DNA of 64,000 nt from Buxus sempervirens (lineage: Eukaryota; Streptophyta; Magnoliopsida; Buxales; Buxaceae): positions 2,114,976-2,178,975 of the forward strand of contig OX387187.1 in assembly GCA_947561395.2 (NCBI GenBank). Reading direction: 5' to 3'. The position numbers and the translations under genes were made by a program. Positions 1 through 64,000 of this stretch are shown here, piece after piece. The notes under the pieces were generated by a model that was not told the origin of the DNA, ran no database searches, and saw nothing but the letters and a program-made list of their open reading frames with translations. Numbering within the stretch: position 1 is the stretch's first letter; each line of letters opens with the position of its first letter.

Positions 1-697
1 ACGCTCGGGAACTGTGAGACATGGGAAAAATCACCGGGATGATTCCCCGTCCGTCAACACACGGGGCTCAACGTAAAGATGGGAGAGTCGCCACCATTCA
101 GATTTTTGAGGTGTGTGTAGACACCTGATTTTTGCACCCCAAAAAATAAAGAAAATGAAAATCTCAATTAAAAAGTCAAACCCTGAGGGGGCCAAAATTT
201 GACTTTTTGATCTAAAGAGGATTGGCCATCAAACTTCATCTCATTGAAAAGAGCATTTCGACACGGTTCTAACGCAACCAAGTTTGCCAGAATCGGAGTC
301 CGGATGAGGAAGTTATGGGCCGGTCAAACTTTTGGGGGAGCAAAAGTTGACTTTTTGCTCGACCCCAATTCAACTGCCCAATTTGATCCCATTGGATAGA
401 GCATTCCGAACCGATTCCAACGACACCAAATTTGCTGAAATCGGACATCGGACGGAAAAGTTATGGGCAGTTGAAGTTTCAAAGAAAGCTGCCCATGTGG
501 CAAAACAGCAGCAAAAAGCAGAATAAATGAGTTAAATAAATAAAATAATCATTTAATAAACATATCTTTATTTTTTAATAATATTTTAGTAAAAGAATCT
601 CGTTTTTATAATAAAATAATCAAAAAATCGGATACAAATCTTTAAATAAATCAAATTTAATAAAGCATTTGAAATCCAACATTTTAAAAACGTGCTG

Positions 698-912
698 GAC
701 CGTATTTGAAGTACGGGCGAGGCATGCCCGTATTTCAAATACGGGCAAGCTTCTAGAAGAAGACGCGTGTCGCTGTACGGCGGGACACGCGTCCCGTATG
801 GCCGATTTTGCGCGATTTGGAAATGTGCGTTTTTCGCCCGTATTTGAATTACTGGCAAGGCACGCCCGTACTTAAAGTACGGGCAAGGCATGCCCGTAGT
901 TCAAATACGGGC
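698..912 (+). repeat. Palindrome array in family B subtype 1 solo LTR, 28-bp phase, plus TATA box
   Basis: Palindromes of the GCCCGTATTT/AAATACGGGC kind start at 698 and 726, then 836, 864 and 892, each step being 28 bp. The last ends about 12 bp before the TATA box CTATAAATAG (925-934). A second set (1746, 1774, 1803) with ACCGTA/TACGGT arms keeps the same phase. Confidence 0.83.
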
Positions 913-1864
913 ACGAAAATTTTGCCTATAAATAGAGAGGCCACCCCCCTCATTTGAACAAGCCTTCCTTCTTGCTGACTCCCCTCTCCCTCCTGGTGCT
1001 CTCCACGGCCAAGCGCTGCCCAACCACCACCACCCCTAACCCAAACCTCTTTTGTTCCCAAATTGCCCCTGTCTCATCAAAACCATGCCTAAAATCTTCT
1101 TTTTTATCCTTTGAACATCAAGAACCCACCAAACCCCTGTTCAAACCAATCCGTGAAATCCAACGGAGGTGCGGAAGCGCTGCCGAAATCATCCGGAAGA
1201 ACCAACACACATCAAGAATAATCCAAAGGTTGCACTGTAAGCATCTCTACAATTTTAAGTAAATTTCTATTACTTTTGGCTATCTCCTAAAGTTCTGACC
1301 TGTTTTGTTTTTATTATGTCACTTCTAACATATTTGTTGGCTGCTGTATGTGGTGAGAAATTTGATCTAAAGTGATCATTCCCATGTAAAAAAAAGAGGA
1401 AGTAACCAAAGATTATCAAAGGCGTCATAGGAATGAAAATGAATTGATTTTTGGTTACCATTACAAGAGGAGCTATGAACCTAAGATTCCCTGTAAATTC
1501 CCCTTTCCCATCCTTGAATTTGGCTGCAAATAATCAAGAGAAAGTCTTGTTGCTTCAAGAAAAACAAAAGGAAGAAGGAAAAATGGCCTTTTAGGCCAAA
1601 TGAAGGAAATGAAGGATTCTGAAGACAGTGGAATCAGCCCAGACATTGAAGAACATTCCAAGAAGACCACAGAATTGATTCTGGTCGAAATTGGCACAAA
1701 AATGCAAGTTCGGATGAAAACCGTAAACTCAGAGCGGTTCAGGCGTGCCCGTAATTACTCTACGGTCTGGCCTGAACCGTATTAAAATTACGGTTTAGCC
1801 CAGACCGTGAATCAAATACGGTCCAGACTGTAAATAACTTAAAAAAAAAAAAGTAATTTTTCTA

Positions 1865-2250
1865 ACCCGGTTGGACCCAATCCGACCCATTTAGACCCCA
1901 CTCGACCCATTGGGTTTCTTAGGTAATTCCAAACCCATTTTGAGACTGTGGGCCCAACGGACCCACCAAAGGCTTCTTGGGCCCTCCAATAGGGCCCATG
2001 CCCAGTCTGGCCCAACCAAGGCCCATTTTGATAAATGGGCCCAAGGCCACTTAATTAACAGCCCATGGGCCAAATCCCAGCCCATTGGGCCCTAAAAGAC
2101 ATCAACCCACTAACTTTGTAAATATAAATAAATCTTTAAATCAAAAAGCCATAATCCAATAAGGGTTACCCAATAACCCAAATTGGGCCATGGGCTTGAC
2201 TTAAGCCCAACTTGGATTCCTCTGGGCCTTCCAACAGGGCCCATATCAGA
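1865..2250 (+). repeat. GGCCCA/TGGGCC-rich tract in family B LTR
   Basis: Dense GGGCCC, TGGGCC and GGCCCA words occur in the part of the LTR after the TATA box. Similar tracts lie at about 42150-42900 (E1 LTR) and 51270-51850 (solo LTR). TGGGCC/T matches the plant site II element bound by TCP factors; binding here is not shown. Confidence 0.65.
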
Positions 2251-3970
2251 CCCACTTCACTAATTGATAAAAAAGATAAAATCAAATAAAGAAGGGACCC
2301 ACACCATCAACGGTCCCCACTCAGACCAAATAAGTGTGCATGCTGGTCTAGGAAGGGTGAGAATTTAGTTGACTCAAGACCAAGGAGACCCACGGGACCT
2401 GTCATTTGACGGGGCGGGCTAGGGTGTCTTCGGACTTCCCTAGACGTAATCGAGAACTTGCTCAAAACTCTAATAAGCCGCAGACCAGAATAATTAGGCC
2501 CGAATAGGTGCCCTCCTTCGTGTCTGCCTGCACCTCTCAGGCAGTGGCGACTCCAAACCAAACCAATCCCGAGGCGAGCATCACTTCTTCATGCACCTCG
2601 TTGTGCGGCCCGAAACTGAAATCGGGGTGCGCACAGTGTGAATGGACACCAAGAGATTCAAAAGTACGCAAAAATAGCTAAAAGGCAAATTCTAGAGTAA
2701 AAATAACTCTACTTGAAAATCAAATCCAGAGATGGGTAAGGGGATTAGATTATGGACGGGGGAAGGTGTTAGGCACCCCCGTTCACCCACACAAGGTGGT
2801 TGCCAAGTGTTTGTTCATGCAAAAAAGTAAGAAAGCTTGCTAAAATCATTGAAACATTGAAAAAGAATTAAACAAATGTGTGATATCTTCACATGAGAAA
2901 TCCAAATGGATTCCAGATCCTCTTTTATGTCAATATCACTTCTGGAATATCAATAATAAATAGAAATCAAAGCATAGATTGCAAAAAGCCAAGTTGAGTG
3001 AAATCCGGAAAATTCGGTAAAAGATAATGCCATTTGTCTTGAAATCATTAAAATCTAACTTTAAATTGAATTAAACTAAATCCATTTGAAAGATTATGGT
3101 AAATAAGAAATTCATGCAAAATTTCAAGTAGATCTGGTTGAAAACCTAGGAGTTATGCCTCCTTTAAAATTGCTGCTGGAGATAAACAAAAGTGACAAGT
3201 GGGCAAATTTGGAAAATCATTTAGAAAAATCGGCTCCATATAAATTCATGAAATTTGGTGTGATTGAAGTCTGTATGGCCATATTCCAAATGAAACTAGC
3301 CTCATACAAAAATTCATTCGGATGTGCCTTGGGTGGTCTCCCGAACAGGCCCCGAAGATCACAGATTTACCCAGAAAAGTGCTGTTGAACAGCTCTGAGT
3401 AACTCTGTTGCTCACGACACAAATGGAGTCAAAAAATTATGAAACCAACTGGATTTGAAAATAGACTCATAAAGGAGTGCCCAAAAACAAAAATCACTCA
3501 AATCAGATTTAAAACAAACACATGGCGCTCAGTCGAAGTGACAGGTTCCGTATTCAGACCTGAACTGACCTATCAACTTCGACAGAGAGGTGTCAAAAAT
3601 CTGCTTGATAGAAATTAATGAAATTTGGTAGACATAAACTAGACAGCCTCACATTTCCCATGGTTCTAAAATCACTCCAAAAGTCATCCGGACGATGAAG
3701 TTATGAGTGTCCGAAGTAGGGGTACAGTTGTTGTCAAGTTAGGCCTTCTTTGGAGAAAAACAATTCAAAACTGTGACAAAGTGTGTGCAATTCGTGCAAG
3801 ATGAATACAAATCCTTTAAAAATCATTTAAAGACATTCCAGAATTGATTGGGGCTATTTATTTCAGATTTATCACAATAAATGCAATAAACCTGAAATGT
3901 GAGCCCATCCCACCAAAACATGTGCTATGTATGTGTAAGTGTAGAAATCATTCAAGAACAATATAACAAC

Positions 3971-4290
3971 ATAGCATGCATTCATATTCATCAAAATAAG
4001 GTTCTAAAAGCAACCTAGGGTTCCATTTCATTATCGTTTCCTTTAGTTCTCTCTCCTCGTTAAACACGGTTCTTCAAGATAATCTTGGGGTACTTTGAAT
4101 AGGAAAGGGTTTTCATAGAATCACAAGGCTTATAGCATGCATTTAGATCAAATAAAAAAAGGTTCTAGAACAACCTAGGGTTCCGTTCCATTATCATTTC
4201 CCTTAGTTCTCTCTCCCCGTTAAACACGGTTCTTCAAGATAATCTTGGGGTACTTTGAATATGAAACGGTCTTCAAAGATTCAAAAGGAT
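3971..4290. repeat. Direct duplication of about 160 bp inside family A solo LTR
   Basis: TAGCATGCATT begins at 3971 and again at 4132, followed in both by GGTTCTA..CAACCTAGGGTTCC and GGTACTTTGAATA. The E2 LTRs have only one copy, so the duplication is private to this LTR lineage. Confidence 0.75.
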
Positions 4291-4644
4291 TATTCAAAAG
4301 AGGTTCTAGTACTAGGATCAATCCCCAGTCTCGTTTCTCCTAGATCCCGCCTTCACGTTTTACGGCTAAGGGGAGTCTTGAGATACTTTGAGCCAGGGAA
4401 AGGTTTTCATACTCACATCAAGGGCCTTATTCTACAGAAAGGTAGAAGAAGAGATCTAGATCTAGAAATGTAAAAACAGAAAATAAAAGAAAAGTTTGAG
4501 GCTTACCTGAGTTCTGGAAGTGATTCCGCAGCAGTTTCCCTCTTCACTCGGAGCTCTTCTTGGCAAAAGTTCTTGGCAAGAATTGTTGGCAAGAGAGTTA
4601 ATGGCCATTTGCTTAAGGAGGAGCCTCCTATTTATAGGCAAAGG

Positions 4645-4712
4645 TTAGGGTTAGGGTTGGTGAGAATGGTAGACACAACATAATGTCTATAGCCCACCAA
4701 CCTTAACCCTAA
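4645..4712 (-). repeat. Imperfect hairpin between palindromes and TATA box in family A LTR
   Basis: Arms at 4645-4662 and 4695-4712 are complementary over 18 nt with one mismatch. The loop contains a second inverted repeat, TAGACA and TGTCTA. The same structure is present in both E2 LTRs (about 13786-13852; 34404-34471). Confidence 0.75.
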
Positions 4713-4801
4713 GGCTATTTCCGAGATTTCCCTTCATTTAATGAAGGACATGATGGTAAAAGATGAAATCTCTCGGAAAACCCTAATTTTGAGCCAAACT
4801 A

Positions 4802-4947
4802 GTGTATCCGGTATGTCAGGCCGGATACACAAGTGCCTTAATGTATCCGGCATATGATGCCGGATACACTAGAGCTTGCTTGTATCCGGCCTGTTCCATC
4901 GGATACGAAGAAAAACACTTGTATCCGGCCTGAGTTGCCGGATACAA
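4802..4947 (-). repeat. Palindrome array in family A solo LTR
   Basis: Four palindromes (about 4803, 4842, 4881, 4920) with a 39-bp phase and the same TGTATCCGG word as E2. Confidence 0.88.
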
Positions 4948-5047
4948 GGAAAAAACTCATTTTCTCAAATTCTGTGCTGGCCTTCAAGGAGATAATGATT
5001 TTTGATGATTATTGATCATTTTGACAGTGCAATTTGGGGTGTCTACA

Positions 5048-5800
5048 GGAAATACTAGCCGAAGTTAGGCGCCGACGCCGCCAGTGAATGAACTGGAATT
5101 TGGTTGAGGTACGCCTGGGTGCTGCTTTTCAGCTCACCCCCTGCGGAGACCCTGCATTGGTCCAACCCTGTGATTCTGAGCTCAAACAAAACCCCTTAAA
5201 TTGAAGGTTCTCTTTCCTTGTCTAAGCGGCTAAAATAGATCAGCTTGACCCCAGGTTCTCTTCCCTTGCCAAATGGCTAAAATAGATCAGTAATTTAGGG
5301 TTTTCTTCCCCAGTTGCTCAAGAGCGACTAAAATAGACCAGTTAAACCGGGTTCTCTTTCCCAGCCACTCCCAAATGGCTAAAATAGATCAGCTTTCAGA
5401 AAAAATAAGATTCTCTCTCCCGGTTACCTGTGGGTAGCCAAAATAGATCAGTTGATTCAAAACCAGGTTCTTTTCCCTTGTTACCTACGGGTAGCTAAAA
5501 TAGATCAGTCTTCAAATTCATTAAAGGTTCTCTTCCCTTGTTACCTACGGGTAGTTAAAATAGATCAGTTGATTCAAAATCAGGTTCTCTTCCCTTGTTG
5601 TTGCCTTAGGGTAGCTAAAATAAATCAGTTAGTCAAATCACATCAGAAAACCAAAAAAAAAAAAAATGAATAAATTCAATCAGATAAAGTTGTGTAAACA
5701 ATTTGTGTAAAAATGCACTAATGCCTGCTAATTGTTCCATCAGGTACCAAAAATTGCTTTCAGAAGTCCGTACCTGTTAAGATCGAGGAGAAGGCTTGAT
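5048..5800 (+). other. E1 leader (5' untranslated region)
   Basis: This is non-coding sequence between the solo LTR insertion and the gag start. It contains the tandem repeat at 5204-5632. A possible short acceptor-like ttgttccatcag stretch lies near 5733-5744 before gag. Nothing else is recognised. Confidence 0.7.
5204..5632 (+). repeat. Tandem repeat in E1 leader, about 8 units of 50-60 bp
   Basis: Each unit starts with a GGTTCTCTTCCCTTG-like pyrimidine block and ends with GGCTAAAATAGATCAG or a close variant. About eight diverged units are present. The last three or four are most alike, suggesting recent expansion at the gag-proximal end. Confidence 0.85.
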
Positions 5801-7363
5801 ATGGAACAGCAAGGAGAACAGACGCCGCCAAGGCAGCATCCGGCAGAGTCCAGTCATGCCCAAGTGGTCAATGAGATGCAGCAGAAGATGGACAGTATGA
5901 GTTCCATCATCCAGGAACTAATGACAGAGCTGAGAGAATTGAGGCAGGCCTCGCCAGTGGTACCAGTTGCCTAGCAGCCGCAGCCACAATTCCCACCACC
6001 AACGGAGGCAGTACCACCACCGCGTCCAGTAAACCCCCTTCCCCTAGCACCACCACCACCACCACCGGCAGCGCCATTTCACGTGGCACAACAAGATCAA
6101 TTTCTGCCTGTCCATCTGGGACAGGGTGATGAGGACTGGTACAGAGCCCAGGAGGTGCAGTTTGAGGAGAAACTAACAGCAGTAAGGGAGGAGAACAGAA
6201 CAGAAATTGCCGCCCTGAAGGAGCAACTCAAACAACTCCAACCTAGCACAGTGCAGAGTGAGGCTACCCTGGAAAGCCTCTGCTTCTTTTCAGACATCCA
6301 ACTCCCGGCTAAGTTCAAATGCCCTGAGTTGCACCAGTTCGACGGCACCGGGTGCCCCCTGAACCATCTAAGGTCCTATTCTGGCGACATCTGCCAATAC
6401 GCCAAGGAAGAGCGGATCATGGTGCAGTTCTTCCAGAAGTCATTAACTGGGGCCGCTTACTCGTTGTTTCTGAGTTTGGACAAGGCCAAGATCAAGACAT
6501 GGAATGATTTGGTGGCCATCTTCATCCAACAATACCGCCTAAACAGTCAGATTGTGTAGACAAGGGCAGAATTGCAGAGGCTGGCTAAGAAGAACCAGGA
6601 GTCAGTGAGAGAAGACGCCAAGCGCTGGAAGGAACTGGCAGCATTGGTACAGCCGCCGTTGTTAGAACAGGAAATGACATCCCTGTTTATTGCATCGTTG
6701 GGCCAACCTTTCTTCACTCTGCTGCTGGGGTAGAGTACGTCGAACTTCAATGACCTGATCTTAACCGCGGATCGGATTGAAGATACAGTAAGAGCCGGGA
6801 AAATAGATGGCAGTGGGTAGAGTGCCGCACCAAGGAGGCCAGTGTCAGGGCAGGCTAGAAGAAACCAGGGACAAGAGCCCCGAAGGTAGGAACAGCAGGC
6901 AGTGAACTACGTGCACCCGGCACAGCCTTATCACTTCTCCCAAGGACCAGAGGCAGTGGCACCCCAAGGGACCGGGCAAACAGCTTACCAAGGGGTAAGA
7001 AAGACGAAAGAAGAATTTAAAGCTAGGTTGAAGCGGGTTTTCACTCCCCTACCCTATGCACCAGCAGAGTTGCTACCTACTTTGCTGAAGAAAGGGTACT
7101 TGCAAATCAAACCCCCGAACCCCAGACTGGTCAACGCCAGAAACTATAATGCGGCAGAACGGTGCGAGTACCACTCCGGTGCTCCAGGGCATCACACTAA
7201 TCGGTGCTGGGATCTAAGGCACGACATCCAAGACCTAATTGATAGCAGACGCATCACTGTAGACCCCCAGCACCACATGCTCAGACCCCAGCAGCTGGTG
7301 TCACCACGAACCCTCTTCCCGACCATTCAAGGGCCTCAACCAGCCAGTCAGCTAATCAGGTAA
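5801..7363 (+). pseudogene. gag: E1 gag (broken)
   Basis: The Gag structural protein forms virus-like particles and binds the element RNA. The start is chosen at the MEQQGEQ methionine (5801). A Gln/Pro-rich N-terminal part with a short coiled coil is followed by a retrotransposon gag core around 6290-6780 (LPAKFKCP, FDGTG and WNDL stretches). A C-x2-H-x5-H-x4-C zinc-knuckle-like motif begins near 7163 and is also present in E2 and E3. The region is divided into several open pieces and cannot be read as one frame. It is followed directly by the protease region. Confidence 0.85.
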
Positions 7364-8949
7364 GCTGTGATCAGGGCACCAGGCAGGTCGACCCTTCTGT
7401 ACTTATTGGCCGACCAAGGCAGACAGGGAAGGTGTAGCTTCAAGCAAAAACCCACTCGACAGCAATTGCAGTTAGGGAGAATGCAGATGTCTACATCTGC
7501 GCTATCGAGGATGAACCACAGAGCAGTGAGGAAGTCACGGGGCCATGGAACCCCATGCAATGCGGATGGATCAGTGACTCCCCGTCCCCTCCACGCAGAG
7601 GAGTGGGCAGCTTTGAATGACCCTGGTTCCGAGATGGGCCACAGGACACAGACGCATCAGTGGGCAGCTCAAGAGTACCCCCGCAGATGTCTACTGGATG
7701 GCCGCCTGAGTATCTGTCTGCAACGTCAGAGCTGGACCTGCAGTCCCTCACCGATCCCCTATCAGCTGAACTGAGTTCAGAATCCCTCTCCCAAGGCACG
7801 TCTGAGTGGTTTGGCCCCCCTCACGCCACAGAAGAGGAGGAACCACCATCCACTCTTGAACTCTCAAACTTGCCTGATCCGTATGAGACCTCGGACGAGT
7901 CCGCTGATACAGACTCAGAAGACACATCAGCAGAAGAAAGCAGGACAGTGAACGTCATTGAAGGGGATGGCGGTGACTCCCCTACGGGTTTCCCTCTGGT
8001 GCACTTCCACCCATCTGAAGACCAGGGATTCTTCTACCCTACCCCCATCTCCCACCCTAGCCCTTTAACCCTCAACATCCACGACATCATGGACTCGCCT
8101 CCACAAGACCCCTTCTCCCTTTCATTTGAACCACCCACCCTCAATCTCTCCCAACTTCATCTTGAACCACCTTCGTACAAGGCCGTACCCCCACCTTACC
8201 CCACCCAATCTTTCTACCATCAAGCCACCACCACTACCACTGAAGCAGAAGTCGATCGGATCACCCGATCTGGTCGATACATAAACACTGACCCCTTACC
8301 CGCACCAGAGGAGGAAGTAGAAGCAGAAGCAAAAAGGAAAGAAAAAGGGAAGGACGTGGTCACAGAATTGCCACCGCCCCTCAAGAGAAAGGGAAGAGCC
8401 ACAGAAGAGGAAGTCACAGATTTGCACCACAGCATCTACACTCCCGAATATGATCTTCTCCAGCAGTTGAACAAGGTACCCGCCCAGATTTCCATAATGA
8501 GACTTCTAATTGACTCAGACAAGCACCGGGCAGTGCTGATGAAGGTCCTGGGTGACGCACACGTACCAGCGGATATTGACCCTGAGCAGCTAGGGGCAGT
8601 GGTATCAGTAATCATGGCACCCCAGGCTATCTCCTTTTCTGCAGCAGACCTGCCATCTGAAGGGTGTAATCACACCGAGCCGCTCTATATAACCATGAAG
8701 TGCGCGGATCTCATCATAAAACGTGCCATGATTGACAACGGGTCGGTTTTGAACATATGCCCGATGAGGATGTTTCACATTTTACAATTGGATCCTTCAA
8801 TGATCAAGCCGAGCGCTCATAATGTCAGAGGCTTCGACAATGCCAGAAGAGACTCACTGGGAGAGGTCACTTTGGTGATCATAATTGCAGATAGGCCCTT
8901 TACCATGGAGTTCAAACTTATGGGTATCAACGCCTCATTTAACTTATAA
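7364..8949 (+). pseudogene. E1 gag-protease spacer and aspartic protease
   Basis: The long open piece 7660-8949 begins with an acidic, Ser/Pro-rich spacer. Its last roughly 160 residues match the protease part of E2 and E3. The catalytic motif is Asp-Asn-Gly-Ser at D359 of this piece (base 8734), inside a MIDNGSVLNICP-type context, rather than the usual Asp-Ser/Thr-Gly. The same DNG form is present in E2 and E3, so it is a lineage trait and not decay. The protease would process the Gag-Pol polyprotein. It is part of the fossil E1. Confidence 0.85.
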
Positions 8950-9003
8950 ATTGGGAGGCCGTGGCTGCATCAGGCAGGAGCAGTATCTTCCACGCTGCAT
9001 AGA

Positions 9004-9477
9004 ATGGTCCGGTTCGTATCAGGCAATGAACTTATAACAGTACATGCTGAGGATCACCGAGAATTTGAAAGGGTCGGAGTACCCTATGTAGACTATGAGT
9101 TGCCCACCACACTCAATTTCCAAGCTGTGGAGATGGTGCAGGTGAACCATATCCCTGAATCTGAAAGGGGGCAACGACTCTCGAAAAGGAAAAGAAAGAA
9201 CATGTTTAGTGCTGCTGACTACGTAGACTGGGGCCTCAGAGCAGGCGAAGGACTGGGCAAGTATAAGCAAGGCATCAGGGTAGCCATCCAACCTTACGAG
9301 CAGACTACTGGGTTTGGACTAGGGTTTAGGCCACAGCCAGAAGACTACTCCCGACTCCTTGGGAACCGTGCCGAAAGGAAAAGAGCTAGGACTGAAGGAA
9401 GAGACCCCCACTGGCCTATATGCGTGCACGACAACTTGTACCACTGCTTCACTAACATGGAGCGTGAAGCGGCCTAG
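9004..9477 (+). pseudogene. E1 post-protease segment with G-patch-like motif
   Basis: The segment follows the protease and contains a glycine-rich GEGLGKYKQGI stretch (about residues 81-91), followed by GFGLGF. It resembles the core of the G-patch, a nucleic-acid-related domain. E2 (25.5-26.0 kb) and E3 (45.18-45.30 kb) have the equivalent GKGLG or related segment in the same position. G-patch domains are known after the protease of betaretroviruses, so a convergent or shared role is possible. The assignment rests on the motif only. Confidence 0.6.
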
Positions 9478-9519
9478 GCCATCGAGAACATAGTCCCCCA
9501 AGGGTGGGGAGATGAGTTT

Positions 9520-10800
9520 ATGGACACCCCGGCTGAGGAAGAGGACTACCTACAAGGCCTGGCTCAGATGCTCTGGGAGGAGCCACCATCTATAGAAATG
9601 ATTGGAGATATAGTGGAAGTACACCCATTGGCTCTCGAGGGGTCACTAGATGGCCTGCCAGCACTGGTTGCCCTAGACTCTGTTGACGAAGTCACCATGG
9701 CTTTTGCCCCACCAGATGAAGAGTTCATCCCTGATGGGATCCTGATCAACTCTGCAATTGTGATGGAAGTGCCACCACCTGCTCCCATTGAGGAATCCGA
9801 AGAAGAAGGTCCAATCATGTATGTCTGCATGATGGAAGGGCGAGACAGCTCAGGAGCACCAATCCGCAGGCCAGGGTCGCCTCCTCCACCTCTCTATATT
9901 CCGCACCCCAGAACTCGCGACGGTTTGAACTGCATGTTTCGTAGCATGCCCCAAGTGCTAGGGCCAGTACCGGAAGAAGTGTACCATGCAGCCTACGGCA
10001 AATGGGCACCGCCAGCTTACTCTTCCACTGTGTCTAGGATACAAACCGGGATACCCATAGCATTTGCACCACCCAGAGTTGACCCGGCCAACGGAGTCAC
10101 CATTGCCTAATCACCACCAGAGGACGACATACCGTGGGCAATCCCCCTCAGTGGGTCATGGGTAAGGGTATCGTCAGAATCTGGCCCCAGATCAGAGAGA
10201 AGCCAGAACAAGCCGGTAGGAGGCGCAGCATAGGATCCTATCTACATCTCTTCTGAAGAAAGCGCCAACATGGTGCTAGCAGGAGAGCCAGAGAAGACGA
10301 TCACTATCAACGAGGAAGCCGAGGCATCACTGAAGAATTGGAGCGCCACGCCTTTTGCAATCAGCAAAGCTGCTATCCCAAAGGGGGTTTCTATCACCTC
10401 TAAAATTTCTGTTGTAGCTACTGTTGAAATTTTTAATGAACATCTGAATGCTTCCTACTACTTGCATCTGTTTGAAAATGAAAATAACAAAAATAAGCAA
10501 CTTGAACATCGCAATCTTAGTGTCGATCCCGACGCACACCTGGAAGATCTGGGGCACGGGATAGGTAATGAGATTGCCACAATTAAACCAAAAGAACAAA
10601 AAGAAATTGAAAAGCCAGTGCAGATGGCAATCATAAATAAAATGCATGAGCCAGTATCCAATCCTGAAAACGAGCAAGAACTCGATAAGTCAGATTGGGG
10701 CACTCGCCCATCGCAGCAAGAAGATTCAGACATCGTCCCCTGTGAACCTTTCGAGCATGAGGACGACGATGAATCATGGGAGACCCCGCTTGAATTCTAG
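9520..10800 (+). pseudogene. E1 acidic/proline-rich linker before RT
   Basis: Two open pieces (9520-10110 and 10270-10800) are rich in Glu, Asp and Pro and have no recognised domain. They occupy the place of the variable protease-RT linker seen in E2 and E3. The second piece is moderately Asn/Lys-rich in its middle and more AT-rich than its neighbours. No function is assigned. Confidence 0.5.
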
Positions 10801-10806
10801 CTTGCA

Positions 10807-11856
10807 TTGGAAAGGCATGAAAAGGGTCCCCAGGCCAATATTGAGGAAACCGAGCCAATTGACATAGGTGAAATAGCCCAACCAAGGATCCTCCAAATTG
10901 GTAAAAAGCTGTCACCATTATTGAGAAAACAGATGTTTGATTTTCTTAAATCTTATTCTGATGTGTTTGCATGGTCATACGGGGATATGCCCGGGTTAGA
11001 CATGGACTTGGTTGTGCATCGGTTACCAACAAAGTCTGAGGCCGTACCTGTGAAACAGAAACTCAGGTGCACGAAGCCAGAATGGGCCCTGAAGATCAAA
11101 GAAGAGGTCACCAAGCAGTTGGATGCCGGATTCCTGCAAGTAACTCACTATTCGGAGTGGTTAGCCAACATTGTGCCCATTCCCAAGAAAGACGGGAAAG
11201 TCAGGATGTGTGTTGACTACAGAGATCTGAATAGAGCAAGTCCGAAGGACGACTTCCCATTGTCGCACATTGATGTACTGGTGGACAACATAGCAACGCA
11301 TTCGATGTTCTCTTTCATGGACGGCTTCTCTGGTTACAACCAGATAAGGATGGCACCTGAGGATATGGAGAAAACGTCCTTTATCACGCACTGGGGCAAT
11401 TACTGCTACCGCGTGATGCCGTTCGGACTGAAAAATGTTGGTGCTACATATCAGCGTGCGATGACTCTGTTGTTCCATGATATGATGCACAAGGAGATGG
11501 AAGTATATGTGGATGACATGATAGCAAAATCCAAGGAAGAAGAAGACCACTTGGTGAACCTTGGAAAAATATTCGATAGACTCAGGGAGCACAAACTTCG
11601 ACTCAACCCAAACAAGTGTGTGTTTGGAGTGACTTCGGGAAAGCTGCTCGGCTTCATAGTGGGCAAGCGAGGCATTGATGTTGATCCCGTCAAAGCAAAA
11701 GAAATTCTGGAAATGCCTCCTCCATAGACTGAAAAGGAAGTGAGAGGATTCTTGGGTAGATTGCAGTATATCAGTAGGTTCATTGCGCAGATGACTCCTG
11801 TGTGTGAGCCTATATTCAAGCTGCTAAAGAAAGACAACCTTGTGGTTTGGAATGAC
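10807..11856 (+). pseudogene. pol: E1 reverse transcriptase (split by E2)
   Basis: The reverse transcriptase copies element RNA into DNA in the virus-like particle. The open piece 10807-11727 holds palm and fingers motifs: KKDGKVRMCVDYRDLN, FMDGFSGYNQI, MPFGLKN and the catalytic YVDD box (residues 234-237). The start of the RT connection region follows up to 11856, where E2 is inserted after the target atgac. Pol continues beyond E2 at 34805. It is most similar to the RT of E2 (22699-25302) but clearly a different subfamily. Confidence 0.93.
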
Positions 11857-14170
11857 TGTGAGACACGGGAAAAAATCACCGGGATGATCATCCCTCCGTC
11901 AACACACGGGGCTCAATGTAAAAATTGGGAGAGTCTCCACCATTCAGAATTTTGAGGTGAGAATGGACACCAAAACTTTAAAAATAAGCAAAAAGTGCAA
12001 AAATTCCAATTCTAAGGTAAAAATAACCCTACTTGAAAATCAAATCCAGAGATGGGTAAGGGGATTAGATTATGAACGGGGGAAGGTATTAGGCACCCCT
12101 ATTCACCCATACAATGTGGTTGCCAAGTGTTATTCATGCTAAAAGAAAATAGAAAGCTTGCTAAAAAATCATGAAAAAGGACAAATATATGATATCTTCA
12201 CATGAAAATCCAAATGAATTCCAGATCTTCTTTTATGTTAATATCAATTCTGGAATATCACAAAAAGATGGAAATCACAGCAAAAGTTGCATAGAACCAA
12301 GTTGAAGCAAATTCGGGAAATTTGGTAAAAAGTAAGGCCATTTCTCTTGAAATTAATTAAATCCAATTTTAAATTAAATCAAACCAAATCCATTTGAAAG
12401 ATTAGGGTAAACAATAGTCTCATGCAAAATTTCAATTAATTCCGGTTGAAATCCTAAGAGTTATGGCTCTTTTAAAGTTGCTGCTGGAGAAAATCAAAAG
12501 TGGCAAGTAGGCAAGTTCGGAAAATCACCTAGAAACATCCACTCCATAAAAATCCATGAAATTTGGTGTGATTGAAGTCTGTATGGCCATATTTCGAACG
12601 AAACTAGCCTCATACAAAAATTCATTCGGATGTGCCTTGGGTGGTCTCCCAAACAGGCCCCGAAGATCACAAATTTACCCAGAAAAGTACTGATGAACAG
12701 TTCTGAGTAAATCCGTTACCAATAATTCAAATGGAGTCAAAAAATTATAAAACCAATTGCATTTGAAAATAGACTCATAAAGGAGTGCCCAGAAAAAAAA
12801 ATCATTCGAATTGGACTTAAAACGAACGCATGGCGCTCCGTCGAAATGACAAGTTCCGTATTTAAACCTGAACTGTCCAATCAACTTCGACAGAGAGGTG
12901 TAAAAAATCTGCTTGATAGAAATGAATGCAATTTGGTGGACATAAACTATACAGCCTCACCTTTCCCATGGTTCTAGAAATACTCCAAAATTCATCCGGA
13001 CGATGAAGTTATGAGCGTCCGAAGTAAGGGTACAGTTGCTGTCCAGCTATGCCAGTTTTGAGCAAAACCAATGCAAAACTATGACCAAGTGTGTGTAATT
13101 CGTGCAAAATGAACACAAAACCTTTAAAAATCATTTAAAAACATTCCAGAATTGATTGAGGCCATTTATTTGTGATTTATCACAATGAATGTAATAAATC
13201 CCCAAATGTGAGCCTATCCCGCCAAAATAGCGCTATGTATGTGCAAGTGTCAAAAATCATACAAGATCAATATAACAATATAGCATGCATACATATTCAT
13301 CAAAATAAGGTTCTAAAACAACCTAGGGTTCCGTTCCATTATCGTTTCCCTTTGTTCTCTCTCCCCGTTAAACACGGTTCTTCAAGATAATCATGGGGTA
13401 CTTTGAATATAAAACGGTTTTCAATCATTCAAAAAGGCTTTATGCTACATAGGTTCTAGCACTTGGGTCAATCCCCAGTCTCGTTTCTCCTAGATCCCGC
13501 CTTCAGGTTTTACGGCTAGGGGGAGTCTCGAGATACTTTGAGCTGGGGAAGGGTTTTCACACACACAAAAAGGCCTTATTCTACAGAAAGGTAGAAGAAG
13601 AGATCTAGATCTAGAAATGTAAAAACAGAAAATAAAAGAAAAGTTTAAGGCTTACCTGGGTTCTGGAAGCGATCCCGCGGCGGTTTCCCTTTTCTCTTGG
13701 AGCTCTTCTTGGCAAGAATTCAAAGCAAGAGTTAATGGCCATTTGCTTAAGGAGGAGCCTCCTATTTATAGGCAAAGGCTAGGGTTAGGGTTGGTGAGAA
13801 TGGTAGACATAACATAATGTCTATAGCCCACCAACCTTAACCCTAAGGCTATTTCCGAGATTTCCCCTCATTTAATGAGGGACATGATGGTAAAAGTGAA
13901 AAGCTCTCAGAAAACCCTAATTTTGAGCAAAAATTATGTATCCGGTATATCAGACCGGATACACAAGGACCTTAAGGTATCTGGTATATAATACCGGATA
14001 CACTAAAGCCTTCTTGTATTCGGTATGCTTCACCGGATACAAAGAGGAGTACTTGTATCCGGCCTAAGTTGCCGGATACAGGTAAAAACTTATTTTCTTC
14101 AATTTTGTGCTGGCTTTCAAGGAGATAATGATTTTTGATCATTTTGACAGTGCAATTTGGGGTGTCTACA
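11857..14170 (-). mobile_element. 3' LTR of E2 (family A)
   Basis: This 2314-bp partner of the LTR at 32510-34799 has the same palindrome phase (13937, 13976, 14015, 14054) and a TATA box at 13761-13772 (minus). Most of the differences I saw between the two LTRs in the final 430 bp are C/T or G/A changes, as expected from decay of methylated cytosines. Confidence 0.93.
13937..14080 (-). repeat. Palindrome array in the 3' LTR of E2, 39-bp phase
   Basis: Starts at 13937, 13976, 14015 and 14054, the same phase as the 5' LTR, with several arm substitutions of the C-to-T kind. Confidence 0.9.
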
Positions 14171-14185
14171 AGTGCCCCTCTTTGC
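14171..14185 (-). promoter_or_regulatory. Polypurine tract of E2
   Basis: On the minus strand GCAAAGAGGGGCACT lies immediately before the 3' LTR start TGTAGACACC. Its position and base composition fit the plus-strand primer. Confidence 0.87.
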
Positions 14186-14731
14186 GGGAGCTGCGAAGCA
14201 GTGAGCTGCAAAGATTAGATAAGCCCAAATTGCACTCCCTTAAGCATGATTTGCTTGATTCAATTCAATTTTGTAAAGAACAATTTTTGGGTGAAGATTT
14301 GCCAAAAAGCACTAACTTTAAGGGGGAATTTCTCCAAGAATTCTTAAATTCCACTGAGCTTTCGTGGCTATGAAGTGGATTTTAAGCCCGAAAATAGGAT
14401 TTCTTGAAAACTGATTTTTTATCAAACCAAGTTGAAAATTGAGTGGGTATCTTCCTTTTTGACCAGTACATTTCCCAAAGTTGTCCTAAATTCCATTGAG
14501 CTCTCGTGGCTGTGATGTGGATTTTAAGGCAAAAATAGGATTTTGTGAGAAAATAGTGAATTTTGCAGTGCATTTTTTGCTCTTTTTTTTCTCTTTTTTT
14601 CTTTTTCTTTTTTTTCTTTTTTTTTCTTTTTCCTTTTTTCTTTTTTTTTCTTTTTTCCTTTTCTTTTTTTCCTTTTTTAATTTCTTTTTCTCTTTTTTCC
14701 CTCTTTTTTTCTTTTTTTTTTCTTTTTCTTT
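14186..14731. other. E2 3' region between polypurine tract and antisense promoter
   Basis: Two copies of a segment ending TCCATTGAGCTCTCGTGGC or TCCACTGAGCTTTCGTGGC (near 14350 and 14490, about 140 bp apart) form a short direct repeat. They are followed by a long T/C-rich tract (14578-14730). No gene is supported. Confidence 0.6.
14578..14730. repeat. Low-complexity T-rich (TTTTC)n tract
   Basis: About 150 bp of T runs broken by single C. It lies directly upstream of the palindromes and TATA box of antisense gene 1. Such poly(dT) tracts disfavour nucleosomes and may help promoter opening. Confidence 0.9.
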
Positions 14732-14810
14732 TGTATCCGGTGTAGGGTACCGGATAAGGCAGGGCTCGTGTGTATCCGGCCTAATTCACCGGATACACAC
14801 AGCTTTATAA
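14732..14810 (+). promoter_or_regulatory. Promoter module of E2 antisense gene 1: two palindromes plus TATA box
   Basis: TGTATCCGG-headed palindromes start at 14732 and 14771, exactly 39 bp apart. The second ends about 5 bp before the TATA box CTTTATAA (14803-14810). The downstream GC-rich GTCGCGCGCGACCGCGAC segment is also present, in altered form, upstream of the E3 homologue (about 61940-61965, minus). Confidence 0.75.
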
Positions 14811-17800
14811 GTCGCGCGCGACCGCGACTTTTCACATTCTTTTCTTCCTTCTCCGTTTGCAAATCCCGGCTACATCTCTTTCCTTCTTCGACGACCGACG
14901 ATCCTCCTTCCTTCTCCGGTCATTTCCGACGAGTCCTAGAGCTCCGACGACCCTCCATTGACTCCGGCGACTTGGATTGGCCGCTGCGACCAAGTCCTGG
15001 TTTGGTACTTTGGTTTTTCGCTCGTCTCCAATTGATTGCCGACTTCAACCAGCACCGGCGACTCGGGCATTCGTGCTTCCTTGCTCTTGCTTACCGCAAC
15101 CAACTTCTTGCTTCCAATTCCAAGTAAGTCTTTGAATGTTCAATCATGCTCCAGTTGTCGATTGCCACAATTTCGGACTATGTATTGACTTGAATTGAGC
15201 ATGATATAGATGCCAACTTTCTACATCTGTAGTGATCAATGCACGATTGAAAATGGCTTTGTTGATGTTTGCCTATGACTAAGACCCCGATGGATTGATA
15301 TCATGCTGTTGCTTGACTTCTACATTGATCCTGTCAGTTTTTTTTTGAATTGTCTGTCAGTGGAATCCGAATTGTCTGGTTTTTTGAATGATTTGCTGCT
15401 AATGCCATGCTATAATTTTTCTTGCATTTGGATTTTCATGCCATGCTGCAATTGAACCATGCTGCATTTTTGATGGGAATTCTGCTTTTTATATCACTCT
15501 TGTAATTGGGCGTTGCAATTGAATTATGCTATCACTTTCTCCTTGACTGGAATCCTGCTTATTGCAACTGAACCATGCTGTGATTTTTCTTTTACTGGAA
15601 TTCTGCCTGTTGCAACTGAACCATGCTGTGGTTTTCCTCTGACTGGAATTCTGATTCTTGTATTTCGCAATTTTCCATTGATCCCCTTCACAAGCTATGA
15701 CTTATTCCTTTCCCTCAATTTGCTTCAGTGGTAGTACACTTTTGATTAATGTGTTGCTCCACTTGTCTGAACACTTCCATGATTGGCCATTGGGACTTCA
15801 TCCCTATGTAGGAGACCTGAAATAGGTTTGCAGATATTAGGATTTCAGGACAAAAGTTTAGCATCAGATTCCATAAACTAGAAATACCAACTTCTTAAGA
15901 AGACTTTGAACCAAAACAGATAATAGAATTGAAGTAAGCTTCCTTTAAGACCCACAGAAGAAAAAATCATGTAAGATCCCTGATGAACTGAATCTTAAAG
16001 CAAGTTTTAAAATTTTTGGTAAACCTGTACTGAAACTCAGAAGATACTTCCCTGTGTAGATGGCTAGGAGTCGTTCCCGAGTTAGAGAGGAGGCTGATCC
16101 TGCTGATCAGCCCTCCACTTCGCGGGCTCGAGTAGAGGCAAGTTCTAGCGCTTCCCTTTCGGAGCCGCTAGCTGATTCCAAAGAGAGCTCTGCTGAGGTA
16201 GTCCTTCAAGTTCTTCTCTTCCCTCATTCTATTTCCTTCCTATACAACCTTTATATTTTCCTTTTTGGATTTTAGCCCGTGGTTGCTCCTGCTCGAGGTC
16301 GGGGTAGAGGTCGAGGCAGAGTTCATGATCAGGCCCTCGAGGGTGAGAGAGGCCGTGGCAGAGGCCGAGGCAGAGCCAGAGATGCGGCTCAGGATGGTGT
16401 TGCCGTAGCCTTGTTAGGGGTTTCTAAGGAGCTGAGAGCATTTGTTCATGATACAGAGCTCTTCAGTGGCTTGGATAGCCACCCCTCCATGTGCATCAGG
16501 GTAGATGTGCCTCTTCCATATCACTCCTCCCATTTGCGAGGCAGTTGGGGGAGATTCAGTGAGTTGGCACAGTCTCTTTCTCCGGCACTCAGACGCGAGT
16601 TTGGGAGGTGCCATTTGGATCATTTTCTTAGCATCCCATCGTTTAGAGCCGACCGTCCACTTATTTTTGCTATGATGGAGAGATATTTCCCGGAGACGCA
16701 GTCCTTCCATCTACCGGACGTGGAGCTAGGGATCCGTCCCTCTGACTTCGTGATGATTACTGGTATTCCTCTGACGAGGCTGACTATCGTTCTGGATCGG
16801 CCTTCCACGGAGGACATCGGCCTTCTCTTGGGATATCAGGCCCTGCCTCCTGCTGCTTGGGATGGGCGGAGTGGCCGTCTCTCTATTAGTTGGCTGCGGG
16901 AGAGCCTGGCTCGACATTTTGAGGGAAGACATGCGACCGTCGCTGTGGAGGATGCAGCCTTTGTTCCCATCTTTCGACATGTATTTTTGCTGCTGCTCGG
17001 GAGCTGCTTCTTCCCGGAGGATACGACTAGTGTCAGCCCGCTCTTCTTGGACGCCTTGCGAGATTTTCATCAGACCCGCCAGCTAGCATGGGGTTGGCTC
17101 ATCTATGGGACCATCCTAGCCGGGTTGTGCCGAGCGGTTCGAGGCCTGGCATCCCCGAGAGGTGATGGAGTCAACAGCCGGTTCTTTTGGCAGATTCTGC
17201 AGGTATTGAATTCATCTGTCTGGTTTAATCCCTTATACTTTATTTTCTTTATCTCTGACTGATTTTTCTTTTGCTAGGTGTTCATGTACACCTATATGAC
17301 TTTCTTCCGCCCATCCCCGGTACCTGAGGTCGCGGATTTCCCTGTGGCTTTACGGTGGTCGGCTCAGGTCCGAGATGCTGATAGGAGTTAGCCTCGTACT
17401 GCTCGGGTGCACTTGGACCGCGCCTGACGATCCAATGTAAATTCTTTGCCTTTTCCCTTTTGTTTCTTTTCCTGCACCTTGACTGTATATGACTATTTTT
17501 CTTCCTTGCAGCTCCTCTTGGCACGCTTTGATGACGTGGATGTCGGAGTGGCCCGTGAGATGGCTATACAGGACGCCTTTGATAGAGATCAGCGACGTCA
17601 GCCCTACCAGTGCTTCCTTGGGAGGCTTGGTAGGGTGATGTACTTGGGAGAGCGCCTGTACTACCAGCACACCGGCGTACTTCGTATCCTTGTTCCCCCT
17701 CCTCCTGTGGGTCCCGATACACTCCTACCGGGCTTTGATGTGGATCAGTTCGATCATTTCCATGATGCAGAGGGGCTCACAGTAGCTGGGGATTACGACG

Positions 17801-18647
17801 AGTGGATCCAGAGAGTATCCATGAGGACACTATGAGTCTTGTAATCTTCAAATTTTCATCCACTTTTCTTCCCTTCTATATTTCTGACCCCAATTCTGTT
17901 CTTGTTGGCAGGTACACGAGCTGAATACTATCCGGGACCGGTTCGAGAGTCAGCGGGCCGTGATCGATGATATGATCGCCGAGCATGATGCGGTCGTGGC
18001 CCAGAGGGATGCCCGGATCAGGGAGCTGGAGGCCCTAGTTGCTGAGCTCCAGGCTAGACAGGTATCTGGTCTTCTTATAATTTCACATCTTTAATTTTCC
18101 TGTTTCTGCTATTCTGATATGCTTGTTTGACTTGTGTAGGGCCCGGTCCCTGATGACGCTGCTTACGAGCCAGCTCCTCCGGCTCCTGATCTATCTCCGG
18201 TTCGGGGTGCTGATCCTGTGGATGTCCCCGTTGCTGACCCGGTTGAGCCGGATCCTCCTGTTCCTGCTGCAGATATTCCTGGTATGCTCTCTTTTAATTT
18301 TTCCCTCTTTGGTTCCTCTTTATATCTCAATTTTCTGATTTTTTTCTATTGTCCCAGATACTTCTGCTCCTGGCCCTTCTTCTGATGCTGCTGGGCCTTC
18401 TGGATCTGCGGGTCCAGTCGAGCCTGCTCGTGCTAAGCCCGAGACATCTTCTCCAAATTCTGCTCCTGCTCCGCCCCCAGACCTCGAGGAGTATTGCTTG
18501 GAGTATCAGATCCAGCAAGTTGTGGGCTGGCTTCCTCGTCATGCTGCCAAGCGTATTCTGGCCTACTCTAGGGGTCGATCGCTTCGAAGGAGAGGCCGTA
18601 GAGGTGGACGCGGCCAAGGACGCGGGGATGATCCTGCACAGGACTAG
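14811..18647 (+). CDS. E2 antisense gene 1: Arg/Gly-rich plant mobile domain protein
   Basis: The gene runs opposite to gag-pol. A CT-rich 5' UTR (to 15123) is followed by an apparent 936-bp intron (GTAAGT at 15124, AG at 16059). The ATG at 16060 lies exactly after the acceptor. The start MARSRSRVREE leads into a Ser/Ala-rich part, then RGRGRGRGR and similar Arg/Gly repeats. The plant mobile domain (about 16400-17300) has SFHLPDVELGIRPSDF and MITGIPL, the family's recognisable core. Further segments separated by GT-AG intron-like gaps of about 75 bp follow; a coiled coil lies near 17.93-18.06 kb and a basic RRRGRRGGRGQGRG tail ends at the stop (18645-18647). PMD proteins include the nuclear MAIN/MAIL1 family and are known cargo of plant transposons. 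The role here is unknown. It is part of the fossil element, and the E3 homologue is at 60373-57573. Confidence 0.8.
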
Positions 18648-18840
18648 TAGATTAGGATTTTTTCCATGTATTTATACCACACCTTGTATAGAAAAACTTG
18701 CATATATATAAGAAAATATTTTTATTCATTCTATCTTGTGTTGCACTTCTTTTCTTTTCAATTTTATGCAATTATGACTTGTACACAGGTAAAAAATTCG
18801 GATTTTCCATCCTTTGCTCTTTTTTTTTGCTGTTTTTCTT
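18648..18840 (+). other. Spacer between the two E2 antisense genes
   Basis: AT-rich sequence between the stop of gene 1 and the palindromes of gene 2. It would hold the 3' end of the first transcript. No clear single signal is identified. Confidence 0.5.
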
Positions 18841-19003
18841 TGTATCCGGCATATCAGACCGGATATACTGAGTTTTATTTGTATCCGGTATAATATACCG
18901 GATACACTAAAAAGCCTTTGTATCCGGCATTATTCACCGGATATGAAGAGAATGCCTTGTATCCGGTTTGATATACCGGATACTTTAAAACATGCTATAA
19001 ATG
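18841..19003 (+). promoter_or_regulatory. Promoter module of E2 antisense gene 2: four palindromes plus TATA box
   Basis: Palindromes start at 18841, 18880, 18919 and 18958, an exact 39-bp phase. The last ends about 10 bp before the TATA box CTATAAATG (18995). This is the same arrangement as in the E2 LTRs and the E1/family B LTRs. Confidence 0.8.
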
Positions 19004-19111
19004 CAACCAGCATCGGGATTTGCACATTTTTTATGAGTTTTTGAGTTTAGAAACCCCTTTTCCGCCTTTTTCTTTCTCTCCTTGAGTTCTAGCTTGCTCC
19101 CATCAACTCCA

Positions 19112-20842
19112 ATGGAATCCGGATCATCTTCTGCCCCATTATTGTCTGTCCACACTGTCTCCCCTACAAAACAACCTTTTAGATCAAAACCACCAAATCT
19201 CACTAGGTACAACCCTGTGGATTCCTTTTACACAAGATGGGTTAACTCTATGACTCTTGATGAGGAGAGGAGATGGGATTCCACTAATCTAGGCCACACC
19301 CTGCTCATTCCAAAGGTTCCCTTCAAGTGGGAGATTATAGAGGCCATGATTGGTCATTGGGTTCCCGACCTCAACTTGTTCCGTTTTGGGAACCATGAGA
19401 TGACCCCAACCATTGAGGAGGTGGAAACCATCCTGGGCTTGAGGTTTGATGAAAAGGTGGTGAATCCACCTCTTAGGCCCAGCTACAAAAGGAGGCTTCT
19501 ACTTTCTGGGCATAGGGAAGAAGGACTTAGGAGATTCTGACACCCTATTGACCTTGTCTAAGTCTTTTTTAATTGAGAAGCTTTTGAGAGGGGAAAATAA
19601 GGATGCCCGGTTCAACGCCTTGACCCTGATAGTGGTCAACCAGCTACTTTTCCCACAAGATGATGACAAGGTGGACTTGGCCCTGATCTCAGTGATATGC
19701 CAGGTTAGGGAGCGGGAGAGGTTGGCCCCTATGATTTTGGCTGGGATGTATCAGGCCTTGACTGATTGCTACAATAGGAAGTCGAAACGCTTCCTAGCAT
19801 GTGCCCAAATCCTGCTGGTAAAAAAAAAAATTTTTTTTCTGTTTTTTTTTTGTTTTTGCTTCTTTGCCTTTTTTTTTTTTTTGCTTTTTTGCTTTTTTCT
19901 TGCTTTTTTTCTTTTACAATGTGCTGATATATCTCTCTTCCTTTGCAGATTTGGCTACTTGATCATCTGAGTCAAATTGAGGAAATCAATCGACACTTCT
20001 TCCCGAGCTTGAAAGTCCCCATCTTGATGAGCAACCGGGGGTGTCCCGATATTCCAGGGGGCAAACAGGGTTGGTTCACTTTCTTGGATTCACTCCAGGA
20101 TGACCAGGTGAGATGGCCTAGTACTTATCAACCCAATGCAGAGACTGTGATTAGCTTCCAAGACCGCAACTTTCTGATTCTAGCTGGCCTGTGACATGCA
20201 GTGCTTTATCTTCCTTTGCGGGTCTTTCGCCAGTTTAGAGCGACCCAGGGGATTATAATCCCAGGTGGGTATGAGGATCATCTTGGGCCTCTCTCTCCAG
20301 CTACCATGAAGCTGAATGCCTGGTTGATGAGGGAGTGGTCATATGTTCGCTTCATGCGTAGCCCCGTCTTCTCAGAAGCCCATGTGAAGGACTATCTCTT
20401 CTGGATCAGGGAGCAGATACAGAGTCAGGCTTCAGTACCTGAAGATCCTCCTGCAGTCTTGGCTCCTACTTATGAGGATATTTTAGAGTCTGAGAGAGCT
20501 TCCCACAAGCGACTTCAGCAGATATGGGTACGAGAGGCCCAGGAGCTTAGGATACGGGGCCTTGACATGGAGAGGCAACTTGCAGAGCAGATATCTCGCC
20601 GTCTGGCTATGGAGAAGCAACTTGAGGAGCATAGGCAGGCCCGCTGTCTTGAAGTCCGAGCACTGAGGCAGAAGCACCAGGATGCTTTAGCCGACCTTAG
20701 GAGCATGCGGATTAGGCAGACTCTTTCAGATGAGGTCATTTCCTTCTTGAGTGATCCCGCTGCAGAGGGGGCTTCTAGAGTTATTGCAGCTCAGGCAACT
20801 CGGATTCGGGAGCTTGAGGAGCGGCTAGGAGACAGAGATTAG
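19112..20842 (+). CDS. E2 antisense gene 2: DUF7745-like retroelement-linked protein with coiled coil
   Basis: The start MESGSSSAP is at 19112, preceded by a TATA box about 110 bp upstream. The N-terminal half contains FKWEIIEAMIGHWVPDLN, LFRFGNHEMTPTIEEVETIL and LTLIVVNQLLFP, a pattern of plant retroelement-linked proteins related to PMD and usually labelled DUF7745; this family name is from memory. An intron-like gap rich in T (19818-19948, GT to AG) has a counterpart in E3 (56379-56293). The C-terminal part (about 20480-20842) is a long Glu/Arg/Gln-rich coiled coil ending RIRELEERLGDRD. It is broken at few places. No function is known; dimerisation through the coiled coil is likely. It is convergent with E2 integrase. 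Confidence 0.75.
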
Positions 20843-21768
20843 CCTTATTTCCTACACACATTTTTTTCTTTTTTCCTACCTTTGTACAAAAGCAAACTCC
20901 AATAGTGGAAAGACAAAGGATTTAATTCAAAATAAAATTTTTATATTATTAGCCTCAGAATGCTCAGATGCTTGTAAAAACAAAGGTTTTATGAAAAGTA
21001 TTTGATTTATCATCACTGGCCAAAGTATAGTTTTTCCTTTTTATATTTTTTATATTTTATATTTTTATTTTTTGAAATTTGGTCCACGCCTTTAATCACC
21101 TATAATTAAAGGAATTAAAACCAGGTTAAACAATGAAAAGGGTAGTCCAAAAATAATGAGGGATCAGAACCGTCAATCTTAGGACCTTTAGAGTCATCCC
21201 CAAATGCCAAAACTGACCCCATTCTGCTCATGCCGATTTTGCTTCAAGCTTAGATCTCTATGATCAACTCAACCTTTGATTTTTTTTATTCTTTCTTGCC
21301 AATATTGCCCATAGCGCCAGTTACGGTTTTCACTAGGGCCGGCTTCTGCATTCCGTCATCACCAGTTTTACTCTAAAATTTGAATGAACATACTAAGATC
21401 CCCGAGGGCTTAGAAATAGGACGAAACAAAGGCTAGGCTCGGTTTATGAAAGAAAAGGTATTAAAGGCTCAAAAATTTTCAAATGTGGAAATAGGTCAAC
21501 CGGACTTACAGTTGTGATGAATTTAATCCTTTTTCCCCAAATAGCCTTCTTTGCGTCTTTTTTCACACTTGGATTTCATTTGCCATTTTTCATTGCTTTT
21601 CCTTTTTTTTTTCTCAACTTTGCCCTAATTGATTTTGCCCCAATTTGACTGTAAATCCGGTTTGGGTTTATCAAAGAAACGAACCAGCTCAATTTGGCTA
21701 GACTAGGGATTCAAATTTTGAAGGAAATAAAGAAAAATGGCCTCGGATCATTTCCTAGAAATATTCAC
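20843..21768. other. Intergenic region between convergent E2 integrase and antisense gene 2
   Basis: AT-rich and non-coding. It contains the conserved block at 21301-21440 that is also found after integrase in E1 and E3. Its place between two converging genes would suit a 3'-end or terminator function; that is inference. Confidence 0.65.
21301..21440 (-). other. Conserved post-integrase block (E2 copy)
   Basis: On the minus strand this block contains TTTCGTCCTAT, CTAAGCCCTCGG, GATGACGGAAT and GCCCTAGTGAAAACCGTAAC in that order. The E3 copy is at 54691-54830; a weaker E1 copy is at 37482-37625. Confidence 0.75.
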
Positions 21769-22656
21769 TCAAGGAAAATACCTTTTTACTGCATCGGAGT
21801 TAATTGGCTCAGGAAAATCTGACCCATCCATTTCTGCTAAGATGAGTGCACCCCCTGACAGGACCTTCTTGACGACATAAGGCCCTTCCCAATTGGGCTT
21901 GAACTTACCACGAGGGTCTTCCAAAAATGGTAGAATTTTCTTTAGAACTAGGTTTCCTTCTTGGAAAGTTCTGGACCTCACTTTCTTATTGTAGGCCCGG
22001 GCCATTCTCCTCTGGTACAATTGGCCATGACATAGTGCTTTCAATCGCTTCTCTTCTATTAGGTTGAGTTGATCATGTCATGACTGTACCCATTCGGCTT
22101 CTTCCAGTTCTGCTTCCATGAACACTCTGAGTGATGGGATTTCTACTTTCACTGGCAAGACTGCTTCCATCCCATAGACTAGGGAATACGGGGTTGCCCC
22201 AGTGGAAGTCCGGATTGAGGTTCTGTAGGCATGTAGAGCAAGTGGCAGCATTTCGTGCCAATCCTTGTAGCTTACTTCCATATTTTGAATGATTTTCTTT
22301 ATATTCTTGTTTACTGCTTCCACTGCCCCATTCATCTTTGGCTTGTATGGAGCTGACTTCTGGTGGGTGATCTGAAACTGCTCACACATCTTCTTCATGT
22401 CCTTGTTCTTAATATTTGAAGCATTGTCTGATACTATGGCACTTGGCAGTCCATAGCGACAAATGATATTGTGCTTCAAAAATTTAATGACATGGTTGCT
22501 TGTGATGTTTGCATATGATGCTGCTTCCACCCATTTAGTGAAGTAATCAATTGCCACCAGGATGAATCTGTGCCCGTTCGATGCCTTAGGGGAGATCATG
22601 CCAATAACATCTATGCCCCACATAGAGAAGGGCCATGGGGACGTCATGTTGTGCAA
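21769..22656 (-). pseudogene. int: E2 integrase core and C-terminal domain
   Basis: The core piece (22078-22656) contains WGIDVIG, AIVSDNASN and MNGAVEAVNKN, the three acidic positions of the D,D(35)E triad, and HAYRTSIRTSTGATPYSLVYG. The C-terminal piece (21769-22044) has FKPNWEGPYVVKKV and ends DAVKRYFP. No chromodomain is present. It is broken at few places and closely matches E3 integrase. Its 3' end faces the antisense gene ending at 20842 (convergent arrangement). Confidence 0.88.
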
Positions 22657-22698
22657 CTCACCCGGGGGTGCATGCTTATTATCTGCATAGATTTGACA

Positions 22699-25302
22699 TT
22701 AATGGCACCTCCTGACATGTATACAGCAATCATGCTCCATGGTCGACCAGTAGTAGCCCAGCCTCAAGATCTTCTTTGCCAGCATGTGCCCGCTCATGTG
22801 GGGCCCACAAACTCCTCCATGTACAGTTTCAATCAGTCTTTCCGATTCAGCCTTGGCTACACATCTGAGCAGAATATCGTTATGTGACCTCTTGTACAAA
22901 TGTCCACCACTTAGCAGAAACTGACCCGCCAACCTCTGTATTGTCCTCTTCTCAGTAGACGTGGCATTTTCTGGTAGACTCCTATTGTTCAAGAAATTTT
23001 TGATATCTTGAAACCATGGTGTTTCTTCTTCTGGTGCTCCCTCTAGAACGAGACAGTAATCCGGCTCATCTCGGACCTCAATTTCCAGTGGTCTGATGTC
23101 TACCCCTTCTGGTAAGCTGACCATTGAAGCCAATGTTGCTAGAGCATCCGCAAACTGATTTTTGGCCCTTGGCATATAGTTGAAGGAAATTCGAGTAAAA
23201 TTTGTGCTTATTTCTTCCAAATACTGGTGATAGGGGATCAATTTGTGATCCTTGGTTTTCCACTCACCAGTTGTTTGGAAGATGATAAGGCTCGAATCCC
23301 CGTATACGTCAAGTTCCTCTACTTTATGATCCATGGCGGCTTGCAACCCAATTATGCATGCCTCATATTCTGCAATATTATTGGTGCACTGGAATCTCAA
23401 CTTTACTGCAATCGGGATGTGTGACCCATCTGGCTTGACCAAGACTGCCCCTATTCCATTTCCATTCATGTTGGCGGCCCCATCGAAGAACATCTGCCAA
23501 GAACTCTCACTTTCATCCTCTTCAGTGTATATGATTGCCTCATCTGGAAAGTTGGTCTTCAAGGGTTGGTATTCTGGCAAAGGATGTGCAGCCAGGTGAT
23601 CAGCTATGGCTTGACCCTTGATCGCCTTCTGGGTGATGTATGTGAGGTCAAACTCGGACAATAGCAGTTGCCACTTTGCCGTCCTGCCAGTCAGTGCTGG
23701 TTTCTCAAATAAATACTTCAGCGGGTCCATCCGAGATATCAATAGTGTGGAGTGACTAAGGAAGTAATGCCTTAGCCTCTGAGTGACCCACACTAGAGCA
23801 CAGCAAGTCTTCTCCAATGGTGAGTAATTGGCTTCATATTCCGTGAATTTTTTACTCAGATAGTAAATGGCCCTTTCTTTTCTACCCATCTCATAGTGCT
23901 GCCCCAAGACACATCCCATCGACGTTTCCAACATTGACAAGTACAGGATCAGTGGTCTTCCTGGAGTTGGTGGCACTAGCACAGGTGGGTTCAGTAAATA
24001 TTCCTTGATCGTATCGAAGGCCTGCTGGCAATCCTCATTCCAGACCGTTGGGTTATCTTTCCTCAGAAGCTTGAAAATTGGTTCACAGATAGCAGTGAGC
24101 TGTGCTATGAACCGGCTTATGTATTGAATCCTCCCGAGAAAACCACGAACCTCCTTCTCGGTTCTGGGTGCTGACATTTCAATTATGGCCTTGGCTTTAG
24201 CTGGGTCAATTTCAATTCCTTTTCGGCTCACAATAAATCCCAGTAACTTCCCTGATGTAGCCCCAAAGACGCACTTAGCCGGATTAAGCCGTAGACTGTA
24301 CTTCCTGAGACGATCAAATACTTTCTTCAGGTTGATCAGGTGGTCCTCCTCTTTGCATGATTTGGCAATCATATCGTCCACATAGACCTCCATCTCCTTG
24401 TGGATCATGTCATGGAATAGTGCAGTCATGGCCCGCTGGTATGTTGCCCCAGCGTTCTTGAGTCCAAATGGCATGACTGTATAGTGGAATGTGCCCCAAG
24501 GTGTGATAAATGCTGTTTTCTCTTGATCTTCCTTAGCCATCTTGATCTGATTGTACCCCGAGAAACCATCCATGAAGGAGAATAGACTATGTACCGCAGT
24601 ATTATCAACCAGAATGTCGATGTGTGGAAGCAGAAAATCATCCTTTGGGCTTGCCTTGTTCAAGTCTCTATAGTCCACGCACATTCGGACTTTCCCGTCC
24701 TTCTTTGGTACCGGCACTATATTTGCGAGCCACTTAGGGTACGTAGAGACTGCCAAAAATCCGGCTTGAAATTGTTTGACCACTTCGTCTGTGACCTTTA
24801 AGGTCCATTCCGGTTTTAATCTTCTCAGCTTCTGCTTAATTGGCTTAACCCCTGGCAAAATTGGCAACTTATGCATCACCATGTCCGTGTCCAACCCCGG
24901 CATGTCCCGATATGACCAAGCAAACACATCTTTGTAGTCTGCCAAGAACTGTGACATTTCATTTTTCTGCACATCAGACAAGCATGACCCGATTTTCACA
25001 ATTTTTGGGTCCTCTTCGGTCCCAAAATTTATGGATATGGTCTCCTCAATATTAGGTTGGACCCCCTTTTCATGATGTTCCAATTGGTATTCAATTTCTT
25101 TTGGAACGTCTTCTCCTTCGACCTCGATCTTTTCTTCGATCCCCATGAGGTCAAAGTTGAGCTCGAAGTCGAAGTCATATTCAACTTGGTCCAATTCGGT
25201 CTGATTATATGGTTCATAAGTGGTTTGGACCCTTTTGAAAAAATTAAATTTCCTAGAAAAATGGAAAAATCTTTTTGGGTTTTTTGTGAGCCTTCTAAAC
25301 AT
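22699..25302 (-). CDS. pol: E2 reverse transcriptase, RNase H, second RNase H, start of integrase (867 residues)
   Basis: RT spans about residues 145-400 with KKDGKVRMCVDYRDLN, FMDGFSGYNQIKM, MPFGLKNAGATYQRAM and the YVDD box at 307-310. The first RNase H region is about 450-575 (YYLSKKFTEYE, LEKTCCALVW, DPLKYLFEKP). The second RNase H is about 602-730 with D608, E645, D669 and D719. The end (about 780-867) is the start of the integrase zinc-binding domain (HGGVCGPHMSGHM). The enzyme converts RNA to DNA within particles. The dual RNase H places E2 in the Tat lineage. Confidence 0.93.
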   Translation of the reverse strand: MFRRLTKNPKRFFHFSRKFNFFKRVQTTYEPYNQTELDQVEYDFDFELNFDLMGIEEKIEVEGEDVPKEIEYQLEHHEKGVQPNIEETISINFGTEEDPKIVKIGSCLSDVQKNEMSQFLADYKDVFAWSYRDMPGLDTDMVMHKLPILPGVKPIKQKLRRLKPEWTLKVTDEVVKQFQAGFLAVSTYPKWLANIVPVPKKDGKVRMCVDYRDLNKASPKDDFLLPHIDILVDNTAVHSLFSFMDGFSGYNQIKMAKEDQEKTAFITPWGTFHYTVMPFGLKNAGATYQRAMTALFHDMIHKEMEVYVDDMIAKSCKEEDHLINLKKVFDRLRKYSLRLNPAKCVFGATSGKLLGFIVSRKGIEIDPAKAKAIIEMSAPRTEKEVRGFLGRIQYISRFIAQLTAICEPIFKLLRKDNPTVWNEDCQQAFDTIKEYLLNPPVLVPPTPGRPLILYLSMLETSMGCVLGQHYEMGRKERAIYYLSKKFTEYEANYSPLEKTCCALVWVTQRLRHYFLSHSTLLISRMDPLKYLFEKPALTGRTAKWQLLLSEFDLTYITQKAIKGQAIADHLAAHPLPEYQPLKTNFPDEAIIYTEEDESESSWQMFFDGAANMNGNGIGAVLVKPDGSHIPIAVKLRFQCTNNIAEYEACIIGLQAAMDHKVEELDVYGDSSLIIFQTTGEWKTKDHKLIPYHQYLEEISTNFTRISFNYMPRAKNQFADALATLASMVSLPEGVDIRPLEIEVRDEPDYCLVLEGAPEEETPWFQDIKNFLNNRSLPENATSTEKRTIQRLAGQFLLSGGHLYKRSHNDILLRCVAKAESERLIETVHGGVCGPHMSGHMLAKKILRLGYYWSTMEHDCCIHVRRCH

Positions 25303-26048
25303 AATTCCCCTGAAGACGAAGGCTCATTAGGACCTTCAGGGAAATGGCAATCCACTATTGGAGTTTTTTTTGGAAGTCGCGTCAGTTTGCCACACAGACG
25401 CTGCCTCAAAGGTAAGGGGAGTTTCCTCCCAATTGTTTAATACAAAATTTTTGGGAGCAGGGGAAATAGGGAAAGCCTGCTCCTCAAGCCCCGCGTCCGA
25501 TGCCATCATCACCGAGTGGGTACTGCCTTTTCTGCTACAGGGCCCAGTCCAGATATAACCTCATCCGGAATCTTTACTGCGCCCCAGTCAATGAATGGTA
25601 GCTCGTTGTCACTACCAGCTTTTTCGTCTTCAGTCATGGCGAAGAAAGCCCCCACATCTTCAGAGAAGTCTGTCCGCTGCTCTGGTTGTGGCCCAGGCCC
25701 ATCCATTGCTCCCAGTATGGGAGATGGGTTGTATGGTTGCAAGGTCGAAACAAATGGCTTTTGAAATGGGTTGACGTTGTGGTAAGGAGGTTTGGACTGG
25801 TCCATGAGAGGAGACAGTTGGATGATGCAAGAGGGTTTTGGAAAACTTTCCTTTAAATGAGGGAGTTTTCCTTTACTTCTTTCCTTTCTTTCTTCATGCT
25901 TCATCCTCCTCCACCCTCTGGGCTTGAAGCCCAACCCTACTTTAGGGATCAGTTTCTTAGCCGTGATTGGCTCCACCATCCCTTGCAAATTGATTCCCAG
26001 GCCTTTCCCTGGGTGAAAGTGGTATTTTTCCATCACTTTCTTCACCAT
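25303..26048 (-). pseudogene. E2 post-protease linker with G-patch-like motif
   Basis: The piece 25509-26048 starts with a MVKKVMEKYHFHPGKGLG stretch and then VGLGFKPRGW, a G-patch-like pattern in the same place as in E1 and E3. It is followed by a Pro/Ser-rich linker. The stretch to 25303 links to RT. Some Ogre/Tat elements are known to splice between protease and RT; I see no firm proof of that here. Confidence 0.6.
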
Positions 26049-26063
26049 CTTCTCAGCAGTTGT

Positions 26064-28493
26064 TTATTTTCTTTTTTCTTTCTCACACCCCCCAGGTATG
26101 TAATTGACCGTCTCGAACTGAAATGAGTGAAACACAATCTTGTCGACAGTTAAGTCCACGTTTATCAAGGGTACATCAGGTGACACAATGGGAGGCACCA
26201 AGTTTTCAGTTAGGACTGTTATCACCCTTTGCCCTCTTACATATTTCACCCTTTGGTGAAGCGTGGATGGTATTGCCCTAGCCGAATGTATCCACGGCCT
26301 CCCTAGGAGCAGATTGAAGGCTGCGGGTATATCCATCACCTCAAATGTGATGTTGAAGATATTCGGCCCAATTGTGACCGGCAGTTCAATCTCCCCTAGG
26401 GAGTGGGTTTTGGAGCTATCAAAAGCCCTCACTATTCTCTCATTCTGTTTAATTCTTGACTGGTCCAGACCAAGCTTGGTAAAAGTGATTAACGGGCAAA
26501 CGTTTAACGCCGACCCGTTGTCAATTAAAACCTGTGCAATCATGCAGCCCTTACAAAGCACTGTGATGTGCAAAGGGTCAACGTGATAGCACCCACCTGG
26601 GCTGATCTCACCCTCTGAGAAACTTATCACATTATGTGATAAGATTTGACCAACCATTTTGCCAAGCTGGTCTGGATCGAATGTCTGGGATACGTGTGCA
26701 CTCTGTAGCACCCTTAACAATGCATCCCTGTGCTTTTCAGAATTCAGCAAAAGGCCCAGTATTGAAATCTGGGCCGGGACCTTATTCAGCTGATCCACAA
26801 GATTGAATTCACTTTTTTTGATTATTTTTATGAGGTCTGCTGCCTCATTTTCTGCACCCTGGGGGGTGTCTTCTCCTATTTTTGTCTTTCCTTTCTGTTT
26901 TCTTTTTTCTTCTGTTTCTTTTTTTTCTTTTTCTACTTCTGTCTCCTTCTCTTTCTCTTCACCCCCTGCACATCTCCCTAACCTCGTCATGAGGTTCACC
27001 TTCTCCTGGTTCTGGTTCCTAACCACTGGAACCGTAGCCGTGATTCCCTCGCAGTAATTCCATGGTACAGCGGCCTCAGAATAGGCTAGTTTGGGGATAT
27101 TAACCACTAATGGCTGGAGTTTGGACAGGGATGAATGGGCCGGTTTAGGAAAAGTCTGGGCTGGCTGAACATTTACAACCAAGGGTTGAAGTTTGGACTT
27201 TGTGGGGACAGAAGAGGTGATGGAAGCAGTGGTGGGATCAAGGTTGATGACCAGTGGAGCCTTGGACGGCTTGGATGGTGAATAAATGGGTGGACTGCAA
27301 TTGAAGACCAATGGAGGCCTTGCAGTATTCATCTGGGCCATAAGAGAGGAGATTCGATTTAAAGAGGAGCTTATGTCCTCAGCAGCAGAATTATTTTTCT
27401 GGGAGACCATGTTGATCTCCTCTTCTTCCTTTTCTCGGAAAAATTGGACCTGGACCGTGGTCCCTACTGGAGCTATGAGCTGAGATGGGTCAAAGGCCCT
27501 TCTTGTAGTGGATATGGCAGTGATGGAGTTGGATGGGTCTGCCCCATTGCGGTACGGCAGAGGGTTCTGCCCAATATCATTCCCGGACGGGGCTGGTGCA
27601 GCAATGTTAAACACCAAGGCCTTCTGGTCCAACAAGTCCTGGACCGCGTGTTTCAACACCCAGCAGACATCTGTAGAATGCCCCGGTGCACCCATGTGGA
27701 AGTCACAGGTGACCGCTGAGTCAAAATTCCTCCCCTTGGTGGCATTCGGGTTGGGCTCTTTCAGAGTCAAATACTCCCCCTTCAGCAGGGTTGGTAGCAG
27801 CTGGGATAGAGATATCGGGAGAGGCGTAAAGACACGGTTCCTCCTTGTTGCTAACCAGGCCTCCCTCTCTTCCTTGGTAAAAGCCCTCCTTGGGTTTGCT
27901 GGTACGGAGGGGGAGAAATTGACATTCAGTGGGGTCTGATAAGACTGCTGGGCCTGCTGGGCCTGTTCGGGTGCAGAGATGTTGACGTGGAGCGGCTTCT
28001 TGGCTGGAGGAGCCTGGACCTGGTTCACTTCTCCTTCTTTTCGGGCCCCGTTATTCTTGAACCCGGTTCCCTTCTTCTGGGCCATGGATGCAGAGGAATC
28101 AGGCTGCCCAGTCAGAGTAGAGTAGTCTATCAGCCTTCCTAACTTGACCCCTTCCTCGATCCGGTCCACTACCTGTACCAAGGCTGCAAAGTTGGTGGTG
28201 ATCTGGCCCACCAGATGGTTGTAGAAAGGCTGCCCCAGTGTGCCCATGGATGTTGAAATCATTTCCGGCTCCTGCATAGGCGGCCTGACCTGGGAGGCGG
28301 CCTCTCTCCACCTCTTGGCATACTGCCGTACCGGCTCATCTTTCCCTTTACTCATCCTCATCATGTCGTGCCGGTTTGGCACGATCTCAGAGTTAAACTT
28401 GTACTGATCCAGGAACGCGTCAGCCAAGTCCTTCCACCTCCTGATTCTTCCATGGTCCACTGTAGCGAACCACCTAAGAGCTGACCCGGTCAA
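26064..28493 (-). CDS. gag-pro: E2 Gag core and aspartic protease (809-residue open piece)
   Basis: The first about 130 residues hold the gag core (WFATVDHGRIRRWKDLADAF, QYAKRWREAA). A zinc-knuckle-like C263-x2-H266-x5-H272-x4-C277 follows. A Pro/Ser-rich and then highly charged Lys/Glu region lies between Gag and protease. The protease domain has its catalytic D658 in LIDNGSALNVCP; the final part includes the LLLGRPWIH stretch typical of retroelement proteases. It would supply capsid protein and the enzyme that cuts the polyprotein. It is the longest continuous gag-protease frame in the window, and the E3 copy at 43114-45300 aligns with it throughout. Confidence 0.9.
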   Translation of the reverse strand: MTGSALRWFATVDHGRIRRWKDLADAFLDQYKFNSEIVPNRHDMMRMSKGKDEPVRQYAKRWREAASQVRPPMQEPEMISTSMGTLGQPFYNHLVGQITTNFAALVQVVDRIEEGVKLGRLIDYSTLTGQPDSSASMAQKKGTGFKNNGARKEGEVNQVQAPPAKKPLHVNISAPEQAQQAQQSYQTPLNVNFSPSVPANPRRAFTKEEREAWLATRRNRVFTPLPISLSQLLPTLLKGEYLTLKEPNPNATKGRNFDSAVTCDFHMGAPGHSTDVCWVLKHAVQDLLDQKALVFNIAAPAPSGNDIGQNPLPYRNGADPSNSITAISTTRRAFDPSQLIAPVGTTVQVQFFREKEEEEINMVSQKNNSAAEDISSSLNRISSLMAQMNTARPPLVFNCSPPIYSPSKPSKAPLVINLDPTTASITSSVPTKSKLQPLVVNVQPAQTFPKPAHSSLSKLQPLVVNIPKLAYSEAAVPWNYCEGITATVPVVRNQNQEKVNLMTRLGRCAGGEEKEKETEVEKEKKETEEKRKQKGKTKIGEDTPQGAENEAADLIKIIKKSEFNLVDQLNKVPAQISILGLLLNSEKHRDALLRVLQSAHVSQTFDPDQLGKMVGQILSHNVISFSEGEISPGGCYHVDPLHITVLCKGCMIAQVLIDNGSALNVCPLITFTKLGLDQSRIKQNERIVRAFDSSKTHSLGEIELPVTIGPNIFNITFEVMDIPAAFNLLLGRPWIHSARAIPSTLHQRVKYVRGQRVITVLTENLVPPIVSPDVPLINVDLTVDKIVFHSFQFETVNYIPGGCEKEKRK

Positions 28494-28499
28494 ACTCCT

Positions 28500-29081
28500 C
28501 TAGAAGAGTTGAATTAATATGCTGTCATCCCGGCCAAACTGGCAAAGGGCCCCGCAGTATAATTTTAAGTGGCTCATAGGGCAGCCTGTGCCGTCGAATT
28601 TGTCGAAGTTCGGGCACTTGAACTTGGCCGGTAAGCATACGTCTGGATACATGCACAGATCCTCGAAAGTGGTGCCTCCATAGCTGTTTCCCCCCTTCAC
28701 TTCCTTCAGCTCTTCCTGGATCCTTTCTATCCTGAGTAGCATCTTCTTTTCCATCTCTTCTCTGGCCTTTTCCTTCTCCAGTTATTTCTCGGATTCTGCT
28801 GTATTTTCCCTGATCAGAATGGGTTCAGGGACTGGTTCAAAAATGGGCTCAGGCATGGGTTGAACCGGAGGCGGCATGTAGGCCTGAGGTGGTGGTGCCT
28901 GATGGGAAGTTGACGCTTGATTTTGGGCTTGAACCTGTTGGGCCTGAGCCGCCAGTAAGTCTCCCAGCATTTTGGCTAGACCAGCCACTTGCTCCTGCAG
29001 CTGAGCAAAGTCTTGAGCGGGTACGATGGCTTGAGCTTGGTTCTCTTCAGTATTCATGGCTCTGGCTTTGGATCTGGTCAC
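28500..29081 (-). pseudogene. gag: E2 gag, N-terminal part
   Basis: The start is at the MTRSKARAMN methionine (29081). The N-terminal part is Gln/Ala/Pro-rich with a predicted coiled coil (FAQLQEQVAGLAKMLGDLL). It is followed by a Glu/Lys-rich helix and the gag core entry LPAKFKCPNFDKFDGTGCP (28.6 kb), which matches E1. It continues into the next piece downstream on the minus strand. Confidence 0.85.
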
Positions 29082-29239
29082 GGGAGCAATGGTTGCAAAT
29101 AATTGTACCTGGGTTGCAAGTAAATGTACCTGGGGAAAAAATTAATAGAACATGTTAGCTTCCATTTAACTTGAGTCACACCCTTATACATGTAAACAAA
29201 TAGGTTAGGTGAACACCAATCCAGATTTGTTTTTTTTTT

Positions 29240-30545
29240 TTTTTTGTGTTGGAATATTTTAGGGCTTCCAAGGGTCCCAAAAATTTTTTTGATTTGATTG
29301 GTGCAAAAAAGACCAACCAAGGGTTCATGGAATATTTTAAGGCTTCCAGAGGTCCCACTTTTTTTTTTTTTGGCTTGATTGGTAAAAAGAAGACCAACCA
29401 AGGGTTCATGGAATATTTTAGGGCTTTCAAAGGTCCCACTTTTTTTTTTGACTTGATTGGTAAAAAGAAGACCAACCAAGGGTTCATGGAATATTTTAGG
29501 GCTTATAAAGGTCCCACAATTTTTTGATTTGATTGGTAAAAAGAAGACCAACCAAGGGTTCATGGAATATTTTAGGGCTTCCAGAGGTCCCACTTTTTTG
29601 ATTTGATTGGTAAAAAGAAGACCAACCAAGGGTTCATGGAATATTTTAGGACTTCCAGAGGTCTCACAATTTTTTGATTTGATTGGTAAAAAGAAGACCA
29701 ACCAAGGGTTCATGGAATATTTTAGGGCTTCCAAAGGTCCCACAATTTTTTGATTTGATTGGTAAAAAGAAGACCAACCAAGGGTTCATGGAATATTTTA
29801 GGGCTTCCAGAGGTCCCACCTTTTTTATTTGATTGGTACGAAAAAGACCAACCAAGGGTTTTTATGGAATATTTTAGGGTTTCCAAAGGTCCCACAATTT
29901 TTTGATTTGATTGGTAAAAAGAAAACCAACCAAGGGTTCATGGAATATTTTAGGGCTTCCAGAGGTCCCACAATTTTTTGATTTGATTGGTAAAAAGAAG
30001 ACCAACCAAGGGTTCATGGAATATTTTAGGGCTTCCAAAGGTCCCACAATTTTTTGATTTGATTGCTAAAAAAAAGACCAACCAAGGGTTCATGGAATAT
30101 TGTAGGGCTTCCAGAGGTCCCACCTTTTTTTTATTTGATTGGTACGAAAAAGACCAACCAAGGGTTTTTGTGGAATATTTTAGGGCTTCCAAAGGTCCCA
30201 CAATTTTTTGATTTGATTGGTAAAAAGAAGACCAACCAAGGGTTCATGGAATATTTTAGGGCTTCCAGAGGTCCCATTTTTTTTTATTTGATTGGTACGA
30301 AAAAGACCAACCAAGGGTTTTTATGGAATATTTTAGGGTTTCCAAAGGTCCCACAATTTTTTGATTTGATTGGTAAAAAGAAGACCAACCAAGGGTTCAT
30401 GGAATATTTTAAGGCTTCCAGAGGTCCCACTTTTTTTTTTGACTTGATTAGTAAAAAGAAGACCAACCAAGGATTCATGGAATATTTTAGGGCTTCCAGA
30501 GGTCCCATTTTTTTCAGATTTGATTGATAAAAATAATCAACCAAG
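29240..30545. repeat. Tandem repeat array, 76-bp unit, about 17 copies
   Basis: Each unit carries GACCAACCAAGGGTTCATGG, then AATATTTTAGGGCTTCC, a GGTCCCAC box, a run of T, and TGATTTGATTGGTAAAAAG. CCAACCAAGG starts recur about every 76 bp from 29313 to 30540. Variation lies mostly in the length of the T run. Long frames run through it on both strands, but they are a by-product of the repeat and are not annotated as genes. Confidence 0.93.
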
Positions 30546-30842
30546 GTTTATTTTTTTTTATTTATTTTTTCAAATTTGCTGAATTTTCTCAGTTTTCAAG
30601 TTCAAAAGTTGATTGACACATGTTTGAATTGAATTGATATCAAAAAAAATATGACACCTTAGCTTGTTCTTTGAGTTTCAACATTATGTTTAATCTGAAA
30701 GGAATATATTTTTTTATTTTTTATTTTTATTTTTTTTAGACATTTTTATATTTTCTTTGGGGTGCCTAAGGATTATCCACAGTGTTTAGGCATTTTATTC
30801 TGAAAATTCGGGCTGAAAAAGCCAATTTATTCATTTTCTGCA

Positions 30843-30983
30843 TGTATCTGGCATTAAGTGCCGGATAAGCATATGTCTTATTGTATCCGGCAATAATGAC
30901 CGGATACACGCATAAGCCTTTGTATCCGGCAATATATACCGGATATGAAGAAAATTATTCTTAACCGGCCTAAGTTGCCGGTT
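30843..30983. repeat. Palindrome array in the leader of E2, 39-bp phase
   Basis: Starts at 30843, 30882, 30921 and 30960. The fourth unit uses TTAACCGG/CCGGTTAA arms but keeps the phase. No TATA box lies next to it on either strand, unlike the other arrays. Confidence 0.85.
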
Positions 30984-31779
30984 AATGCCGAAATGGCCAT
31001 TTTTGACTCATTTTTTCACTAGATTAGGTTTTTTTTTCATTCCCACTTGATGTTCACCTTAACTTGACCTTCAAAACTTGCCCCAAATTGGGCTTGGACA
31101 TCATACTTGTAAAATTCCCCAAATTCATGAAAAGAACATGGCATTACCTTGCCACCTTGTATTACCTTCATTCAATATGGTATTCACATTATACCTTGGC
31201 CTGTAAAACATGCAAACGGCCTTCCCACATTTACACCCAATTCCCCAAACGCAATTGTGTGCCTTTAGCTGAAAACGTGTTTCTCCACCTTCAAGCATAT
31301 GGTTTTTGGGTTTTGGCTTAATTGGCAACTTAGAACTCAAGTCTAGTGATGCTCGGAATCGAATCACAGATCCCATTGTCATCACATCATTGACTCAAAT
31401 TCTAAGGTAAATGTTTTCACTTTCGCTTTCCGAAGTCACGACCTCGGTGCGCCAAGCTACACACATTCATGGTTCAACTTCCTATAGGTAATGGGTAGGC
31501 TGTGCAAATAGTTTAAAGTGCTCAAGTGCAATTTAAAATTGTGGTAATATTCACAACGTCCCAGCCCCTTGCCACTCTTTTTCGTAGCCATGCATTCAAT
31601 TTCAAGCCAAGGTACATATGACAAAATAATGAAGCTAAATACAAGCAAGCAAGAGCCAAAGCAACCAAATATGCACAAAAATATTGCATGCCCAAAAAGT
31701 GGTATACAAGCATGTTATCATGTTGTACCAATAACCAAAAAAAATCATGCTAAACATGCTTGAAACCCAAAAGCATTCC

Positions 31780-32270
31780 CTAAATCTCAGATTTCATGCT
31801 TTTTTTTCATACTCAAAGTGTACCATTTCTACCCAAATTGAAGCCTAAAAATTTAGCACTTACTTGACATGGTTCAAAAGTGTTTCAATGAGGTAAAACA
31901 TGCTTAAGATCTCCCCAAAATACATTAAAATTTTCATATTTTTCATGCTCAAAAGTGCATCACTCATACCCCAAATTAATGCCTAAAAATTTAGCAACTA
32001 CTTGACATGGTATATTGGTGAAAACATGCTAAAAAAAATCCCACAATGTACACTAAAATTCCAGATTTCATGCTCTTGGTTTTCATGCTCAAATCAAGTC
32101 CCCCTATACCCCTAAATCAAAGGCATGGCATAATAAAAAATTTTAAGCACAAGAAAGCATGCTTCATGGGAATCATGTTTGAATACCCCAAAAATTCTGA
32201 ACTCCTAGATTTCATGCTTCTAATTCTCATGTTCAAGCCATGGTATTAAAAATTCAAATTAGAGCATGTT
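31780..32270. repeat. Diverged tandem repeats of about 130 bp in E2 leader
   Basis: Segments with CCTAAAAATTTAGCA followed by CTTGACATGG occur near 31846 and 31981 (about 135 bp apart), with a more diverged third copy near 32110. CATGCTCAA/CATGCTTC words recur between them. About three to four decayed units. Confidence 0.55.
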
Positions 32271-32489
32271 ATCACCAAATGCATCAAAATCATGCTTCAA
32301 GATAGGCTTTTCTTGAATCAATCTCTAGGCAACATCAAACAACACATACATGCCTTTGTCCATAGAAATTCCAAAGCATCACAATCAGATTTAAAATACC
32401 ACAATATGCACAATAAAATAAGCAAGATAGCAAGCATTCAAAAATAAGTAAAAAGTATGAATATACACAAAATGGCTTAAATCCACAAA

Positions 32490-32507
32490 TCCCCAGCAGA
32501 GTCGCCA
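32490..32507 (-). promoter_or_regulatory. Primer binding site of E2
   Basis: On the minus strand TGGCGACTCTGCTGGGGA starts two bases after the end of the 5' LTR. It begins TGG, complementary to the CCA tail of a tRNA. A primer of the tRNA-Arg kind is usual for Ogre/Tat elements; the exact tRNA was not checked. It confirms the minus orientation of E2. Confidence 0.85.
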
Positions 32508-32509
32508 GT

Positions 32510-34799
32510 TGTGAGACATGGGAAAAAATCACAGGGAGAGAGTCGCCACCATTCAGAATTTTGAGGTGAGAATGGACACCAAAAGTTTAAAAATAAGCAA
32601 AAAGTGCAAAAATGCCAATTCTAAGGTAAAAATAACCCTATTTGAAAATCAAATCCAGAGATGGGTAAGGGGATTAGATTATGAATGGTGGAATGTGTTA
32701 GGCACCCCCATTCACCCACACAAGGTGGTTGCCAAGTGTTATTCAAGCTAAAAGAAAATAGAAAGCTTGCTAAAAAATCATGAAAACCTTGAAAAAGGAT
32801 AAATATATGATATCTTCACATGAAAATCAATATGAATTCCAGATCTTCTTTTATGTTAATATCACTTCTGGAATATCACAAAAAGATGGAAATCACAGCA
32901 AAAGTTGCACAGACCCAAGTTGAGGCAAATCCGGGAAATTTGGTAAAAAGTAAGGCCATTTCTCTTGAAATTAATCAAATCCAATTTTAAATTAAATCAA
33001 ACCAAATCCATTTGAAAGATTAGGGTAAACAATAGTCTCATGCAAAATTTCAATTAATTCCGGTTGAAATCCTAAGAGTTATGGCTCTTTTAAAGTTGCT
33101 GCTGGAGAAAATCAAAAGTGGCAAGTAGGCATGTTCGGAAAATCACCTAGAAAAATCCACTACATTAAAATCCATGAAATTTGGTGTGATTAAAGTCTGT
33201 ATGGCCATATTTCGAACGAAACTAGCCTCATACAAAAATTCATTCGGATGTGCCTTGGGTGGTCTCCCGAACAGGCCCCGAAGATCACAAATTTACCCAG
33301 AAAAGTACGGATGAACAGTTCTGAGTAAATCCGTTACCAATAATTCAAATGGAGTCAAAAAATTATGAAACCAATTGGATTTGAAAATAAACTCATAAAG
33401 GAGTGCCTGGAAACAAAAATCATTCGAATCAGACTTAAAACGAACACATGGCGCTCCGTCGAAGTGACAAGTTCAGTATTTAAACCTGAACTGTCCAATC
33501 AACTTCGACAGAGAGGTGTCAAAACTCTGCTTGATAGAAATGAATGAAATTTGGTGGACATAAACTAGACAGCCTCACCTTTCACATGGTTCTAGAATTG
33601 CTCCAAAATTCATCCGGACGATGAAGTTATGAGCGTCCGAAGTAAGGGTACAGTTGCTGTCCAGCTATGCCAGTTTTGAGCAAAACCAATGCAAAACTGT
33701 GACCAAGTGTTTGTAATTCGTGCAAAATGAACACAAAACCTTTAAAAATCATTTAAAAACATTCCAGAATTGATTGAGGCCATTTATTTGTGATTTATCA
33801 CAATGAATGTAATAAATCCCCAAATGTGAGCCTATGCCGCCAAAATAGTGCTATATATGTGCAAGTGTGAAAAATCATATAAGATCAATATAACAATATA
33901 GCATGCATACATATTCATCAAAATAAGGTTCTAAAACAACCTAGGGTTCCGTTCCATTATCGTTTCCCTTTGTTCTCTCTCCCCGTTAAACACGGTTCTT
34001 CAAGATAATCATGGGGTACTTTGAATATGAAACGGTTTTCAATCATTCAAAAAGGCTTTATGCTACATAGGTTCTAGCACTAGGGTTAATCTCCAGTCTC
34101 GTTTCTCCTAGATCCTGCCTTCAGGTTTTACGGCTAGGGGGAGTCTCGAGATACTTTGAGCCGGGGAAAGGTTTTCACACACACAAAAAAGCCTTATTCT
34201 ACAGAAAGGTAGAAGAAAAGATCTAGATCTAGAAATGTAAAAACAGAAAATAAAAGAAAAGTTTAAGGCTTACCTGGGTTCTGGAAGCGATCCCGCGGCG
34301 GTTTCCCTCTTCTCTTGGAGCTCTTCTTGGCAAGAATTCAAAGCAAGAGTTAATGGCCATTTGCTTAAGGAGGAGCCTCCTATTTATAGGCAAAGGCTAG
34401 GGTTAGGGTTGGTGAGAATGGTAGACACAACATAATGTCTATAGCCCACCAACCTTAACCCTAAGGCTATTTCCGAGATTTCCCCTCATTTAATGAGGGA
34501 CATGATGGTAAAAGTGAAAAGCTCTCGGAAAACCCTAATTTTGAGCAAAACTTATGTATCCGGTATATCAGGCCGGATACACAAGGACCTTAAGGTATCC
34601 GGTATATAATACTGGATACACTAAAGCCTTCTTGTATCCAGTATGCTTCACCGGATACAAAGAAGAGTACTTGTATCCGGCCTGAGTTGCCGGATACAGG
34701 TAAAAACTTATTTTCTTCAATTTTTGTGCTGGCTTTCAAGGACATAATGATTTTTGATGATTATTGATCATTTTGACAGTACAATTTGGGGTGTCTACA
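32510..34799 (-). mobile_element. 5' LTR of E2 (family A)
   Basis: This 2290-bp LTR reads TGTAGACACC to GTCTCACA on the minus strand. It has four palindromes at 34555, 34594, 34633 and 34672 (exactly 39 bp apart), then an imperfect hairpin, then the TATA box CCTATAAATAGG (34379-34390, minus). It is followed on the minus strand by the primer binding site. It is paired with the LTR at 11857-14170. Confidence 0.93.
34555..34698 (-). repeat. Palindrome array in the 5' LTR of E2, 39-bp phase
   Basis: Four palindromes start at 34555, 34594, 34633 and 34672. Each has arms TGTATCCGG and CCGGATACA (with minor variation) around a 9-nt centre, plus a 12-nt spacer. Each intact arm includes a CCGG, a site for cytosine methylation. 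Confidence 0.9.
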
Positions 34800-34804
34800 A
34801 TGAC

Positions 34805-35851
34805 GACTGTCAAGTAGCGTTTGATAAGATCAAGGCCTATTTGATGAGTCCACCAACATTGATCCCGCCTGTCCCGAGACGACCCTTGATTATGTATCTG
34901 ACAGTCTCTGAGATAGCTGTAGGATGTGTGTTAGGGCAACACGATGAGAAAGGAAGGAAAGAACAAGCAATCTATTACCTGAGCAAGAAATTTACTAACA
35001 TCGAAGTTAGATACACAGTGCTTGAAAAGACATGTTGCGCCCTGGTCTTGGCAGCTAAGAAGCTCTGACACTATTTGCTTAGTCACACAGTTTTACTGAT
35101 TTCCAATCTGGATCCCTTGAAATACATCTTTGAAAAGCCGATCTCCACTGGTAGGGTCACCAGGTGGCAAGTCCTTTTATCTGAGTATGACATTGTCTAC
35201 ACAACTAGAAAAGCGATAAAAGGACAAGCCATGGCAGATCACTTGGCAGAGCATCCACTACCTGACTACCAACCACTTCTGACTCACTTCCCGGACGAAG
35301 ATGTGATGTGTACAGAGTCTGCAGGTGATACAGAAGAAACCAATTGGCAGATGTTCTTTGACGGAGTAGTGAATGTAAATGGAAAAGGGATCGGAGCAGT
35401 GCTAATCTCCCCAGATGGTGTTCATCACCCGATAGCAGCGAAACTTCTGTTTGATTGCACTAGCAACATGGCCGAGTATGAAGCATGTGTGTTAGGCTTG
35501 CAAGCGGCAATTGAGATGCATATACGAGAGCTAACAGTATTTGGTGATTCAAGTCTTATCATCTATCAAGTAATGGGAGACTGGAAGACCAGAGATGTGA
35601 AGTTAGTGCCATACCAAGAGCTGGTCAAGGAATTAGAAGAGGAATTCGAGAGTGTGACATTCGACTACATGCCACGAGACGGGAACCGGTTTGCGGATGC
35701 ATTGGCTACGCTGGCATCAATGGCCACCATCACGGATGATACTTGGGTGCAACTAATGGAGATAGAAATTCGGCGCTACCCTATTTATTGCTTCAGTGTC
35801 GAGAAAAGCACACCCGAAGAGGAGCCTTGGTACACAGATATAGAGAGGTAA
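34805..35851 (+). pseudogene. pol: E1 RNase H plus second (archaeal-like) RNase H
   Basis: The first part (34805 to about 35290) is the usual Ty3/gypsy RNase H region (YYLSKKF, LEKTCCAL, DPLKYIFEKP). The following domain has QMFFDG, AEYEAC, FGDSS and FADALA, giving the acidic set D96, E134, D158 and D208 of the piece starting at 35075, as in RNase HI folds. Plant Tat elements are known to carry such an additional archaeal-type RNase H. RNase H removes the RNA strand during reverse transcription. It follows E2's right boundary and leads into integrase. Confidence 0.88.
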
Positions 35852-35911
35852 ATAAGAGATAGAATTCTGCTAGAAGGTGCCTCGGCTGCAGCAAAGCAAA
35901 CTATACAGAGG

Positions 35912-37075
35912 TTGGCAGGGCAATACTTCTATAGTGGAGGTAGGTTGTACAAGAAATCATACAACAACTCCCTACTGCTATGTGTCAGAGAAGTCGAGGT
36001 GCAGAAGTTGATTGAGGAAGTCCATGGAGGGTTGTGCGGTGCACACATGAATGGGCATATGCTAGCAAGGAAGATTCTAAGGATGGGCTATTACTGGACG
36101 ACCATGGAGGTAGACTGCTACGCTCATGTTAGGAAATGCCAGTTGTGCCAAATTTATGCCGACAACATCCATTCACCGCCAAACACACTGTATTCCATGG
36201 CATCGCCTTGGCCGTTTGCCATCTGGGGAATCGACATGATAGGCCAGGTTCATCCAATGGCTTCGAACGGTCATTGGTTCATCTTAGTGGCAATTGACTA
36301 TTTTACCAAGTGGGTAGAAGCCATATCCTTCGTGGATGTGAAGAAATCTCATGTGCTCAAGTTTATCAGAAACAATATAGTCTGTCGCTACGGAGTTCCA
36401 GAAGCAATCATCATGGACAATGCAAAGAATCTGAACAACAAGGACATGGAAAAGATGTGTGAAGATCTGAAGATCAGACACCTAAACTCCACGGCATACC
36501 GGCCCAAGATGAATGGAGCAGTAGAGGCCGCCAACAAGAATCTGAAGAAGATACTCGAGAAAATGGTAGTCACCTACAGAGACTGGCACGAGAAGCTGCC
36601 CTACGCATTGCACGCCTACCGGACATCAATCAGAACATCGACCGGGGCAACTCCTTTCTCCTTGGTATACGGAATGGAAGCAGTCGTCCCCGTGGAAGTG
36701 CAAATCCCGTCACTCAGAATTCTAAAGGAAGCAGAGATCAGTGATGTCGAATGGGAAAAGTCCAGATTTGACCAGTTGCAATTACTAGATGAGAAAAGAA
36801 TTAAGGCTTTGTGCCATGGCCAACTCTATCAACAGAGAGTGGCACAAGCCTACAACAAGAAAGTGAAGCCACGACAGTTCAAAGTGGAAGACTTGGTACT
36901 GAAGAAAATCTTTCCTCATCAAGAGAACAACAGAGGGAAATTCAAGCCAAACTACGAGGGGCCATTCGTAGTCCACAAGGTCCTGTCCCGAGGAGCACTT
37001 ATCCTACAAGAAATGGATGGGGCAATCTTTCCTAAGCCAATAAATGCAGATGCAGTCAAACTGTACTATGCCTAA
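35912..37075 (+). CDS. int: E1 integrase (long open piece)
   Basis: The 387-residue piece contains an H-H-C-C zinc-binding N-terminal motif (H38, H45, C76, C79) and a catalytic triad D108, D169, E205. The last two are separated by 35 residues, as in the D,D(35)E family. A C-terminal domain with FKPNYEGPFVV follows. Integrase joins the cDNA to host DNA and makes the 5-bp target duplications seen around elements here. It is the best-preserved part of E1. No chromodomain is seen at the C-terminus, which agrees with the non-chromovirus Tat lineage. Confidence 0.9.
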   Translation: MAGQYFYSGGRLYKKSYNNSLLLCVREVEVQKLIEEVHGGLCGAHMNGHMLARKILRMGYYWTTMEVDCYAHVRKCQLCQIYADNIHSPPNTLYSMASPWPFAIWGIDMIGQVHPMASNGHWFILVAIDYFTKWVEAISFVDVKKSHVLKFIRNNIVCRYGVPEAIIMDNAKNLNNKDMEKMCEDLKIRHLNSTAYRPKMNGAVEAANKNLKKILEKMVVTYRDWHEKLPYALHAYRTSIRTSTGATPFSLVYGMEAVVPVEVQIPSLRILKEAEISDVEWEKSRFDQLQLLDEKRIKALCHGQLYQQRVAQAYNKKVKPRQFKVEDLVLKKIFPHQENNRGKFKPNYEGPFVVHKVLSRGALILQEMDGAIFPKPINADAVKLYYA

Positions 37076-37481
37076 GATCATTCTGATTGGTAAATGAAGA
37101 GAGGCCATCTTTGACTCTCCTTTAGACTGTAAATCCTTCCAAATACCTTAAATTCTCCCCTAGTTAGACAATTTTGAGCCTTAAAATTCTTTCAACCCAT
37201 TGCAAGTGTTCTACACACCAAACGGGGCATTCCTGGCAAAGCAAAAAGAAACAGGGCATTCTTGCCCAGAAAAACTTCAAAAAAAAAAAAAGAGAGAAGA
37301 AAATGCAATATAAAAAGAAAGGAAAAAGAAACAAAGAAAATGGGGAAATGTTTGCCCCACCAAAAATATAGAGATACAAATAAGCCAGGATGTAAGTCCC
37401 ACCAACAATAAAAGTAGCATACTTTGCAAACCCAAATAATTAAGCTTTTTTTAGCCATCCATCCTTTCTTTCATAACCAAG

Positions 37482-37625
37482 ACCCAGCCTACGTTTCGTC
37501 CTATCTCTAAGACCTCTCGGATCCCGAAAGGAATGATCAGGGCAAACAGTTAAGTCAGCATTCGCCAGCAATGACGGAATTCAGAGTTCCCTAGAAAGGC
37601 TGGATACAGCGAAAACCCGAAAAAA
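37482..37625 (+). other. Conserved post-integrase block (E1 copy)
   Basis: It contains TTTCGTCCTAT, CTAAGACCTCTCGG, AATGACGGAATTC and GCGAAAACCCG in the same order as E2 and E3. No open frame is shared between the copies, so it is probably a conserved RNA or DNA signal. Confidence 0.65.
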
Positions 37626-38152
37626 GGGTGTTGTGTGGTTAGTCAAAAAAAAAAAAAAAAAGAAAAGAAAAAAAAGAGAGAGAAAACTGGTCACATCTGG
37701 ATTGAGCAGAGCAAGGTACAAAAAGAACAGTGGCAGAAAGTAAGATGAGAAAGAGTGGATAGATCAGAGGGGTCTAGACCGGCAGGTTGTGCCCAAGTCA
37801 ACAATTTCACAGTGGCCTGTGATGACAATGCTACTGGAAATACCAAGCACTCCAAGTCCCGTTTGACCTGGGAAATTTCTTTGATATTGCAAACATGGGC
37901 ACACACTAACACACCTGTCTTCTCTATAATTGTTCTGCTTAACTGTTTGAAGCTCTACATTGGGCTACTAACCTAAGTTGATAGTCTCTTGACCTTGGCA
38001 GAGGCCGCTTCTAGCTGCAATGGGGAAAAGGTTCAGAGCAAGAAGAGAATAAGAGAAGTGTTGCACTCCCCCAGCCATTCCATGACTAACATGTTGTCTT
38101 TTCCTGCCTTCACAAGTACAGCGAAAGTGGGATGACGGACGTCTTTTCCACA

Positions 38153-38610
38153 ATCCCCAATGGAGTTCCTTCAGTAAGCGGAGAATAATAACCTCCAAAA
38201 TCCCCAGTTGAAGGCCTTCAGCAAACAAGGGACGACACCCTTACATCCCCAGTAGAGTCCTCTCAAGCAATAAGGGAGTGATACCTGGTGATGTAGACTT
38301 CTCAAGCCTCGCCCAGTCTGAAGAGGCCGGCTTTGCGAAGAAGAGCGAAAAGAAAACAAACAAGCTCGCACCAATCCCTGGTAAAGTCTCTCGCGCTCAA
38401 CAAAAGTACAGACGAGCATGAAGAACTCACGCCCAAGCGGAAGGAAAAGGCTTTACAAAGAAATAATGACAGCGGGAGGAATCCCCACTTATCCCCAGCG
38501 GAGCATCCTTCCCCAGGGAACTCCCACACTTGTCAGAAACAAGGCTCAACCCTAAAGAAGAGGGAATAAGGAAAAAATTCCTACCCAACCCCCAGCAATA
38601 GTCACTCCAA
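38153..38610 (+). repeat. Diverged repeats beginning ATCCCCAG in E1 3' region
   Basis: Units start near 38153, 38200, 38245, 38374, 38491 and 38588. They share an ATCCCCAG(C/T)(R)GAGT-like head and often a TCCTTCAG or TCTCAAGC continuation. Spacing is irregular (about 45-130 bp). The head resembles the tRNA-sense strand of the E2 primer binding site. Confidence 0.5.
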
Positions 38611-39274
38611 GCTAGGAAGCCTCTACAAAAGGGAGAGCCAACCAGAAAGCGCTGCAGAAGAAGGAATGACGAAACATGAAGAAGAATGAGGATAAATGAA
38701 GATATCATCGGGCAAGATGGCCCATTTTTTAATTTTTGATTTTACACTTTTGTAAATAGAGTAGAGCAGGTGTGTGAGCTCCCTTGAGGCACTGGACAGC
38801 ACTGTAAGCACCTCCTCACCAACAGCAGCTCCCCCTCCGCTCTTTCCTCCTTTCTCCAACCATCCTGCACCCTAAACCAACCCTTGGCCAAAAAAAAAAA
38901 TTTTTTTTTAAAAGCCTCAAGTAAAAGACACAAAAGATTCAGACGTCTGAAGTCACCTAAAAACCTTAATGGAACAAACAAGAATAAAAGAATATTGTCA
39001 AGTGTCCGGCATCAACGCCAAAGTAGGTTGGCGAGTTCAAGTCCAATCTAATCCCTTTCAAACATAAATCTAATTGCTGAAGAGTTGCCCTACAAAAACC
39101 CGAAAAGCAAAGGGTAAGGAAACTTTGAAGCTAGGAAGTGACGCCACATCATTGGCCGCTTCCATCTCAGAATAAAAACTTCAAAGGACTAAGCTCGTCG
39201 ACCATGTCTACAGAAATTCCAGGTGCAAAAATGAAATTCTTTTTCTCTTTGCCGTTCATCCGCAAGGTGACTCC

Positions 39275-39290
39275 GGCAAAGAAGGGCAGC
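39275..39290 (+). promoter_or_regulatory. Polypurine tract of E1
   Basis: GGCAAAGAAGGGCAGC directly abuts the LTR start TGTAAGCACC. It matches in form the tracts of E2 (GCAAAGAGGGGCACT) and E3 (GCGAAGAGGGGGCAGT). It primes plus-strand DNA synthesis. Confidence 0.85.
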
Positions 39291-39872
39291 TGTAAGCACC
39301 TCATTTTTGCGCTCCCGGAAGAGCCGGAAATGCAAACCCTAGACAGAAAGTCAAACCCTAAGGGGTGGAAAATTGACTTTTTGATCAAGTAAAAATTGGC
39401 AACCTTGCTTTATCTCAATGAATAGAGAATCCCGACACGAATCCAACGCAACTAAGTTTGCTGGAATCAGAGTCCGAATGAAGGTTCTGTGGGCCGGTCA
39501 AACTTGAGGATGAGACGAAAGTTGACTTTTCCTCGAACCCCGTGCCAAGTGCTTAGTCCTATGTCATTGGATAGAGGGCTCCGATACGAGTCTAATGCAA
39601 TTGAATTTGCTCAAATCGGAGTTCGGACGAAGGAGATATGAGCTGTCGAAATTTCCGAGCAGCAAAACCAGAAACTGCACACGTGTCGCAGGAACTGCAC
39701 ACGTGGCAGCCAACGCAGCAAAATATCTCAGGGACTAAATCTTAAATATCCAAAAGTCACTAAAAATCTCAGGGACTAAACCAAAATTCGCAGGGACCAA
39801 TCCGTAATTGCTCAAAAGTGTCAAATCGGTCGAATCGGTTAAGTCGAGGGGCAAATCCGTAATTTTTTGATT

Positions 39873-40119
39873 TGTATCCGACCAAATATGCCGGATACAC
39901 TTGCCCCTCTTCATATCCGGACTCAAATGTCGGATACAAAGATTTGCTCGACGAGATTCGCGCTGATTGCTCGACAAATTCGTGGCGGCATTAAATTTTT
40001 GAAATAATTTTGTTTGTATGCGACATTTTATGCCGGATACAAAGGAGGTTCAGTGTATCCGGCATTCAATGCCGGATACAAAGGACATGTAGTGTATCTG
40101 GCATTTAATGCCGGATGCA
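39873..40119 (+). repeat. Palindrome array in the 3' LTR of E1
   Basis: Units start at 39873 and 39912, then 40015, 40054 and 40093; within each set the phase is 39 bp. The last unit ends about 11 bp before the TATA box TATAAAAG at 40131. Two more units lie at about 42010 and 42049, again 39 bp apart. Confidence 0.87.
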
Positions 40120-41827
40120 TTAAAATTGTCTATAAAAGCACAGCAGCAACCTCTGGCCAGGGGTTGGCTTCCTTAGCTATTTTCCAGCTTTCTTCCCCCA
40201 CTTTTCCTCATCTGAAACCTTCCATCTTCAACTCCCTTTGGCCTTCCACCACCTCACCATACCACCTCAAGGGTTTCCACCTTTGTTCCCTTCTTCTTCT
40301 CCACTTTCGAAAACAAGACTAAGAAGCCTAGTTGTTGTCGGGTGAAGTGGGTGCACCAAGAAAGCCACCAGCTGCTATACCACCTCAAGGGAGCATCACC
40401 ACCTCGCCTAGGAGTGCAAGAACTATTGGGTAAGGCCTCTCATCACATTGCATCATACATATATTAAAAGCTGATTTTTTATGCTATTTTTCTATTCCCG
40501 TCTTCTTCATTGGCATGAGTTCTTTTCCATGGTGGTTTGAGCACGCATTCACTACCTTCTCCATGGCATGAAAATCACCAGAGGTAAGAGGTCCACGTAG
40601 GGTTGTTAGGGAAGCATAAGAGCCTATTTTCACACCTTTTGTTAAGTCTCCTTTGGCTGCTGTCCATGGGTCCCTATTAGGTATTTTTCAGAAGGAGCAT
40701 GTTCCTTCATCATGGCAATCTAATGTACCCGTATACCAGCCCTCTTTCCTTTCCCATTTCTCCCCTCTTCCTATCTCTTTCTATGTTTTTTTTTGATAAA
40801 TGAACTGCTGGTCGTAGCACTGCTCTAGGTTTTCTTTCTTCTTCTTTTTATGCCATGTGCTTGCTTGATAAGTGGTTAGTAGGAGGGGATGCATCTTGTT
40901 TTTTTTAACCTGTTTTTTTTGTATTTAAAGTATGTCTGTTACCAATTGTGTGCAAGGATTTTGCATTAATTCCCTGCTGTTTTTTTGGTGCATGCATGCG
41001 AGCACGTCCCCCTCACCCCCTAGCCCACTATAGGCACTTGCATGAGCTGCTGCTGGAAACAGCAGCAGCACTACCATCCAAGCCCAGCCCTCCCTTTACA
41101 TTGGTTGTGTTGTCATCTCCAAGTGCACCACAACTCACCATGGTGTTAGCCCCAAGAGCTATGCATGAACCCCTTCGTTCCCTTCTTTTAGGCTATGTTT
41201 CTGGTGTCTTTTTTGGCATGCTTCGATACTACAGTGACTGCTGCTCCTCCCGATACAACAGGTTTTGCTTCTTTCTTTCTTTTGTTTTACTTGTATTGCA
41301 TATGTGTATAAATTGAACTTCGCTGTTAGAAGCCTTGGTCCATGCGTGCATGCTATTTCCCCACCCAACATCCATGCATGTTAAGCCCGGCAAGGCCACA
41401 TGGACAGCTGCTGATGTTCTTACTAAACCAAGCGTGCCACTGATTTGTGGACACTAATTTCACCTTGGTTACTTGCTGTTTTGCTGTTTTATATATGTAA
41501 TGTACATATATGAGCATGGCCCTTTCCCCAAGAACTTGCGGTATGCCTTTGTGTGCCGACGCATGCTCCCCCAACCTCTTTATCATTAGCTGTATTTTCC
41601 TTATGCATGTGAGCCTGTTACCTTCCCCCTATGACCTATTGTTTATTGGTGTGAATGCATCTGTGTTTCCAGTGATTTCCTATCTTCTTCAAGTGCCAAG
41701 GCATGACCCCTCACCCCCACTTATTTGCTGCCATGACCCATGCACGCGTGCCCCATCAAAATCCCCAGGTCCCCTTAACTACTGTTGAATGATTGAGAAG
41801 AAATGGGGAGGGGCAGCAGCTTCATGC

Positions 41828-41841
41828 CCCCCCCCCCCCCA
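41828..41841. repeat. Homopolymer C run in E1 3' LTR
   Basis: About 14 consecutive C. A likely assembly and sequencing weak point. Confidence 0.8.
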
Positions 41842-43113
41842 CCTTGCTATCCAATTTGTGTGGGAAACCAAAAAGGCAATCAAATGGGATACCACCTAAA
41901 ACCTGAACCAATGTGGGCCCTTGCAGGGGCCCACATGACTTATAGAAAGCCCTTAGGAACCCCTGGAAGCAACCCCAAATGGCCAAACTCCAAAAAAGGC
42001 CATTTCAGGGTGATCCGGCAACTCAGGCCGGATCACCTATGGCCTGTGTGTATCTGGCAACTAAGGCCGGATACACAACAAAAAATGCAATTCGGATGTC
42101 TTCTTTGATCCTTGCCGAATTTTGTGATGATTTCCACCAAACCAAGTGAACCAACAGGGTTTCTGGGTCACCCGGAAACCCAACTTGGGACATGGACCGC
42201 CGGTACAACTCGGTATGCCCGGGGGCCTTCCAACGGGGCCCACCCAGCCCAATAAATCTGTTTGCATGTAAACAAGCAAGATAAATAAATTAACCGAACC
42301 GAGTGGGCCAAACCAACGCGGCCCACCCGAACCCATTTTGTGGAATGAGAATATGAATTGCATGGTTTGGCCGAGACCAAGGGCTAGGGCCTATCGGGCC
42401 CGCCAAAGCCCGCTCATCGAACCAAGGAAGGGTGTAAACCCTAGACTTCGAAGAACTGGGCTTTCAAGCCCAAACCTGGATCACGGGCCCCAAGCCCAGC
42501 GACCAGCTCATTTTGCCAAAGATAAATAAAGATAAATTAAAACATTTTTTGGCAACCATCATGGGCCCACCTAGGGGGCCCGTGAACCAATGCAGACCAA
42601 CCCCTTTCATAAAAATCACTAAGTCTCCAACTTAAACAAATTAAGTAAAATCAATCCACTTCCACCTAAGTCCATAGGGCCTCCTAGGTTAGGCAGAGGC
42701 CCACCAGGGGCACATGGGCTTACCCAAGCCCGCCAAGGACACCGTGGGCCTTCCAACGGGGCCCACCCAATCCGACTCAGACCGCCTAAATTAAGCAAGA
42801 TAAAATCAAGCAAAGGGACCCACACCACTCAGGTGGTCCCGACAGGCTTAACCTAATGGCATGCCGGATTAGGAATCAGGTGAGACCAAAGTAAGCTGAC
42901 TCAAACCAGGGAACCCACGGGACCCGTCATCCGACGGGGTGGACTGGGGTGTCTACAGACTTCCCCAGACCACAACCGAGACCCCGACTTAGAATCTCAA
43001 GCCGCAGACCAAAGCCCAAAATAGACTAACTTAGGCACCCAGGTGTCCGCTTGCACCCCATCAGGCGGTGGCGACTCCGAACTTTCCTGTGCCACATTCC
43101 CAACGCGCGCACA

Positions 43114-45302
43114 CCCACCTCTGATTCTTCTACCCAGAAGCAAAGAAATGGGGCAAGAAGGAATGGAAGGAAGAAGGAAGGGGAAGTAAATATGGTACAA
43201 CCCCAACCCTCCAAGAAACCTCTCCAAATCAACATTTCTGCACCCCCATCCATGCCAGTCCAACCACAATCGACCTATCAAAACCCTCTCAACATTAATG
43301 TTCCTCAAACAGCAATGCCAACCAAAAAAGGGTATTCTCAAAAGAGGAGATGGACGCTTGGATGGCGTCTAGGAGGAATAGGGTCTTTTCCTCTCTTCCC
43401 GTGACTCCATCCCAGCTTTTGCCAACCTTGTTAAACGTAGGGTATGTCACGCTGAAAGAACCAAATCCGAATGCTTCAAAGGGAAAGAACTTCGATCCCT
43501 CCACCACCTGTGAATACCATATGGGTGCGCCAGGACACCCTACAGACAGGTGTTGGCCATTAAAGCATGCCATTCAGGATTTGATCGATCAGAAGACCCT
43601 GTTGTTTAACACGGCTACGCCCTCTCCCGCTAGGACTGACATTGGTCAGAATCCTCTGCCTCAGCATAATGGGGCAGGCCTTTCCAATTTTGTAGGGGCC
43701 GTCTCTTCAAGACCTAGGACATTTGATCCCTCGCAGTTGATTGCGCCTATAGGGACGTCCGTTAAGGTTTATTTTGACCAAGAAGAGATAGAGGAACAAA
43801 TCAATGTCATTTCAGGAAATAAAGGAAATGGCAAGACTGCAGAGGACATTAATGCCTCTTTAAACCGGGTCGCTTCTCTCATGGCCCAGCTTAATGTATC
43901 CAAACCCTCTCTCATCATTAACTGCAACCAAGCTGTTGCTTCTCCACCCACTCCATCATCTAAACTACCTTTGGTTATTAATTATGACCCCACCACAGCA
44001 TCAATCACTTCTGTTTCTTCTTCGACCTTAAAATCCTCTCAACCGAAGGAACCCAGGCAATTTCCCCCTCTGGTCATTGAAGTGCCTCCTTCCAACCCTA
44101 CTCCCACATCAACCCCTGCACCGAGATTTCATCTCCAGCCCCTGGTATTCAATGTTCCTAAACCCTCTTACTCAGAAACCGCTGTACCTTGGAACTACAG
44201 TGAGGGTTTTACAACCACTATCCCAGTGGCCAGGGATCGGGGTCAAGAGGAAGTAAATCTCATGACGAGATCAGGAAGGTGTGTTGAGGGAAAAGAGCAA
44301 GAGTCAGAGAAGGAAAAGAAAGAGGCAGAAAAGAATCAGAAGGGGAAGGCCAAGATAGGGGAAGACACCCCCCCAGGTCGTCACTGATGAGGCAACAGAC
44401 CTCTTAAAAATAGTGAAGAAGAGTGAATTCAATATTGTTGACCAACTAATTAAAGTCCCTGCTCAGATATCAATACTGGGATTGTTTCTTAATTCAGAAA
44501 AGCACAAGAACTCATTAATGAAGGTACTTCAGAGTGCTCATGTGCCAAAAATGATCTATCCAGACCAGCTTGGGATGATGATCGGCCAGATCTTATCTCA
44601 TAATGTAATAAGCTTTTCCGAAAGTGAGATAAGCCCTGGCGAATGTTATCATGTAGACCCTTTGCACATCACAGTGCTTTGTAAGGGTAGCATGATAGCA
44701 CGAGTCCTAATAGACAATGGGTCAGCCTTAAACGTCTGTCCCTTGGTCACATTTGTTAGGCTTGGTCTGGATCAGTCCAGAATCAAACAGAACAGAAGGA
44801 TAGTGAAAGCTTTTGATAGCTCCAAAACACACTCCCTAGGGGAGATTGAATTGCCGATTACTATCGGACCGAATATCTTCAATATCACATTTGAAGTGAT
44901 AGATATTCCTGCTACCTTCAATCTTCTCCTAGGAAGGCCGTGGATCCACTCAGCTAGGGCAATACCATCTACCCTTCACCAAAGAGTGAAATATACAAGG
45001 GGTCAGAGGGTGGTAACGGTCCTAGCTAAGAGTTTAGTCCCTCCTGTCATACCACCTGATGTACCATTCCTTAATGTAGAATTAACGGCCGACAAAATTG
45101 CGTTTCATTCTTTTCAGTTTGAAACAATTGACTTCATACTTGGGGGGTGTTTAAAAAAGGAGAAGTTGACATGCGTCGAAAAAATGGTGGAGAAGGTTTT
45201 AAAAGATTGGGATTTCCACCCAGGAAAGGTTTGGGAATCAATCTCCAAGGAAGGGTGGAGCCTATAAAGGCATAGAAGCTGGTCCCACGAGCAGGACTAG
45301 GA
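43114..45302 (+). pseudogene. gag-pro: E3 gag (right part), aspartic protease and G-patch-like segment
   Basis: The region starts in mid-gag where E1 is inserted. The open piece 43350-44387 carries a zinc-knuckle-like C-x2-H-x5-H-x4-C (about 43510) and the Pro/Ser-rich spacer. The piece 44413-45267 carries the protease with its catalytic Asp at 44713 in LIDNGSALNVCP, and LLLGRPWIH. The end resembles the G-patch-like segment of E2. Both align with E2 26064-28493 over their length. The left part of this gag should lie beyond the 5' LTR of E1, outside the window. Confidence 0.86.
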
Positions 45303-46384
45303 ATGAAGATAAGGAGATGGAAAAGGGGGCAGCAGAAAGAGGATGGCAATGAAAAGGAAAAGAATCAAGAAAAATTCCCTCATTTAAGGCAAACTTTTCC
45401 AAAGCCTTCTCATACCATTCAATCGTCTCCTCCCACGGATTCCTCCAAACCTCCATATATTAATGATAATCCCTTCAAAAAACCTTTTACCTCAACCCTT
45501 CAACCTTTCATCCCACTTTCACCCACTTCTGCACCTAAAGCCATGGGTGAGCCTGAGCTACTACCACGAGAGCAGCAGAACTTCACAGAAGAGGCTGGGG
45601 CATTCTTTGCAATGGCAGAGGATGAAGGAAAATAAAAACCAAAAAATGAGGTTCCTTTTATTGACTGGGCATCGATCAAGATCCCAGATGGAGTCACATC
45701 TGAAATCAGCCCCGAAGCAGAAAAGGGCAGTTTTTCAAATCCGGTAATGATGGTATCGGATCCAGAGCTTGAGAAGGAGCAGGTTTGCACTATACCACCT
45801 GCTTCAGAAGGCTTTGTTTTAAAAAATTGGGAAGAAATCCTTTTGACATTTGAGGCCGCATATGGTTGGCAATCAGCTACGGCCTCAAAAAAAAACTCCA
45901 TTAGTGGATTGCCCTTTTCCTGGAGGTTTTAATGAACCTTCATCTTCAGGAAAAGCCTCCTTAGAAGGTTCTCAAAAAACCCAAAAAGATTTTTCAACTT
46001 TTTTTAGAGAATCTAAAGCTTTTAAAATGGCCCAAACTGCTTATGAACCATATCTATAGACCGAATTAGAGCAAGTTGAATACAACTTCGACCTCGAGCT
46101 CGACTTCGACCTAATGGGGATCGAAGAGGAGATCGAGGCCGAAGAAGATGACCTTCCAAGAGAAATATCATATCAATTGGAACGTCACGAAAAGGGTATT
46201 CAACCTAATATTGAAGAAACCATTTCCATAAACCTGGGAACCAAAGAGGACCCAAAAATTGTAAAGATTGGTGCAAGCTTATCTGATATGCAGCAGAAGG
46301 AAATGTCTCAATTCTTGGCCGATTACAAGGACGTGTTCGCATGGTCTTATCGGGATATGCTGGGGTTGGATACAGACATGGTTG
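45303..46384 (+). pseudogene. pol: E3 protease-RT linker and start of RT
   Basis: A Lys/Glu- and Pro/Ser-rich linker (45303-46060) has no recognised domain. It is followed by the start of RT (46114 onward), including an IQPNIEETISINLGTKEDPK stretch and YKDVFAWSYRDM, which match E2. The gene is interrupted by a partial family A LTR at 46385. Confidence 0.8.
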
Positions 46385-48515
46385 TGTGAGACATGGGAAA
46401 AATCACCGGGATGATTCCCCCTCCGTCAACACACGGGCTCAACGAAATATGGGAGAGTCGCCACCATTTCAGATTTTTGAGGTGAGAATGGACACCAAAA
46501 GATTCTAAAATAATCAAAAAGAGCTAAAAGGCAAATTCTAGAGTAAAAATAACTCTACTTGAAAATCAAATTCAGAGATGGGTAAGGGGATTAGATTATG
46601 AATGGGGAAGTTGTTAGGCACCCCCATCCACCCACACAAGGTTGTTGCCAAGTGTTGTTCATGCTAAAAATAAGAAAGCTTGCTAGAATCATTGAAAACC
46701 TTGAAAAAAAAGATTAAACAAATATATGATATTTTCATATGAGGAATCCAAATGAATTCTAGATCCTCTTTTATGTCAATATCACTTCTAGAATATCACC
46801 AATAGATGGAAATCAAAGCAAAAATTGCATAAAACCAAGTTGAGTCAAATCCGGAAAATTCGGTAAAAGCAAGAACCATTTGTCTTGAAATCCTTTAAAT
46901 TCAATTTAAATTGAACCAAACTAAATCCATTTGAAAGATTATGGTAAATAAGAGACTCATGCAAAATTCCAATTAAATCCGGTTGAAACCCTAGGAGTTA
47001 TGCTTCTTTTAAAATTGCTGTTGGAGGTAGTAAAAAGTGGCAAGTGGGCAAGTTTGGAAAATTATTTAGAAAAATCGGCTCCATATAATTCCATGAAATT
47101 TGGTGTGAATGAAGTCTGTATGGCCATCCTTCAGATAAAACTAGCCTCATAAGAAAATCCATTCGGATGTGCCTTGGGTGGTCTCCCGAACAAGCCCCGA
47201 AGATCACACATTTAACCAGAAAAGTGCTGTTGAACAGCTCTGAGTAAATCTGTTACCAACAACACAAATGGAGTCAAAAAATTATGAAACCAATTGAATT
47301 TGAAACTAGACTTTCAAAGGAAAACTCAGAAACAAGAATCATTTGAATCGAACTTAAAACGAACATATGGCGCTCAGTCGAAGTGACAGGTTCCGTATTC
47401 AGACCTGAACTGACCTATCAACTTCGACAGAGAGGTGTCAAAATTCCGCTTGATAGAAATTAATGAAATTTTATAGGCATAAACTAGACAGCCTCACCTT
47501 TCCCATGGCTCTGGAATCACTCCAAAATTCATCCGGACGATGAAGTTATGCGTGTCCGACGTTGGGGTACAGTTGCTGTCAAGTTAAGCCTTTTTTTTGA
47601 ATAAAATCAATTTAAAACAGTGACCAAGTGTGTGTGTTCCATGCAAGATGAATCAAAATCACTTGAAAAAGTATTGAAGAACCTCTAGGAAAAATAAGGC
47701 ACAAGCTTGGCTCACCATTCTCTCCGATCAGAGAGAATATGCCAAAAAGACCCAATATTGAGCAAAAGTGTCCAAAACCCGAGAGGTTGGACCTAGAGGC
47801 CTTCAGTACTCAACAAAACTTGCTTGAAATCAATTTGAAAATCAATAGAAAATATCCCAAAATTGTTTGGGGCTATTTATTCCAGATTTACCACAATGAC
47901 AGCAATAGATCCGAAATACAAGCCAAATTTGACAAAACAAGTGCTATGTGTGTATGTGTAAAAATCCATTTTTTAACAATATAATAACATATAGCATTCA
48001 TTTAGATCAATCAAATGGGGTTCTAAAACAACCTAGGGTTCCGTTCCATTATCGTTTCCCTTAGTTCTCTCTTCTCGTTAGACACGGTTCTTCAAGATAA
48101 TCGTGGGGTACTTTGAATATGAAACGGTTTTCATAGAATCAAAAGGCTTATTCAAATAGGTTCTAACACTAGAATCAATCCCCAGTCTCATTTCCCCTAG
48201 ATCCCGCCTTCACGTTTTACGGCTAGGGGGAGTCTCGAGGTAGTTTGAGTAGGAGAAGGGTTTTCATACACATAGAAGAGGCCTTATTCTACAGAAAGGT
48301 AGAAGAAGAGATTTAGATCTAGAATGTAAAAGCAAAAAAATAAAGAGAGGTTTGAGGCTTTCCTGGGCTTCTGGAAGCAAGACTACAGTGGTTCCCCTCT
48401 TCACTCGGAGCTCTTTGATCTCTAACTTCTTAGCAAAAGTTCTTGGCAAGAGTTAATAGCCATTTGCTCAAGGAGGAGCTTCCTATTTATAGGCAAAGGC
48501 TAGGGTTAGGGTTGG
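46385..48515 (-). mobile_element. Partial family A LTR inside the RT region of E3
   Basis: The left end TGTGAGACATGGG and the following roughly 2.1 kb match the family A LTRs through the minus-strand TATA box (48482-48493) and the start of the adjacent hairpin. The match stops near 48515, where E3 RT sequence resumes. It is therefore a partial copy. No target duplication can be read. Confidence 0.8.
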
Positions 48516-50235
48516 CATGATGGTCGAAATCCTGGTTGATAACATGGCAGTTCACAGCTTGTTCTCATTTATGGACGGCTTTTCCGGATATAACCAAATC
48601 AAGATGGCAAAGGAAGATCAAGAGAAAACCACTTTTATCACGCCTTGGGGAACTTTTCACTACACAGTCATGCCCTTTGGACTGAAGAATGCCGGGGCAA
48701 CGTATCAGCGAGCTATGACGGCCCTTTTTCATGACATGATCCACAAAGAGATAGAGGTCTATGTAGATGACATGATCGCCAAGTCTTGTGAAGAAGATGA
48801 CCACTTGATCAATCTAAAGAGGGTATTTGACCGTTTAAGGAAATACAGTTTAAGGCTTAATCCAGAAAAGTGTGTTTTTGGAGCCACATCAGAGAAATTA
48901 TTGGGATTCATTGTAAGCAGAAGAGGGATTGAGATAGACCCGTCTAAAGTAAAGGCAATAATTGAGATGCCACCTCCTAAAACAGAAAAAGAAGTTAGGG
49001 GTTTTCTGGGAAGAATTTAGTACATTAGCGGGTTCATAGCACAACTCACTGCTATTTGCGAGCCAATCTTTAAGTTTCTAAGGAAGAACAACCCAACTAT
49101 ATGGAATGAGGATTGCCAGCAAGCATTCGACAAAATAAAGGATTATTTGTTAAATCCACTTGTTCTAGTACCGCCAACTCCAAGAAAACCATTGATTCTG
49201 TATCTATCGGTTTTAGAAACATCAATGGGATGTGTATTGGGGCAGCATGATGAAACAGGCAGAAAAGAAAAGGCTATCTACTATTTGAGAAAGAAGTTCA
49301 CAGATTATGAGACGAGATATTCGCCTTTGGAAAAGACTTGTTGTGCTTTGGTCTGGGCAACTTAGAGGCTTAGGCACTATTTCTTAAGCTATTCAACTTT
49401 GCTGATTTCAAGGATGTATCCTTTAAAGTATTTGTTTGAAAAGCCAGCTTTAACTGGTAGAACGGCGAAATGGCAGCTTTTGCTTTCAGAATTCGACCTA
49501 ACCTACGTCACTCAGAAAGCAATCAAAGGTCAGGCAATCGCTGATCATCTAGCTGAGCATTCGTTACTAGATTATCAGCCTCTTAAGACAAATCTCCCTG
49601 ACGAGGCTATCTTATTTGCTGAAGAAGAGGAAAATGAAGACTCCTAGCAGATGTTCTTTGATGGGGCTGCAAATATGAATGGAAATGGAATCGGCGCAGT
49701 ATTAGTGAAGCCGGATGGTTCGCATATCCCAATTGCAGTAAAGTTGAGGTTTCAGTGCACAAACAACATCGTAGAGTATAAAGCGTGTATAATTGGATTA
49801 CAAGCTGCTCTAGATCATGATGTTCAAGAACTTGACGTATATGGGGCTTCAAGCCTTATCATCTTCCAAACAACTGGTGAATGGAAAACCAAAGATCACA
49901 AGTTGATCCCATATCACCAATATTTGGAAGAAATAAGTACCAAATGTACTCGAATTTCTTTTAGCTATATGCCAAGGTCTAAGAATCAATTTGCGGATGC
50001 ATTGGCGACATGGGCTTCAATGGTCAGCATTCCAGAAGGGGTAGACATCCAACCACTCGAAATTGAAGTTAGAGACGAGCCAGCTTACTGTCTTGTCCTA
50101 GAAGGGGCGCAAGAAACAGAAATACCATGGTTTCAAGATATCAAGAATTTCTTGAATAATCGGGGTTTTCCAGAGGGTGCTACTTCCATTGAAAAAAGAA
50201 CGATACAGAGGATAGCAGGACAGTTCCTTCTAAGT
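48516..50235 (+). pseudogene. pol: E3 reverse transcriptase core, RNase H and second RNase H
   Basis: RT resumes with ILVDNMAVHSLFSFMDGFSG. It carries MPFGLKNAGATYQRAM, the catalytic EVYVDDMIAKS box (about 48750-48790) and LLGFIVSRRGIEIDP. The first RNase H region lies at about 49140-49600. The second RNase H begins at 49651 with QMFFDGAANMNGNGIGAV and has the matching FADALA acidic site near 49995. It is highly similar to E2 over the whole length and broken in several places. Confidence 0.87.
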
Positions 50236-50899
50236 GGTGGGTGGTTGTACAAAAGATCCCACAATAATGTTCTACTTAGATGCGTCACCAAGGTTGAAGC
50301 AGAAAGATTGATAGAAACAGTGCATGGAGGAGTTTGTGGGCCGCATATGAATGGATACATGCTCGCAAGGAAAATATTGCGATTGGGATATTAGTGGTCC
50401 ACAATGGAGCATGATTGTTGCGTACATGTCAAGAGGTGCCATTTGTGCCAAATATACGCTGATAATAAGCATGCACCACCAAGTGAGCTACATAGCATGA
50501 CCTCGCTATGGCCTTTCTCTATATGGGGTATTGATGTCATTGGGATGATTTCTCCCAAAGTGTCAAATGGACACCTATTCATCCTCGTGGCAATTGATTA
50601 TTTCACGAAGTGGGTTGAAGCTGCTTCATATGCAAATATCACAGGGAACCATGTTCTTAAGTTTCTGAAGCACAATATAATTTGTCGCTATGGATTGCCG
50701 AAGGCCATAGTTTCAGACAATGCTTCAAATATTAAGAACAAGGATATGAAGAAGATGTGTAACCAGTTTCAGATAACTCATCACAAGTCAGCTCCATACA
50801 GGCCAAAGATGAATGGGGCAGTGGAGGCAGCGAAAAAGAACATAAAGAAAATAATTCAGAAAACGGTGGTGAGTTATAGAGATTGGCACAAAATGCTAC
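50236..50899 (+). pseudogene. int: E3 integrase, zinc-binding and core part
   Basis: The region carries HGGVCGPHMNGYM, CHLCQIYADN, WGIDVIGM (first Asp), AIVSDNASN (second Asp) and MNGAVEAAKKN (Glu), the D,D(35)E pattern. It is split by a solo family B LTR inserted after 50899; the C-terminal part resumes at 53892. Confidence 0.87.
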
Positions 50900-51961
50900 T
50901 GTGCGCACCCGTTTTCGGTCGCACGACGAGGTGCATGCAAAATGATGCGTGCCTCGGGATTTGTTTGGAGTCGCTACTGCCTGATGGGGTGCAGGCAGAC
51001 ACCTGGGTGCCTAAGTTCTTTTACTAGGGCTTGGTCTGCGGCTTGAGATTCTAAGTAGGTTCTCGGTTGTGGTCTGGGGAAGTCCGTAGACACCCCAGTC
51101 CACCCCGTCGAATGATAGGTCCCATAGGTTTCCCTGGTTTGAGTCAATTCTGGTCTCTCACTCACCCGATTCCTAATCCAGCATTCAATTTTGGTTTAAG
51201 TCTGACGGGACCGCCAAAGTGGTGTGGGTCCCTTTACTTGATTTTATCTTTTTAATTAAAGATGAGATGAGTTTGATTTGGCGGGCCCCGTTGGAAGGCC
51301 CGCGGATTCATTGGTGGGCTTGGTTGAGCCCACCTGTCCCCTGGTGGGCCTCGGTCTAGCCTGAGAGGCCCTTTGGACTTAGTTCAAATGAATTGATTTT
51401 ACTTTAGAATTTAAGTTGAATTTAGAGAGATTTTTATGCAAAGGTGGGCCGGGTTGGTTTGTGGGCCCTTAAGTGGGCCCCATTATTGGTTGCCAAATGA
51501 TTTAGTTTATCTTTGATTATCCGTGCCAAAATGGGCCAGGCCTTGGGCTTGGGGCCCTTTACCTGGGCTTGGGCTTGAAAGCCCAAGACTTCTTGAGTTA
51601 GGGTTTTGAAACCCTAACCTCAGTCGGTTAATGGGCTTGGTGGGCCCGATAGGCCCTGCCCTTTGCCTCGGCCAAACCATGCATAAATATGATCAACATG
51701 CTTCACAAGTGGACTTTGGCGGGCCTCCAATGGTGTGGCCCACTCAAATAGATTGATTTTATTTTTATTTAACAAAATGAGCTTGTTGGGCTTGGTGGGC
51801 CCCGTTGGAAGGCCCACCGAGAATCAAGTTGGACCGGGTCGGTCCATGGCCCATCTTGGGTTTCCGGGTGACCCGGAAACCCTTCTGGTTCGTCCGGATT
51901 GATCAATCAAACCAACAAAATAGCACAAAATCATAAAACAGTAAAAACAACATTCTGGCAG

Positions 51962-52106
51962 TGTAGCCGGCCTGAGATGCCGGTTACACACAAGGTTCTG
52001 TGTATCCGGCATCTTTAGCCGGCTACACAGGGGGTTCTGTGTATCCGGCATCTTTAGCCAGCTACACAGGGGTTTTAGTTGATCCGGCCTGAGTTGCCGG
52101 ATCAAT
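51962..52106 (-). repeat. Distal palindrome array in family B solo LTR
   Basis: Units at 51962, 52001, 52040 and 52079 (39-bp phase), with TGTAGCCGG and TGATCCGG variants. It matches the distal pair of the E1 LTR near 42010. Confidence 0.85.
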
Positions 52107-53103
52107 CCACAGAAGCCTTTTTCTCGGATGTTTGCATTGGGGTTGGGTTTTTAGGCTCCTTGGGGAGTTCCAGTGATTGTGTGGGCTCCTATGTGAGCCC
52201 ACATTGGTTCTGAAGATGAGGAATCACCTCATCTCTCGGTCTCCTTTGGGGTGTTTACAGCAAGGAATCATGGGGTAGGGGAGCATGCATGTTGAAACCA
52301 TCAAGTCAGCAAGCTAAAAAAAGGAGAAGGGCTCATGGCCATTCAAGCATGCGAGAACCTATCATACCATCTAAGCATGTTTCATGGTAGTGAACCAAGA
52401 TCGTAAGCATACTAAATAACCAACAAAAAAATCAACAAAGAAAGGATGAGAAGGGGGGTTAAAATGGGGGATACATTAGACTTGCTCATATGAGGAACAT
52501 GCTCCTCTTGATGATGAAAAGAAAACCCAGTAAGCACTAGCAAACCAGTGGCCGAATGGTGGTTGCATGATCACTTTCAAATCATCCAAACCACTTTCCA
52601 TCCTCTCTTTATACTACCAAATCCCTTACCATTCTTGCCATACGGGAATAACCACTCTTAAAATGGCCTAAAAGAGACTAATGGAGGGGGGAAACATGCT
52701 TGGAATCATGGGAATAACACATACATGGTAAAAAAACCAACATGCTTTGATCATGCTTATTTTGACATATGTTACATAAAAGATAATGGGGAAGCTTACC
52801 TTGAAGTGCAAACTCCCTTTGGAGGTGTGCTTGAGGTTCCTCGGAGCCCAACGGCAGCTGGAGCACCTTCCTTCTTACACCAAGAGCAGCAGGCCTTCTT
52901 CTTGCTTGTGAGGAAATGGAGAAGAAGAAGGGAAGAGGGAGTGGGAGATCCTTTAAGTAAGGCTTGGAGGGTTTGGGGAGCCAAAGGAGGCCAGAAGGAA
53001 GGGGTTTCGGAGCAGGTGGTCTGAGGGAGAAAGGGTGGAATCAGCCCAAAAGGTGCCAACCCCCGGAAATGAGCTCCTGTTTGCCTTTTATAGACAAACT
53101 TAA

Positions 53104-53340
53104 TGTATCCGGCAACTCAGGCCGGATACACTAAGCCCTCCTCATATTCGACCTTCATGGCCGGTTACACTGGTCTTCCTTTGTATCCGGCATTCAATGC
53201 CGAATACAAAACATGATCATTTGAAAATTAAATGCCGCTGTGAATTTGTCGGGCGATCGGCATGAAAATCTTTTTGTATCCGGTATTGGAGTCCGGATAT
53301 ACACAAGGGTATGTGTATCCGGTATATTTGACCGGATACA
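53104..53340 (-). repeat. Proximal palindrome array in family B solo LTR
   Basis: Units at 53104, 53143 and 53182, then 53275 and 53314; all steps within sets are 39 bp. On the minus strand the TATA box (53085-53093) follows 10 bp after the last unit. Confidence 0.87.
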
Positions 53341-53891
53341 AATCAAAAAATTACGGATTTGCCCTTCGACTTGACCGATTCGACCGATTTGACACTTTTG
53401 GATATCTACGGATTGCCCCCTGTGAATTTTGGATATTTAAGATTTAGTCCCTGAGATATTTTGCTGCGTTGGCTGCCACGTGGGCAATTCCTGCGCCACG
53501 TGTGCAGCTTCCGACTTTGCTGCTCGGAAACTTCGACAGCTCATATCTCCCTCATCCGAACTCCGATTTGAGCAAATTCAATTGCGTTAGACTCGTATCG
53601 GAGCCCTTTATCCAATGACATAGGGCTAAGCACTTGGCACGGGGTTCGAGGAAAAGTCAACTTTCGGCTCATCCTCAAGTTTGACCGGCCCACAGAACCT
53701 TTATCCGGACTCCAATTCCTGCAAACTCAGTTGCGTTGGACTCGTGTCAGGATTCTCTATCCACTGAGATAAAGCAAGGCGGCTAATTATCACTTGATCA
53801 AAAGGTCAAATTTCGACCCCTCAGGGTTTGACTTTTCAGCCGGGTTTTGCATTTTCAGCACTTCTAGGGGTGCAAAAATAAGGTGCTTACA

Positions 53892-54372
53892 GCTACCATT
53901 TGCTCTCCATGCTTACAGAACCTCAATCCGAACTTCTACTGGGGCAACGCCGTATTCCTTGGTTTATGGAACGGAGGTAGTCTTACCTGTTGAAGTAGAA
54001 ATCCCATCACTGATAGTGCTTATGGAAACAGAACTTGAAGAAGCTGAATGGATTCAGTCTAGATATGAGCAACTCAACTTAATAGAGGAAAAGCGTCTGA
54101 AAGCGCTTTGTCACGGCCAATTGTACCAGAAGAGAATGGCCAGGGCCTACAATAAGAAGGTGAGGCCCAGAGCTTTCCAAGTGGGTAATTTGGTTTTAAA
54201 GAAAATATTACCATTTTTGGAGGACCCTCGTGGAATGTTTAAGCCAAATTGGGAAGGACCTTATATGGTGAAGAAGGTCCTATCAGGAGGCGCTCTCATC
54301 TTATCAGAAATGGATGGGAAGGACTTTCCTGAGCCAATCAACTCTGACGCAGTCAAGCGATATTTTCCTTGA
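53892..54372 (+). pseudogene. int: E3 integrase, C-terminal part
   Basis: After the second copy of the gctac target, integrase continues with HAYRTSIRTSTGATPYSLVY, LKALCHGQLYQKRMARAYNK and FKPNWEGPYMVKKV, ending DAVKRYFP as in E2. No chromodomain follows. Confidence 0.88.
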
Positions 54373-55437
54373 AGGAATATCACAAAGAAATGATCCGAGG
54401 CCATTTTTCTTTATCCTTTAAAAATTTTAAAGTCCCTAGCTTAACCAAGTCAAGCCTGTTCGTTTTTTTTTTAGAACCCAAACTAGGGCTTACAGTTGCA
54501 ACTGGGGCAAGGCCAATAGAGGCAAAAATAAAGAAGAAAAATAAGGTGGCAAATGAAAGCCAAGTACAAAAGGAGAAAAAAAGGGCAAATGTTGGGAATT
54601 GGGGTCATATCCATCATGACTGGAAGCCCAGTTGTCTTATTTCAAAATATCAAAATTTTGAGCCTATAATAACTTTATTTCATAAACTTAACCTAGCCTT
54701 CATTTCGTCCTATTGATCAAGCCCTCGGTGATCTCGGTGTATTCATTCAACTCGTGGTGTTGGATTGGCAATGACAGAGCAAATGAGCCGGCCCTAGTGA
54801 AAACCGTAACAGGCACTAGGGGCAATATTGGCCCAAAAAAAAAGAAAAAGAAAAAAAAGAACAAAAGAAAAAAAGAAAACAGAAAAAAGGTCAAAAACCG
54901 CACTATGGGTACATATTGGTCTAAACCGCACTGTTCATACAATTTTGGTAGAAGGGTCAGGCAACCGCATATCAAAGGCCGTTTTCGCCAAACCGGTCTG
55001 AATGCACGGTTTTGAGCAGCAGATTTGAGTTGAGAAGATTTTCAGCATAGGATTGAACCAGTAAGCATTGGTATGATCCCTAGAGATGGGAATGAAATTT
55101 GGGGATGAGTCTAAAGGTTCAAAGGTTGACGGAATGGCTTCTTCCTCATTATTTAAAATACCCTTTTTGCCCAACTTACTTTAATTCATCAAACTATATG
55201 GGATTAAAGCATCATGGACCAATTTATAACAAAACACACAAAAAATAAAAATTATATTTTGGCCGATGATGAGAAAGCAATGACTTTTCATTAAACTGTT
55301 AGTTTTTACAAGCATATGAGAGTTCTGAGGCCAATAGTATAAAAATCTATTTTGTATTCTTTATCTTTCCACTAATGGAGTTTCTCTTTGTACAAAAGTG
55401 TAAAAAAATAAAAAAATATATATATACAATAAAGGGG
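54373..55437. other. Region between E3 integrase and antisense gene 2
   Basis: Non-coding. It holds the conserved post-integrase block (54691-54830), an A-rich tract (54836-54895) and AACCGCAC-type inverted modules (54898-55012). Genes converge on it from both sides. Confidence 0.65.
54691..54830 (+). other. Conserved post-integrase block (E3 copy)
   Basis: It contains ATTTCGTCCTAT, AAGCCCTCGG, GGCAATGACAGA, CCGGCCCTAGTGAAAACCG and GGGGCAATATTGG, closely following the E2 block. Confidence 0.75.
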
Positions 55438-57090
55438 CTAACCTCTATCCCCTAGCCTCTCCTCGAGCTCTCTGATCCGAGCTGCCTGAACCGCTACAAG
55501 CCTCTCAGCCCCCTTTGCATCCGGGTCGTTGAGAAAAGAAATGACATCATCTGAGAGGGTCTGTCTGGTCCTCATATCTCTGAGCCTGGCCATGGTCTCA
55601 TCATGCCTGCACCATGCGGCTCTAACCTCAAAGCGACGGGCCCGTATCTGCTCTGCGAGCCGTCTCTCCAAGTCTTCCTTCTCCAGTCTCATAGCTCGGG
55701 CTTCCTCTATCCATATATGCTGGAACCGCCTATGAGAAGCCCTCTCAGTCTCCAAGAGATCCTCGTAGGTAGGATATGGGATAGCAGGAGGATCCACTGG
55801 TATAGAAGCACAACTCTGCGCCTGCTCCTTAATCCAGAAGAGGTAGTCCTTCTCATGCAATTTGGAGAAGACAGGACCACTCAAGAAGCAGGCATGAGAC
55901 CATTCCTTCACCAGGCGATAGCATAGCCTCATGGTGGCCAGTGTGAGAGGACCAATGAACTCCTTGTAGCCCTGAGGTACCAGAATCCCCTGAGCCTCCT
56001 CTCTGAACTGCCGGATGACTCTCAAAGGCAAATAGAGCAAGGCAGACCTCAAGTCTATAAGCACGGCAAAATTCCGATCGGGGAAGCTGATCACCGTCTC
56101 GGCAGAAGGCTGATAAGTACCAGGCCATCTCACCTGGTCATCCTGGAGCGTCCCTAAGAAGACAAACCACCCCCTCTTGCCTCCTGGGATAGAAGGACAC
56201 CACCGTTTGTTCATCAAAGTGAGAACATCCATGTTTCGGGCAAAGTGCATGTCTATCTCCTCCACCTTGGACAGATGATCCAAAAGCTAGAGCTGCAAAG
56301 AAAAGGGAAGCATGCTCAAGTTAGAACATTTCAATTTTACAATGAAAACCGTAATTCAAGAAAGAGATTCTGATTTTACCTGGAGGATAGGGGCGCAGGC
56401 GAGGAAACTTTTCTTCTTCCGATGATAGCAGTCAGTCAAGGCCTGGTATATTTCAGCCAGGATCATAGGGGCAAGCCTTTCGCGCTCCCTAACTTAGCAG
56501 ATGACTGAAATGAGGGATAAATCAACCTCGCTATCATCTCGGGGGAATAAAAGTTGGTTGACCACTATCAAGGTCAAAGCATTGAACCGGGCCGACTGGT
56601 TTGAGCTATTCAATAGCTTTTCAGTCAAAAATGACTTTGATAGGGTCAATAAGGCGTCAGCTTCCCCTAACTCTTTCTTACCAATTCCTAAAAAAGTAGA
56701 GGCTTCCTTTTTAAAGTTTGGTTTGAGAGGTGGGTTGACTACCTTCTTGGAGAACCTAATGTTGAGGATGGTTTCAACCTCCTCAACTGTGGGGGTCATC
56801 TCCTTCTCCCCAAACATGAAAAGGTCTAATTGGGGTTCTCAGTGCCCGATCAATGCCTCTATGATTTCCCATTTTAGGGAAACCTTTGGGAGTGAGAGGA
56901 TATGGCCTAGATTGGTAAAGTCCCAATCTATTTTGTCTTGATGGGCCATTGAGTCAACCCATTTCTCATAGCAGGCATCTAGAATAGCATACCTTGTCAG
57001 ATTTGGAGCTTTGGATCTAATGGTTGGTCTAGGTGCTAATGTTTCAGGTACAGAAGATGAAGAAGGTGCAGAAGCTGAATCAGAGGCCAT
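55438..57090 (-). pseudogene. E3 antisense gene 2: DUF7745-like protein (homologue of E2 antisense gene 2)
   Basis: The start MASDSASAPSS is at 57090 (minus). NLTRYAILDACYEKWVDSM, LKWEIIEALIGH, EMTPTVEEVETILNIRF and LTLIVVNQLLFP match the E2 protein. An intron-like gap lies at 56379-56293, at the same place as in E2. The C-terminal piece (56283-55438) ends in a coiled coil with RIRELEERLGDRG. AACCGCA-type inverted modules lie upstream at 57221-57345. It is mildly broken. Retention in two diverged elements argues for a real gene. Confidence 0.77.
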
Positions 57091-57572
57091 TAATGGTCGA
57101 AAGGGGATTAAAGGCAGCTAGGAGAGCGAAAATCGCCGAAAAGGGGGTTTCTGACCTAAGCAATACGTCAAAGTGACGTTCTGCCCGTGATTCGCCGCTT
57201 TAAAATTACAAGAAGGCAAAAACCGCATACTCAGAACGGTTGTGCCTGAACTGCACCCAATGTGCAGTTGCATTTCCGCGGAGTTTAAAAACCGCGGGAC
57301 AAGTGCGGTTCTGGTACAACCGCCCTGTATGTACGGTTTTTGCACAAAAACAGTTTTTTCTCTTTCTTTTAATAAGTCATGTTTCCAAAAATACCTGTTA
57401 CCTGTATAGCAGTTATATCATGATAAGAATCAAATAAAAAGCAAAAAATAAAAGAAAAGAAGCAAAAAATGAATAACTATCTCTTTTACATACAAATGCA
57501 AATGGATACATCATGTTTTATATATACAAGTATCAGATGTAAAAATCCTAATCCTAATCTATCTCCTACAGG
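57091..57572 (-). promoter_or_regulatory. Upstream region of E3 antisense gene 2 with AACCGC inverted modules
   Basis: Four palindromic modules have left arms at 57221, 57249, 57290 and 57318 (AACCGC, AACTGC, AACCGC, AACCGC) and right arms of the GCGGTT or GTACGGTT kind. Spacing is 28, 41 and 28 bp. TTTAAA-like sequences lie between them and the start codon. Confidence 0.6.
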
Positions 57573-60373
57573 TCAATCCCCACCGCCTTCGCCTCGCCGT
57601 CGCGCGTCGGATAAAAAATGATCTGAGAAGCGTGGGTTGGCAGGAGAAGACGGGTCGTCAAGAGTAGATGGACCAACTGGAGGCACTGGCTCTGCAAGAG
57701 GCGCCGGCTCAATTGAAGAGGCAGGAACTGGATCGCCTGGATCGTCACGGGAGAGGTCCATGAAGCAAGAAACCGAAGTGTCTGTCGCCAAAGGAACTAG
57801 ATCCAGAATCCGAGAATCCTCGGCAACAGGAGATGAATCAATGTCTATGGGGTCCGCTGCCTCACGCACCTCTGCCACCTCAAGCTCGGCTACATCAAGC
57901 ACATCCTCCTCTATCGCAGGCTCAGCTGCCTCAGGGATCGCAGAAACCTCTAAGCCACCCTCCTCTGGCTCCATGGCGATCACAGGATCCTCCTCAGGAG
58001 CAGTCTCAGGCTCATGAGCACTCTCAGGCATAGAGGCAACCTCTGGCAGCTCAGCTGGCTTAGGAACGGCAGCAGAAGTAGCCTCAGTCGCTATCTCTGT
58101 ATCTCTCTCGGGGATCTCTGCAGCCTCTACGGAAGGAGACAAGGTACGGGAGCTGGATGGTGAAGCTGCCACATCCTCCTGAAAACGAAAAAAAGCTTGA
58201 TCAGAAACAGAGAATATAAAAGATAAGAAGCAGAAGTTGAAAAGGATAGAAGGATGACCTGAACTCCTGAAGGTCCCGCTTGGCCCTGAGCACTGGCCAA
58301 CTGAGCCCGCAAATCAGCAATAAGAGCGGCCTGCCCAGTGATGATGACGTCGCTCTTAGCTATAGCAGCATCCCTCTCAGCTAGCTGACACTCTAGATCC
58401 GCATACCTAGCTCGGACCTCCCCTAGCTGTGCCTCTTGAAATGAGAAGAAAAGGATATCAATAATTTCAAACAAGGAAGAAGCTAAAAAGAGTGGAGCAG
58501 GAGGAGATTTATACCGTGGTATCATATAGGTGGATCACTACCCCTCTGATCTCGATAACTCCACCTCGAACGGGCATGGGCTGCATAAGACAACTCACTG
58601 AGACCTGCTCGAGCCAGGCATCATAGTCACCCTTGGCTAAAAGGGCATCTCCAGCCTCCCAATCGCCAAAATGAGCTGGGTCAAATGGACCAGGAGGGGT
58701 GAAAGGTGCTGTATCTGGAGGAGCCACGGGGATCCGGAGCTCACCGGTGTGTTGAAAGAAGAAGCGCTCGCCGAGGTACCATATGCTACCCAGCTGCCCG
58801 ATAAAGAACGGGTACCTCTGACGTCGCTGATTTAGAGCGAATGCCTCGTCCACAAATGGCTGAAAAGCCAACTCATCATGAAGGTCATTTAGACGGGGAA
58901 CAGATAGCTGAAAATAAACAAAGATGAATGTCAGATTCTCAAAAAAAAAAAGGAAAAGAGAATAAGAATAAGAAGAAAGTGTTTACCTCTTTCCTAAAGG
59001 TCCTGTCCAGGTGAGCCTTGGCCGACCTAGGGCGACTCTTCTCTGAGTCACGCCTAATCTGACTCCATCTACGGGCCACGGGGAATGTCCCCTCAGGCAA
59101 TGTAGAGGTCGGGTGAAAGTGGGCCACATAGACCCGAGCAAAGAACTGAAAAAGAAGAAAAAGGAGATAAGCAAAAGGAAAAAGAAAAAAAAGAAAAGAA
59201 AAAAAAAAAGAGAAAGAAGAGGAAAAAAGAAAAGAGAAATGAATTCATACCTGCAGAAAAGGCCAGAAGAACCTGCAACCAACCCCAGCCCCTCTGGGAG
59301 AGGACAGGCCAGAAACCACTCGCCGCAGGCCCGCCAATAGGGTACCATAGACAAGCTGGCCCCAGGCATAGTCCTTCGCTCGAGGCAGATCCTTGAGAAG
59401 ACTCAGGAAATGGGGGTTGACTGAGGTGGTGTCCTCCAAGCAGAAGCACGACCCCATCATCAAAAGGAAAAGGAAGCAGAAGGCCACCGGGAAGCTGGGA
59501 TGCTCCGCTGCCACGATACTATATCTCCTCTCCAGGAAGGTCTCCCTCAACCAGGTCCGGGAAATGCGAGTAATCCTAATCCTGTCCCATGCCTCCACTG
59601 GCATCTCCTCATATCCTAAAAGCTCGGCAATCTCCAAATCGGCTGGCCTATCCAACTCAGTGATGACATCTCCAGTCATCCTGATCCCGGTGATGAGAGC
59701 GAAGTCAGAAGGACGAATCCCAATCTCCACATCAGGCAAATGGAAGCTCAGGGTCTCAGGAAAAAACCGCTCCATCATGGCCGCAATCAGAGGTTGATCC
59801 TGACGAACGTCGGTGATGGTGATGAAGGGGCCAAACCCAAAACGGCCCATCTCTCGACGCAAGGGAGTCGAACATACAGCCACTATCTCAGCAAAAAGAG
59901 CTCAGCTCTCGTGATAATGAGAAGATGGGTAGACAAGGGGAATGTCAGCCTTGACGCCCGGTAAAGGGTGCGTCCTCAGATCATGAAGAAGAGGGGTATC
60001 TCGGATCTGATCCGCTATCCCCGCAGGAATGGCAACGCGAGTCACCCGGGCCCCTGCCCTGCCTCTACGACGAACTCCCCTGCGACCTCGAACCTCGGTA
60101 GCAGGCTAGAAATGCAAACAGGAAGGGGTCAGGTTAAATGTGTAAGGGAAAGGCCTGGATTTTGAAAATAAAAGAGAATACCTCAAGGTTCGGCTTTCGC
60201 GAACCCCCAGATGCTCCAAAATCTGAATCCGAAACCTCCAGACTGCTGGAAGAGGAAAGATCAGGATCCGGCTCGGCCCAAGAAGAAGATGCCACATCGG
60301 CCGGGTCCCTTCGAACCCTCGAAGAGGAAGGCTCATCTGCAGGACTCTGGAAAGCGCGACGTGTGCGAGCCAT
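57573..60373 (-). pseudogene. E3 antisense gene 1: plant mobile domain protein (homologue of E2 antisense gene 1)
   Basis: The start MARTRRAFQSPADEPSSSRVR is at 60373 (minus), immediately after the AG of an apparent 5' UTR intron. The PMD core lies at 59245-59883 with ETLSFHLPDVEIGIRPSDF and ITGIRMTGD, and a TTSVNPHFLSLLKDLPRAKDYAWG-like region similar to E2. A further segment (58509-58871) matches the E2 exon near 17.51-17.83 kb. A coiled coil (58.3-58.45 kb) and a long Glu/Pro/Ala-rich acidic tail (57573-58172) follow. The tail differs from the basic tail of E2. Segments are separated by intron-like gaps, one of them with an A-rich (T-rich on the coding strand) low-complexity tract (59150-59235). 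Confidence 0.77.
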
Positions 60374-62365
60374 CTACAAAACCAATTGTAGGGAGAAATT
60401 TATTATGTTTTGTTGGAAGTCATTTTTTGTGCTTTCATGTTTCAGTTAATTTTGCTTGTCCTTAGACTAATCAATTCTATGTGATTTGCAGGAAAATGGA
60501 GATCAGAAGAAGCACCCCAAAAAGTGCTCGACCGAACCAAGATTGGATTGCTTTTAGTCTTTACTATTGTTTTCGTTATCCTTATTATTCATAATATGTA
60601 TAAGAATTATATATAGGAAGTAAAATTCCTATATATCCTTCTTATATACAAAAAAAAAAAAAGAAGAAAAAAACTGTGAAAGGAGTTTTTAAGAGCCCAA
60701 TTTCATTTCTAAAGGTTATAGAACTCTAATGTGTTTACAGATTACCGAAAATCCCTAAAATTCTGAATTTGTTTTCTTTTCAGGTTTACAGATGGAAGAC
60801 AGCCAAAAGTAATCAAAGCATCCTCAAAGTAATATAAAAACTGTTCAAGTCTGTCCATGTTGAGCTACTGGACTCACCCAAGGTAAAAGCAGAAATATAG
60901 GATGATCAAGTTAAAACAATTGGGTAGAAGTGTCTCTATCACCAAGGCAGACTCACAAGTAGTCACCCCAAGGTCAGGATTTTCAAATCAGACCAGAATG
61001 GGATTATTGCAATGACATAGATCCAATCAGGCAGAGCAAACCAGCAGGTTAAAGAAAAAAAAAATCAGTTTTTAAGAATGCCATAAGCATCCATCAAGGA
61101 AAAAACCAACATCAAGGTACTTAAAAGAGAACAAAAGCAGTTAGATATGCATCAAAGCATGGTGCTAGCATGATCAAAGGGAATCAACCAAGTCAATGTG
61201 GCAAATCAAGGCACAATAACAAGTGAAATCTAGTGCTCATCCAGACATTGGTTCACATATGATGCGCCTAGGTTCATGTTCACAGACAAGAGCTAAAGGG
61301 AAATAAGCAGAATGTGAGCAAGCACAGAAATTGGGGGTCCCCCCCGATCAAGAGCAAAATCATGCCAGAAATCTGAGCAATACAAGTCATGGTTGAGTTC
61401 AGATCAATACAGGCAATGGGCACATGCAAAATTGGGGATTTTATCCCATTGACAACAAAGCAACCAATGCAGTAAATCAATGGCAAGAATCAAATTCGGA
61501 TATGGATTAGGCTCAGGCAATCATGGAATCAAAGCACAAAACTTTCGGACTAATTGTTTGCAAGTAAAGTCAAGGATTCGGCCACTTACCTGTATCAGCC
61601 GAAAGATAAGTTTCTAGCAAGAAAAATAGGAACTTGACCTCACCAGGAACTTCAAGGATGGTCGATTGAAGTGGCGGTCATAGTGAGCAATCGAGCAAGC
61701 GCAGACCGGAGGATAGTATGAGGTGTTCACCGGAAGCTACAATCACCACAGGGATTGTCGATCACTCGAAAAGGTTCAGTTCACCGGAAGAGAGTGGAAG
61801 AACCACCGGAAGAAGAAGAAGTCGCCGAAAAGGATGATATCGCCGGAGAAAAAGAGCGACCAACAGGAGGAAAGGCACGGTCGCAAGAAGGGATGATGAG
61901 CTCAGGAAGTCGAGGGTTTTGCAAAGGCAAAGTGGGAAGTCACGGTCGCGGTCGCGATTATATGCAACCTAGAGAACCGCACAGACTGAGCTATTGGTAT
62001 TGAAATTGTCAAAAACTGCATAATCAGTGTGGTTAGCACCAAAAAAATGGATTTTCAAAACTTTTTCCATTCTCTTTCAAGATATTTGTGTCCAAGATAG
62101 TTGTGAATTGCAAGAAACACCACCTTATCAACTTTTGTTTTAAAATTTTGCTCAAATCTTACTTCATAGCCATGAGTGCTCTGTGAGACGCGAGAAGAGG
62201 GTTTGCCCCTTAAAGTTAGGACTTTTCATCAAATTTTCTAAACAAATTCTTTTTCCAAAAAATCATATTTTGGAGTTCTTGCAAGTTAGGATTGAATGGA
62301 CATGATCTTAGGAAGCGCAATTTGCGGGTCTTTTCGCTCTCCGCTGTTATTGGATTCCAATTCCA
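60374..62365 (-). promoter_or_regulatory. E3 antisense gene 1 upstream region: 5' UTR intron and promoter
   Basis: The apparent intron spans 61589-60374 (minus; GTAAGT to TTTTGTAG directly before the ATG), parallel to the 936-bp intron of E2. The 5' UTR lies at about 61590-61940. A GC-rich CGCGACCGCGACC segment and a TATATAAT-like box are near 61940-61970, with AACCGCAC and AACTGCA modules at about 61975-62030. The remaining part up to the purine tract (62030-62365) shows no gene. Confidence 0.6.
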
Positions 62366-62381
62366 GCGAAGAGGGGGCAGT
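62366..62381 (+). promoter_or_regulatory. Polypurine tract of E3
   Basis: GCGAAGAGGGGGCAGT directly precedes the LTR start TGTAGACACC at 62382. It fixes the left border of the 3' LTR and the + orientation of E3. Confidence 0.85.
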
Positions 62382-64000
62382 TGTAGACACCACAAATTGC
62401 ACTTCAATATAAGAGAACAGTCAAAAAGAACTTTAAATATTTTATTTTAGCCTTGACATGTGTCAAACACTCAAAAATACTCAAAAAGGATGCTAACCGC
62501 ACTAAATATACAGTTTTTGAGAATTTGGTCTCAACCGCCCTTATGTACGGTTGCGACCGCACACACAGCACGGTTGATGTTCATGCTTCTTGCGTGAGCT
62601 GCCACGTGGCTTCTAGAAGCTTTGGCCGTTGAGTCACGTCGCCAGCAATCATGACGAGTGTAACTGAATTGGAACTGCCCTATATGTGCGGTTGAGGTTA
62701 ATTTGCATGAAAACCGCACATGAAGTGACGGTTCTGTGGAAACCGCACTGTGTATGCGGTTTTGGTTATTTCGGGGATTTGCGAAATGGCTCGATCTCTG
62801 AGCCTTATTTACGCATATTACCTCTCTCTCAGGGACTTGAACTCCCTATTTCACCCTCCGAAACTTGCGAAATTACTCCAATTCAAGCCTTTAATGAGAA
62901 TTGGAATAATCTAGAAGAGTTTTTGGCATACCCTTGGGACTTTTATGCCCTTGGTTGTGCTTATAAATAGAGGGGTCTCCTCTTGTAAATGGCTAGCAAT
63001 TTAAAGCATTTAAGCTCTGCAAGAAGAAGGGATACTCTGCTGGATTGTCTACTCAAGGCTCAAGCTACCAAGGTAAAGCTCTATTGAGCTTTCTAGTCTT
63101 CTTCTTTATAATTCCAACTCCCAACTTCTACCTTTTTGTAGTATAAGGCCCTGAGTGTTCTTTTTGTAGCCCTAAACCTCATCTAAAGTACCTGGAAATT
63201 CTCTCTAGCCATAAAACGTGAAGAGAGAACCTGGGGAAAAAGATGGTGGAATGGATCCTCTAGGCTTAGAACCTACAAATGATGAAGAGCATGATGTTTG
63301 GTTATTTTGAGCATATGGTTGATTTCTCTTATGTATTGTGCATTTGTCTCTGGAGAGGGTGTGTGAATCCTTGCTCTCAATAGCAATGGATTCCAGTTTT
63401 CTCCTAGAAAATTTGATTTCCATCACCACCAAACACACTTTTCACTATTTTTGCAAGGATAAGCTAGATCTTGGATTTCCATGTTTCATACGGGAAATCT
63501 GAGATTATTGGCTTTAGAATGAATTCTAGAACTTCATGAGATTGTTTTTCTTGATTTTCAAGTGTTTTGGTCGAATCCACTTGCACACATGCACTAGTTT
63601 TGGCTTTTTCTTCAAAAATCTTCAAAACAGGGCAGCATCTGTAGCCTGTCTTAGAATGCTTATAACTTCATCCTTCGGATGAATTTTTCAGTGATTTCAA
63701 AGACATGTGATAGATGAGCATGTCTAGTTTGTATCTGGAAATTTTCGTTCATTTTTATGAAGCCAATTTTTGACACCATCTGTTCAAAGTCTGTAAGTCA
63801 ATTCAGCCCAGATTGCTGAACTTGCCGCTTTGATGGTGCACAATTTGCTCAATTTTAATCCGTTTTGAGTGATTTCAGTTTCTGTGTTTTCCTTGAGGAG
63901 TCTATTTTCCATTCCAACTGGTTTCAACAGTTTTTGATCCGATTTGTGGCTTGTGTGCTTGATTGACGCAGAGTGGCTCTGTAACAGAGTTCTGGGTTAA
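62382..64000 (+). mobile_element. 3' LTR of E3, running off the right edge
   Basis: It begins TGTAGACACC directly after a purine tract (62366-62381), like the E2 LTR, and has a TATA box TTATAAATAG near 62961. Palindromic AACCGCAC-type modules lie at 62495-62765. The last few hundred bases resemble, in reverse complement, the 3.4-kb region of the family A LTR, so the E3 and E2 LTRs are distant relatives. The LTR end is outside the window. Confidence 0.82.
62495..62765 (+). repeat. AACCGCAC-type inverted modules in the 3' LTR of E3
   Basis: Left arms occur at about 62495, 62533, 62555, 62672, 62712 and 62741, with right arms TACGGTTG, GTGCGGTT or ATGCGGTT. Spacing is irregular (22-40 bp within sets). 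The TATA box is near 62961. Confidence 0.7.

Follow-up and report, generated by a model that had tools for sequence, protein, structure and literature searches.

The window, the whole 64-kb stretch of DNA analysed, contains an Ogre-like Ty3/gypsy element of ~22.9 kb, E2, together with other, nested elements. The gag-pol region of E2 is oriented on the minus strand, and its two LTRs, within the limits given in Table 1, are 95.8% identical over 2263 alignment columns. After the 5′ LTR, a PBS-like sequence, TGGCGACTCTGCTGGGGA, was read on the minus strand, and this is presumed to match tRNA-Arg. Pfam matches in the frame at 22699–25323 (RT_RNaseH at 454–558, RVT_3 at 613–731 and a weak Integrase_H2C2 match from 824) place an additional RNase H between RH and INT, an Ogre criterion common to Retand; E2 also carries the extra ORF with a plant mobile domain (PMD; PF10536, in the gene 1 frame), which is present in 57% of Ogre elements (sections of PMC6317226). 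The coding region of E2 is split into separate frames (26064–28499, 25509–26063 and 22699–25323), with frameshifts possible in this copy; in the Ogre lineage (Ty3/gypsy, OTA, Tat), gag-pro and RT-RH-INT form two ORFs with a gap between them. A scan of eight antisense pieces covering a subset of exons, four from E2 and four from E5 (another element of the window), gave no match to the Retand marker Transposase_28 (PF04195) at E values up to 1.

Two accessory genes, gene 1 and gene 2, run antisense to gag-pol. The gene 2 frame is broken near 19.5 kb in the E2 copy; its pieces match PF24924 at 19037–19540 (E 5.9e-5, below the cut-off) and at 19464–19970 (E 5.9e-9), with weaker PMD matches as well, and no clear Pfam match was found in the piece at 20195–20842. 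The scanned pieces of gene 1 (a subset of its exons) and gene 2 showed no recognisable DNA-binding domain of known type. Searches against PDB sequences returned no match for the PMD frame of gene 1 and weak matches only for a gene-2 piece, and an AlphaFold model for an antisense protein had a mean pLDDT of 32.9. DUF287 gave no match in the antisense pieces scanned, and DUF1985 gave a sub-threshold match (E 0.25; 11.8 bits versus a cut-off of 35.1) inside the PMD of one of two gene-1 pieces, that of E5.

E2 contains 18 phased palindromic units of the type TGTATCCGG-N9-CCGGATACA at a 39-bp step: four in each LTR, two before gene 1, four before gene 2 and four in the leader. Seven of the 18 are exact in both arms and 11 have mismatches in one or both, while CCG-N11-CGG is intact in 13; unit 4 of the leader is a symmetric variant, TTAACCGG..CCGGTTAA. 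Across the window, 26 unit pairs stand exactly 39 bp apart and none stand 28, 37, 38, 40 or 41 bp apart; 49 of 50 first-order shuffles yielded no 39-bp pair and the other yielded one. A looser scan found 51 units in the window versus 4–15 across 20 shuffles. The initial annotation had reported the 39-bp palindromes in both LTRs, at genes 1 and 2 and in the leader, and all of its coordinates are confirmed. Its description of a module before every promoter holds strictly only at the LTR and at genes 1 and 2, because no promoter was recognised by eye beside the leader array, and the 5–10 bp that it gave between the last unit and TATA is replaced by measured gaps of 8 bp at gene 1 and 11 bp at gene 2. 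In the LTRs of E2, the array does not adjoin the sense TATA but stands ~166 bp upstream of it, the two TATA boxes being near 13771 and 34389 on the minus strand.

Table 1. Elements, antisense genes and palindrome arrays in the window.
Feature	Position	Strand	Details
E0 type C palindromes (CCCGTA..TACGGG)	726..912		28-bp step, before TATAAATA (928-935)
E1 LTR array	4803..4946		4 units, type and place as in E2 LTR
E2 3′ LTR	11929..14171	-	limits as aligned to other LTR
E2 3′ LTR array	13937..14080		units 13937/13976/14015/14054; 39-bp step, upstream of sense TATA
Gene 1 array	14732..14797		units 14732/14771; 39-bp step, before TATAA 14806-14810
Antisense gene 1	14806..18648	+	TATA box to approximate coding end; sequence reading
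Open stretch with PMD of gene 1	16276..17262	+	PF10536 E 1e-11
Gene 2 array	18841..18984		units 18841/18880/18919/18958; 39-bp step, before TATAAA 18996-19001
Antisense gene 2 (DUF7745, PMD-like)	18996..20842	+	from its TATA box; Pfam pieces
E2 gag, RT, RNase H, second RNase H and integrase frames	22078..28499	-	open reading frames; Pfam matches in 22699-25323 and 26064-28499
Leader array	30843..30986		units 30843/30882/30921/30960; 39-bp step
E2 5′ LTR	32538..34800	-	limits as aligned
E2 5′ LTR array	34555..34698		units 34555/34594/34633/34672; 39-bp step
LTR-like piece	40015..40119		three units directly before CTATAAAAG; further pair 39873-39938
Inverted relative of the 40015 LTR-like piece	53104..53340		units again directly before CTATAAAAG (minus strand)
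E5 gene 2 promoter	57220..57345		type B (AACCGCA..TGCGGTT), 28-bp pairs
E5 gene 1 promoter	61950..62040		decayed type B palindromes, one exact half-site
E5 LTR type B palindromes	62528..62760		sense TATA near 62962, plus

Related arrays occur elsewhere in the window. The E2-type module is also found in other nested elements, at 39873, 40015, 42010, 51962, 53104 and 53275, and the LTR pieces of E1 are ~86–88% identical to those of E2. The E0 array probably marks an LTR promoter of a third family.

Genome-wide, 14,723 exact type A sites have a spacer of 9, and admitting any spacer of 0–30 bp adds 70 more (14,793). Between units, 7,661 matches were found with a spacer of 0–30 bp, and the spacing was exactly 12 at all places among the matches listed (contig 1). 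In gene-2 copies, of which 29 of 30 were aligned, the fraction of bases departing from the majority was 0.040 in half-sites versus 0.172 in cores and 0.205 in linkers, a four- to five-fold lower variation in half-sites than in the spacers between them; gaps occurred at a rate of 0.0019 in cores and were absent from half-sites and linkers. Sequence downstream of TATA, which also served as the search query, varied by 0.028, below the half-sites. Corresponding fractions were 0.084 versus 0.261/0.209 for LTR arrays and 0.109 versus 0.330/0.356 for gene-1 arrays (30 stretches each), figures that are biased towards half-sites because these arrays were located by half-site match. The half-sites are under constraint, and their spacing is rigid genome-wide.

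Four units are kept in all 30 gene-2 copies fetched (L005–L034, the window's own included), and arrays were missing at 8 of 20 sampled DUF7745 places within the 801 bp fetched. The 39-bp phase on which the initial annotation was built recurs in the type A copies examined, with a slip of 2 nt in one gene-2 copy of the 30 (L017). Nor do the arrays come from one recent segmental copy, a possibility that it had raised: those of the LTR, gene 2 and leader are old paralogues, with identities of only 0.47–0.57 in core plus linker and 0.81–0.90 in half-sites.

The new observation is that sister families carry distinct palindromes at corresponding promoters. Besides type A, 6,031 A′, 3,706 B and 12,309 C sites were counted genome-wide, and the four site types together exceed 36,000 sites. 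The family words are TGTAT-CCG-G (A), TGTAT-CCG-A (A′), AA-CCG-CA (B) and C-CCG-TA (C), and a CCG-N11-CGG grammar is common to all four; counts of CCG-Nk-CGG peak at k = 11, with 46 in the window and 70 across 16 B/C loci. Steps of 28 bp occur alongside 39 bp in other families. In most pairs compared, families have related core promoters 3′ of their gene-2 arrays.

The LTR and gene-1 arrays of one element agree in 36 of 37 scored A/A′ stretches, with one tie, although physical linkage of the arrays means that shared descent accounts for part of this concordance. Base 9 was scored in eight relatives of L064 picked on sequence beyond the array: all 32 gene-1 half-sites and 52 of 59 LTR half-sites have A. 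In 28 type A stretches, G occupies this position at 104 of 107 gene-1 and 205 of 219 LTR half-sites. Exceptions are the tied LTR array of L097 and some G sites in L096 and L098. Symmetric states prevail genome-wide, with 14,723 G/C and 6,031 A/T sites versus 2,906 mixed. Across A and A′, LTR units 1, 2 and 4 and gene-1 unit 2 are recognisable by core and linker; unit identity is not kept for LTR unit 3 and gene-1 unit 1.

These patterns suggest a separate DNA-binding regulator for each family. The arrays probably serve as operators for a dimeric factor that binds DNA, is encoded by the antisense genes and co-evolves with its family. Such a sequence-specific protein would act in trans on the LTR promoter and the promoters of both antisense accessory genes, reading a family word composed of the common core CCG-N11-CGG and family-specific flanking bases. 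The 39- and 28-bp steps differ by 11 bp, approximately one helical turn, and therefore successive dimers would lie on nearly the same side of the helix. As the motifs are family-specific yet have a common grammar, the element lineage itself is the most likely source of the regulator, and both antisense products are candidates: the PMD protein of gene 1 and the PMD-like DUF7745 protein of gene 2. Such a protein would regulate the genes that encode it as well as gag-pol transcription, and its specificity would diverge together with the sites to give each family a private switch. One dimeric factor acting at operator-like sites of the sense and both antisense promoters had already been proposed in the initial annotation; half-site constraint, rigid spacing and LTR and gene-1 half-sites that differ together in a sister family argue for this proposal. 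Points that weigh against the reading are the leader array, beside which no promoter was recognised, the 8 of 20 DUF7745 places lacking arrays, the absence of a recognised DNA-binding domain from the antisense pieces scanned, the exceptions in L096–L098, the loss of unit identity at LTR unit 3 and gene-1 unit 1, the still lower variation downstream of TATA in gene-2 copies, and the presence of an intact CCG-N11-CGG in just 13 of 18 E2 units.

A fuller version is put forward tentatively: the PMD and its DUF7745 relative may constitute one family of dimeric regulators that bind DNA sequence-specifically and read CCG-N11-CGG palindromes, with a private flank code for each Ogre-type family at the LTR and both antisense promoters, in a self-encoded circuit of activation or anti-silencing. 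Host MAIN/MAIL1, and perhaps the DUF1985 of VANC, would then be relatives of this regulator. A role in activation or anti-silencing appears likelier than one in repression, since restarting silenced copies of itself would benefit an element. An element-encoded factor that is mainly a repressor limiting copy number seems rather unlikely: steric repression and negative autoregulation would fit the placing of sites 8–11 bp from TATA in both antisense genes, but the LTR array of E2 stands at an enhancer-like distance.

Host factors with similar half-sites are an alternative to an element-encoded regulator. Each family may have captured the sites of one among several host dimeric transcription factors, with the antisense proteins serving another purpose; host-factor boxes are indeed known in plant LTR promoters, as in Tnt1, whose BII boxes bind defence-induced factors (sections of PMC3316501), and the antisense pieces scanned hold no recognised DNA-binding domain. 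However, a common CCG-N11-CGG with diverged flanks looks like one protein family shifting specificity with its element, and if the host factor were fixed, there would be no need for both LTR and gene 1 to differ between A and A′. Binding by host factors is an unlikely alternative that retains some weight. Reading the palindromes as RNA or DNA hairpins (for packaging, dimerisation, siRNA triggering or cruciforms) is very improbable: symmetric changes on both arms, seen in A′, leader unit 4 and the units at 42010 and 52079, do keep the inverted repeat, but hairpins could form without a fixed 39/28 step and without CCG at a set distance from the dyad, the arms hold to one word per family, and the gene 1 and 2 arrays lie upstream of TATA and so would be outside those genes' own transcripts. 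Neutral dynamics of a functionless, satellite-like cassette copied within the element would fit the LTR, gene-2 and leader arrays as old copies of one four-unit cassette in direct orientation, but are hardly credible given the low variation of gene-2 half-sites, the lack of gaps in half-sites and linkers, and the constant number of four units.

Foamy-virus Tas and the VANC proteins of VANDAL elements offer parallels to the circuit proposed here, an element-encoded regulator with its own operators, although the element in this case is an LTR retrotransposon. VANDALs belong to the Mutator-like DNA transposons. In Arabidopsis, VANC proteins act in sequence-specific anti-silencing and bind short motifs in tandem repeats in noncoding regions of their own family, and co-evolution has been proposed for the different motifs and proteins of related families (sections of PMC5735166 and PMC10398659); VANC carries DUF1985 and VANA is called a transposase in sections of PMC5735166, in the main text of which the string 'palindrom' is absent. 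The arrays described here are similarly family-specific repeated motifs that differ between related families, but they belong to LTR retrotransposons with PMD/DUF7745 and form phased palindromes at three promoters, including those of two antisense genes. E2 itself is an LTR retrotransposon rather than a VANC-encoding DNA transposon; the sub-threshold DUF1985 match in one E5 piece is a lead to a possible distant kinship with VANC, not a finding.

Foamy viruses are animal retroviruses with an internal promoter in sense orientation, and we know of no phased palindromes or family series of swapped operators in them. Their accessory protein Tas binds the LTR promoter and the internal promoter (sections of PMC4929722). 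E2 likewise has one site type at both LTR and internal promoters, but its internal promoters are antisense, with phased palindromes whose words differ between families. Spm is a DNA transposon whose TnpA protein binds repeated short sites, not phased palindromes, around its own promoter and modulates it; E2 is alike in its repeated sites at its own promoter and differs as an LTR retrotransposon with phased palindromes. The defence-induced DNA-binding factors of Tnt1 are of host origin, and to our knowledge the BII boxes are not shared with internal antisense promoters. As factor-binding boxes in a plant LTR retrotransposon promoter (sections of PMC3316501), they resemble the predicted operator arrays of E2.

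Antisense accessory ORFs of the plant Tat group include Grande gene23 and Retand TRP28; the Retand domain is Transposase_28, not PMD, and an operator common to LTR and antisense gene is not described for either in the sections of PMC11963269 and PMC7264820 consulted. The host PMD proteins MAIN/MAIL1, with PP7L, are needed to express genes with the promoter motif 'DOWN', which is CATGCAGTTT in MORC1 (sections of PMC7156037, PMC9899485 and PMC5418596). They have the domain of gene 1, but are host genes, and direct DNA binding is not shown in those sections; the DOWN motif differs from CCG-N11-CGG and resembles the type B half-site context ATGCGGTTT. The earlier statement that no such system had been described holds for the combination, of which no published description was found in the literature searched, but not for its parts, which have precedents in VANC/VANDAL, Tas and the Tnt1 BII boxes.

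The function of plant antisense accessory genes and of PMD is an open question in the literature (sections of PMC7264820, PMC11963269 and PMC5418596). A co-evolving private operator code would make this question directly testable, by pairing the PMD/DUF7745 protein of a given family with the palindrome of that family. If the proposal is correct, the four related site types, present with their matched genes in the same genome, would form a natural specificity series, the >36,000 sites would supply the host genome with a large stock of sequence able to bind regulators, and plant retrotransposons would have retrovirus-like transcriptional circuits.

E2, an Ogre-like LTR retrotransposon in the window's nest of large Ty3/gypsy elements, carries palindromes phased at 39 bp, as the initial annotation had claimed. 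Its 18 phased units, each consisting of two half-sites and a core, comprise four in each LTR, two before antisense gene 1, four before antisense gene 2 and four in the leader; 7 of them are exact. A mismatch-tolerant scan of the window found 51 units, compared with 4–15 in 20 first-order shuffles. Exact 39-bp unit pairs numbered 26, and among 50 shuffles 49 contained none and one contained a single pair. The arrays end 8 bp (gene 1) and 11 bp (gene 2) before TATA boxes, and in both LTRs the sense TATA lies about 166 bp downstream of the array start. Two further LTR-like pieces of the window, near 40.1 and 53.1 kb, have their array immediately before CTATAAAAG. No promoter was recognised at the leader array.

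On the minus strand, E2 encodes gag, RT and two RNase H domains and gives a weak integrase match; the two antisense genes, encoded on the plus strand, occupy the interval from pol to the 3′ LTR. Gene 1 encodes a plant mobile domain (PMD; PF10536, E 1e-11), and gene 2 combines DUF7745 with weaker PMD similarity in a reading frame that is broken in the E2 copy. As marks of Ogre, excerpts of Neumann et al. (PMC6317226) give an additional RNase H located between RH and INT, a feature that Retand has too, and an extra ORF that contains a PMD; E2 has both. Transposase_28, the Retand mark, gave no match in the antisense pieces scanned, which cover only part of the exons.

Features of the window, and stretches with phased palindromes before gene 2 (L numbers denote genome stretches fetched for comparison)
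Feature	Position or stretch	Strand	Observation
E2	about 11.9–34.8 kb	gag-pol on minus	LTR–LTR identity 95.8%
Tandem duplication in LTR of element E1	3971–4293		160 bp
Gene-2 array of E2	18841–18984		With copies L005–L034, cores and linkers (0.17–0.21) more variable than flanking promoter (0.03–0.08)
Tandem array in E2 leader	29250–30533		76-bp repeat, about 17 copies, near leader palindromes
Units with symmetric outer-base changes	30960; 42010; 52079		CCG-N11-CGG retained; in this order TTAACCGG..CCGGTTAA, GTGATCCGG..CCGGATCAC, TTGATCCGG..CCGGATCAA
A-family LTR	46385–48515		Seems to interrupt pol of element E5; its alignment ends short of the array-bearing end
LTR-like piece	50963–53900		Seems to interrupt E5 pol; inverted relative of 39282–43082
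Extra type B half-sites	54895–55020		Between E5 pol end and 3′ end of E5 gene 2; matching place in E2 has no array by type A scan
E5 gene-1 piece	59245–59901		Sub-threshold DUF1985 match within PMD, E 0.25
Type B before gene 2	L068, L070, L071, L073, L075, L080		
Type C before gene 2	L072, L076, L081, L083, L084		
Type A′ before gene 2	L079		

The spacing is rigid across the 676.5 Mb of genome scanned for site counts. The exact palindrome of E2 (type A) occurs at 14,723 places, and at 14,793 when any spacer of 0–30 is allowed, so that the spacer is 9 in 99.5%. For the interval separating adjacent units, the pattern of CCGGATACA, a gap of 0–30 and TGTATCCGG gave 7,661 matches, and the gap is exactly 12 at every match listed, these all being on contig 1. 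The 39-bp phase proposed for E2 recurs in other type A copies: among the best-scoring matches to the window sequence adjoining the arrays, which are not a random sample, four units are present in 30 of 30 gene-2 copies (L005–L034, L005 being the window itself; L017 has a 2-nt slip), and two units were scored by script in 29 of 30 gene-1 copies (L035–L064, L035 being the window). The second unit of L056 is damaged, and the 30th gene-1 copy, L060, also shows two units, outside the scripted scoring.

Substitutions are unevenly distributed within the arrays. In 29 of the 30 gene-2 copies (L014, without an anchor, was left out of the alignment), the proportion of off-majority bases was 0.040 in half-sites, 0.172 in cores, 0.205 in linkers between neighbouring units, 0.079 upstream and 0.028 downstream, the last figure being depressed in part by the use of that stretch as the search query. 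Gaps were absent from half-sites and linkers and amounted to 0.0019 in cores. The corresponding values in 30 gene-1 stretches were 0.109, 0.330, 0.356, 0.128 and 0.345, and in 30 LTR-array stretches 0.084, 0.261, 0.209, 0.124 and 0.169; both sets include the poor stretches L037 and L060, and because their arrays were located by half-sites, the test in these two sets is biased towards half-site conservation.

In direct orientation, the LTR, gene-2 and leader arrays of E2 share 0.81–0.90 of their half-site bases, compared with 0.47–0.57 of core plus linker, which points to a common array origin with the half-sites as the retained part. These arrays are old copies of one cassette. A single recent segmental copy, the case that the initial annotation had set against its own reading, does not fit a core-plus-linker identity of 0.47–0.57. 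A BLAST reading of the LTR and gene-2 arrays as inverted copies co-oriented with their promoters was rejected, as direct orientation aligns better (0.57 versus 0.46); palindromic units align in either orientation.

Upstream sequence was also compared at 20 of the 118 genome DUF7745 places, hand-chosen for varied frame length and score. By eye, phased palindromes precede gene 2 in 12 of these 20 (six of type B, five of type C and one of type A′), and none were seen in the 801 bp fetched for the other eight (L065, L066, L067, L069, L074, L077, L078 and L082). Several of these eight have CAGATGAAAGA-type repeats in common instead. Half-site counts match the types assigned by eye, with strays: one TATCCGA each in L065 and L078, and one or two B-like words at all five C loci. 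Counted at all genome places, whatever element surrounds them, type B (AACCGCA-N7-TGCGGTT) occurs 3,706 times (reversed control pattern, 2), type C (CCCGTA-N7-TACGGG) 12,309 times (control, 24) and type A′ (TGTATCCGA-N9-TCGGATACA) 6,031 times (control, 0). Downstream of the gene-2 arrays, in a comparison of seven sequences, all 200 shuffles were beaten by the A–A′ pair (1/1), A–B (3/3), A′–B (3/3) and A′–C (2/2) pairs; B–C pairs were weaker, beating them narrowly in 4/6, as were A–C pairs (0/2).

All four type words place CCG at −8 to −6 and CGG at +6 to +8 from the dyad, giving CCG-N11-CGG; the type A word can also be read as CGG-N9-CCG. Single units decay, and the pattern is intact in 13 of the 18 E2 units. 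Counts of CCG-Nk-CGG in the window reach 46 at k=11 and at most 23 at other k up to 36, and they rise again to 39 at k=37, the A-type neighbour spacing. In sixteen B and C loci the count was 70 at k=11 and 35 at k=39 and did not exceed 13 at any other k up to 40; the eight array-less loci gave 1 at k=11. Under even base use, the probability that three words carry the same triplet at the same offset would be roughly 7/4096, or about 0.002, as estimated after the fact. The unit-to-unit step, judged by eye, is 39 bp for A, 28 or about 39 bp for B and about 28 bp for C, and the 11-bp difference may represent approximately one helical turn.

The palindrome type tends to agree between promoters of one element. 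All five arrays of E2 are of type A only, and E5 has type B at the LTR and gene 2, decayed to one exact half-site at gene 1. LTR and gene 1 alike carry the element's own type in the type B stretches L085 and L086 and the type C stretches L087 and L090; in L088, gene 1 is of type C and the guessed LTR interval contains a single CCCGTA. L089, chosen for an A′ LTR and gene 1, holds another inserted LTR-like sequence and is uninformative. Types A and A′ were scored in 38 stretches, namely the 30 gene-1 copies and the best 8 of 45 further relatives of L064, which were found by the sequence beside the L064 array with the array itself excluded. In the 37 scorable stretches (L060 was unscorable), LTR and gene 1 are both A in 28 and both A′ in 8 (L064 and seven relatives), and in L097 gene 1 is A′ and the LTR scores a tie. 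At base 9, the 28 A stretches have G in 205/219 LTR and 104/107 gene-1 half-sites, and the eight further relatives, L091–L098, have A in 52/59 and 32/32, respectively. In L096, L097 and L098, the gene-1 arrays are A′ and the LTR arrays partly A-type; these are possibly intermediates or recombinants. Linked descent accounts for part of the within-element concordance.

By core and linker, A′ LTR units 1, 2 and 4 and gene-1 unit 2 are closest to the same-numbered A unit; this does not hold for LTR unit 3 or gene-1 unit 1. In at least four of six units, therefore, the half-sites were altered in place, without the array being replaced. Mixed palindromes number 2,906 genome-wide, versus 14,723 and 6,031 symmetric ones; all counts of this sort contain copies by descent and do not represent independent events. 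Generic CpG decay was rejected as the origin of A′: in five A′ elements the half-site CpG is largely retained (C 27/30 and G 26/30 on one arm, C 29/30 and G 30/30 on the other), and it is the next base that differs. As these five were picked for A at base 9 in all scored sites, their 30/30 at that base is by choice, and the base-9 evidence rests on the unpicked counts from L091–L098 and the 28 A stretches.

From this sequence anatomy, it is proposed that the arrays are putative operators for a dimeric protein, because they combine palindromes, a fixed spacer, a fixed step, half-sites kept relative to their own spacers and a promoter-adjacent position. The simplest source of such a regulator would be the element itself, with its two antisense proteins as candidates. 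The 8/20 DUF7745 places without arrays and the leader array without a recognised promoter speak against the operator proposal. Host factors may instead bind the arrays. According to excerpts of PMC7156037 and PMC9899485, genes that carry a particular promoter motif depend for their expression on the host PMD relatives MAIN and MAIL1, which are candidate binders of that motif. In Arabidopsis, this DOWN motif is CATGCAGTTT (PMC9899485, excerpt). It is similar to ATGCGGTTT, the context of type B half-sites in the gene-1 promoters of L085 (1560–1710) and L086 (1420–1560), a one-word similarity that may be chance. A hairpin role for the palindromes and a neutral repeat were both set aside as main readings.

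A further point against the proposal is that the gene-1 and gene-2 pieces scanned contain no recognised DNA-binding domain. In PDB sequence searches gene 1 had no match and a gene-2 piece matched only weakly, and structure prediction of the PMD frame from a two-row alignment (A1) reached a mean pLDDT of 32.9, too low for use. VANC, the VANDAL anti-silencing protein, carries DUF1985 (PMC5735166, excerpt); the match to this domain in E5 gene 1 is a lead to a possible link with VANC, and the E2 gene-1 piece gave none.

Single parts of this system have precedents. Palindromic operators common to LTR and antisense promoters were not described in the titles or abstract openings of the matches listed from the open-licence literature, nor are they mentioned in excerpts of PMC11963269, PMC7264820, PMC6317226 and PMC5418596. 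A factor that activates or removes silencing, rather than one that represses, is favoured by analogy with VANC anti-silencing (PMC5735166, PMC10398659) and foamy-virus Tas (PMC4929722), as excerpted. Since the families differ in flanks and not in grammar, and the sites differ together across promoters, the regulator would be one that changes with the family.
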